Assembly (NCBI GenBank): GCA_948144175.1
Contig: CANXME010002192.1
Coordinates: forward strand, 1,054,001 to 1,118,000
Direction: 5' to 3'
Origin: Closterium sp. NIES-65
Taxonomy: Eukaryota > Streptophyta > Zygnematophyceae > Desmidiales > Closteriaceae
DNA length: 64,000 bases
A model generated the notes under the pieces. It saw nothing but the letters and a program-made list of their open reading frames with translations. It was not told where the DNA came from and ran no database searches. Both the position numbers and the translations under genes were made by a program. This document shows positions 1-64,000 of this stretch, piece after piece; position 1 is the first letter of the stretch; every line of letters begins with the position of its first letter.

Positions 1-1008
1 GTACGGGCCGCACGGTACAAGAGTGTCCACGAAACTATTATGTGGAATACTTTCGAGGGTTTTCTGAGCGGATTTTATAACCACCGAAACCCCTACCAAA
101 CGTCACTTCGTTGCCGGTCGGTGTGAAGTCCTGGAAGGAAACTTGCCCTGGTGTCACTTTGTGAATACCCTCGGTTATTGCTTTAGCTGGGAGCTTCGAA
201 TTACTTTCGCCTTGGCAGTTTTATCCACTTGGCTTCTCTGTCGTCTATTACCAGAAAATGGTTTCACTGTATCATTGCTTTGGCACTGCTTGCACCTCCA
301 ATTCCAAATCCGACGGACTACATTCGACGATCTGTCGCGTCTCGCCTTGTCAGCCCCACCTGAATGACCTGTTCTGGTTACGCGGAACCCCGGAGCCCAG
401 ATCCATCTCCCTCGCCTGCAATCCGCCGATTCCTCTTCCGCAGACACGATTTTTTCCACAGATCAGCTTGTTCCGCCGCCGACGTCCCGCGCACTGCGAG
501 CGGGCGCTTCCATTTCCCCTCTGGTCGCTGGATGTTCACGCGCGAGGCGGGTGGGCTTCTGCTCGAAATAACCACTCTGCTTTCCGCGGAGCACCACCAG
601 GGGGGAACTAGTGGAATCCCAAGGGCAAAGATTGTGGTTGTGTGGGTGCGGCTGTGCTGTGTGGCTCAAAACACGGAGGCCGCATCGCGGCAAGCTTTGG
701 GATGGGACGCTCAGCATAGCATCTTATCGAGTTGCCTGTGGCTCGCTCACTACTCTCGAGGCAGAAACTTATGAAGCATTTTCATAGTTTCCAGTCTTGA
801 GTCCAGACTTTAGTTCCAATTGTGAACTTGCGAGCCCGTAGCCCTCCATGATAAGGAAACGCGAGCAGCGCATTTGGTTTATTTCTTGCCGTAATCTCCC
901 TAATAGAAGATCACGTTCCTCCATGTAGCGGTCTAGTAACCTCGCGTTTTCTTCCAGCCGAACGCAGCATACCCGTTACTTCAACACTAACCAGTCAAGC
1001 ATTCACCC
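1..1008. other. Upstream flank, no gene recognised
   Basis: Only short overlapping open frames are present on both strands and none resembles a known family. The last few hundred bases before position 1009 probably hold the promoter and leader of the receptor-like cytoplasmic kinase, but no specific element can be assigned by eye. Confidence 0.4.
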
Positions 1009-4000
1009 ATGAAGTGTTTTGGACTAGGCGGATCATTCAACGCGCGCGATGATGACGGGGCAGGCGGAACAGTCTCCGCACCCACGTCCGCCTGTAGCAC
1101 TCCCTCGGGTCATCCGCCTATCCGAAGCCGTTTCTTCAACTACCTCGGCTCTCCAACGCACCACCCGCAGAGCCTCACCTCCTCGCCTCGCACGCCAATC
1201 GCTCCTACACTAAGCGACGTTCTCGCAGATGCTAGTATCGAGGATGAAAACCTGACCTGCTCCCCCTCGTCCCAAGCTCCCCCAGCATCCGCCGCGTCGC
1301 GCTTTCTCCAGAGGCAAGCCTCCGAGCCGTATAACAACCAACCGCAGTGTGGCGATTCCCCTTCCCGAACCTCCAATTCTCCCCGCCAAAACGTGCCTCG
1401 GAGCCAGTCTGGGTCAGTGGCAGTGGTAACCACCCCGCCTTTGCCGCGAGTAGGTTCAGTTGGAGGCGGCTCGGTCGGAACAGCCGGGGAGGAGTCTGTA
1501 GAAGACGAGTTAGTTGTGGAAGGTAACGGTTCCGCGTTGGGGCGAAGGCAACGGAGAAGCTATGACGGCGGGTTAGGGTTAGGTAGCCCCGGCGGCGTGC
1601 GCGCGCCGTCGCCGCTCGGCGGGTCGCACGGAACGTCACCCGGCGACGGAGCAGGCTCTCCGTCGCCTGTTCGCCCCGCGTCTTCGCACGCACCCAGGCA
1701 GCAGTCGCAGCAGTCGCAGCAGCAGCAGCATCAGCAGCAGAGGCAGGTTCGACGAAGTCACAGCACGTCAGCCGTCGGGAGCGTTCATGCAAATGGCAGT
1801 GCTGGCGGCGGCAGTTCCGGCGGCAGCGGGGGCGGTAACAGCAGGTCCTTTAATTTCAATTTCACCAATAAAGGATCTGGCGGCGGAAGCGGCGGTGGCG
1901 CCGGAAGCGGCGGACATGGCGGTGGCGGCGGTAACAGCGGTAGCGGGAGAGGGTCCTCGGTGCAGATGTTTAGCGGGTCGAACGTTAACCCGTTCGCGCT
2001 TCGGATCACGCAGAAAATGAACTCGCCCTCGCCTCTCGTGAAGCCTGGAGGCGCGGCGAACGGAACTGCAACAGAGGCAACGGAGGTAGGGGAAGATTCG
2101 GCGGCAGATCCGCCGTCCGCGACACAAGACGCAGCAGTAGATGGCAATACCGGGGCCGATCAATCCGTCGTTTTAAGCACGCCGCGGCGGCCGCACGACC
2201 GTGCGATGCAGCGCGATATGTTGCTCATAGATGACGTTCTTAGGCGATCGGATCTTCGCGTGTTCTCCTATCCGGAGCTAAAATCTGCAACTAAGGGGTT
2301 CTCGAGCGATTTGCTTCTAGGAGCCGGCGGGTTCGGGAAGGTCTTTAAAGGGGTATTGAAGCCGGGAAGCTCGCAGGGTTCGGGAGCGGCAAACATGGCG
2401 GCAAGCGCGGCGGGCAACGCGCTGGAAAGCGCCGCAGCGGCGGTTTCGGGGGTATCTGGGGGATCACCGGGAGGCGGGGGCACTGCTGCGGGGGCGTTGA
2501 ACGGCGGAGGGGTTGGGGAAGGGCGGAGGGCGCTGCAGCAAGAGGTGGCAATTAAAAAGCTGGACTCGAAGAGCCTTCAGGTGAGAGAAATGGTCATGTG
2601 AAGAGTCTTATGAATACAACAATGTTTACATACACACATACACACATATCAGAGGAATTTTGAGGCTAATCAAAACAGAGCGCACTGCAGCAAGAGGCGG
2701 CGATCAAGAAGCTGGACTCAACGAGTCTCCAGGTGAGAAGAATGGTCAAATAAAGAGCCTTATGAATACAACAGTGTATGAAGAGCCTTATCGGAGGAAT
2801 CGACAATTATAGCGCCTTCAGGTGAGACTGAGGAGAAAGTGAGATAATGGGCCGCCAGGTGACAGAGAAGAACAGTGTTGGAAAGCCGACAACAGGGGGA
2901 AAAAAGAAATGAAAAGAAAAAAGACGAAGAAGAAGAAAAAAAACACGGAGGGCGGTGCAACAAGAGCTGGTGATTTGATTGATTATTTCAAGAGATTTTC
3001 AGTGAGTCTGGGATGGGACGTCACTTAAAAATATATGCACTTTGAAGGCTCGAGGAAAGGCATGGATTAGGGTTTTGCTGGAAACGAGGGAATAGCCACT
3101 GACTGATCAATGTTTTGTGTGATGTGAACGCACATGCTGTAAAGAGGTACGCTAAACATCTTGTAAAAGCGCAGGAGAACCCTCGCTTCTGTGCCGAGGG
3201 CCACCGCCGCCTGCTTTCCATTCAATCACTGCCTTCTCTCTTCCCTCTGCCTCCTCTGCCCCACCATTGCAGGGCCACAAGGAGTGGATGGTTGAGGTGC
3301 GATTGCTAGGCCTGATTGACCATCCCAATCTCGTCAAGCTGCTTGGCTTCTGTGCCGAGGGCCACCGCCGCCTGCTCGTCTACGAATTCCTCCCCAACTC
3401 CTCCCTGGACCGGCACCTCTTTGCTCCGCTCTCCACCACTGCCGCTGCTGCGGCGGCTACTAACACTGCTAACAGCCACCACCACCACCGTAACAGCAGC
3501 AGTCACAATCACCACGTGCATGCGTCATCTGCTTCTACCGCATCGCACTCCTCTCACTCTCACTCGCACTCCTCGAAAAAAGCGGCAGCGGCAGCGGCAG
3601 CGGCGGCGGTGCTGCTGCCGTTGGACTGGGCGACGCGGCTCAAGGTGGCGCTGGGGACGGCGAGAGGGCTGGCTCACCTGCATGAGGAGGTGCAGGTCCC
3701 GGTGAGTGCCTGGGGCTTGAAAGGGTGGAAATATTTCTGAGACTCCTTTCAGCCACCTCGCGAGGCTCAAGGCGGCGCTGGGGACGGCGAGAGGGCTGGC
3801 TCACCTGCATGAGGAGGTGCAGGTCCCGGTGAGTGCTGTGCTGTGCTGTGCTGTGCTGTGCTGTGCTGTGGGTGCTTTGATGTTGAAAGGACTGGCGTAC
3901 CTGCTCTGTGCTGCATGCTGCCGTATGTGCACTCATGTGGCTCAAGGTGGCGCTGGGGACGGCGAGAGGGCTGGCTCACCTGCATGAGGAGGTGCAGGTC

Positions 4001-5423
4001 CCGGTAAGTGCTTGGGGTGTGAAAGGTGTGGAAAGTACTTCTGAGATTCCTTGCAGTTTCCTCATGAGGCTCAAGGTGCCGCTGGGAACAGCGAGAGGGT
4101 TGGCGCACCTGCATGAGGAGGTGCAGGTCCCGGTGAGTGCCTGGGGGTTGAAGTGCTGACGCACCTGCTCTGTGCTGCATGCTGCTCCATGATGCATCCT
4201 GCATGCCGAATGTGCACTCATGCGGCTCAAGGTGGTTCTGGAGACAGCGTCGGGCTTTTTCCCAAAACTCTCCTTTCAACTCTCTCCTTCATCCCGCTCC
4301 TCCCACCTCTCCCACCCCCCTTCAGATCATCTACCGCGATTTCAAAACATCCAATGTGCTTCTGGATGCAAACTTCTGCCCCAAGCTGTCATTCCTTTCA
4401 ATATTATCACTCCTTCCCGCTCCTCCCCTCTCTCCCCCACCCCTCTTCAGATCATCTACCGTGATTTCAAAACATCCAACGTGCTTCTGGACGCAGACTT
4501 CTGCCCGAAGCTCTCTGATTTCGGGCTGGCACGGGAAGGGCCCATGGGGGAAGAGACACACGTGTCAACGCAGGTGAGGGTCGTACATAGTACGTGTCAA
4601 TGCAGGTGAGGGTCGTACATAGTACGTGTCAACGCAGGTGAGGGTCGTACATAGTACGTGTCAACGCAGGTGAGGGTCGTACATGGCACGTGTCAACGCA
4701 GGTGAGGGTCATACCATGTGCTGGACTTGGAAGTCACTGTGGGTTCTACGTCGTCGTTTGTGACTTTAAAGAGTGTATTAAAATCCAGTTTGGAGGATTA
4801 CCTTAGGTGTCAACGCGTGTTTAACAAACGCGTATGCTCAGATGTGAACACATGCTCTTTGCAGAAAAAAAGGGGCCCTTTCTACCATCTCCTTGCGCTG
4901 CAGTTGGCTGTAGCTACCTTTTGTGGTATTTTTTTTCCCAGTTCTGATAAGTTGGCTTTTCAGTCGTCTCACGTACTGTTTCATCTGGCACTGCAGCCAA
5001 TTATGCATCTCCCTTTTATGGTTGTCCCCTTCCCAACTTTTGCGAATCAACCAGGTGCGTGGCACGGCAGGGTATGCAGCTCCTGAGTACATGATGACAG
5101 GCCGTCTAACACCAAAGAACGACGTGTGGGCGTTTGGAGTCGTGCTTCTAGAGCTGCTCACAGGACGGCCGTCCATCGATCAACGCCGACCGCCGCCGGA
5201 AGTCAATATAGTTCAATTTGCGCGGCCGTACCTGCATAATAGTGCGGACCTGTTCAAGATTATGGATCCTAGACTCGGGGATAAGTACCCTAAGCAAGCA
5301 GCTGCCAAGGTGGCGGAGTTGGCGAGATGGTGCTTGGTGAATGACCCGTTTAAGAGGCCAATTATGAGTGAGGTTGTGCAGGTGCTAACTTTCTTGTCTT
5401 CCTCACAATGGCTTCAATGTTAG
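1009..5423 (+). CDS. Receptor-like cytoplasmic kinase (RLCK VII / PBS1-like)
   Basis: Serine/threonine kinase of the plant RLCK family, expected to relay signals from membrane receptor kinases in the cytoplasm. Model: exons 1009-2580, 3273-3701, 4451-4573 and 5055-5423, all junctions phase 0, 830 residues. Residues 1 to about 415 are low complexity (Ser, Gly, Gln). The kinase follows: [13 protein letters not shown] near residue 418, glycine loop GAGGFG near 438, VAIKKL with catalytic Lys516, YRDFKTSN near 670-677 (Tyr replaces the usual His of HRD, as is common in this RLCK group), DFG at 690-692, and [10 protein letters not shown] in the activation segment. Two low-complexity inserts lie in the kinase, one of about 60 residues between the glycine loop and VAIK and a His/Ser-rich one after [16 protein letters not shown]. 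No signal peptide or membrane segment was seen. The stop follows the conserved VVQVL; an alternative short last intron (donor near 5381) is possible but would remove part of that motif. Introns carry several decayed exon-edge copies. Confidence 0.88.
2658..4388 (+). repeat. Exon-edge copies in RLCK introns 1 and 2
   Basis: Intron 1 repeats the 3' end of exon 1 plus its GTGAGA donor at 2681-2732, a shorter piece ending at 2820, and a fragment at 2947-2976. It also holds a copy of an exon 2 segment at 3178-3221. Intron 2 repeats the end of exon 2 with its donor at about 3764-3833, 3940-4003, 4068-4132 and 4222-4250, and carries an acceptor plus the start of exon 3 at 4324-4388. Copies diverge and would not continue the protein, so the intact copy was taken as the exon in each case. 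Confidence 0.8.
4554..4712 (+). repeat. 33-bp tandem repeat of a 5' splice site
   Basis: About five tandem copies of a 33-bp unit lie across the end of RLCK exon 3. Each holds the exon tail GTGTCAACGCAG (one copy has a T) followed by the donor GTGAGG. The first copy, with its donor at 4574, fits the reading frame; the others give four extra potential donors in a row. Confidence 0.85.
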
Positions 5424-5996
5424 CTGATTATGTCATGATAGTCAATTTCACCGCCATGTATACTTGTGTGATTTTAATCTGAACTTGCTGATGCAGGAGT
5501 AACAAACCATACACTCTCAACAGACTTCTTATATCAACTCCACACCTCCCATCCTTGTCGCAAGCCACGGAAGCTTGTGATTGTACCTGGAACGGAGTGG
5601 GTACAACACACTCTGATTTGGATAAATTTGTCTTTGCTGATTCGACGGCACTTGTGGCTGGAACCTATCCAACCAAGGTGGCACGAAGTCAGATCTTGTA
5701 TGACGTGGCATGTACAATGCTCTGCTGGTTCGTCTGGCTGACGTGTTCGAAGTGTCGACTTCGCCACCACCTCGAGAATTTCTGGTAACAGCCAGGCTCA
5801 TCTCCCCTAGTTCCGCCACAACCCCTCCACGGACTCCCCACAGCCTTTCCACAGCGTCCGCACGCCTGACCCACCTCCATCACCTCCATTGCTCCCCCAT
5901 TTTTCCTTTGCAGCCTGCTTGTGGGTTCCCTGATCCAGAAACCACTTTCTTCCTGTCTTGACATCCATCCACCTCAGCCCACCCCCACGTGCCGCC
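5424..5996. other. Intergenic region, RLCK to small gene
   Basis: This short spacer between two genes on the same strand should hold the 3' end of the kinase gene and the promoter and leader of the small gene at 5997. A small open frame at 5710-5961 is not conserved with anything I recognise. No RNA gene or repeat was seen. Confidence 0.4.
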
Positions 5997-6556
5997 ATGG
6001 CCGCTATCTCCATGAGCATGACCCCTATGGTCCTGGCGGCCAAGGGCAAGGAGGAGGGTTCCTTCCTGGACTGGCTCGACAACGCCACTGTGAAGCAGGT
6101 GTCGTGGACCGAGACTGACTCGAGTACGTCGTAGATCATGGCGAAGTGCATTTTGCTTTCTATGGTAGTTGTGTTAGTTCGTCTTGAGATCTCGTTCAGC
6201 AATACTTTTCTTTGTAGAGCGTCAATCTCGATTTCGTTAGGGATGACAGAACATCAATACCCTCATGATCGTGCTAATCGCGTCTCGTCTCTTTAATTCG
6301 TTCCCAACTTCCGCTTTTGTTGTGCAGACCTCGTGAGCATTAGGGAGGGTAAGGGTTCCAGGCCTGGGACCCAGTCCAAGACTTCGAAGAAGACGAAGGA
6401 GACGAAAGAGAGCGTAAGTCTCATGCATGATGTCGTCTTTCGCCTTCGATTCGTGTTGCATTTAGTTTTCTTTTCTCACGTCACAATGCGTGCCTAAGTT
6501 CTCTGGATCACGTGCTTTCTGAATTGTGTGAGCAGAAGCCCTTCTGGAAGAAGTAA
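5997..6556 (+). CDS. Small unknown protein, 77 residues, three exons
   Basis: Exons 5997-6123, 6328-6413 and 6536-6556 join with consistent phase (phase 1, then phase 0). The ATG sits in an ideal initiation context (gccgccatgg). The product starts MAAISMSMTPMVLAAKGKEE, then has an acidic/aromatic part with GSFLDWLDN and SWTETD, then a Lys/Ser/Thr-rich tail ending KPFWKK. No domain or membrane segment is recognisable. The Met/Ala-rich start might be the end of an organelle transit peptide or simply the N-terminus. Support comes from clean GT/AG sites, the start context and continuous phase. Function unknown. Confidence 0.55.
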
Positions 6557-8046
6557 ATGCAGGGTGTCCTGTTAATCAAAGCTCACTGAGCATAGGATAT
6601 ACATCGCCCCATTGTAGCTATCTCAATTTTTTCAAGTAATTTTCCTCCACCCGGCTGGTGGCATTGTTGGAAGTTCTATGCTCTTTGATCTTGATTGCAT
6701 TTGACGATGCCTCATTCAAGCAAGTGTCTCCACTCTCTTGGCGTGAAAGTGATGTGTATCAAGCAGAGGAAGGAAGCTTAGGAGTGCCTTAGCTGATATC
6801 CAACAGAGGCGTTGGTCTACCCACAATCCCACTTACATGGATGACAGTCTACATGCTGACCACCAAGCAAGGCAAGCCGTCAGATTAAATATCGCCTGCA
6901 AGCCAACTGGAGTTGTTGTCTAGAAAGGCTGAGCATTCTAGGGTTACTTCAAGGACCAGTGTGTACGGTACGCCCCCAGTCCCTGGTTCACACAACCTCT
7001 AGGGGCCACTAAAAATGCTGGCAAACAACTAACATTGTATTCCCTTTACGCTATGTGTACACCTACTTGTGGAAACAAAGGCGGTGTAGAAGGCTATCTG
7101 CCATCAAGGACACCCTGTTTGTGTCGAGGGTGAGACCTGAGGTGGTAAGAGTATGGGCGGTGATACTTAGACGGGATGCACGTCAGATTCCTTCCTACCC
7201 TGACAAGTCACCCCATCCCTTCCATCACATCTCATCACACACATCAACAGCAGCATCTCAGACGCGTAGGCGCCACGCGCAAAAGGGTAGAAGCAAATGG
7301 GGCACCTGCGAGCTGTTTTGAAAAAGGGGCATTCCTTTCTTCCATTCTATATCTGCAAGAAAGTTTCAACTCGACCCCACTCTTTACGATACTGTATCTA
7401 TGTCAGGATTACGATTTCGGGGCTTTGTTCTGCCCGAAGAGATCCTTCCGGTTCCAGTTCCCCTTCCTTGCACAAACATCCTCTTCAGAACTGAACAGTT
7501 TTTTCCCATCACCCCTGCAATACACCCTTATTTGCGCTTGTAGAGCATCTGGTTGCAGAACTACACGGGTTGTAGAACCCACCACGTTCAGAACGGTCTT
7601 GTCACCAACTGTACAAGCACAATTCGAAGAATGCGGTTAGGTGAGGTGATGCACTTTGCAAAAAGCAATAACGGAAATTTTACGCCCTTGAGCCAGTCTG
7701 TCACGTGGTTCGGCTTTTCCCCCCAGGTTAATAGGAACGTTTTTTGGCACCTGACCGCATGAGACAAGTACTGCAGCAGCGAGTGACGCTAGGTGAAAAG
7801 GTTGAGAAAAAGGGTGTATCCTCCTCCCCCGTCCCCGCCACGATCGTACTCCCCCAGTCCTGGGTTTCAAAAATCTCCCCCATTTCACATACTTGAAGAC
7901 CAAGCTAGGCCTTTCCCAATCTAGTCACATCACCTCCTCCCCAATTCCACATTTCTCCCAACCACCTGGGAGCTGCAACAACTCAGCGATTAGACTCTCC
8001 TTGCTCTACCTTTCGACACTCCTAGACCGCATTTCCCGCGGCCAAG
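6557..8046. other. Intergenic region upstream of CDPK
   Basis: About 1.5 kb without a recognisable gene. Open frames here are short and overlap on both strands. It should include the 3' end of the small gene and the CDPK promoter and leader. No tandem repeat or RNA gene was seen. Confidence 0.4.
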
Positions 8047-15321
<7,275 letters not shown>

Positions 15322-15645
15322 AACATGCTCATTGTTGCCGATACATTCTATGCAGCAAACACTGCGTTTTGCTGACGATGTCTCTACAGCACTCTTGCAT
15401 GCGACTCTCTGGTTAAATTATGCTAGCTAGTGATTGATTCTCAACTGCTGTAGGTAGGTATTTGAAAGATTGACTGCTGCCTTTCAGCTTTATTTCTCAA
15501 TCGAGTCCCACTGTTCAGACAGATTTTGTGATACAGATTTCATTGCAACCAGACATCTTGCACACAGTTACCGTACACGTTTTGGTTGCACGCATGGACA
15601 TAGACATTTGGGTAGGTGCCACACCGAACACTTGTGGTAACAGTT
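15322..15645. other. 3' flank of CDPK
   Basis: AT-richer sequence after the CDPK stop, most likely its 3' untranslated region and polyadenylation area. No gene, RNA or repeat was recognised. Confidence 0.45.
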
Positions 15646-15648
15646 TAA

Positions 15649-16102
15649 GGGTGCATTCCTATGGGGACACAAATGTCTCAATCGCTTCGTGACACACAAA
15701 AACAGCATAAGCTGTAGTGTGTCCCAATTGCGAGTCGCCTTTCTGCGACCACAACTGTATTTTTTATTGGACAGCGTGAAACGCGCTGACGAATTGTAAT
15801 CCGACTCGTCAATGTGAAAAAATCGCACGCGGCTCGAAATGTCAATGCATCTGGACAGCCTGCAGTGCCAATTTCGTGCGGGAAAAAATCCCGCGCGTCG
15901 AAACCACACCCCAGCCAAGCAGTTGAAGAAAGGGATGTACAGTCATTTGTGTCACCGAATCAAATGCGCACAACTGTACATTTCGCTTGGTCGCCTAGAG
16001 TCGCGATACATTGGTTGTTTGTGACACAACATTTGGCAAATTTACAGACGCGACTCGGGAAAACGGGGATTGAGACACAAGTGTCCCCGCAGGAATGCAC
16101 CC
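15649..16102. mobile_element. PIF/Harbinger-like MITE, 454 bp
   Basis: The ends form an inverted repeat of about 37 bp with roughly six mismatches; the outermost 12 bases are GGGTGCATTCCT, the next part GGGGACAC and then GTCTCAATC. A 3-bp direct repeat TAA flanks it (15646-15648 and 16103-16105). A terminal GGG and a TAA/TTA target duplication are typical of PIF/Harbinger elements. The interior has no meaningful coding capacity, so it is a non-autonomous element. It lies in the space between the convergent CDPK and RCC1 genes. Confidence 0.8.
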
Positions 16103-16151
16103 TAAGTGACATGGCTTGAGTGCAGCTGTGCTTTGAGTGCAGAGCAGATCT

Positions 16152-17622
16152 CACCACCATCAGTACAGCTCCAGTTGAGTCTGTTTCTTAAAAACTCTCA
16201 AAAAGCAGACCAACACCATCAGTGCAGCTCCAGCTGTCCCTGCTCATTGTCCCCAAAGCCAATGCAGGTGCCGTCACGGCACAAGGCAACAGTGTGGTAC
16301 GCCCCCGTGCTGATCTGCTTGTAAACATGAACCACATGAACCACATTGAACCACACGGAAAAGAACACACATGCAAACAGACGATGATTCAGTTGACTCA
16401 AACTAGTCACAGCACAAGGGAAAGCACAGCACAATTAAAGTAGGCCCCCAAATGCTGATATGCTCACTGGCACGACACGCACACGGAAACGCACTCGCAA
16501 ACTGACTCAATGTAGCCGCTTCTCATAAGTACTCAAGCGGCACGTAGGATAAATTTGCAATACCGTAACCAGCATCAACCAGAAAGGGTGCTACCGGTGC
16601 TTCGTTGTTTCCTCACCTGCACCACTCATTTCCCCTCGAGAGCCTCGACCAGCATGCGGGAAAACACCTTGTCTCGCCCTGCCGCCAGCCACCACTCCCA
16701 CCAACCCTACAGCTACCCGTAACTCAACAGTTCACCCTCCGGCCTGTCCCTCTCACCTGCACCACTCGTTTCCCCTCGAGAGCCTCGACAGGCATGGGGG
16801 AAAACACCTTGTCTCGCCCTGCCGCCAGCCACCACTCCCACCAACCCTACAGCTACCCGTAACTCAACAGTTCACCCTCTTGCCTGTCCCTCTCACCTGC
16901 ACCACTCGTTTCCCCTCCAGAGCCTCGACAGGCATGGGGGAAAACACCTTGTCTCGCCCTGCCGCCACACCCAGCCCTCCAAACGCCGTCCATCCAAACG
17001 CCAGGACCTGCCCCTGGTCGTCCAGAGCTAGTGTCTTGCGCTTGCCCAGAGTCACCTGGTTAGAGGTTGGAAACATATGTGATGTGATACGGCAACGTGC
17101 TCAATGTGATAAGCAAATGTGATAAGCCAACGTGATAAATTGATAGGATTGTCCAATCATACCTGCACTATCCGCGTGTGCAGCAGCCCCTCCACGACAC
17201 GTGGCAGCACCTCATTGGCCTCGCTCCCATTGCCCAGGCACCCACAGTAGCCGGAACCCCACATGTGCACCTGCCCACACGCAGAGAGAGACAGGTCACA
17301 GGACGCACAGCAGCGAGTGGGCTTTAAGTAAGAACCTACACGAGGCTTTACATGACCAGACTTGTTGAAAGAAGCATTTGCTTGGCATATGTTTTTTGAG
17401 AACTCTCAAGAAACAAGTAAGAGAGCAGCGGTGAAGACCTGTGCAGACCTCTACACACACGTCAGGATTCAACTCACCCGTCCCATGCAGTCAAGAGCAG
17501 TGGAACACACCTCTTAACACCTAGTCACACCTCTTCACACGTCAGGATTCAACTCACCCGTCCCATGCAGTCAAGAGCAGTGGAACACACCTCTTAACAC
17601 CTAGTCACACCTCTTCACACGT
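16152..17622 (-). repeat. Exon-edge copies of the RCC1 gene
   Basis: The 3' end of exon 3 with its donor is copied at about 16612-16690 and 16750-16835. The 3' end of exon 1 with its donor is repeated about three times at 17462-17640 with a period of about 85 bp; the innermost copy is the real exon end. Part of the terminal exon is copied beyond the stop at about 16152-16178. Confidence 0.8.
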
Positions 17623-18171
17623 CAGGATTCAACTCACCCGTCCCATGCAGTCAAGAGCAGCGGAGTAATCAACCGAAGCCGCCACCTTCATCACACGCAC
17701 GCCCGCCCGCACCAGCCACGATATGGGGTGCGGTACCAGGCAGTCAGACAGGTCCGTTGTAGCAGCCGCCACTGCTGCAGCCGTAGCAGCAGAAGTAGCA
17801 TTAGTGGATGTAGCGCTGCCAGTAGCGGCAACACTGGCTGTATAGCTGGCGCCAGTAGCAGTCGCACCACCACCAGCACGCCTGCCCACATGCACCCTGC
17901 CAGCAGCACCCCCGGCTCGTCCCTGCCCTCGCCCCACCCGCCCTCCGCCTCCCCTCATCCCCTCCGCCCTCTCATCCCCCAACCCCTGCGCGCCCTCCGC
18001 CCATTCCCCCCATCCCTGCGCACTCCCCGCCCAGCTCCCCCAGCCCTGCGCGCCCCCCAGCTGTCCACTGTGCCCTCTGCCAAACGCCAGCACCACGCCA
18101 GCAGCAGTGACGGCCAGGGAGTGACTCGCGCCAGCTGCTACACTCACTATGCGGTACTGACCGTATGGGTC

Positions 18172-18205
<34 letters not shown>

Positions 18206-19614
18206 CTGCTGTTGGTGCTGCTGCCGCCCGGTTCGTTGTTCTTGCCGCCTGTATCGCTGTTGTTGCCATCCGTATCGCCATTGCTGCCGCCCGTCAATCC
18301 GCCCAGCATGGCAGCCAGCACCTCTGGCCGCAGCCCCTCCACGACCGTCGGGCGGCATCTGTCGTCCGTATCTCCCAGACCCAGCCGGCCATTGCCGCCC
18401 GCTCCGAACGCATAAACAGTCCCATCCCTAGCTAGCACGAGAACATGGCTCCTTCCTGTTGCGACCTGCTGACATGGCACACCTCTTAAAGCCTCCACTA
18501 ATTTCGGCTGAGGAAATTTCTTCCCCACCCCGTCGTGCCCGTGACCACAGCACCCGTTAGTGTCCTGCCCCATAGTGTAAACCTTCCCGGACCTCGTTAG
18601 TATCACAGTGAAGGCCCTCCCCCCTGCCACTTGCGCCACTCTCTCCCGCATACCGCCCTCTTCTTCCTCCCTACTCGCCCCGTTCCCTCCATTTTCCCTG
18701 TTTCGCCCGTTCCCTCCATTCCCCTCCGCGTCCGCGCTTCCCCCCACCGCGATTTGCGCCCTCAGGGCCCCCCTCCGCCCACGCGCCCCTCCCCGCCGCT
18801 GCTGCACCTGCTGCTGCGCGTGAGCGGCAGGTCTCTCCGCGCCTGCTACTGCCGAACTAGTTGTTGCTGCCGAGCCTGGAGCTGCGGTACTACCGCCAGT
18901 TCCGATTCGGACCGCCGCCAGGCCGGCAGCAAGGGCGGCAGCCGCCCACCCTTGGCCTGCCGCCTGGTTCTCATCTCTCGCCAAGGGAGGTTCATTCAGG
19001 GCAGGTTGATCCGGGGCAGTGACTGGGGCAGGCAGATCTGGGGGAGGTTGATTTGACGCTAACGGAAGGGTGAACTGCGGGGAACCGTCTCGCGAGCCTG
19101 AACCGTACACCCATAGCTCGCCGTTTGTCTTTATCTGGAATGAACAGTAATCGCCCGCGTAAACTGCTGATGCCAACTCGCCAGAGTTCCGCGCGCCGGC
19201 GCTCGGCGGGCGGGCTCCCCCTCGCATCCCCTCTTCCTCCGCCTCCCTCCGCAGCCCCCAGGCGTCCTCCACCGCCCATGCGAAGCGCAGCACGCGCAGC
19301 CAGCTTCCGCCGCACCGCTGCGCCGCCATTCCGCGCAGTAGGTCCGCCGGCACGCGCGCCAGCAGCGGGTGGCGCAGGCATCGCGCGCGCGCGGCGGTTT
19401 CAACAACGGAGTGACGGCGGTTCGGGGGAAGCAGGAGCGGGCGGCGGAGGGCGTAGCAGACCGCCTCGAGCCGCGCGAGGTCTTCTGGGGAAAGCTCGCG
19501 GTTGGGGTCGGAGGACGGCCGGGAAAGCAGGTGCAGAAGGACGTCTTCTGATAGGTCGGCGAAGGACGTTGGCGAAGGCGTCGCAGGAGTTGATGGTACG
19601 AGTGCCGTGGCCAT
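16219..19614 (-). CDS. F-box-like / RCC1-repeat propeller protein
   Basis: Predicted seven-bladed RCC1 propeller with an F-box-like N-terminus, so possibly a substrate receptor of an SCF ubiquitin ligase or a scaffold (inferred). Exons on the minus strand: 19614-17638, 17270-17163, 17055-16897, 16314-16219; all junctions phase 0, 779 residues. FADLSEDVLLHLLSRP with a following LARLEAVCYAL resembles an F-box. RCC1-type blades then follow with the usual ending (VYxxGxxxxGxLG): GELWVYGSGS, GKVYTMGQDTNGCCG, GTVYAFGAGGNGRLGLGD, GVVLAFGRGHSGQLG, GRVHMWGSGYCGCLGNG, GQVLAFGWTAFGGLG and GTCIGFGDNEQGQLEL. Long Gly/Ala/Ser low-complexity inserts separate some blades. It is transcribed divergently from the Puf gene. 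A role in chromatin (Ran exchange) or in UV-B sensing cannot be assigned, because the RCC1 fold serves many functions. Confidence 0.82.
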
Positions 19615-20588
19615 AGCCGGAAACGACCTTGGAGTAATCGCTACTACGAGTCTGCTCCTGGAGAGGATTCTAGAGCGGAGCTTGGAAACACAAGACGAAG
19701 AATAGTTTAAAATTATGGAGCTAGCGAGGCTGTTTGTTGGGTTGTTACGCGTAGTCAGCTACTATCGCTACGGCCGGAAATAGTTGAGCTGCAGTCCTGT
19801 AATACAGATGTGCTGAGTGAACTTCGCTGTGGCACCCTTTATATAACGCTCCAGCATGAGATGTCCTCGTGGCGAAGTTGCTGCTGCTGGTTTCTAATGT
19901 CGTAGACGTTTTTGTGCGTTTCGATACGGTTTTGCGTGATATATTTTGTTGATTTACGGTGCTTCTTCTCTCTCAACGGCTTTTTCCTTCGGTAGCAGGT
20001 GAGGTGTGGAGGAGGAGTTGAAAATTGTGGTGGTTTGCGACGAAATTGCGGTTTGGCGCGAGTCGCAGAGATGTTCGCGACATTAGCGGAAAGCGAGAAT
20101 ATGAGGAAGCTGATACGGGTGAATACACGCCCTCCGATTCTTTGCGAACGGCTGCGATGCGTAATGTTTGCCTGTCAACGAGGGAATGTTACGAAATGTG
20201 CAGGAAGATCAGCCAATAAAAAGCGAGAACCAGCGCGATCATCTATGCAAGGCTCAGTTCGTTTGACGTGGTGGGAAAGTCGACGAATTGGGGAGACTGC
20301 GATGGTAGATTTCGGGAATGTGCTGTCAGCAGACCAATCAGAGCGCGTTCAGACACAGTAACGAGAACTCGGTCTGTGACAGTATAACACCGTATGACAC
20401 CGTACGTACACTAACAATGTGTATCTGCATCACCTACACCGAGAAATGTTCTACCCCGAACAGCTAGCAACTCGCATTTTCGCACCTGATCTTGAACAAG
20501 AGCCAGTCTCCTCCAATATCCCAACCATTTCCACAACAGTGCTCCAAATACTTCTCATTTGAACTGAGCTACAGAAGCGCCTAGACCC
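19615..20588. promoter_or_regulatory. Divergent intergenic region, RCC1 gene and Puf gene
   Basis: Just under 1 kb separates the two divergent start codons, so both promoters must lie here. No specific box can be assigned. The sequence is less GC-rich than the genes and contains only short open frames. Confidence 0.5.
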
Positions 20589-23500
20589 ATGGCAGACAGT
20601 TGGGGGGGAAATCCTCGCGGCGGAGGCCGCGGGAGAGGCGGAAGAGGTGGAAGTGGCGGAAGAGGCGGAAGTGGCGGGCGAGGCGGACGAGGCGGGCGAG
20701 GGTTTAGCGGATCATTTGGGGGTTCAAGGGACTCGCAAGGTTCAGGGTATAAGGGAGGTTGGGGCGGGGCTGGGCGGGGATCGGATGGAGGAGGGGGAAG
20801 ACGAGGGGGAGGCTGGGGAGGCGGGCGCGGAAGAGGGGACGAGAGGGGCGGAAGAGGCGGGGGACGGGGCGAGTGGGGTAGACAGCAGGGCGCAGCTGGC
20901 GGAGCGATTGGGCGCGGAGGGAGCGCCAGCCCCGGCGACTCGAGAAAGCGCAAGTTTGAAGGCGCAGGCGGAGGTTCCAGCGACGGTGGAGGGGGAGGCG
21001 CGCGCGGGCGAGGGTGGGGGAGAGGCGGCGGGCGCGGGAGGGACGGGGGACGAGGCGGGGGACGGGGCGGCGGACAGGGGCGGGGGGGAGGAAGAGGGGA
21101 GAGCGCACCTAGCGGACCGATGGATAGGAAGCAGAGGAAGGTGCGTGCAATGGCACTCATGGCATTCGTCGGCTTTAAAGCACCTCGTCATTCCCATGAA
21201 CACCGTCCCTCCTTTGAACCCTGTTCCCCCCTCAAAACCCTTCCCTTTTGTCCACCTCTCCTACCCTCTGTACCATCCGGCGCCTGCTGCATTAAACCCT
21301 CTCGCACCTCCTCTCCTCTTATCACTTATCACTCCCACTCTCTCCCCCCCGCCCGTCGCCTCTTAGTTTTCTCCTCTCCTCCACCGCTCCCCCTCCTACC
21401 CTGTCTCCCTCCTTCCTCTCCCTCCCCCCTCCTCCCCGTTCCCCCTCCTACCTTTTGCCCTGCGCACAGGAGTTGGCGGAGGCGCGGAAGAAGCGCCGCC
21501 GCCCGCTCTTTGATCTCGAGAAGGTGGGCGCAGAGAGGGTTTAGCGCGCCAGGATTTAGCTCCACCTTGAAACCCCAGAACTCTGGATTTGGAACAGGCG
21601 TGTTCCGGGGATAGGGGTTTAGCACTTTCCAAGTGTAGTGAGAGGCGGGCTTGGTGCAAACGGGTTGGGTGCATCAGCGCAGTGCGGGCGTGAGTATGGG
21701 TTTATGGGTGTAGGAGAGAGGCTCGGGGAGGGGCGATAGGAGACTATGTCTGTACTAGCCACGCCATGCCACGCCCTGCCACGACCTGCCACACGCCATG
21801 CCACGTGATGCCACGCCATGCCAAGTCCTGCCACACGCGATGCCATGCGATGCGATGCTATGCCATGCCATGCCGTGAAAGGCCATAGCCTGAACGTGCC
21901 CTCTCGTGTGCACGTTGGTCTCATTTGATTTGTGCTGTATACTGCTATGTGTGCATGTGTGACTGAATGCGTGGGTGATTGCACATCTGTGTGACTGTAC
22001 ATGTGTGTGACTGAATGCATGTGTGACTGTACATGTGTGTGACTGAATGCATGTGTGACTGTACATGTGTGTGACTGTACATGTGTGTGACTGAATGCAT
22101 GTGTGACTGTACATGTGTGTGACTGAATGCATGTGTGACTGTACATGTGTGTGACTGTACATGTGTGTGACTGTACATGTGTGTGGCTGAATGCATGTGT
22201 GACTGTACATGTGTGTGACTGAATGCATGTGTGACTGTACATGTGTGTGACTGAATGCATGTGTGACTGTACATGTGTGTGACTGAATGCATGTGTGACT
22301 GTACATGTGTGTGACTGAATGCATGTGTGACTGTACATGTGTGTGACTGAATGCATGTGTGACTGTACATGTGTGTGACTGAATGCATGTGTGACTGTAC
22401 ATGTGTGTGGCTGTATATCTGTGTGAGTGCACCAGGAGTTGACGCTACTGTGGGAGAAGAGTCGGCAGAGGAACATCGACATGGAGAAGAAGCGCAAGTG
22501 AGTGCCCCGTGCGTGTGTGCCCCGTGCGTGGGTGCCGAGAGTGCGTGGGTGCTGAGAGTGCGTGGGTGCCGAGAGTGCGTGGGTGCCGAGAGTGCGTGGG
22601 TGCCGAGAGTGCGTGGGTGCCGAGAGTGCGTGGGTACCGAGAGTGTGTGGGTACCGAGAGTGCGTGGGTGCCGAGTGGTGAGGGGGCGAGAGGTGGGAGT
22701 GTGAGGTGGGGAGAGAAAGGGGGGGGTAGAGGGGCGCTGAAACCTTGCTCAGAAGTGAGTGCCGAAACCGCCCCCCCCCCCCCCCCCCCCCTCCCCCCCT
22801 CTCCTCTCTCTTATGGTCCATCACTGGGGCATCTCTGAGTCAGACTGGCATCCGGAGATGTCTAAATGCGCCCTTTCTTTTTTCTCCTCGTCTTTCCTCC
22901 TCGCTTCCCAGGCTGGTGACAATGATGACTGCGGAGATGAAGGGGAAGATGGTGGAGATGATGGCGAGCTCACACACGGTCTCACGCGTGCTGCTGCTCT
23001 GCTCATTCACGCCTGCTGCTCTGCTCATTCCCTGTTCCCTCGTCCTCTCCCCCCTCTTCTTCTTCTCACCTTGAACTCATCTCTCTCACTCCTCCTCCTC
23101 CCAGGCTGGTGACAATGATGACAGCGAAGATGAAGGGGAAGATGGTGGAGATGGCGCGCTCACACACCGTGTCACGAGTGCTGCAGATGTGTGTCAAGCA
23201 CGGCCGCAAGGAGGAGCGGGAGGCTGTGTTTTCTGAGCTGCGCCCGCACTGCCGTGAGCTGGCAGTGCATCCCTACGCGCACCACTTGGTCAACCGCATG
23301 ATGGACCATGGTAAGCATGTGATGGTTTTCCTACATGGTGCATGCATGGTACGTTGTGTGTCAAGCACGGCCGCAAGGAGGAGCGCGAGGCTGTGTTTTC
23401 GGAACTACGCCCGCACTGCCGCGAGCTGGTCGTGCACCCGTACGCCCACCACCTGGTCAACAGGATGAATGATGGACCATGGTGGGTTTCATTGATAAGC

Positions 23501-26372
23501 TTCTCTTCCTTTCCGGTAAACTCAATCATCGCTGCACTGCACTGCCGCGAGCTGCCTATGCACCTGTATGCTCCTCACCTGTATGCTCCTCACCACCTGG
23601 TCAACCGAATGATGGACCAGCCTCTCCTCCTTTCTGTCTCCCTTTCCCTTTCTGTTTCCTGTATCTTGCTCCTACTTCCATCTACGTTGATCGAACTTTC
23701 AAGTTCCTTGATCTTGCTCCTAATTCCCGTGTACGCATGGCAGCGAGCAAGGAGAAGAAGCACGACATTGTGGGGCAGCTGAGGGGTCATGAGGTCGAGA
23801 TGAGTTGACGAGATTCTCAAAAGTGGTACCAGCCTTGCCCGTCTTTCCCTCTGCTATTCCCCTCCTCCCGCTGTATGCATGGCAGCGAGCAAGGAGAAGA
23901 AGCACGACATCGTGGGGCAGCTGAGGGGCCATGTGGTGGAGATGATGCGGCACCCTGTCGCCAGTGCTGGTATGCAAGTGGGGAAAGGGGGGGTTGGGGA
24001 AAGGGGGGGTTGGGGGAAGGGGGGGTTGGGGGAAGGGGGGGTTGGGGGAAGGGTGGGTTGGGGGAAGGGTGGGTAGGTGTTGCTATACGTGAGAGCGTAG
24101 TGTCATGTATTTCAGCTGATGCATGCGCCACAGACCAGCCGAAGGGCCATGTGGTCGAGATGATGCGCCACTCTGTTGCCAGTGCGGGTATGTTTCTGAT
24201 GCCATGCCACGTACTCATGGTGCCATGCCACGTACTCATGGTGCCATGCCACGTACTCATGGTGCCATGCCACGTACTCATGGTGCCATGCCACGTACTC
24301 ATGGTGCCATGCCACGTACTCATGGTGCCATGCCACGTACTCATGGTGCCATGCCACGTACTCATGGTGCCATGCCACGTACTCATGGTGCCATGCCACG
24401 TACTCATGGTGCCATGCCACGTACTCATGGTGCCATGCCACGTACTCATGGTGCCATGCCACGTACTCATGGTGCCATGCCACGTACTCATGGTGCCATG
24501 CCACGTACTCATGGTGCCATGCCACGTACTCATGGTGCCATGCCTTGTGCTATTGTAGCCTTGTGGTGCTATGTCACAGTGCCGTCTTGAGTCTGCTCAA
24601 TCCTTCCATGTTTCTCACTTGTCCCCGCCTCTTCCTCCCTCTTCACCTCTCCCTCCCTCCCTTACCTCTCTCCCTCCCCCCTCCCCCACCAGTCATAGAG
24701 CACGCCTACCAGCTCTTACCTCCGCCTCAGCGCTTCGCGCTAGCAACGGACTTCTTTGCACCAGACTTCCGCCTCGTCCCCTCGCTCGCCCTCCCTGGCG
24801 CCGGCCGCCTCTCCGACCTGCTATCCAGCCTCCCTTCGCTCCCCCAGGGAGTTCTCCTCTCGCCTCTTCCCCACACTCGGCCTTCCCCCTCACTCGTGTC
24901 CCTCCTCTCTCTCTCTCTCCCTCCCACTCCCCTCCCCCCGCCAGTCATAGAGCATGCATATCAACTCTCCCCACCCCCTCAGCGATCAGCCCTAGCATCC
25001 GAGTTCTTTGCGCCAGACTTCCGCCTCTTCCCCTCGCTCGCCCTCCCGGGCGCCGGCCGCCTCTCCGACCTCCTGGCCAACCTCCCCTCGGGCACCTCCC
25101 GCCAATCAGTGCTGCAGCACCTGGAAACTTCCCTGCAGCCGATCCTGGAGAAGGGCATAGTGGATCATTCCCTGTTCCACCGCGTGCTAGCGGACTACCT
25201 GGGCGTCATCTCCAAGGTGTGGTGGGCCTGTGGGGTGGGGGTGGGGGGGGGGCACCAGCCGGCAGTCCGTGCTGGGGAGGAAATGGCATCACCAGAATTT
25301 CATCCCGTCATTCCCAGAGTCAACCCACTTCCACCGCCCCCGCCCCTCCCCCCACCCCCCCTCCTCCTCTTCCCCTCCCGTCCTGTTTGTTTGGAGTGCA
25401 GAGGGAGGTGGCGGAGGTGAGGCAGCAGCTGATGGGGGCGCTGCTGCTGCGCATGGTGCACACGCGGGATGGGGTCAGGATCGCCAATACTATGGTGGCA
25501 CAAGCAACTCCAAAGGTGAGCAACGCCCAAGGTGAGCAACGCCCATGGTGAGCAACGCCCATGGTGAGCAACGCCCAACCTGTGCTAATCCCAACCTGCG
25601 CTGATAATGCAGTTATCTTACAACTACAGCGCTCGGAATCTCACAGCCACCAACCAACTAACCATCCAACCATTTGATCCATCTCTTCCATTTCACATGT
25701 GTTCCGTGGAATGTGGCATGGCATGGCATGACCTGTCCTGTTTGTCATGTGGCATGGTCTAAAAATTATGGCCTGACGTGGCATGGGATGTCCGTTTTTG
25801 CTTGGCATGGCATGACATGGCACGGCATGTCTGTGCAAACGGCAGGAGATGCGGCGGGTGGTGAAGGCGCTCAAGGGGGTGGTGGCGCGGGTGATGTGTG
25901 ACGACCACGGCCACCTGCTGCTGCTGCAGCTCTTAGAATCCGCCTCGTCAGGCCCAATCAACCGGGTAGGCGTCTCTGACCTGACCCAATAAACTGGGTA
26001 GCATACCATATCACGCCCTTGGAGCAGAGGCATGATGTGTCGCGGTTAGCATGAGGCGATTTTTGAGTCGACTCAAAAATCGCCTCATCACAAGCAGAGG
26101 CATGATGTGTCGCGGCTAGCATGTGACGACCACGGTCACCTGCTGCTGCTGCGGCTGGTCAAATCAGCGTCCTCAGGCCCGCTCAGGCAGGTATGCTTGT
26201 TCGACCTTTGAACATAGCATAGCATACCACGCCCTTCCCAACTTTCCTATGGAACAGCATGCTACCACGCCCTTGGAACAGCATGCTACCACGCCCTTGG
26301 AACAGCATGCTACCACGCCCTTGGAACAGCATGCTACCACGCCCTTGGAACAGCGGCACATTTGGATGGTGA

Positions 26373-26426
<54 letters not shown>

Positions 26427-29400
26427 CACCCAAGGCTGCCCTTCCCAACTTTCCTTCTCCCGACCGCTTCCCTTCTCCCGACCGCTTCCCTTCTTCCTCC
26501 CCACACCCCGTGTGTCTGTTCATTCAGTTTGTGATTAAAGAGCGCTTGAAGGACTGCAGGAGCGCATTGGTCACTTAATGCCGTCAGCCTTGCTGCTCTG
26601 TTTTCCCTCCCCCACTCCAGTTCGTGATCAAGAAGCTCTTAAAGCACGTGTTTGGGGTCATGCAGGACCCCATTGGCCGCCCCAACCCTTCCCCCCTCCT
26701 CTGTTTCCCCCCTCTCACTTCGTTTTCAAGAAGCTCCTGAAGGACCTGTTCGAGGTCGTGCAGGAGCAAATCAGCCACCTGAGCGCTCTCCTGCTCCTTG
26801 CCCATTGCGCCCCTCCCCCACTCCTCCATTTCGTGATCAAGAAGCTCCTGAAGGACCTGTTTGAGGTCGTGCAGGAGCAAATCAGCCACCTGAGCGCTCT
26901 CCTGCTCCTTGCCCCAATTGCGCCCCTCCCCCACTCCTCCATTTCGTAATCAAGAAGCTCCTGAAGGACCTGTTCGAGGTCGTGCAGGAGCAAATCAGCC
27001 ACCTGAGCGCTCTCCTGCTCCTTGCCCCCATTGCGCCCCTCCCCCACTCCTCCATTTCGTAATCAAGAAGCTCCTGAAGGACCTGTTCGAGGTCGTGCAG
27101 GAGCAAATCAGCCACCTGAGCGCTCTCCTGCTCCTTGCCCCCATTGCGCCCCTCCCCCACTCCTCGATTTCGTAATCAAGAAGCTCCTGAAGGACCTGTT
27201 CGAGGTCGTGCAGGAGCAAATCAGCCACCTGAGCGCTCTCCTGCTCCTTGCCCCCATTGCGCCCCTCCCCCACTCCTCCATTTCGTAATCAAGAAGCTCC
27301 TGAAGGACCTGTTCGAGGTCGTGCAGGAGCAAATCAGCCACCTGAGCGCTCTCCTGCTCCTTGCCCCCATTGCGCCCCTCCCCCACTCCTCCATTTCGTA
27401 ATCAAGAAGCTCCTGAAGGACCTGTTCGAGGTCGTGCAGGAGTGCGCCGCCTGCTGTTAGCATAATTTCCACTCCTTGTCCCCCCGTTTCATCTGCAGTT
27501 CGTGATTAAGGAGCTCCTGAAGGGCATGTTGGAGGTCACGCAGGAGCAAATCAGCCATCTAACGTCAGCCTCTTTTGCCCTCCTTGCCTTCCTTTGCCCC
27601 TGTGACCGCCCGGCTCTCACTCCAGTTCGTGATCAAAGAGCTCTTAAAGGACCTGTTCGAGGTCATGCAGGAGCGCATTGGCCGCCTGATCCATTCTTTG
27701 CCCCTTTGCCCCCTGTGCCCACCTTGCGCCCCCCGTCTCACTCCAGTTCGTGATCAAGGAGCTCTTGAAGGACCTGTTGGAGGTGATGCAGGAGCGCATT
27801 GGCCGCCGGTTCCTGCTGCAGCTGCTGGCCCCCTCCTCCCACCGCTACCTGCCGCCCGATGCCGCCCAGGCCATTGTGCTGGGCGGCAGAGTGGTGGAGG
27901 AGGTAAAGGAGGAGAAGGAGGAAGAAGGGGAGGAGGGGGAGGAGGAGGGAGGTGAGGAGGGAGAGGAAGGGGAGGAAGAGGAGATGATGGTGGAAGGGGA
28001 GGATGGAGAGGAGGAAGGAGAGGAGGGGGAGGAGGAGGGGGAGGAGGAAGGGGAGGGAGTTGAGATGGAAGAGGAAGAGGGATGAGGAGGAAGGAGAGGG
28101 GGAGGAGGGAGAGGGTGAAGAGGGGGAGGATGAGGGAGAGGAAGGGGAGGAAGGAGCGGAAGGAGAGGAGGGAGAGGAGGGGGAGGAAGGGGAGGAGGAG
28201 GAAGGAGAGGAAGGAGAGGAAGGAGAGGAGGGAGAGGAGGAAGGAGAGAAAACGATCAAGCCCGGGAAGAAGAAGGGGAAGCTGGATGGCAAGAAGAGAA
28301 AGGCGGCAGCAGCAGCAGCTGCTGCGTTGGATGATAGTGATGATGATGATGAGGAGGAGGATGAAGGGGAGGAGGAGGGCGAGGGAGGGCAGGGGTCCCG
28401 GTCCCTTGCGAAGAGGAGGAAGCTTCTGGTGGATTCGGGGTTGGCAGAGGTGAGTGGAGAGGAAGGAGTGGTGAGATGGGGTGGGATGGGATTGGATGGG
28501 GTGTGGACTCTCACTTACCTAGCTGTGCTGCTTCGCCAGGTACTGCTGTGCTGGGCTCCATTTCCCTGTGCGGCTGTGTTGATTCAGCAGATTTTCAAGC
28601 TGGCAAGGCGGCGTCCAGCAGCCATGCTTTCTCTCCAGGTGTCTCGTCTCGTGATATTGTTGGCTTGTTGCATTGTCAGCCACCTGGTGTGTGTGTTTGT
28701 GCTGCCTTGTCCCTGCTGCAATGTGCTGCTCCCCTTGTGTCGCTCCTTACGTTGCTCCCTTGTTCTCAATTCAACAGGAGATGCTGAAGCTGGCAACGGA
28801 GCATGCAGGAGCCATGCTCACCTCTCAGTTCGCCTCTGATGTCATCTACGAGGTAAGATGCACTGTTACAGTTTCGTATAGGTACTATGTGCTGTTACAG
28901 TTTCATCTAGGTACGATGCGCTGTTACAGTTTCGTTTGTGACATGTGTGTAGTTTCTTCCGTCTCATGTTATAGCTGAATGACACGTTTGCACAACCTCA
29001 TCTGTCCCTCACGATTCATTCAACACTCTTTCACGATTGCTCTTGTTCATTTCCTCTCCCTTCCTTTCCACACATCATAACTGTAACACAATCCCTCCCA
29101 CCTCTCGCCCTCCCTCTCCTCTCCTCATTCACCTCCCTCCATGGCCCCCTCCCTCCCTACCTCACCGCCCCTTAGCTTGCCCAAGGAGGGGACGCTTCTC
29201 TACTCGCCCTCCACCACCCCTCACTCCTCTCCGCCCTGCACTCTTCCATCGCCGCCGCTGCCTCTGCTCCCCCACACCTCTGCTAATACCGCTCCCTTCT
29301 TCATTTCCCCCACCCCCCATCTTCCCCCCCCAGCTTGCCTGAGGAGGGGACGCATCTCTGCTCGCCGGCCACCACCTTTCACTCCTGTCTCCTCTGCACT

Positions 29401-31087
29401 CTGCCATCGCTGCTGAAGCTGCTGCTCCCCCACCCGCCACGAATACTGCTCCCTGCCTTCCCTCCCTCCCTGTCTCGCCTCCCCCAGCTTGCCCGAGGAG
29501 GGGACTCCTCTCTGCTCGTCCAGCACCACCCCTCGCTCCTCTCCGCTCTGCACTCTGCCATCGCTGCCGAAGCTGCTGCTCCCTGCCTCCCACTAATACT
29601 GCTCCGTGCCTTCCCTCCCTCCCTGTCTCGCCTCCCCCAGCTTGCCCGAGGTGGGGATTCTTCTCTTCTCGCCCTGCACTGCCCCTCACTCCTCTCCGCC
29701 CTGCACTCTGCCATCGCTGCCGAAGCTGCTGCCCCCCGCCCCCCTGCTGCTGCTGCCACAGCTGAGAACGCCAAGAGCGAGAAGGGAAAGAAGGGGAAAA
29801 AGGGGAAGGGGAAGAGCAAGGAGGGACAGGGTGAGGAGAAGGAGAAGGCAAAGGAGGAAGGGGAGGAGGGGGAGGAGGGGGAGAAAGCAGAGGGGGAGAC
29901 GGAGGAGCAACAGAGCCATGTGTTGGAGGACTTCTTTGGGAGTAGAGTGCTCAGGAGACTGGTGGCTGATGAGGAGAGGCTAGCAGCTGCAGCAGCTGTG
30001 GAAGGAGCAGAAGAAACGGCAAAGGCAGAAGAAGAAGCAGGAGGGGAAGGGGAAGGGGAAGGGGAAGGGGAAGGGGAAGGGGAAGGGGAAGGGGAAGGGG
30101 AGCCTTTTTGTGCTGTGTTGTGGCGAGAGGCGTTGCAAGGGCGGTGCAGGGAGTGGGGCACAGGACACAGGTGAGACCAAAGGGAGAGCGCTAGCGTGAG
30201 AGAGAGGGCTAGCGTGAGAGAGAGGGCTAGCGTGAGAGAGAGGGCTAGCGTGAGAGAGAGGGCTAGCGTGAGAGAGAGGGCTAGCGTGAGAGAGAGGGCT
30301 AGCGTGAGAGAGAGGGCTAGCGTGAGAGAGAGGGCTAGCGTGAGAGAGAGGGCTAGCGTGAGAGAGAGGGCTAGCGTGAGAGAGAGGGCTAGCGTGAGAG
30401 AGAGGGCTAGCGTGAGAGAGAGGGCTAGCGTGAGAGAGAGGGCCACAGGACACATGTAAGACAAGAGAGGACACGAATTCATGACTCTTGAAGTGTTTCC
30501 AGGAAGCGCTCTGATATTGTTTCCCTCATCTCTTCCCTCGCCGTCTCCCTGCTTTACTTCCCACGTTTCTCCTCCCTCCTTTCTCCACCTCGTTTGTTTT
30601 TCCCATTCCTCCTTTCCTTTACCCCTCCCTCTTGACTTTTGAGTCGACTCAAAAGTCTCCCTCTTGTCTCCCTCTTGTCTCCCTCTTGTCTCCCTCTTGT
30701 CTCCCTCTTGTCTCCCTCTTGTCTCCCTCTTGTCTCCCTCTTGTCTCCCTCTTGTCTCCCTCTTGTCTCCCTCTTTTCTCCCTCTTGTCTCCCTCTTGTC
30801 TCCCTCTTGTCTCCCTCTTGTCTCCCTCTTGTCTCCCTCTTGTCTCCCTCTTGTCTCCCTCTTGTCTCCCCTTCTACTTTTCCTTTTCCCCCATTCGCCT
30901 TAATCCTATCCTCCTTTCTCCCCATCCTGTCTTCTGCAGCGCCAAAGTAGTGGCAGCACTGGCCCATGCCCCTCACAAGCCAACAAAAGACGCCGCCCTG
31001 AAAGAAATGGCAGCATTCCTTGATAAGCCCGAATTTGCAGCACTGAAACGGCTGGTGGAGAGTCCTCCCACGCACCACCACCACTAG
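20589..31087 (+). CDS. PUM24: Nucleolar Puf-repeat protein (APUM24/Puf6-like)
   Basis: Divergent Pumilio/Puf protein of the Puf6/PUF-A/APUM24 group, known to act in the nucleolus in pre-rRNA processing and ribosome assembly. Exons: 20589-21140, 21470-21523, 22436-22497, 23105-23310, 23886-23969, 24945-25216, 25402-25515, 25846-25965, 27747-27902, an acidic exon ending at 28449, 28778-28852, 29641-30170 and 30940-31087. Total is about 910 residues against roughly 640 in land plants. The N-terminus is an RGG/RGR-rich tract. Then come ELAEARKKRRRPLFDLEKEL, TLLWEKSRQRN, Puf-type repeats (SHTVSRVLQMCVKHG, YAHHLVNRMMDHASK, RGHVVEMMRHPVASAVIEHA, RMVHTRDGVRIANTM, CDDHGHLLLLQLL, GRRFLLQLLAP), an expanded Glu/Gly tract, RRKLLVDSGLAE, SHVLEDFFGSRVLRRLV and the C-terminal AKVVAALAHAP. 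The junction between 27902 and about 28087 is unresolved: the frame changes within GA-rich repeats and could be an intron or an assembly error. Confidence 0.87.
21941..22430 (+). repeat. TG-rich minisatellite in Puf intron 2
   Basis: An array built from two short related units (tgtacatgtgtgtgac and tgaatgcatgtgtgac) in alternating and doubled order. It fills the end of the intron before the exon at 22436. The long open frame on the minus strand across it is a product of the repeat and not a gene. Confidence 0.92.
22520..22676 (+). repeat. 17-bp minisatellite in Puf intron 3
   Basis: About nine tandem copies of gtgcgtgggtgccgaga with few substitutions, directly after the exon ending at 22497. 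It is followed by G-rich sequence and a long run of C near 22768-22795. Confidence 0.88.
22912..24850 (+). repeat. Puf-gene exon-edge copies, exons 4 to 6
   Basis: Acceptor plus start of exon 4 is copied at about 22912-23000. The exon 4 end is copied at about 23350-23475 and again, shorter, at 23540-23620. The start of exon 5 is copied at 23733-23805 and its end at 24137-24190. Acceptor plus start of exon 6 is copied at 24693-24850. The intact copies used in the gene model are those giving a continuous frame into the next exon. Confidence 0.8.
24201..24545 (+). repeat. 21-bp minisatellite in Puf intron 5
   Basis: About 16 near-perfect copies of a 21-bp unit (gccatgccacgtactcatgg plus t). Because 21 is a multiple of three, it stays open in several frames on both strands, giving false repetitive reading frames. 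Confidence 0.95.
26051..26088. repeat. 38-bp perfect palindrome with TTTTGAG core
   Basis: Perfect palindrome with core TTTTGAGTCGACTCAAAA at 26061-26078. It is flanked on both sides by a direct repeat of about 30 bp containing gcagaggcatgatgtgtcgc, the right copy of which leads into a duplicate of the exon 8 segment. It lies in an intron of the Puf gene. Confidence 0.92.
26829..27450 (+). repeat. 113-bp satellite derived from a Puf-gene exon
   Basis: Five to six tandem units of 113 bp starting near 26829, 26944, 27057, 27170, 27283 and 27396. Each contains the start of exon 9 (coding for FVIKKLLKDLFEVVQEQ) and a pyrimidine-rich intron stretch. Less regular copies lie at about 26526, 26621, 26725, 27499 and 27625. 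The intact exon starts at 27747. Confidence 0.93.
28590..29575 (+). repeat. Puf-gene exon-edge copies, exons 11 and 12
   Basis: The start of exon 11 is copied at about 28590-28640. Acceptor plus start of exon 12 (coding for LARGGDSSLL and SALHSAIAA) is copied at about 29176-29260, 29333-29420 and 29489-29590, with a period of about 155 bp, before the intact exon at 29641. Confidence 0.82.
30190..30441 (+). repeat. 18-bp minisatellite in the last Puf intron
   Basis: Fourteen tandem copies of gctagcgtgagagagagg, almost without variation. The unit is a multiple of three, so it is open on both strands, but it begins shortly after the donor at 30171 and lies in the intron. Confidence 0.95.
30634..30870 (+). 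repeat. 24-bp palindrome followed by 11-bp array
   Basis: A perfect 24-bp palindrome (30634-30657, core TTTTGAGTCGACTCAAAA at 30637-30654) stands at the left edge of about 20 tandem copies of tctccctcttg (to about 30870). The sequence left of the palindrome (ccctccctcttg) resembles the array unit, so the palindrome again marks a duplication edge. Confidence 0.9.
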
Positions 31088-31912
31088 CAACGGTAGCAGC
31101 AGGAGGTGTGTTTTGAGTCGGCTCAGAGAACTCACCTCTGTAGCAAGGTTCGCCTATCAATCCGAGCTTGCGGCACTGAAATGATTGGTGGAGAGTCCAC
31201 TGTTCCACCACCACTAGCTGCAGCAGCAGCTGCAGCAGCGTTAAGAGTATCACCTGTTTTGGTGCCCTGCCTGCCCCCCCCACCACCACCGCCGCCACCA
31301 TCAGTAGCAGCAACAACAAAACCACAATTTTACTGAGTGTGCATTGCGTAGACAAGAAAATCACAATTCACTGCTTTATCTGCTGATGTGTTGTTGGAGG
31401 ATGGGATAGGAAATTGAAAACTAATCTTGTCGTTATGGAATGAAGAAAGCATTTACGGTACAATAATTTACATGGCTTCCCAGCAGAGCAAGTTGTCTCT
31501 CTACCTTGCTGAGGGCCACCCATGACTATGGATACAAGCTACACGTTAACAAAACCTTGCCAGTACGAGACACTTTAGTAATGCTTGTATAGGCCACAAG
31601 GCAGATTTGTTACATTACAAAGACCATTGGCAGATGGAAGCGAGAAACCTGCAACAACAGCAGAACTAGAAGCAGCAGAAGTAGCAGCAACAGCAACAGA
31701 AGGGACAGTAGTCAATTTTCACCAACGGTTACTGCTTGCATTACAGCAACTGATACTCTATCCTTTTGCACAGCAGTAGGTGAAACCACACAGCAGATGG
31801 TCACCATTCTGCCAGAAGGACCAGGGGCCAGGACCATGCTTGGAGCTCCCTAAGTGCAACGCTTAGCACCAACAGTGTGCAACACCCAATGTGGAAACAC
31901 TAAGCACAGCAC
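31088..31912. other. Convergent intergenic region, Puf gene and MPP-beta
   Basis: Just after the Puf stop lies a near-palindrome (31111-31126, TTTTGAGTCGGCTCAGAG), then a decayed copy of the last Puf exon at about 31150-31215. The rest probably holds the two 3' ends. Short Gln/Ala-type triplet tracts occur. No other gene was seen. Confidence 0.5.
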
Positions 31913-34900
31913 TTAATATCGCAGCCAGAAAGTGCGGCGGCGCAGCCAGTTGTAATCTGGGAGGAACTGCGTCGGGCCGATGGCTGCCACCGCCACATCC
32001 TGAGTAGGGGGTATGAATGGGGAAGGGGGAGTAGAATAAGGGGGGAGGGGGGACACGTGTGACGAAACTGACCAATTGTAGTCCGGGAAGAACTGCATAG
32101 GGCCGATAGCTGCCACCGATAGCTGCCACCGTCCCGTACTGTTGAGCATCACACAGGGCAGTCAGTGAACCGCTCTGGAACGCACTTCACCGTCTCAGCA
32201 TCCACGGCATCGATACGCGCACAACCCTCATCACAAGCGGCACACCCACTCCCACCATCATCACCCATCATCACCCTTCATCACCCATCCCACTTCTCAC
32301 CCTGTCCATCAGGAACCGCTCTGCAACGCGCTTCACCGTCTCAGCATCCACGGCATCGATGCGGGCAAACATCTCAGCCAGCGGGATGCGCCGCCCGTAC
32401 GTGATCAGCTGCCGCCCGATGTCCTCCGCCACTGCGCTTGAGCCGTCCAGATGCAGAGCAAGGGATGCCTTGAGCTGTGGGGTGGGTGGGAAGGGGTGGA
32501 GAGGGGTGCACACGTGCGTACGTGATCAGCTGCCGACCAATGCCCTCCGCCACTGCACTCGAGCCGTCCAGGTGCAACGCCAGGGACACCTTCAGCTGGT
32601 GGGGTGGGTGGTGTGGAGGGGGTTGGCGGTGGGTGGGGTATCACAATGACCAGTGAAAGCTGAGTGGTGCGAATGCATGTGAGGTGACAGCATGCTACCG
32701 CAAATGGCTGGTAACATGCTGACAACGGGCTGACTGACTGACAGCATGCTGACGTGGCATGGCACTTACTGCGTTGCCAGCGCGGGTGACGTCGTCATCA
32801 GACACGCGGTACACGAGGCGGGTGATCTCATGCATCATGGCCCACGCGAGGTCGTCCAGATGGTCGGGCTGCTCATGGCATGGCACCAGACAGAAGAGCA
32901 CATAAACAATAGGGGGGGGGGGGGGGGGGAAGGAGGGGTGGTGGGAACAGGACAGGGTAGGGTGGGCATATGAGACACAGACACGCGGTACACGAGGCGG
33001 GTGATCTCATGCATCATGGCCCACGCGAGGTCGTCCAGATGGTCGGGCTGCTCACATGCATGGGGATATGGTGGGAGAGTGAGGAGATGGGGACATGGTT
33101 TAGGCAAATGAAGCACATGTCACATGCGAGTGACCCCATCTCATGCATCATGGCCCACGCGAGGTCGTCCAGATGGTCGGGCTGCTCACATGCATGGGGA
33201 TATGGTGGGAGAGTGAGGAGATGGGGACATGGTTTAGGCAAATGAAGCACATGTCACATGCGAGTGACCCCATCTCATGCATCATGGCCCACGCGAGGTC
33301 GTCCAGATGGTCGGGCTGCTCACATGCATGGGGATATGGTGGGAGAGTGAGGAGATGGGGACATGGTTTAGGCAAATGAAGCACATGTCACATGCGAGTG
33401 ACCCCATCTCATGCATCATGACCCACGCGAGGTCGTCCAGATGGTCGAGCTGCTCACATGCATGGGAACAGACAGCACGGCATCAACAATGGGAGGTTGG
33501 GAATAAGGCAGGGTATGGAGAAAGGCCAGAGTAGGGTGGGTTGGGTATGTGGGACACAGCATGCGGTCGACGTGGCGAGTGATCTCACACATCATGGCCC
33601 ATGTTAGGCCATCCAGATGGCCGGGCTGCTCATGTGCATGGGGATTAGTATGAGCATGAGAAGATGGGAACATGGGGTAGGCAAATGAGACATGTTGTAT
33701 GGTGGCTGAGGGAAGTACGCTGCTTGCAATGAAGTGCCTTGCATTGAAATTCTGAAAGCTGCACTTCATTGAAAGCTGCACTTCATTGAAAGCTGCACTT
33801 CACCTTGGCGCAGGCATAGACGCCAAACAACCCCGTGTCAGAGTAGTTGGTGTTGAACGCCATGAATCGCTCACACAGGCTGTTGGCCGCCACCTTCTGT
33901 GCCAACTCCGACCTGCAAGGAGAGGGGGAGACGGTAAGAAGGAGAGGGGTGGAGAAGGATGGGGGGCAGGCAGGGAGAGATGAGCAGAGAGAGGGGCTGG
34001 ACTGGATGGATGCTGCAGTTGGTGTTGAATGAAATGAACGCCATGAAGCGCTCACAGAGACTGTTGGCCGCCACCTTCTGCACTGGAGAATAAAGAGGGC
34101 AACTCTTCAGTATGTGAGGGGGAAGCAAGGTGGAGGGGCAGGGAGAGATGAGCAGGGAAAGAGGGGGACGAGAAGATGGGGCTAGCGCACCACAGATATT
34201 CCTCTCGATCACTCACACGCCCCGCGGCTCCAGGACCCCAGCATGGCCTGCATGACCTGCAGCGTCATGGCATCACCATCTCACTCCATACTGTACCATA
34301 GCACACCGTGATTCTTAACCCAACGCATTCCCCTGCCCGCCCCGCAGCTCCACGACCCCAGCATGGTCTGCATGACCTGCAGCGCCACAGCATCCAGGTC
34401 GGTCCAGATGGGCTACTGCTCGCCGTACCATACCACCAAACCATACCATACTACCTAGACGCGTGTTTCTTACTCACCCCAATGCATTCCCTCCGCCAGC
34501 CACGCGGCTCCATGACCCAAGCATGGTCTGCATGATCTGCAGCGCCACAGCACCACCCTCTCACCCGCCTGATTGCTCGTAACCCATCACACAACCACCC
34601 ATCACCCCTCATAAATACTCACCCCAGAGCATTCCCCCCACCAGCACCGCGGCTCCACGACCCCAGCATGGTCTGCATGATCTGCAGCGCCACGGCATCC
34701 GGGTCCGTCCAGCTGGCGCCCTTGTAGGCGATGGCGAAGTTGGTCAGCGGCATGTCGTCATCACGGATGCGCACCTCAGAACCTGAGAACAACGGGGGCA
34801 GGGAAGGGAAGAGGAGAAGCGAAGGAGGAGGGGAGGAGTGGTTAGCAACTAGCAGTCCAGCTGGCGCCCTTGTAACCACTCCTCTGTAAGCAATGGCGAA

Positions 34901-37900
34901 GTTGGTCAGCGGCATGTCGTCATCGCGGATGCGCACTTCGGAGCCTGGGGGGAGAAGGGGTGAGGGTGGGAGGGAGGAGGCGTGTGGGTGGGAGGGGAGG
35001 GATTGTTGACTTGAGACAGCAGTCCAGCTGGCGCCCGCCCTTGTAGGCAAGGGCTTGTTGTCGCCACGAATGGGCACCTCTGAGCTTGAAGACAAAGGGA
35101 GTGGGAGGGGGGGGAGGGGGATTGGTGACTCATAAAATCTCTCACAAGTGGCCCCACACCACGGACATTTGAACTTGAACTGGATGGCAAGAGCTGCAGC
35201 AGCACCACCACTACCCCACCTGTGAACTTGGAGGGCTCTTTGGCAATGAGGTCAGCAACAGTGGTGGTGCTGGCAGCAGGCAGCAGTGGCTGGTGGCCTT
35301 TGTACATTCTCAAAACTGGCTTATTTACACACACCACCACCACCACCAGTAACACTCACCTGTGAACTTGGAGGGCTCCTTGGCAATGAGGTCAGCGACC
35401 GTGGTGGTGCTGGCAGCAGGCAGCAGTGGCTGATGGCCTTTGTACATTCTCAAAACTGGCTTATTTACACACACCACCACCACCACCAGTAACACCCACC
35501 TGTGAACTTGGAGGGCTCCTTGGCAATGAGGTCCGCGACAGTGGTGGTGCTGGCAGCAGGCAGCGAGGCGAAGGTCTTCTCCACCATCTTCACCAGCGCG
35601 TCGTGATCCACCGCTCCTGCTGCCGACACCACCTGGGGGCAGGGTGAGGAGGGTATGGGGGGAGGACGGGTTTGGTTGCGGCAGGGGGGTTGGTTAGTGA
35701 CTGCAGCAGGCAGCGAGGCGAATGTCTTCTCCACCATCTTCACCAGCGCATCGTGATCCACCGCTCCTGCTGCTGAGACCACCTGAAGGTGAGGAGAACG
35801 GGTGTGGGGGGGCCGGGGGGTGGGAATTGTTGGAAGGAAGAGAGCAAGGGCAGGCAGCGACGCGAATGTCTTCTCAACCTTCTCCACCAGCGCGTCATAG
35901 CTCGCCGCTCCTGCTGCCGCCACCACCTGGGGGAAGCGGGAAAAGGGTGGAGGAGATTGGATGAGCGGTGGAGGGCGGGTAGTCCGTCGCAATGTGCCTC
36001 TCAAATGCTTTCTGGGAATAGCAAGCATACCTTGCCCCCCACGCATTCCTTTCCTCTTTTGAGGCGCCTCAAAAGTCGCAATGTGCCTCTCAAGATCCTT
36101 TCTGGGAATAGCAAGCATACCTATCCCCACCACGCATTCGTTCCCCCCCACGCCACCCCACCCCACACACGCAGCCACATCCATCCCCGCTATAAGCTCA
36201 CCATCCTGGGCCCGGTGTAGTGCGTGGCAATGTACTTCTCGAGGTCGTCCCTTGTGATGGCGCGCACGTTGTCCGCGGACCCCAGAATGGAGGCACCCCG
36301 TCCTCCCCACCTCCCACCACACGCAGCCCCATTCATCCCCGCTATAAGCTCACCATCCTGGGCCCGGTGTAGTGCGTGGCAATTTACTTCTCGAGGTCGT
36401 CCCTTGTGATGGCGCGCACGTTGTCCGCGGACCCCAGAATGGAGGCACCCCGTCCTCCCCACCTCCCACCACACGCAGCCCCATTCATCCCCGCTATAAG
36501 CTCACCATCCTGGGCCCGGTGTAGTGCGTGGCGATGTACTTCTCGAGATCGTTGCGCGTAATGGCGCGCACGTTGTCCGCGGAGCCCAGAATGGTGCGCC
36601 CCAGCGGGCTGAACTGGAACGCCGTGGCGTGCAGATGGTCGAACAGCACCTCCTCCACCTGCTTCTCGATCTGCGCGTGTGCGTGTGCGTGGTGGGAGAG
36701 AGGGGTTAAGTGGGGAGGGAGCAGGGTAAGTGGAGGGTGGGAGGCTTGACAGGAGTTGAGAGGTGGATCGTGGCGTGCAGATGATCGAACAGCACCTCCT
36801 CCACCTGCTTCTCGATCTGCGCACGTGGGGAGAGAGGAGAGGGGGAACGTGGGGTGGGGGATGAGGGAAGGAAAGGGGACGCGTACACGCGAGCCCAGAA
36901 TGGTGCGCCCCAGCGGGCTGAACTGGAACGCCGTGGCGTGGAGTTGATCGAACAGCACCTCCTCCACCTGCTTCTCGATCTGCAAACGGGCATGGGTGAG
37001 CGTGTGCGCGCGTGTGTACGTGCGTGTGTGCGTTAGGGAAGGGGTGCAAGTGGGAGGTTAGGGAGTTGCAAGGAGGGCTGAACTGGAACGCCGTGGCGTG
37101 CCGATGGTCAAATAGCACCTTCTCCACCTGCTTCTCGATCTGCGCGGCTATGGGTTGGGGAAAAAAAGGTAAATGGGAACGCGGAAAGGGGGCCGGCGGA
37201 CGAAGGGAATTCAAAGGAAGGGGGAGAAGCGGGTCGGGGCGTGCAGATGGTTCACGCGACTAATCTGCACATCCACCTGCTTCGCGATCTGAAAGGCAAG
37301 ACGAGAATCGATACCGCAAGAGCGTCGTTCTCCCAATAAGTACGCCGCCTGTTTCCGCTGGAGCAACCACTACGATCAAGACAGTTACTGGTGAGAACGA
37401 AGGCGACTCGGATCGCCACAATAGCACGTACTAACTCTACCGCCTTAATACGCTCGTAGTGCCACCATCACCACCATCACCGGGCTATAAAGAGTACGTC
37501 GCCATAGTACCTCCTGCATTTCCCGCAAAAAAAGAACCGACAGTTTAGCAGCGCGCCTGTGTCCCAACGGAACTAACGTACCTCCTGCATTTCCCGCAAA
37601 ATGACTCCGCGCTCGCGGTCCACCGCATCCTCGCTAAAAAGCGAATTCTGCAGAATGTCTCCGAGCAGATCTACTGCGACGGGGATATCCTTCTGCACCA
37701 CCTTCGCGTAATACGTCGTCATCTCGCGCGACGTGTACGCGTTAAGATGTCCTCCGGCATTCTCAACCTCCATCTCCAGCTGCTGCACCGACCGTCTCTT
37801 AGTCCCCTTAAAAATCATATGCTCCAGAAAATGCGCGGTTCCGTTAGTAGCTTCGCTCTCGTACCGGCTCCCCGCGTCGATCCACACGCCGATCGTGGCC

Positions 37901-38181
37901 GTCTTCGGCGCGTTCGGGTTCGGGTTCGCCTCGCTAGCGACGCGAAGGCCGTTGGATAAGGTCGTGACACGTGTCGCCGGGATAAGCCCGAGGGCCGCGC
38001 TGTGATCGACGGTTATGGGGATCGGCGAGTTATAGCGCGCGAATCGGTCCTCGTCCACTATCTGCACGGCTGCGGGGGCTGCTTGCGCGGAGAATGCGCG
38101 GAAAGGGGCGATCGAGCCAGATCTGCGGCCGGACGCGGAACGAGCCGCGCGGGACGCGGCGGCTAGCAACCGGGAAGCCAT
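31913..38181 (-). CDS. MPPB: Mitochondrial processing peptidase beta subunit
   Basis: Catalytic subunit of the matrix peptidase that removes presequences from imported proteins; in plants it is part of the cytochrome bc1 complex. Exons on the minus strand: 38181-37582, 36670-36506, 35632-35500, 34782-34623, 33912-33804, 32868-32770, 32474-32301, 31999-31913; all phases match, 508 residues, normal length. The first about 35 residues form an Arg/Ala/Ser-rich presequence without acidic residues ([20 protein letters not shown]). The zinc site is HFLEH at 117-121, with the distal Glu197 76 residues on, as in active beta subunits. Conserved landmarks: [79 protein letters not shown] and the C-terminal [16 protein letters not shown]. 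An upstream in-frame ATG at 38295 would add a Pro-rich leader and is less likely. Confidence 0.95.
33030..33460 (-). repeat. 134-bp satellite derived from MPP-beta exon 6
   Basis: Three to four nearly identical 134-bp units, each with the first part of exon 6 (coding for [14 protein letters not shown]) and a G/A-rich intron stretch. A more diverged unit lies at about 33570-33630. The intact exon is at 32770-32868. Confidence 0.9.
35986..36150. repeat. Tandem duplication with palindrome at its junction
   Basis: A unit of about 70 bp starting gtcgcaatgtgcctctcaa is present twice, and the palindrome TTTTGAGGCGCCTCAAAA (36057-36074, 20 bp with its outer pair) sits exactly between the copies. It lies in an MPP-beta intron. 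Confidence 0.88.
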
Positions 38182-38520
38182 GGTTGAATCCAAACGGCTA
38201 GTGGCTGTGGACAGGCGGGGCGGGCGGAGCGGAGTGAGCGGAGGGCGGAAGATGAGAGGCGGAGGGTGGAACGGGTAAGGCGGGACGAAGGACACCTCAG
38301 CAGCCCTCGCGAAGGGAAACCTGAAGCTACTAAAGGTAATGTCCTAGCCTCTTGGCAACCACGTGCGACAAAAGCACTTGCAATGGGGGAGGAAAAGGCT
38401 TTCTTCCACCCGCCAGTGCGCACGCGCGGGTCGTCGTCAGCTCCACCCCGCCTCCGCCTCAACTTTTGCGGAGGGTCCAAATCTCAATGCAGGGTCGAAT
38501 AGTGAAAAAAAAATACATGC
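38182..38520. promoter_or_regulatory. MPP-beta upstream region
   Basis: Sequence between the MPP-beta start and the first LTR of the gypsy fossil. It should hold the promoter and leader of MPP-beta, unless the element insertion 340 bp upstream has cut it off. No specific element was assigned. Confidence 0.45.
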
Positions 38521-38979
38521 TGTTAGGCCTGACGGCCTAAGTCCGCTAAAGAATTAGCGGGGTAGACTAAGTCGAGGATGAAAGGCGGCGGAAGACTTTG
38601 GCGAAAGAACTACTAGCGAAATAGGCGAAGAAGTTACTGAGTAATTGAAGAAGAGTTGAATGAGAATTGATTGATATGAGGGAATACAAACAAGGTTGAT
38701 ATAGCATGCAAGAACAATTGAATGAAAGTGGGTTGTGGGACTAGGAACTAGAAGGCAAAGAAAGTAGAGTGCCACGTGGCACTAGGAAATCTAGGAAGAT
38801 AAGGATAAGGATGAGTTGGATGGGTTGGGAAAATACTGTTCAAAGGAAACAGTAAATCCCCCCTTAACACTACCCCCCTCCCAAGGAGGCGACGTCCGCG
38901 GCGCCTGCAGACTGAAGATACGCTCGGAGGCAAGCGTTGTCGGGAGACAACGAGGACAAAGGAACCCAGCTGTCGTCTG

Positions 38980-40210
38980 TGTCAGAATGTTATGTTTGTC
39001 TAGCCTGCAGTGGGGTACTCAATAGTGAGTACAGCCCAACTTAGGGTTTCCTACTGTATATGTACTCAACTGCTTGCTAGTGAACCTCCTCTCTTCTTCC
39101 ATTCCTCATTTCTTCACATGCTATCAGAGCATCTACGCTTCTGGCCTGTGGTCCCACCTAACTGCTTCCGGTGCTACTCTGTGTTCGACACGCCCCGTGG
39201 CGTGCCCCTCGCGCTACTCTTAGCGGCCCCGTTGCCGCCCTTCCAGGCCCCTCGCGGCCCCTTCGCGGCCCCGTCGCCGCCCCTTTCACGGCCCGTCGCC
39301 GCCCTTCCAGGCCCCTCGCGGCCCCTTCGCGGCCCCGTCGCCGCCCCTATCGGCCCCGTCGACACCGCCAGCGGCCCCGTCGCCGACCCTAGCGGCCCCG
39401 TCGCCACTCCTATCGGCCCCGTCGCTGCCGCCAGCAGCCCCGTCGCCGCCGCCAGCGGCCCCGTCGCCGCCACTTGCGGCCCCGGCCCCGCCCCGGTCAT
39501 GCCCCGTCGCTAGCCGCGGGCACGTGCACCGCCCCCCCCCCCCCCCCCTTTTTCCCATCGCCCGTCGCGGCTCTTTCGGGGGCCGCCTGGGGGAGGGGGG
39601 CGAGCATCGCCCCTTCTGCCGCCTGTTTTGGCGCCCTGGGAGACCGCGCGTCGCCCCCCCCCCCCTAACCTCCCTACCCGCCGTCCCGCCCTGGCCTGTG
39701 TTAGGGTCTGGGGGTGGCGAGTAGGGGGTGACGGGTGTGTGGTCTCCCCTGCTCCTCCTCCTCCTTCGTCTCCCACTACTGCAGCTGTCGCTGAGGGGGG
39801 TGGATGTGTGGGAGCCTGGGGTTTAGGGTTTAAGGGGGGTACTGTGGGAGTGGAGCTAGGGTTTTGAGGGAGGTGGATGTGTGTGAGCCTGCGGTTTAGG
39901 GTGTAAGGGGGGTGCTATGGAAGTGGAGCTAGGGTTTGAGCAGGGGGTGTGTGTCGAGAGGTGTGGGGCAGCTGGAGGAGGTTGGTTGAACGGAGGTTGT
40001 CGTCGTGTCGTCAGCAGCACCAGTAGTCCGGAGCACTGCTCCGGCAGCCCAGTCGTAGCCAGCTGTGCCAGTTGCCCGTGGGTCCGTTGCTCGTCTGCCG
40101 CTAGTCTTAGCCGCGGAGCCAGTTACTCCAGTAGTCCGGAGCGCTGTTCCAGTAGCCGCTGTGCCAGTGTGACTCCTGTTGCCCGTGTGTCTGCAGCTTC
40201 AGCCGTCACG
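38980..40210 (+). mobile_element. Truncated non-autonomous copia-type LTR element
   Basis: A 5' LTR of about 139 bp (38980-39118) begins TGTCAGAATG and is followed at once by TGCTATCAGAGC, a primer site for initiator Met tRNA. A GC-rich repetitive leader follows (about 39200-39500). The part at about 39700-40210 matches, in reverse orientation, the interior of the element at 58816-60307. No second LTR was found, so the element is truncated. It lies near the 3' end of the gypsy coding region and on the opposite strand. The right boundary is approximate. Confidence 0.65.
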
Positions 40211-41680
40211 GCCCGAGGAGGTGGCATTGGACGAAGAAGCGACACGTGGAATGACGGGTGCATGCGGAAATGAGCGGGAAGGCGAAGGCGGTATGCAACT
40301 GGACCAAGTGCGCGCTCAATGACAAATGGACCAATGAAACGTGGACGAAGCTTGCTGTCATGTGGCAGTCGGAGGTTGCGGCTATCCAAGAGAACACGGT
40401 CGCCGACTGCGAACGACACCTCACGACGACTGCGGTTGGTGGTGCGTGCCATGCGTGCATTTGCGAGCTCAAGGTGCTTCCTCACGTGATCATGAATGAA
40501 GGTGAGATGCTGGTGGAAGTTGTCCGCACGAGGGACTGTGGGTGTGAGATCGACACGAGTGGGGACGTTGGGGTGCTGACCGTACAGTGCGAAGAACGGT
40601 GACTTGCCTGTGGCGCAGTGGTGCGTGTTGTTGTAAGCGAACTCGGCCATGCTCAGCTTCTTGTCCCATGCGGCTGTATCGTGCATCGCGATGCTGCGAA
40701 GAATCTGCTCCAAGGTCTGGTTCACACGCTCGGTCTGTCCATCTGTCTCTGGATGGTATGCAGACGACATGGCTAAGCGAGTCCAAAACAGTGCAAAAAG
40801 CTGCTTCCAGAATTTCGAAGTGAAACGAGGGTCGCGGTCGGAAATGATGGAATCTGGAACCCCGTGCAGTCGTACTACGTTATCTACGAACATTGTCGCG
40901 GCTTCCTCTGCTGTGACCTTGCCGTGCGTAGGGATGAAGTGCGCTGCTCGAGAGAACTTGTCGACTACAACGAAGATGGCGTCGTGACCCCTAACCGTGC
41001 GCGGTAAAGCCATGATGAAATCCATGGTGACTACCTGCCAAGGGCGGTCGGGCGGTGGAATCGGCTGCAAGAGTCCTGCTTTGCGCTGGCGAGAGGACTT
41101 CGTACGCTGACACGTATCGCACGAGCGAATGTAATCCTCTACGTCTGCTGCAAGCCCTAACCAGTAGTACGTGCGACTAAGCGTGTTAGCCGTCTTATCT
41201 GCTCCGAAGTGACCTGCACTGACGACATCGTGTGCCTCGGAAAGGAGCTGTCGAAGAGGTCGGTACGCAGGAACCAAAATCCGTGTGGTACCCTTCTGTA
41301 TGTAGACACTACCCTGCACCTCTTCTCCTGCAGGCGGCTGCGGGGTGAACTCGGGATCTACTGTGTAACCGTGCTCGAAGAGTGTTGTGAGAAGTGGGTG
41401 GCCGGCAGTGACTGTGAGACTAGCGAATTGGCAACTAGGGCGAGTGAGTGAATCTGCTGGGTTGCGCACGCCTGGCTTGTACTCTATCATGTAGTGAAAG
41501 CTCCCCTCCTTAAACTCCATCCATCTAGCCTGGCGACGACTCAGCTGCGGCTGCGACTTGAGGAAACGAAGCGAACAGTGGTCCGTGCGTATAACACTAT
41601 CTGCCCCCTCTAGGTAGCACCTCCACACCTTATACGCATGGATGATCGCAAGCGCCTCCTTGTCGTGTATGGGATAGTTC

Positions 41681-44600
41681 TGAGAAGAAGTGAACGAGAA
41701 TGAAATGACTATGAACGAAGTGAGTACAAATAGGAAACCCTGATTGGGCTGTACCCCTTATGGGATACCCCACTATAGCCTACAGAAACAAGTAAGCTAT
41801 ATGTTCTGACACACCCCCATAGGCAAAGTGGGGGAGAACAAGGGGTCACAAGACCAGTCAAGCAAAGCAAAGCAAAGCTCAGGGTGGATCACAAAGTCAC
41901 CACGCATTCCGAGCACAAGTTCAAAGGCCAGAAGGCCAGTTCACATGCAAGATCATATATAGAGATATACAAGAGGCAAACAAGCAAGAACAAGAGTATA
42001 TATAGGCGAAGGTACAAGCAAGGTCAAGAGGAGAGCAAGTGAGGCAAGACAGGCACAAGACCCAACTGCGTGCAACAACGCTGATGATCACAAGGCGGAA
42101 GTGCCTTGGTGAAGACATCAGCAGTGTTGGCCTCAGAGGCCACGTACGCAAGTCGCAACTGTCCACGCTGCTGTAGCTCACGAGCAAGAAAGTAGCGGAG
42201 AGCAATGTGCTTCGTTCTGTGCTCCAGTCGCTGCTCTCGACACAAGGCCAGCATGGCCTTGTTGTCTACGTACAGGACTGGAGGAGAACGAGGCTGCTCT
42301 CCAAGGTCGGTCAGCAGGTAGGTGAGCCAACGTAACTCCTGCGCAGCCATAGCCCCAGCGTAGATCTCAGCCTCACAACTGGAGCCGAGAACAGAAGACG
42401 AGCGGGTAGCCCGCCACGAAACAGAGCCGGAACCAAGGCTGAAGGTGTAACCCTGTGATGACCGCTGCGTAGCCTGGTCGTCAGCCCAAGAAGCGTCAAC
42501 GTGCCCAGTGAGGACCACTGGACTGCGCCCTCCAAGCACAAGCCCCATGCCCGACGTGCTGCACAAGTAGCGCAACACCCTCTTCGCTGCAGCCATGTGC
42601 TCTGGTCGGTGTCTCCCAGGAGCAACATAGCGTGCGAGAATGCTAAGAGGGTATGCAAGGTCAGGACGTGTGCAGGTCATCAGGTACATGAGGCAGCCAA
42701 CAAGCTCTGCAAACGGGCCACTCGACTCTACGGACTCATCCGAAGGCAGAGCTGAGAGTGAGTGGCGAGTAGGCAGAGGAGTGGCCTGAGGCGAGGAGTA
42801 TGTGAAGCCGAAGCGCTGAAGGACCTGCTGCACCATGTGTGACTGAGTCAGGGTAATGGTGCGGCGCGCTCTGTCCCGGGTGATCTGCAAGCCAAGGTAG
42901 CTACGCAGTTCACCCAGGTCAGTGCACGTGTGTCTCTTCTGCAGCTCGGACTTCACGTAGGCGAGTCCAGCAGTGTCAGCTGTGGCAAAGACCAAGTCGT
43001 CGACGTACACGAGGATGTAGAACGGCGGCAGAGAGGTGTCGGTGCGCAGAAACAGCGACGGGTCGGCAGTAGACGGAGCAAACCCAAGTGCCGCGAGCGT
43101 AGTCCTCAGTGTGTCGTGCCACTCACGTGGCGCCTGGCGGAGACCGTAGACTGGACGCCGGAGACTCCACTGGGTACCAGGAGGGAAAGACCCAGTGAAG
43201 CCAGGTGGGCGACGCAGCCAGATCTCCTCGTGCAGACTGCCCTGCAAGAAAGCTGTGCTGAAGTCGAGAGAGTGCAGCTCGTAGTCACGGTGAGCAGCAA
43301 CGTGCAGCAGAACCCGAAGAGTAGTCATCTTCGGGGTGGGGGAGAAGGTCTGAAAGTAGTCAACCCCCTGACGCTGACTGAAGCCACGAGCCACGTAACG
43401 CGCCTTGAAGACAGGCGGTGAACCCGGCGGCCGCTTCACACTGAAAATCCACATGCCACTGACGATGTTCGCCCCAGGAGGGGGAACAGCGTCGACGTAG
43501 GTGCCTGTGGACTTCCAGGAAGCCATCTCTGCATCCATAGCTGCCTGCCACTGAGAGGAGTAGGGACCCTCTATCGCCTCCGCGTAAGAGCGCGGAGTCG
43601 GGATGTCTGGTGCATCCGGGTCTCCCTCAGGGGCTAGCAGTACAGACGCGAGATGAGGTGAAGCGGCAGCCAGACACTGGAACTCCTCCTGCCTGTCCTC
43701 AAGGACGTCCGTGCCGAGGGCACACTCACCCCCGACGGACGGAGGACAGGCAGACTCAGACTCAGCGACAAGACTGGCAGCGTAGTCTAGACGACAGCGT
43801 GCAGCAAAGTCGACAAGCTCAGTGACAAGGGCAGACGCAGCAGACGACTCGAAGGAAGGGTCAGTGACAGCAGTAGCAAGGAGACGCGTGACAGTAGGAC
43901 TGGCAGCACGAAGAGAGTCCGACTCCGGGTCGGCAAGAGCAGGAAGCGAGGACTCAGGAGGAGAAGGCAAAGGGGCACGCAGAGGAGCAGTGGACGGACG
44001 CAGTGACATCCGGTGCGTGCCAGGGACAGGAGGAGGACGCTGACGCGACCCGCGACCACTAGCGCGCTCAGTACGAACAGGCGACGCAGGACGAGACGCA
44101 GGCTCACGACGCTCAGTAAGACCTCCAGTCGGACCAGCGTAGGGAGAAGGAGCAGGCAAAGGGGAGGCAGGCTGTAGCTGTGGCTGTGACCGGACAGGCT
44201 GCGGACCCTCTAAGGGAGGAGGAGGTGTAAGACCAAGAACCTGCTGCAGGAGCGGAACGAAGTACGGTCGGGGCCGCGCGGCGACGCCAGAAACAGCAAG
44301 AACAGCACCAGTACCCCCAACAGGAGCACCCACTACAGTAGCACCTCCAGCAGCACCAGAACCTCCAGCAGCAGCACCAGGAGCACTGTCAGTCGGACCG
44401 CCAGCGGCAGGCACAGCGCCAACACCCTCAGCAGCACCAGCTCCAGGAGAACCCTCAGACCCAGCAGCTCCAGCACCCACAGTACGAGCACCGCCGGGAC
44501 GCGCGGCAGCAGTACCCTCTGTAGTCGAAGAACCACCAGCACCAGCAGCACGCCTCCAGCGCCTGGCAAACCACTCACGCAGCTCCTGTGGGGAGAGTGG

Positions 44601-47600
44601 CTCCCGGCGAGACGAAGCACCCCCAGGCACAGCACCCCCAGGCTCAGCACCCCCAGGCTCAGCACCCCCAGGCTCAGCACCCCCAGGCTCAGCACCCCCA
44701 GGCACAGCACCCCCAGGCTCAGCACCCCCAGGCTCAGCACCCCCAGGCTCAGCACCCCCAGGCTCAGCACCCCCAGGCTCAACACCCCCAGGCGCAGCAC
44801 CCCCAGGCTCAGCACCCCCAGGCTCGGCACCTCCAGGCTCAAGACCCCCAGGCTCAGCACCCCCAGACTCCGCACCCCCAGGCTCAGCTCCCGCAGCAGC
44901 ACCAGAGTCACCAGTGACCTCGACAGGCTCGACCGCGTCTACCTGGGACACACCTGAAGGGGCAGGACCCTGAGGGGGGAGGGGGTCTACCGGGGGGGGA
45001 CCTGGTACCAAGAAGAGCGGGGGTGGGGGGAGGGACGGAGTGCGGTAGGGGAAGAGGCGGTAGTAGGGTACCGACTCGTCGAACGTGACGTCCTGGGAGG
45101 ACAGAACACGTCGAGAGGTGGGGTGGTAGAACTGCCACCCAGGGGCGTCGGGGGGAAACCCCAGGAAGACGCAGGGAGCAGCGCGAGGGGACAGCTTGTC
45201 CGCAGACAAGTCGCGGACAAACGCCCGAGATCCCCAGACCCGGAACGCCGACGCATCGCCAACCTTCCCCGTCCACAGCAGGGCTGGGGAGGTCTCCGGC
45301 CTGGAGACCCTGGGGTGGAGGTTGATCTGATGTGCTGCGTACCTGACCGCAAACGGCCACAGAAAATGGGGGGCAGCCGCATGCATCATGGACGTACGGG
45401 CGACGTCCATGACCATGCCAATGCGGCGCTCAGCAATCCCATTTTGCTGCGGGGAGTCCGGAAGCGTGAAGGACTGGCGGATGCCTCGCGCACGACAGTA
45501 GGCACGCAGAAGGCCAGAGGAGAACTCTCCGCCTCTGTCCGAGTGCAGACGCAACACAGGAAAGTCGGAGCCAAAGCTCTGCCTGAGCTGAAGACGAGCT
45601 GCGCGGATCCAGTCGATCAGCACCTCAGTGACCTCACCCTTGCTGCGCAAGGGGAAGACTGTGGTGTAACGCGAGTAGTCGTCAACAACGAGCAGGAAGT
45701 AGCGCTCCTGACCCTGTCCACGGACGCGGGCTGGGCCCCACACGTCCATGTGAAGCGTCTGCAACGGGGCCTCTGTCGGAGGAAACTGGGAGGAGTGAGG
45801 GGCAGCACGCTGGCGCCCCTCGACACAGGGGACACAGGCAGGGCCAGGGCCCTGAGGAAGGGGAGGTAGAGACCGGGGGAGACCAGACACAAGAAGACGG
45901 GAGGCCATGCCTCTGAGCCGAAGCAGAGAGGGGTGGCCAAGGCGGTGGTGCCAGAGGAGTGTCTCGTGAGACAGACGACGACACGAACAGGGGGCAGACT
46001 CAGGACCAGACCTGGACGCTGCGGCAAACACCTGACCAGACGAAGGGACCCTACCAGACTCAGCACCTGGAGGGGAAGCAGTGGTCAGTGTGTACAGGCT
46101 CGACCCTGGCCGACGTGTAAACGTAGCCAGGTGGCGTCCCGTGCTAGCCTCCGTGCAGTGGGTCACGCGCTGACGAGCAGGAGTGAACTGGTGGACACCC
46201 GCATCCTGTAGGTCAGCACCACTCACCAGGTTCGTCGAGAACGAGGGGAGGTAGAGACCAGACAGGGTGCCAGAGGGGGCCGCCGGACACGGAAGGACCG
46301 TGGAGAAGCGAGACAGGACAGGCCCCCCAGAGGGGTCAGCCAGGGACACCGCAACCGGCCGACTCAGCGGCGTGAGAGTGGTGCGGTCCCGAAAGAAGGA
46401 GCGAGACGCTCCAGAGTCAAGGGTGAAGGTGTGAGAGGCCGAAGCCGACATAGTACCTGAGAGGGCAGACTCACCAGTACCTGAGAGCACAGACGCACTG
46501 GCACCTAGAGCAGCAGCCTCACTAGCACCTGACGCAGCAGTACCAATGCCCGGGTCGGGCGGGAAACACCGGTAACAGTCATCCTCATCACTACCAGTCA
46601 CAACATACATAGTAGAAAGAATAGCATCAAAGTCAAGATCGTAAATGGCTACACCAGCCCTAGACAGCTCCCCCCAGCGGGGGATCTCAGCGGCCTCCGG
46701 AAACTGCTGACGCCAGGCGTCGGTCAGGCGGCCAAAGCAGCGGCGGGCTGCGTGGGTGCCTCCACACCTCTCCCCCGCACGGTCACCGGTGCGAAGAACG
46801 TAGGGGCAGGGACCAAACGCACCACCACGCTGACGCTGCAAGTACCACTCACGGAGTTGCTGAGGGGCGGGGACGGTGCGAGAGCGCTGCTGCTACTGCT
46901 GCTGCTGCTGCTGCTGCTGCTGGCGCTGGCCACCCCCAGAGCTGCTCCGCTGGGACGAGCCACTCCGACCCCCGCCGCCACCGCCACTCCCGCCTCCACC
47001 GTCACCCCCGTCTCCACCGCCACCGCCCCCACCGGTACCCTCGCCCCCGCCTCCTCCGCTACCGCCTCCGCCGCCACCTCCGCCTCCACCGCCTCCACCA
47101 GTACCTCCACTCCCGCCACCACCTCCACCGCCACCCCCACTCCCTCCGCCACCCCCACCTCCTCCGCCACTGCCCCCTCTGGCTCCACCCGCTCCCTTGC
47201 CCCCCTTGCCCTTGCCAGAGCGGCGTCTACCGCTGGGGGCAGACGCCGCACCGACCGACTCAAAACCAGTGAGGTCGGCCGCAGCGGCAGAGGCGACAGA
47301 GGGCAGCAGGGGGGAAGGAGAACACCCCTCAAAGATGGGGGTGCGAGGGTCACCCCGAGAGGCCCCTACAGCGACTATGCTCTTCTCAGCCGCTAGCAGG
47401 GACTCCTCAAGGAGGTCGACAGTGAGGGTGGTGGGACAGACAGAGAGAAACTGGTCCCTAACGACACGAAGGGACTCAGGGAGACGGGTGACGAGAAAGT
47501 AGAGATTGATGTTCATGGGAGGAGGGTTTGCGGCGCGGAACTCAGCAGGAAGGGCAGCGCGGTAGCGAGCGTCACTAGCGCGGAGGTGGGTGACGAGGTC

Positions 47601-49072
47601 AGCGACAGTGGGAAAGGCAGCGAGGTCAGGGAAGAGAAACGGTAGCATGAGGCGGCTCAGCGTAGCGTAGGAAGGGGAGGAGTAGCGTGCAACTACAGCG
47701 TCGTACAAGGCCTGAGCGGTCTTGCACTAACTAAAGTGGGCACGCTCGGAGGAAGGGAGGTGGCGACGCACAGCAAGACGTGCAGCAGCATCGCGTGTGG
47801 CCCACTTGGAGCGAACAGCAGGGTCAGCATCAGCAGGAGGGGCAGGGACAGCTCCAGAGACAAAGTCAAAGAGAGAAACCTCATCGATCGCATCGCACAG
47901 TAAGTACAGCTGCAGGTCCTCAATCCAGACTGGAAAGTCAATGGCGCGACCCTCAGCGTCAAAAGACAGGACACTGGGGGTGGCCATTGCAGCAGCTGAT
48001 CGTCTCACCAGGCACGAAGAGTCGGGTAGCACAGCGGCGCAGCAACTCGGCAGAACAGCAGCTGCGCACGCCTCGGAGCAGCAGCAGCCCCGCAGGAGCA
48101 GGAGCTCGGCTCCTCAGGTTGCCCGGGCGGCTCGGGCGGCTCGGGTTGCTGGGGCGGCGCGGGCGGCTCGGGCGGCTCGGGCGGCTCGGGTTGCTGGGGC
48201 GGCGCGGGCGGCTCGGGCGGCTCGGGCGGTTCTGTTGCACGGGCGGCTCGTGCGGCACGGGCGTCGCGACGGGCGGCTCGCTGGCGGCTGCACAGGCGGC
48301 TCAGGGACGGCGGCGCGGGCGGCTCAGGGACGGCGGCCTGGGCGGTCGTGGGCGGCGTTCGGGCAGCTCACGGGCGGCTGCGACGGGCGGCTCGCGGGCG
48401 TCGGGCGCTAGGGCGCTGGGGCGACGACGGGCGGCGCTCAGGCGTCAGGGCGGGCGGCCGTCAGGGCGCAAGGGCGGGCGGCTCTCGGGCGCTAGGGCGA
48501 GCGGCGCACGGGCGCTAGGGCGGGCGGCCGTCAGGGCGCTAGGGCGAGTGGCGCACGGGCGCTAGGGCAGGCGGCCGTCAGGGCGCTAGGGCGGGCGGCG
48601 CTCGGGCGCTAGGGCGGGCGGCGCTCGGGCGCTAGGGCGGGCGGCGCTCGGGCGCTAGGGCGGGCGGCGCTCGGGCGCTAGGGCGGGCGGCCGTCAGGGC
48701 GCTAGGGCGGGCGGCCGTGAGGGCGCTAGGGCGGGCGGCGTTCGGGCGCTAGAGCGGGCGGCCGTCAGGGCGCAAGGGCGGCGGCGCTCGGGCGCTAGGG
48801 CGGGTGGCCGTCAGAGCACTAGGGCAGATCGAAAAAAAAGAAGTACTAGAGCCCGGAGCGCGCTCCGGGCAGAAAAAAGGTTAAGAGGTAGCGGTGGTGG
48901 GCCCTACGAACAGTTCCCACAGGGGAACCTGCTCGATACCATGAGAAGAAGTGAACGAGAATGAAATGACTATGAACGAAGTGAGTACAAATAGGAAACC
49001 CTGATTGGGTTGTACCCCTTATGGGATACCCCACTATAGCCTACAGAAACAAGTAAGCTATATGTTCTGACA
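41681..49072 (-). mobile_element. Ty1/copia retrotransposon, nearly whole
   Basis: LTRs of 131 bp (41681-41811 and 48942-49072) differ at one position, so the insertion is recent. Five-base flanks are near-identical (agttc/agctc). It interrupts the RNase H part of the gypsy fossil. On the minus strand, a primer site TGGTATCGAGC follows the right LTR, then a GC-rich tandem-repeat leader (about 48.8-48.4 kb), gag with a Gly-rich tail and Gln run (about 48.0-46.9 kb), protease, GAG pre-integrase, integrase, a Pro/Gly-rich linker with an EPGGA-type repeat (about 44.9-44.6 kb), reverse transcriptase and RNase H (to about 42.0 kb). Integrase before reverse transcriptase marks copia. The pol part looks whole; about one or two breaks lie in the gag region. 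Confidence 0.93.
48400..48830 (+). repeat. GC-rich minisatellite in the copia leader
   Basis: About 20 imperfect tandem copies of a 20-22-bp unit around gggcgctagggcgggcggc lie between the primer site and gag of the copia element at 41681-49072. Confidence 0.88.
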
Positions 49073-50775
49073 AGCTCAACTCCGCCCCCCTAAGCTTACG
49101 CAACTCATACGCGATTGGCTGCAACCCGCGTCCCTGGTCCTGAAGAAGCACTGCTCCTATGGCCTGATCGGAAGCGTCGGTCACTACAACGTATGGGCGA
49201 GTGGGATCAGGGTACAACAGTGTCGGTAAAGACGTGAGCGACTGCTTCATCTGCTCAAACGCTTGCTGCTACGCCGGACCCCAAACGCACTCTACGCCCT
49301 TCCAAAGTAGGTCGGTGAGTGGACTAGCGATCGATGCGTAACCCTTAATGAAACGACGGTAGTAATTGGCGAATCCAAGAAAGCTCTGCAACTCCTTGAC
49401 TGAGGTCGGTGCTACCCAATCATGTACTGCTACGATCTTCTTCGGGTCGGTCCTAATGCCACTAGCGGATACGACGTGTCCTAGGAACTCGACCTCAGGG
49501 AGAAAGAATTCGCACTTCGACTGCTTAGCGTACAGCTGCTCCCTCCGTAAAAACTCGAAGACCTTCTGCAAGTGCTGCACATGCTCCTCTTTCGTCTTGG
49601 AGAAAACTCTAGCGCCCTGCACTGCATCTAGGAGATCCTCTACTCTCGGCACCGGAAATCTATTCTTGACGGTGGCGGCGTTCAGTGCGCGGTAATCTAT
49701 GCACATTCGTAACCCTCCGTCTTTCTTGGGTGCGAAAAGGATTGGTGCTACCCAATGCGATCTAGATGGCTGAATGAAACCCTACACGAGAAAGTGCCTA
49801 ACCTGCTGCGTCATCTCCTCTGTCTCTGCTGGACTCAACCTCCACTGCGGCTTCGCTACGGGCCTGCTCCCCGGCTCCAACTCTATTCAATGGTCTACTG
49901 CTCGGTTGGGAGGTAACCCTGGGGGCAACTCGTCGGGGAAGACGTCTGCGAACTCTGCTAACAGTGCACTCACCTCAGCAAGAAGAGTCGCTTTCGCACC
50001 AGCTGCTGCACTCCCTCCTTTCCCCTCCTCAGCTTCCACCTCCTCAAGGAAAACCGCAAAGATCCGTGCCGCACGCTTCACTAACTGTCGCACACGAACA
50101 TCATTAATGATAGCCGTGGATGATGTGGCCCCATCGCTCCACTGTGGCAGCTCCCAGAACTCCCCGTATACCTTGACGCTGCAGCTTCCCTAAGCCCAAT
50201 CGAACTGAGTACTAACCGTCCGTAGCCAATCCCTACCGAAGATGAAGTCATAACCGTCCAGTGTCGCAGAGTCGAAGTCACGCCTAACCGTGATTGGTCC
50301 TAGCACTACGCGTAACTTGCGAATGACTGGTCCTATGTGGAGAGGCGTCCCATCTACCATACGCGCGTCCTTGAAGTTGACTACCGAATCTGCTTCAAGA
50401 TAGAGACGACTGACCAATGAAGAGGATACGAACGAGTGGCTAGCTCCGCTATCTACGAGAATCTTAACAGCAACTCCACGAAGCTTCCCTAGAAGCACGA
50501 CTGGTCGGTCAATAGTGTCTACCTCGTTCTCCGTAGATGACTGCTGCAAAGCCGTCTCCTCTACGTTGGTAGACGTGGCAGGTACGGGAACCTCCACACC
50601 AGCTAGCGACCCGCTATCTACTGGCGGTTTCCGTTTCCCTATTGCCGCTCCTTAAGCTGTGGGGCAGTCCCGCTTTATGTGTCCCGGCGTTTTGCAGTAG
50701 TGACAATTCCCCCTTAATCCCGTTTTCTGTGAGCCATCACTGTTAACTACACCAATCTCCATGGGCAATGGTCCG

Positions 50776-53700
50776 TGTGGAAGTAAGAAACAGGAATGGA
50801 ATGACTAAGGAAAGATTGGGTACAAATGCAACCATAGAAACCTGTACCCCATGTGTGCTACACCGCTACAGCCTACAGCAACTATGTCATATCAATCTGA
50901 CACACCCCCATAGGCAAAGTGGGGGAGAACAAGGGGTCACAAGACCAGTCAAGCAAAGCAAAGCAAAGCTCAGGGTGGATCACAAAGTCACCACACAGTC
51001 CGAGCACAAGGTCAAGGCCATAAGGCCAGTTCACATGCAAGACTAGACACACATATATATAAGGCTACACAAGCAAGAGCAGGTATATATATATGCAAGA
51101 GTACAAGCAAGGTCAAGAGGTAAGCAAGTGAGGTAGGACAGGTACAAGTCCCAGCTGAGTGCAGAATCGCTGATGATCACAAGGCGGAAGTGCCTTGGTG
51201 AAAACATCAGCAGTGTTGGCCTCAGAGGCCACGTACGCAAGTCGCAACTGACCACGCTGCTGCAGCTCACGAGCAAGAAAGTAACGGAGAGCAATGTGCT
51301 TCGTTCTGTGCTCCAAGCGCTGCTCTCGACACAAGGCCAGCATGGCCTTGTTGTCTACGTACATCACTGGAGGAGAACGAGGCGGCTCTCCAAGGTCAGT
51401 CAGCAGGTAGGTGAGCCAGCGAAGCTCCTGTGCAGCCATGGCCCCGGCGTAGATCTCAGCCTCACAACTGGAGCCGAGAACAGAAGACGAGCGAGTAGCC
51501 CGCCAAGAGACAGAGCCAGAACCAAGACTGAAGGTGTACCCCTGAGACGACCGCTGCGTAGCCTGGTCGTCAGCCCAAGAAGCGTTCGCGTGACCAGTGA
51601 GGACCACTGGACTCCGCCCTCCAAGCACTAGCCCCATGCCTGACGTACTGCACAAGTAGCGCAACACCCTCTTCGCTGCAGCCATGTGCTCTGGTCGGTG
51701 TCTCCCAGGAGCAACATAGCGTGCAAGAATGCTAAGAGGGTATGCAAGGTCAGGTCGTGTGCAGGTCATCAGGTACATGAGGCAGCCAACAAGCTCCGGG
51801 TACGGGCCACTCGACTCTACGGACTCATCCGAAGGCAGAGCTGAGAGCGAGTGGCGAGTAGCCAGAGGAGTGGCCTGAGGCGAGGAGTACGTGAAGCCGA
51901 AGCGCTGAAGGACCTGCTGCACCATGTGTGACTGAGTCAAGGTAATGGTGCGGCGTGCTCTGTCCCGAGTGATCTGCAAGCCAAGGTAGCTGCGCAGTTC
52001 ACCCAGGTCTGTGCACGTGTGTCTCTTCAGCAGCTCGGACTTCACGTAGGCGAGTCCAGCAGTGTCAGCAGTGGCTAAGACCAAGTCGTGGAGGTACACG
52101 AGGATGTAGAACGGCGGCAGAGAAGTGTCGGTGCGCAGAAACAACGACGGGTCAGCAGTAGAGGGAGCAAACCCAAGAGCCGCAAGCGTAGTCCTCAGTG
52201 TGTCGTGCCACTCACGCGGTGCCTGGCGGAGACCGTAGACTGGCCGTCGGAGGCTCCACTGGGTGCCAGGAGGGAAAGTCCCAGTGAAGCCAGGCGGACG
52301 GCGCAGCCAGATCTCCTCGTGCAGGCTGCCCTGCAAGAAAGCCGTGCTGAAGTCAAGAGAGTGAAGCTCGTAGTCGCGCTGAGCGGCTATGTGCAGCAGC
52401 ACCCGAAGAGTAGTCATCTTCGGGGTGGGAGAGAAGGTCTGAAAGTAGTCAACTCCCTGCCGCTGACTGAAGCCACGAGCAACGTACCGCGCCTTGAAGA
52501 CAGGTGGAGAGCCAGGCGGCCGCTTCACCCTGAAGATCCACATGCCACTGACGATGTTCGCCCCAGGAGGGGGAACCTCGTCAACGTAGGTGCCTGTGGA
52601 CTTCCAGGAAGCCATCTCTGCATCCATAGCTACCTGCCACTGAGAGGAGTAGGGACCCTCTACGGCCTCCGCGTAAGAACGCGGAGTCGGGATGTCTAGT
52701 GCATCCGGGTCTCCCTCAGGGGCAAGCAGTACAGACGCGAGATGAGGTGAAGCAGCTGCCAGACACTGGAACTCCTCCTGCCTGTCCTCAAGGACGTCCG
52801 TGCCAAGAGCACACTCACCCCCGACGGACGGAGGACAGACAGACGCAGACTCAGCAACAAGACGGGCAGCGTAGTCTAGACGACAGCGGGCAGCAAAGTC
52901 GACGAGCTCAGAGACAAGAGCAGACGCAGCAGTGGACTCAAAAGAGGGGTCAGTGACGACAGTAGCAAGAAGACGCGTGACAGTAGGACTGGCAGCACGA
53001 AGGGAGTCCGACTCCGGGTCGGCAAGCACAGGAAGAGAGGACTCAGGAGGAGAAGGTAGAGGGGCACGCAGAGGAGCAGTGGACGGACGCAGAGACATCC
53101 GGTGCGTGCCAGGGACAGGAGGAGGACGCTGACGCGAACCGCGACAACTAGCGCGAGCAGTACGAACAGGCGACGCGGGACAAGACGCAGGCTCACGACG
53201 CTCAGCAAGACCTCCAGTAGGACGAGTGTAAGGAGAGGGAGCAGGCAGTGGGGAGGTAGGCTCCAACAGTGACTGCGATTGGACAGGCTGTGGACACTCT
53301 ACAGGAGGAGAAAGATCAAGAACCTGCTGAAGGAGCGGAACGAAGTACGGCCGAGGCCGCGCGGCAACTCCAGACTCAGCAGGGACAGCACCAGCACCCT
53401 CAGCGGCAGCACCAGCGCCAACAACACCTCCAGTGGCAGGACCTCCAGCAGCACCAGCAGCAGGACCACCACTAGGACAGACAGCAGGAGTCTCAGCACC
53501 AACACCCGCAGCAGCTCCAGCTCCAGTAGGACCCTCAGGCCCAGCAGCTCCGGGACCAGCGGCACCAGCACCCTCGGCGGTCGAAGAATCTCCAGCTCCA
53601 GCAGTACGCCTCCAGCGGCGAGCAAACCACTCGCGCAGCTCCTGTGGAGAGAGGGGCTCCCGACAAGACGGAGCACCAGGAGAAACCCCAGGCTCAGCAG

Positions 53701-56700
53701 CTCCAGACGCAGCACCCCCAGACGCAGCACCCCCAGGCTCCGCAGCTCCAGACTCAGCACCCCCAGGCTCAGCAGCTCCAGACTCAGCACTCCCAGACTC
53801 AGCACCCGCAGGCTCAGCAGCTCCAGGCACAGCACCCCCCGGCTCAGCACCCCCAGGCTCAGCACCTCCTGCAGCAGCACCCCCAGGCTCAGTACCCCCA
53901 GTAGCAGCACCTCCAGGCTCGGCACCCCCAGGCTCAGCACCCACAGCAGTACCAGAGTCACCAGCAACCTCGACCGGGTCAACTGCGTCTACTTGGGACA
54001 CACCTGAGGGGGCAGGAACCTGAGGAGGGAGGGGGTCTACCTGGGGGGGAACTGGCACAAGGAAGTCCGGTGGCGGGGGGAGGGAAGGAGTGCGGTAGGG
54101 GAAGAGGCGGTAGAAGGGGACTGACTCGTCAAACGTGACGTCCTGGGAGGACAGAACACGACGAGAGGAGGGGTGGTAGAACTGCCACCCTGGAGCGTCA
54201 GGGGGGAAGCCAAGGAAGACACAGGGAGCAGCACGAGGGGACAGCTTGTCCGCAGACAAGTCGCGGACAAACGCCCGAGATCCCCAGACACGGAACGCAG
54301 ACGCATCGCCGACCTTTCCCGTCCACAGTAAGACTGGGGACATCGCGGGTTGAGAGACCCTGGGGTGAAGGTTGAGCTGATGCGCCGCGTACCGTACCGC
54401 AAACGGCCACAGAAAATGGGGGGCAGCCGCATGCATCATGGACGTACGAGCGACATCTATGACCATGCCAATGCGGCGCTCAGCAACCCCATTTTGCTGT
54501 GGAGAGTCCGGAAGCGTAAAGGTCTGGCGGATCCCTCGTGCACGACAGTAGTCTCGTAGAAGACGAGAGGAGAACTCCCCACCTCGAACAGAGTGCAGAC
54601 GCAGAACAGGAAAGTCCGAGCCGAAGCTCCTCCTGAGCTGGAGACAAGCCTCGCGGATCCAGCCGATCAGCACCGCAGTGACATCACCCTTGCTGCGCAA
54701 GGGGAAGACTGTGGTGTAACGCGGGTAGTCGTCAACCACCAACAGGAAGTAGCGCTCGTGACCCTGCCGACAGACGCGGGCCGGGCCCCACACGTCCATG
54801 TGAAGTGTCTGCAGAGGAGCCTCTGTCGGGGGAAACCGGGAGGAGTGAGGAGCAGCCCTGAGGCGCCCCTCGACACAGGGGACACAGGAAGGTCCTGGTC
54901 CCGAAGGAAGGGGAGGGAGAGACCGGGGAAGACCGGAGACAAGGACACGGGAAGCCATGCCCCGAAGACGGGGCAAGGAGGGGTGGCCAAGACGGTGGTG
55001 CCACAGGAGAGTCTCGTGAGACAGGAGGCGACACGAACAGGGGGCAGACTCAGGGCCAGACCGGGACGCAGCAGCAAATACCTGACCTGACGCAGCTACC
55101 TGACCAGACGCAGGGACAGGAGGAGACTCAGTGATCAGGGTGTAGAGGCTCGACCCGGGCCGACGCGAGAACGTGGCCAGGTGGCGGCCTGTGCGTGCGT
55201 CCGTGCAGTGGGTCACCCGCTGACTCGCAAGAGTGAACTGGTGAACCCCCGCATCCTGGAGGTCTGCACCGCTCACCAAGTTCGTCGAGAACGAGGGGAG
55301 GTACAGGCCAGACAGGGTGCCCGAGGGGGGCAGCCGGACACGGGAGGACAGTGGAAAAGTGAGAGAGGACAGGACCCCCAGAGGGGTCAGCCAGGGAGAC
55401 TGCAACCGGCCGACCAAGCGGCGTGAGTGTGGTGCGGTCTCGAAAGAAGGAGCGAGAAGCTCTTGAGTCAAGAGTGAAAGTGAGGGAGGCCGAAGCCGAC
55501 GTAGTACCTGAGAGCGCAGCCTCACCAGTACCTGAGCGCGCAGCCTCACCAGTACCTGAGAGCGCAAACGCACTGGCACCTAGGGCAGACGCCTCACAAG
55601 TACCTAGCGCAGCAGTACCAATGCCCGGGTCGGGCGGTAAACACCGGTAACAGTCACCCTCATCACTAATAGACACAGCATACATGGCAGCAAGAATAGC
55701 ATCAAAGTCTAGCTCAAAGATCGCTACACCAGCCCTAGAAAGGTCCCCCCAGCGGGGAATCTCAGAAGCGTCAGGGAACTGCTGACGCCAGGCATCCGTC
55801 AAGCGGCCAAAGCAGCGCCTGGTGGCGTGGGCACCCCCACACTGCTCACCCGCGCGGTCGCCGCTGCGAAGAACGTAGGTGCACGGGCCAAGGCCTCCAC
55901 CACGCTGACTCTGCGTGTACCACTCACGGAGCTGCTGAGGTGTGAGGACGTCCCGAGCACGCTGCTGCTGCTTCTGCTGCTGCCGCGGACCACCACCAGA
56001 GCCGCTCCTCTGTGGAGCACTACCCCGACCAGCTCCACCGCCTCCGCCACCACCGCCTCCACCGCCGCCACTGCTACCGCCTCCGCTCCCACCGCCTCCA
56101 CCGCCACTGGCGCCGCCACCACTACCACTCCCGTCACCACTCCCACTGCCACCCCCACTCCCTCCGTCGCCTCCACTGCCACCTCCACCGCCCCCGCCAG
56201 CTCCACCCGCGCCCTTGCCCCTCTTGCCCTTGCCTGTGCGGCGTCTCCCGCTAGGGGCAGACGCCGCGCCGACCGACTCAAGACCAAGCAGGTCGGCAGC
56301 AGTAGCAGAGGCAACAGAGGGCAGCAGGGGGGAAGGAGAACACCCCTCAAAGATGGGGGTGCGCGGGTCACCACGAGAGGCTCCTACAGCGACTATACTC
56401 TTCTCCGCCGCTAGGAGGGCCTTCTCGAGGAGGTCGACAGTGAGGGTGGTGGGACAGACTGAGAGGAAGTGGTCCCTGACTACGCGGAGGGAGTCAGGGA
56501 GACGAGTGACTATGTAGTAGAGAGCGATGTACATGGGGGGGGGGTTCTTGGCGCAGAACTCAGCAGGAAGGGCAGCGCGGTAGCGAGTGTCACTAGTGCG
56601 AAGGTGCGTAATGAGATCAGCGACAGTAGGAAAGGCAGTGAGATCAAGAAAGAGGTACGGTAGCATGAGACGGCTCAGTGCAGCAGTGGCAGGGGAAGAG

Positions 56701-58276
56701 TAGCGCGCAACTACAGCGTCGTACAAGGTCTGAGCACTCTTGTACTGACTAAAGTGCGCGCGCTCAGTGGTGGGCAAGTGGCGACGCACAGCAAGACGTG
56801 CAGCAGCATCGCGGGTTGCCCACTGAGAGCGAACAGTGGGGTCAGCATCAGCAGCAGGAGCAGGAGAGGCGCCAGAGGTGAGGTCAAAGAGAGAAAGGCC
56901 GTCTGCCCTATTGCACTGCAAAAACAACTGCAGGTCGTCGACCCAGACCTCAAAGTCAATGGCTCTGCCCTCAGCGTCAAAAGCTAGGACACTGGGGGTA
57001 GCCATGACGACAGACTAGCAGTGCAAGCAGTGGGGAAAGGGCAAGCAGTAGCAGTAGGGCAGTACTGTGCTCACCAGACAGGGCAGGTCGGGCGACTCAG
57101 TAGAAGGGCGACTCGACGGCTGCAGGACGGCTCGGCCGCTGCGGGGCGGCTCGGCTGCTGCTGGGCGGCTCGGCTGCTGCTGGGCGGCTCGGCTGCTGCT
57201 GGGCGGCTCGGCTGCTGCTGGGCGGCTCGGCTGCTGCTGGGCGGCTCGGCTGCTGCTGGGCGGCTCGGCTGCTGCTGGGCGGCTCGGCTCCCAGGCGGCC
57301 CAGGTGTAGGGCGGCTCGGGCGGGGCGGCTCGGCTGCTCCGGTGCCGGGCGGCGGGGCCGTGAGAGCAGAGGCGACTGGGCCGCGTGTAGGGGCGGCGGT
57401 GTCGCGTAAGCAGGGGCGGCGGGGCCGTGAGCGCTGGGGCGGCGGGGCCGCGAGATCAGGGGCGGCGGGGCCGTGAGCGCTGGGGCGGCGGGGCCGCGAG
57501 ATCAGGGGCGGCGGGGCCGAGAGCGCTGAGGCGGCGGGGCCGCGAGATCAGGGGCAGCGGGGCCGTGAGCGCTGGGGCGGCGGGGCCGCTAGAGAAGGGG
57601 CGGCGGGGCCGCGAGTGCTGGGGCGGCGGGGCCGCGAGATCAGGGGCGGCGAGGGCCGCGAGATCAGGGTCGGCGGGGCCGCTGGAGCAGGGGCGGCGGA
57701 GCCGCGAGAGAAGAGGCGGCGGGGCCGCGAAGGGGCGGCGGGGCCGCGAAGGGGCGGCGGGGCCGCGACAGAGAGGCGGGGCCGCGACGGAGTGGCGGGT
57801 CCGCGAGGAAGAGGCGGCGGGGCCGCGACTGGGTGGCGGGGCCGCGACGGGGCGGCGGGGCCGCGACTGGGTGGCGGGGCCGCGACGGAGTGGCGGGGCC
57901 GCAACTGGACGGCGGGGCCGCGACTGGACGGCGGGGTCGCGAAGGAGAGGCGGGGCCGCTCGAAGGGTTGGCGGGGCCGCTAGGAAGTGCGGCGGGGCCG
58001 CGTCTGAAGGGCGGCGGGGCCACGAGAAGGGCAGCGGGGCCGCGAGGGGAAGGGCGACTCGGGGGGTCGCTAAAAAAAAGATCGCGCGCCTCGGGGCGCG
58101 CTTCGGTGGGCCCTAGGCTAAGTTCCCACAGGGAACCCGCTCTATACCATGTGGAAGTAAGAAACAGGAATGGAATGACGAAGGAAAGATTGGGTACAAA
58201 TGCAACCATAGAAACCTGTACCCCATGTGTGCTACACCGCTACAGCCTACAGCAACTATGTCATATCAATCTGACA
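50776..58276 (-). mobile_element. Second Ty1/copia retrotransposon, nearly whole
   Basis: LTRs of 127 bp (50776-50902 and 58150-58276) differ at one position. A perfect 5-bp duplication GTCCG flanks the element. It sits in the gypsy gag region next to the zinc knuckle. On the minus strand are a primer site TGGTATAGAGC, a GC-rich repeat leader (about 58.1-57.1 kb), gag starting MATPSVLAFDAEGR (57.0 kb), a Gly-rich tract, protease, integrase, a Pro/Gly/Glu-rich linker, reverse transcriptase and RNase H (to about 51.1 kb). It is closely related to the element at 41681-49072 in all coding parts but has a different LTR. About one to three breaks; otherwise complete in layout. Confidence 0.92.
57090..58080 (+). 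repeat. GC-rich minisatellites in the second copia leader
   Basis: Two arrays: a 21-bp unit around cggctgctgctgggcggct (about 57140-57290), and a longer imperfect array of ggcggggccgcgag-type units (about 57340-58060). Together they fill the leader between primer site and gag. Confidence 0.88.
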
Positions 58277-58810
58277 GTCCGTCCCTCGATCGAGCGTCAT
58301 TGATCGATTTGTTTTATCCCCTATTGCGATCGTCACGACCCCGTCAGCTTCGTACTGCGTCGACGCGTTCTGCTGCTGCAACAAGTGTCTCGAAGGTGGA
58401 CAACCCGTGAATGGCTATAACCTCCGCTATGTCCGGCTTCAACCCTTCGAGGTAGCGATCGCGCATCTCTGCTTCCGTGATGTCGTCTATCTCGATGCAA
58501 ATGCTCAAGAACCGTCGTGTGTACTCATGGACGTTTCCTATCTGTTGGAAATGACGCAGACGCTTCCTAGCGGCTTCGGAGGCGTTCACCAAATTGAACC
58601 TACTTTTCAGCGCCGCTTCAAATCCTTCCCATGTGGTTGGAACCGTGGTAACACCCAAAGCTAAACTCCCTAAGCTCGAAGTTGCAGCTGCATGCCCCAC
58701 GCCCTGTTGATGCTCGTCTGTCCGAGCCCTTCTTACAACAGTTTGCGTGAGTTGGCGCCACCACTCCAAGGCCGGGCCCTTCAGTAGCGTAAGGGAGTAC
58801 TCGATCCGCT

Positions 58811-61109
58811 CAGGGTGAGAAAGTTAGAAGAAAGAAGAGGGGGTTGCACTAGCAAGAATGAGGATACAAATAGCGAACCCTAGAAGGGTTGTACTCGCTA
58901 TAGAGCACCCCACTACAGGCTAGAGCATAATATTCTGACACACCCCCATAGCCGAAGTGAGGTGTAATCAGCAGAGCAAGCAAAGTAGTACAAGCTCAGG
59001 GTGGATCACAATGTCACCACACATTCTGAGCACAAGTTCAAGAAGCAATAGTTTAAGTTCACAATTATGAGCAAAGCTAGGGGCTATCGCATAGAGCAAG
59101 TGAGGAGGAGAGAGAGTGAGAGGAGAGGAGATAGGAGGCGACGGCTGAAGCTGCAGACGCACGGGCAACAGGAGGCACACTGGCACAGTGGCTACCGGAA
59201 CAACGCTCCGGAATACTGGAGTAACTGGCCCCGCGGCTAAAGTAGCGGCAGACGAGCAACGGACCCACGGGCGGCTGGCACAGCTGGCTACGACTGGGCT
59301 ACCGGAGCAACTCCCCGGAATACAGGTGCTGCTGGCGACACAACGGCAACCTCCATTCAGCTTCCCCAAACTATCCAACTTCCCCTGACACACACCCGCT
59401 GCTACACGCCTAGCTCCACTCCCCCTTCACCCCCCCTTAGTACCACTCCACCGGCTCCAACAAGTCAAGTCCACCCCCCCTGAGCGGCAGCTGCAGCACA
59501 AGGAGACGGAGGAGGAGGAGCAAGGAACGGCACACAATGGGTTCACCCCCATACCCCTCACCCCCAAACCCTAATTCAGGAGAATGGGGAGTAGGAGGGG
59601 TGGGGCGCTAGTAGAAGCACCGGGGGACAGCGGGGAGGGCAGGGGCAGGAAGGAACGGGCCCACCACGGGCCTGGTAGGGTCGCCCGAACCACGCGCGGG
59701 CCTGGCGCCGCCCGTACGGGCCGCGCGCGGGCCTGGCGCAGCCCGTACGGGTGGCGCGCGGGCCTGGCGCAGCCCGTAGGGGCCGCGCGCTGCCTGTACG
59801 GGCCGCGCGCAGGCAGGGAGCAGCCCGTACGGGCCGCGCACTGCCTGTACGGGCCACGCTCAGGCCACGACGGGCGACGGGGGGCGACGAACGGGTCCCC
59901 GTCGCCCGTCGCGGCGCCTCCCGAGGGCGACGCGCCGGTCGACGGGGTAGAAGCCCGCCGCGCACCTCGGGGCGCACAGTGGGTTGAGAACCGCCGCGCG
60001 CCTCGGGGCGCACGGCGGGCAGAAAACCGCCGCGCGCCTCGGGGCGCACGTCGGGAAGAAAAACTGCCACACGCCATGGGGCGTGCGGCACCAAGTGTAG
60101 AGGTAGGAGTTACAGCGGAAGCTAGGAGGTGGTAAGTCCACCCACAGGATCGATCCAAGGGGATCGACCTGCTCTTATAGCATGAGAAAGTTAGAAGAGA
60201 GAAGAGGGGGTTGCACTAGCAAGAATGAGGATAGAAATAGCAAACCCTAGAAGGGTTGTACTCGCTATAGAGCACCCCACTACAGGCTAGAGCATGATAT
60301 TCTGACACAGGGCTCTTGCGAGGATTGAGGCTCGTCTGACATCCCCCCCCAAAAAAATCGCTTTGTCTGACCTTCAGACGGGCAATTTTTTTTGGTCTGT
60401 TTTTTCAGATGAAAGTTGGAGCTATGTCTGCTTTTTAAGACGATGTTTGTTCCATGGTCTGATTGCACTCTACACTAGCCAAGCCATAATGCGGTAGAAA
60501 TCTGAGTTCACTAAGTACGAAATGAATAAGTCGCTGACTAACATGACAGGCGTGACCAGCCAGGTGGCGAGGGGGACTGGTACAGGGGGAGGACCGTGTT
60601 CTGTTGAATTTGTGCGACGACCAGGGGGAATGAACTGGGGCTGGGAGAGGATCGAGGGACTGGGGGGGAGTGGGGGGGGGGGGGGGGTGGTGTGTTGAGT
60701 GGTAGAGGAGCGAGGTTGACTGCGGGGGGGCTGGGCTGCTAGAGGAGCGAGGGACTTCGGGGAGGCTCCTGGTACTGTACAGTCGAGGAACGAGAGACTG
60801 GGGGGTGGGTGGGGGTTTGCAGGAGGGGTGAGGGACTTGAGGGGGCAGGGGGGAAGGAGACGGGAGGGGAAAAGAAGGGTGGGGGGGGGGGGTACCTCGA
60901 TACTTCGTCGTTATCAGATGAAGGCATACTCGATGTCTGAAATGTCAGACAAAATATAACGCGCTGTCTTATTTTTAAGACGAAATAAAATCCTCTGTCT
61001 TATGGTTCAGATGAAATTAAATCGCTGGTCTTGAAAATCATATGAAACGAAAAAAGTAGGTCTGTTTTTCATACCATTAGACCGATTTGGTCTGATAACC
61101 AGAGCCCTG
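58811..61109. mobile_element. hAT-like non-autonomous DNA transposon, interrupted
   Basis: The terminal inverted repeat is CAGGGCTCT at the left end (CAGGG at 58811 and again at 60308, because the inserted LTR element duplicated these five bases) and AGAGCCCTG at 61101-61109. An 8-bp perfect duplication GATCCGCT flanks it (58803-58810 and 61110-61117). CAGGG ends with 8-bp target duplications are typical of hAT. Without the LTR insertion it is about 0.8 kb and has no transposase. Both ends carry many GTCTG/CAGAC and GTCTT/AAGAC motifs, often as short inverted pairs, which look like subterminal transposase-binding repeats. The middle has G-rich runs. It sits in the gag region of the gypsy fossil. 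Confidence 0.85.
58816..60307 (-). mobile_element. Short non-autonomous LTR element (TRIM/LARD-like)
   Basis: LTRs of 125 bp (58816-58940 and 60183-60307) differ at four positions. A perfect 5-bp duplication CAGGG flanks the element. On the minus strand the LTR begins TGTCAGAATATTATG and is followed by TGCTATAAGAGC, a decayed initiator-Met-tRNA-type primer site. The interior of about 1.2 kb has no retroviral-type proteins. It contains a GC-rich repeat leader (about 59.65-60.06 kb) and a segment matching the element at 38980-40210. LTR similarity suggests it is moved by copia-type enzymes (inference). Confidence 0.88.
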
Positions 61110-61920
61110 GATCCGCTGCTGCGCGTCCGCCTCTTGCACCCCGCTCGCGGCGAAGTAGTTGTTGAGCATGAAGATCCACGTCCGCACGTTCGCGTCGCGT
61201 TTGCTTGGGTCGAACGGCTCGGGCTTCTGCGGCTTGAGCGCGCTTCGACGTTCCGGCAGCGCTTCCGCGCCAGTCGACGTGTTGGGTGCAGGAGATGGTG
61301 CGGCATGACCATGAGAAATTGACGCGAATTCACGAAGCTATTGCATTTCAGCCCGTACCTGACGATTTTCCAACGTCAACTGTTCGAGTTGGCGCATGAG
61401 TTGAGCAAGCGTGTTGCCCATGTCGTTGGGGAGAGCGTTCATGATCTCGTCCATGTTGGCTCGACGACTCCAAGTCTACAAGTCAGCACAGCGGGACGAT
61501 GACGTCGTAGTCTCGTCGTCGACGGTCGCTCGTTGGAAGTCGCTCCCCGCGAAGGCTCCTGATACAAAGTGTTAGGCCTGACGGCCTAAGTCCGCTAAAG
61601 AATTAGTGGGGTCGACTAAGTCGAGGATGAAAGGCGGCGGAAGACTTTGGCGAAAGAACTACTAGCGAAATAGGCGAAGAAGTTACTGAGTAATTGAAGA
61701 ATAGTTGAATGAGAATTGATTGATATGAGGGAATACAAGCAAGGTTGATATACGGTAGCATGCAAGAACAATTGAAGGAAAATGAGTTGTGGGACTAGCA
61801 ACTAGAAGGCAAAGAAAGTAGAGTGCCACGTGGCACTAGGAAATCTAGGAAGATAAGGATAAGGAGTTGGATGGGTTGGGAAAGTACTGTTCAAAGGGAA
61901 CAGTAAATCCCCCCTTAACA

Positions 61921-62600
61921 CATGCTCACGGTTACATGTTCATGACAATAGAGCTATAATTAATGATTCTGAATATGCATATTCCGAATGAAGCATCAGC
62001 CCCATCGTGTTGCATTGAGTAAATTATCTACTCAAATTTTGTTGAAATGAAATTTTGATGGCTAGTAAGTGACGTCCTAGTCCCAGATCACACAAAGACT
62101 GCATAAATGTGATAGTGCCTTTGAGATATCGATCTTGGCTTGTAACGGTGAATAGGCTGCCACGCGCAGTGAGCCTTCAGCTTCAATCGCTGGTCAGATT
62201 CCAAATTCGGGAATCCAGAATCTCGATCCATACTCTCTGGCAATGCGAGTACGGTAGTAGGCGCCTCAAAGTTTGGGATTGCGAATGCGAGTAAAGAATT
62301 CTAGCTGAACTTAATTCTGGTCACGCACTGGCGGAACTCGGTTGGGAGACTTCGCAGCCTTGGACCGTGCGTGGATAGTCAGTCTCAGTCTCAGTCTCAA
62401 TCTCTGTCTACGATGATTGATAATTCACAGGCACAGTCAGTGCACTCTTTCCGCTCAATCTCGGTCTTAGTCTCAGTCTCGCTCTTTAGTACGTTCAGTC
62501 TCAGTCTGTCGCTGACTCAGTCTCCTGCTTAGTCTCACTCTCACTCTGCACTCAGTCCCAATCACAGCCTCTCTCACTCGCACTCGCTCTCTCAGCCCAA
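61921..62600. other. Intergenic region after the gypsy fossil
   Basis: AT-richer host sequence, then a stretch of about 200 bp of imperfect cagtct/ctcagt repeats (about 62375-62590). No gene or RNA was recognised. Confidence 0.45.
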
Positions 62601-62695
62601 ATATGGCCAGCGAAACAATGCAGTCAGGGTTGGTTGCGCAAGGGCTCCAAGTATAAGTTGCTGGTCCCTGAGGCGCGGCGGCGGCGGCGGCGACG

Positions 62696-62922
62696 GTGGC
62701 GATGGTGGTGACAGGGCAGCGCCGGCGAGTGCGGCTCGCGCTGATCGCGCCGCCATGGTTTGCAGGACGGTTCGCAGGGCTGCTCGCACGGATCGCATGG
62801 CTCGCAGGGTGGCTCGCCGCGGGCCTGCTCGCGCCGCTCGTGACGACCAATGCGGCCGTCCCACTTGAATCCTCTCAAGGTGAGCCAGACAGGCCATGTG
62901 ACTGCTCTGCAGGGCAGTTCTG
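62696..62922 (+). CDS. Possible first exon with hydrophobic N-terminus, partial
   Basis: An open frame begins MAMVVTGQRRRVRLALIAPP, continues with a hydrophobic Ala/Leu/Trp-rich segment that could be a signal anchor, then VTTNAAVPLESSQGEPDRPC. It could end at a GTGAGT donor at 62923, which is the first of the satellite copies that follow. The opposite strand is also open here, and no family is recognised, so this is only a candidate exon. If real, the gene continues beyond the window. Confidence 0.22.
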
Positions 62923-64000
62923 GTGAGTGTTGGGCAGGCCAGGTGAGTGTTGGGCAGGCCAGGTGAGTGTTGGGCCGGCCAGTTGAGTGTTGGGCCGGCC
63001 AGGTGAGTGTTGGGCCGGCCAGTTGAGTGTTGGGCCGGCCAGGTGAGTGTTGGGCCGGCCAGTTGAGTGTTGGGCCGGCCAGGTGAGTGTTGGGCCGGCC
63101 AGGTGAGTGTTGGGCCGGCCAGGTGAGTGTTGGGCCGGCCAGGTGAGTGTTGGGCCGGCCAGGAGAGTGTTGGGCCGGCCAGGTGAGTGTTGGGCCGGCC
63201 AGGTGAGTGTTGGGCCGGCCAGGTGAGTGTTGGGCCGGCCAGGTGAGTGTTGGGCCGGCCAGGTGAGTGTTGGGCCGGCCAGGTGAGTGTTGGGCCGGCC
63301 AGGTGAGTGTTGGGCCGGCCAGGTGAGTGTTGGGCCGGCCAGGTGAGTGTTGGGCCGGCCAGGTGAGTGTTGGGCCGGCCAGGTGAGTGTTGGGCCGGCC
63401 AGGTGAGTGTTGGGCCGGCCAGGTGAGTGTTGGGCCGGCCAGGTGAGTGTTGGGCCGGCCAGGTGAGTGTTGGGCCGGCCAGGTGAGTGTTGGGCCGGCC
63501 AGGTGAGTGTTGGGCCGGCCAGGTGAGTGTTGGGCCGGCCAGGTGAGTGTTGGGCCGGCCAGGTGAGTGTTGGGCCGGCCAGGTGAGTGTTGGGCCGGCC
63601 AGGTGAGTGTTGGGCCGGCCAGGTGAGTGTTGGGCCGGCCAGGTGAGTGTTGGGCCGGCCAGGTGAGTGTTGGGCCGGCCAGGTGAGTGTTGGGCCGGCC
63701 AGGTGAGTGTTGGGCCGGCCAGGTGAGTGTTAGGCCGGCCAGGTGAGTGTTGGGCCGGCCAGGTGAGTGTTGGGCCGGCCGGGAGAGTGTTGGGCCGGCC
63801 AGGTGAGTGTTGGGCCGGCCAGGTGAGTGTTGGGCCGGCCAGGTGAGTGTTGGGCCGGCCAGGTGAGTGTTAGGCCGGCCAGGTGAGTGTTGGGCCGGCC
63901 AGGTGAGTGTTGGGCCGGCCAGGTGAGTGTTGGGCCGGCCAGGTGAGTGTTGGGCCGGCCAGGTGAGTGTTGGGCCGGCCAGGTGAGTGTTGGGCCGGCC
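62921..64000 (+). repeat. 20-bp satellite of donor-like units
   Basis: About 54 tandem copies of gtgagtgttgggccggccag, running past the right edge. The first copies have gcaggcc in place of gccggcc and a few have small changes (gttgagt, gagagt, ttaggcc). Each unit contains AG followed by GTGAGT, a perfect 5' splice-site consensus. Confidence 0.97.

Follow-up and report, generated by a model that had tools for sequence, protein, structure and literature searches.

Directional copies of exon edges suggest intron growth by short, local tandem duplication

The introns of the genes analysed here are crowded with partial copies of the exon edges that adjoin them. Among 100 exon edges in nine modelled genes, 59 are copied in the adjoining intron, compared with 21.6 for shifted exons, and 39 of the 50 exons carry one scored copy or more. 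The copies obey a directional rule: the 3′ end of an exon with its GT is repeated on the downstream side, and an AG with the exon start on the upstream side. The reverse arrangement was found at none of the 100 edges by the criteria used. Detectable copies cover about half of the sampled intron bases. We suggest, with a probability of roughly one half, that short tandem duplications occur throughout genes without being targeted and that those spanning exon edges are tolerated by splicing, thereby enlarging introns.

The window, a stretch of 64,000 nucleotides, holds five genes with this pattern: RLCK, CDPK, RCC1, Puf and MPP-beta. MPP-beta and CDPK were modelled, together with seven unrelated PF00118 chaperonin loci outside the window, for which "CCT" is a working label that implies no chaperonin group for any locus. 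Chaperonin exons were taken from Pfam matches with splice sites picked by score, and some exons are missing, mostly in CCT1, CCT6 and CCT8. MPP-beta, CDPK and CCT7 are contiguously modelled; a wider set of five adds CCT3 and CCT4. RLCK, RCC1 and Puf were studied in selected alignments rather than full gene models and show the same edge copies.

The excess over chance holds for both kinds of edge. Copies were detected for 28 of 50 donor edges (shifted exons: 10.8, s.d. 2.9, maximum 20) and 31 of 50 acceptor edges (10.8, s.d. 2.8, maximum 21) in 1000 shifts along the same loci, with an average of 48.5 of the 50 exons retained per shift in a separate recount. In the three contiguously modelled genes, 29 of 44 edges are copied. 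The original prediction had spoken of nearly every exon, which is too strong: about 60% of edges have a copy, and the four exons of CCT1 have none by these criteria. Its central observations stood: in all five genes the introns are dense with local, direct partial duplications, and the directional rule held. Tandem duplication enlarging introns also extends beyond the window, to six of the seven chaperonin loci and three of four CDPK paralogs. The observation is real and not limited to the window, though confirmed in part, and its interpretation is partly supported. Searches of the whole genome with intron-rich DNA queries matched mainly repeats.

MPP-beta lies on the minus strand and was modelled with eight exons and canonical splice sites. 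Exons 1–5 (37582–38181, 36506–36670, 35500–35632, 34623–34782 and 33804–33912) follow a PDB phmmer alignment to MPP-beta; the putative exons 6–8 (32770–32868, 32301–32474 and 31913–31999) were placed by eye from reading frames and GT–AG sites, in what we take to be the protein order. Exon 2 has two donor-side copies with a period of about 152 (36153–36442; self-BLAST and alignments) and acceptor-side copies at 36769–37146, where there are additional partial protein matches. Alignments place a donor-side copy of exon 3 at 35197–35284 and an acceptor-side copy at 35850–35948. Upstream of exon 6, an acceptor-side array with a 134-bp unit and an older copy occupies 32978–33688.

CDPK, on the plus strand, also has eight exons with canonical splice sites. 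Exon 2 (9012–9481) is defined by a kinase match, paralog conservation and splice sites; the others lie at 8047–8258, 10244–10396, 11050–11162, 12030–12197, 13025–13152, 13787–13886 and 15214–15300, the end of the last being approximate. Donor-side copies follow exon 2 (9518–9624, with its own GTAAGT), exon 3 (two copies with GTCAGT, 10507–10760), exon 5 (12265–12320, 98% identical, with an unalignable intron part) and exon 7 (a series, 13965–14970). Acceptor-side copies precede exon 4 (10864–10936, with CAG) and exon 6 (four copies, 12571–12978). By eye, the spacer behind one exon 6 copy appears orthologous between CDPK paralogs.

In RLCK (plus strand), the exon that ends near 3701 has donor-side copies at 3761–4152, and an acceptor-side copy at 4271–4390 consists of a CT-rich tract, CAG and the start of the exon that begins near 4451. 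RCC1 (minus strand) contains an exon-edge array at 17456–17664, whose 80-bp unit comprises an exon end, GTGAGT and intron sequence and of which the sister contig has one extra unit. A second RCC1 array (16612–16982) has a 140-bp unit ending, by eye, in a GT-containing exon edge. In Puf (plus strand, identified by a PUF match), an acceptor-side pair (22895/23090) and a donor-side pair (23188/23355) lie within 22895–23483.

Self-BLAST of window positions 1–39000 found 118 direct pairs of at least 40 nt at distances of 40–3000 bp, no direct pair of at least 60 bits farther apart than 3 kb, and a single inverted pair of at least 60 bits, which rules out a dispersed or inverted origin of the copies. 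Units are mostly 110–200 bp, typically about 140–160 bp. Across the nine loci the median period is 157 for 63 edge-spanning events and 142 for 57 intron-only events. Only two fundamental pairs in these loci have both copies in exons, on which ground whole-exon duplication was rejected. The direct and local placement, the similar periods and indels that change unit number all count in favour of a tandem-duplication model.

In such a model, duplications with a unit of about 140–160 bp would arise anywhere in genes. Exon-internal or whole-exon duplications would mostly be purged by selection, and intron-internal ones would be harmless. After a duplication across a donor, the first copy would stay joined to the exon and a second exon end with its GT would be placed downstream; after one across an acceptor, the last copy would stay joined and an AG with an exon start would come to lie upstream. 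If the outer splice site were still used, the mRNA would be unchanged, the copies would persist and the intron would grow. Coding continuity would thus explain the directional rule, since a duplication spanning a splice site is harmless if the outer site is kept. Unequal exchange could then expand or contract the pieces and might refresh exon parts while spacers drift. As for the underlying reaction, breaks from staggered nicks generate short tandem duplications in mouse cells, according to PMC8355091, and a comparable repair may be at work here.

A simulation of untargeted duplications in ancestral introns of 80–150 bp, with 56 periods and 34 exon lengths entered by hand, agreed with the data only in part. 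It copied 0.58–0.63 of internal edges, close to the observed 59 of 100, and in up to 9% of its events the duplication took in an entire short intron. The simulated edge-spanning share of events was 0.48–0.52. Over the nine loci the observed share was 0.53, with missed exons of partly modelled genes tallied as intron. This apparent match was overturned by MPP-beta, CDPK and CCT7, in which 28 of 40 events (0.70) span an edge (two-sided P=0.017 against 0.50); with CCT3 and CCT4 added, the share is 47 of 70 (0.67; P=0.006 against 0.50). The higher share in contiguously modelled genes weakens the untargeted reading and strengthens a targeted one, and signifies that the untargeted model needs a further contribution, either from exon parts decaying more slowly or from genuine targeting. 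Under targeting, duplications would start at exons or take their phase from them, through exon-centred nucleosomes or splice-linked structures for example, with units running from mid-exon to about 80 bp into the intron.

Further observations fit targeting. Among pairs of at least 90% identity in five genes, 16 of 25 are edge-spanning, a share in the same direction but not significant against 0.50. The copies on the two sides of one exon meet near a single point (median gap 10 nt, compared with 28 permuted, P=0.002, and 24–33 in the simulation with full edge tolerance), which counts against the untargeted model. The spacer to the nearest copy is narrow (median 79, IQR 62–104). At exon 5 of the CDPK paralogs similar breakpoints recur: upstream copies end at 74, 75, 71–87 and 85, and donor-side copies start at 119, 108–114, 98–105 and 78–110. 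This recurrence may, however, reflect common descent, as the exon 6 spacer would suggest. Duplication density, as event counts divided by lengths, is about 2 per kb in gene loci, compared with 0.33 per kb in six unannotated 7-kb regions at fixed positions and 0.44 per kb at 39–64 kb of the window. This again counts against the untargeted model. The even spread into intergenic DNA that would have spoken against the original prediction is thus not seen in these samples. On the other hand, the untargeted simulation nearly reaches the copied-edge fraction, and intron-only duplications share the same period. Nor does the edge excess prove targeting, because slower exon-part decay keeps edge pairs detectable for longer and so biases detection in the same direction; we infer that any excess arises in this way. 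Taken together, targeting is possible, though rather improbable.

The exon parts of copies are indeed better conserved than the adjoining intron parts. The latter are often unalignable even beside exon parts of 94–98% identity, contrary to what would be expected of a plain duplication of recent date. Across the splice site, the intron part could be aligned in 32 nearest copies (nine loci and two CDPK paralogs; alignments reaching 40 nt past the edge, with unreliable intron gap counts), in the RLCK acceptor-side pair and in the RCC1 80-bp units; these pairs favour the tandem-duplication model. A doubtful variant of targeting invokes exon-chromatin phasing: breakpoints would sit around the middle of the exon and roughly a nucleosome's length from there, and exons would repeatedly shed edge copies of nucleosome size, for example when lagging-strand fragments are joined faultily. 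Sequence exchange between these copies and the functional exon would continue, and because harmful changes in the copies could be carried back into the exon, selection would act against them.

The coding content of the copies was scored in 99 rows, after dropping pairs that overlap a scored copy, have fewer than 7 comparable codons or fewer than 20 aligned exon bases, and CCT1 exon 3, which has no open frame; 11 of the rows come from a single young array at CCT4 exon 5. Contrary to the claim that only the copy beside the exon body keeps frame, 79 of the 99 show no net frameshift over the stretch that aligns. Nonsynonymous changes make up 246 of 652 differences (38%), whereas about 53% would be expected for neutral copies, a deficit that the untargeted model leaves unexplained and that counts against it; CpG or mutation spectrum was rejected as the sole cause of the synonymous excess, as the expectation drops only to 0.53. 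Polarised by the closest CDPK paralog, an outgroup distant at synonymous sites, 35 nonsynonymous and 24 synonymous changes fall on copies, and the exon carries 1 and 20, respectively; a third state accounts for another 14, and 5 lack an outgroup base. As predicted, decoy splice dinucleotides are plentiful, with AG in 36 of 40 upstream copies and GT in 32 of 34 edge-reaching downstream copies, one 11-copy array being left out.

The nonsynonymous deficit, the retained dinucleotides and the better-conserved exon parts could indicate that selection keeps the copies for alternative splicing or as splice decoys. We consider this unlikely. By eye, the copies share no common second splice site, upstream copies ending in intron sequence without a shared donor and downstream ones starting without a shared acceptor. 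The period modulo 3 is even (20, 18, 25), so copies are not retained for in-frame extension. AGGT proto-splice sites are not enriched and are present in both partners in just 17 of 88 cases. Finally, a net frameshift affects 20 of the 99 copies, and there are 5 stop codons among 2329 codons.

Window positions 1–25300 align with sister contig C548 over 25.3 kb at 99.2%, with three indels of at least 12 bp, all changes in tandem-unit number, that of the RCC1 exon-edge unit among them. Three chaperonin loci and one CDPK paralog likewise agree with their sister contigs, and the comparison of contigs for recent edge duplications showed unit-number changes plus two other indels (44 and 21 bp). An assembly artefact, with tandem repeats collapsed or stuttered, is thus a very improbable source of the copies, despite slight copy-number differences between contigs and MPP-beta and most of Puf having no sister contig, because the exon part of copies differs from the source exon at up to 12 of 51 nt and stuttering makes no such differences.

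The tandem-duplication reading would make intron growth visible in progress, with much intron length derived from short duplications, in what is probably a relative of those algae that stand nearest to land plants. The untargeted model offers a simple null for exon-edge copies and isolates the unexplained remainder. The many partial exons whose splice dinucleotides are intact may mislead gene annotation here.

Work on plants, rice included, has also described short tandem duplications at staggered breaks. Among known systems, the nearest match suggested by the sequence is tandem genomic duplication spanning a splice junction, which likewise crosses the intron–exon boundary, so that a second copy retains the former splice signals. 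The pairs in window positions 1–39000 are direct and local as in that process, and units taking in exon sequence, the splice site and intron sequence occur in the 32 nearest copies, RLCK and RCC1, the intron part being unalignable in many others. In the known process, however, one event creates one new intron, whereas here many events per gene would enlarge existing ones and no new intron is in evidence. The AGGT-type intron gain in Drosophila (PMC2891723) also turns part of a tandemly duplicated exon sequence into intron, but requires the unit to contain a proto-splice site; in the present genes AGGT is unenriched (3.4 per kb where exon sequence is copied vs 5.4 per kb elsewhere in exons) and the copies lie beside existing splice sites, which excludes AGGT intron creation as a general cause, though single copies may qualify. 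Tandem or mutually exclusive exons also place copies of exon sequence in introns, but are whole exons (PMC9013439); the scored copies are partial exons with one edge, their inner ends lacking, by eye, a common second site. The staggered-break duplications of PMC8355091, the reaction proposed here, are likewise direct and adjacent; the insertions in that paper are below 100 bp, whereas units here are mostly larger.

Self-alignment of the window genes, run on positions 1–39000, revealed abundant direct, local and partial repeats, matching the dense neighbouring copies of the original prediction. No direct pair of at least 60 bits was found beyond 3 kb in this comparison, and a single inverted pair reached 60 bits. 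Gene models for MPP-beta (eight exons, minus strand; exons 6–8 by eye) and CDPK (eight exons, plus strand) were built on protein matches, paralog matches and splice sites. Alignments of both genes confirmed the proposed directional rule, by which exon 3′ ends with their GT are copied downstream and AG acceptors with exon starts upstream. RLCK, RCC1 and Puf showed the same arrangement in selected alignments made without full gene models. The pattern is real and striking. By eye, the introns of the modelled genes look G-rich before donor-side copies and CT-rich after acceptor-side copies.

A PF00118 search of the genome recovered chaperonin genes in paired contigs, and in four of them additional partial matches adjoining exons follow the rule by eye. 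We sampled seven chaperonin loci (CCT) and four CDPK paralogs outside the window. As anticipated, the pattern extends to this sample, with exon-edge copies in six of the seven chaperonin loci and in three of the four CDPK paralogs; the fourth (L023) matched well to one exon only and had no exon-edge copy. Over nine loci (MPP-beta, CDPK and the seven CCT loci), 59 of 100 exon edges carried a copy, compared with 10.8 donor and 10.8 acceptor edges in a shifted-exon control. The reverse arrangement was seen 0 times among these loci, and CCT1, with four exons, had no copy by the criteria used.

Once arrays were collapsed, 63 pairs spanned an exon edge (median period 157), 57 lay within introns only (median period 142), 2 were exon-exon and 2 fell outside. 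The nearest copies lay a median of 79 bp from the exon and included a median of 73 bp of it. Paired nicks, on which plant work exists, and nucleosome-phased lagging-strand fragments belong to the background of such duplications. Repeats covered 0.53 of intron sequence near exons and 0.47 far from exons, compared with 0.16 of six fixed-position 7-kb regions and 0.19 of window 39–64 kb; this higher coverage in genes is provisional, because the six regions are unannotated and one is mostly minisatellite. The window also holds a 20-bp satellite (62922–64000; 54 copies, 98% matches) reaching its end, and a dispersed high-copy repeat at 38520–38980 with at least 39 full or partial matches genome-wide (87–96% identity), one of them at 61562–61921.

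In a donor-spanning duplication the exon body would remain joined to the first copy, and in an acceptor-spanning one to the last. Other outcomes would break the protein, and the directional rule is therefore the necessary look of tolerated duplications. In our simulation, duplications fell without targeting, whole-exon and exon-internal events were rejected, and introns were allowed to grow to 750 bp. When every edge event was tolerated and ancestral introns measured 80 or 150 bp, the fraction of events crossing an exon edge (the edge share) was 0.48–0.52, and 0.58–0.63 of internal edges were copied. Ancestral introns of 300 bp gave 0.41–0.42 and 0.45, and tolerance of half the edge events 0.28–0.37 and 0.34–0.50, respectively.

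The original prediction also proposed testing whether breakpoints are enriched at exon-intron boundaries; the mutation itself may favour exon edges. The observed edge share was 0.53 over nine loci, diluted by missed exons, 28/40 in the three genes with consecutive exons modelled (MPP-beta, CDPK and CCT7), and 47/70 with CCT3 and CCT4 added; among pairs of at least 90% identity it was 9/14 (three genes) and 16/25 (five genes). In contiguously modelled genes it is thus not close to the untargeted simulation, as targeting would have it. However, the fraction of edges copied (0.59 over nine loci; 29/44 in three genes) is close to the untargeted value. Exon parts also decay more slowly than introns, keeping edge pairs visible longer, which may account for the excess. 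The best reading of the pattern is that it records frequent short tandem duplication and a filter imposed on it by splicing and coding constraint.

The assembly spans 874 Mb in 2400 contigs, and many genes are present on two near-identical contigs; these sister contigs need not be alleles and may instead derive from recent segmental copying. Intron lengths in three genes were 222–1327 bp. For Closterium peracerosum-strigosum-littorale NIES-65, the available text of PMC10407611 gives 876 Mb, haploid material, many duplicated genes and a mean intron of 485 bp. Window 1–25300 is 99.2% identical to contig C548, with three indels of at least 12 bp, all in tandem arrays and all altering unit number; one, of 80 bp, is an RCC1 unit of exon end, GTGAGT and intron. 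This comparison shows arrays still changing, as opposed to new duplication. Three chaperonin contig pairs held two such indels in total, neither traced to duplication, and a CDPK paralog contig pair held no indel of at least 12 bp. One CDPK paralog occurs on a third contig (L012 on C453 versus L019 on C2165, 98.6%, many small gaps); aneuploid strains, or those with segmental duplications, are expected to show this.

Three anomalies beyond the edge share merit genome-wide study: a meeting point of copies, unequal exon and intron divergence, and a nonsynonymous deficit. Upstream and downstream copies were both present for 20 exons. Among these, the median gap between the upstream-copy end and the downstream-copy start was 10 nt, compared with 28 on permuting exon parts (P=0.002) and 24–33 in simulations with full edge tolerance; some exons are exceptions with large gaps (65, 298, 42 and 45 nt). 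Breakpoints fall at similar places across CDPK paralogs, reflecting either common descent or recurrence.

Next to a copy, the intron part often cannot be aligned even when the exon part is nearly identical, as in a CDPK exon 5 copy with 1 difference in 49. Where it could be aligned (32 nearest copies), divergence was 0.185 in the intron and 0.093 in the exon part, the former exceeding the latter in 28/32. Six donor-side copies of CDPK exon 5, from four paralogs, each differ from their own exon at 1–5 of 49 nt, and at 10–26 when set against the exons of the other paralogs; for exons 4 and 7, the distinction is much less clear in some copies. One MPP-beta exon 2 copy has an identical intron part and a diverged exon part. 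Sequence exchange between copies and exons would yield both the exon 5 and the exon 2 patterns. Over 99 copies, 246 of 652 coding differences (38%) were nonsynonymous, whereas, with CpG and transition bias taken into account, ~53% would be expected of copies that evolve neutrally next to constrained exons. On simple, uncomputed reasoning, exchange by itself would not reduce this share, and some constraint on the copies is therefore left unexplained.

No sign that copies are used was found in period modulo 3, which was even, in their inner ends, which by eye shared no common second splice site, or in AGGT, which was not enriched. An original demonstration of intron gain involving AGGT reportedly exists. 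Mis-splicing at copies is possible, because of the 74 copies extending to the edge, 68 still carry their splice dinucleotides.

Among the matches listed in a search that left most subscription literature outside, none described exon-edge copies as a general genome feature. Intron gain by exon duplication is reported in flies in the available text of PMC2891723. Isolated examples of duplication spanning a splice junction are described in the part of PMC4974935 available.
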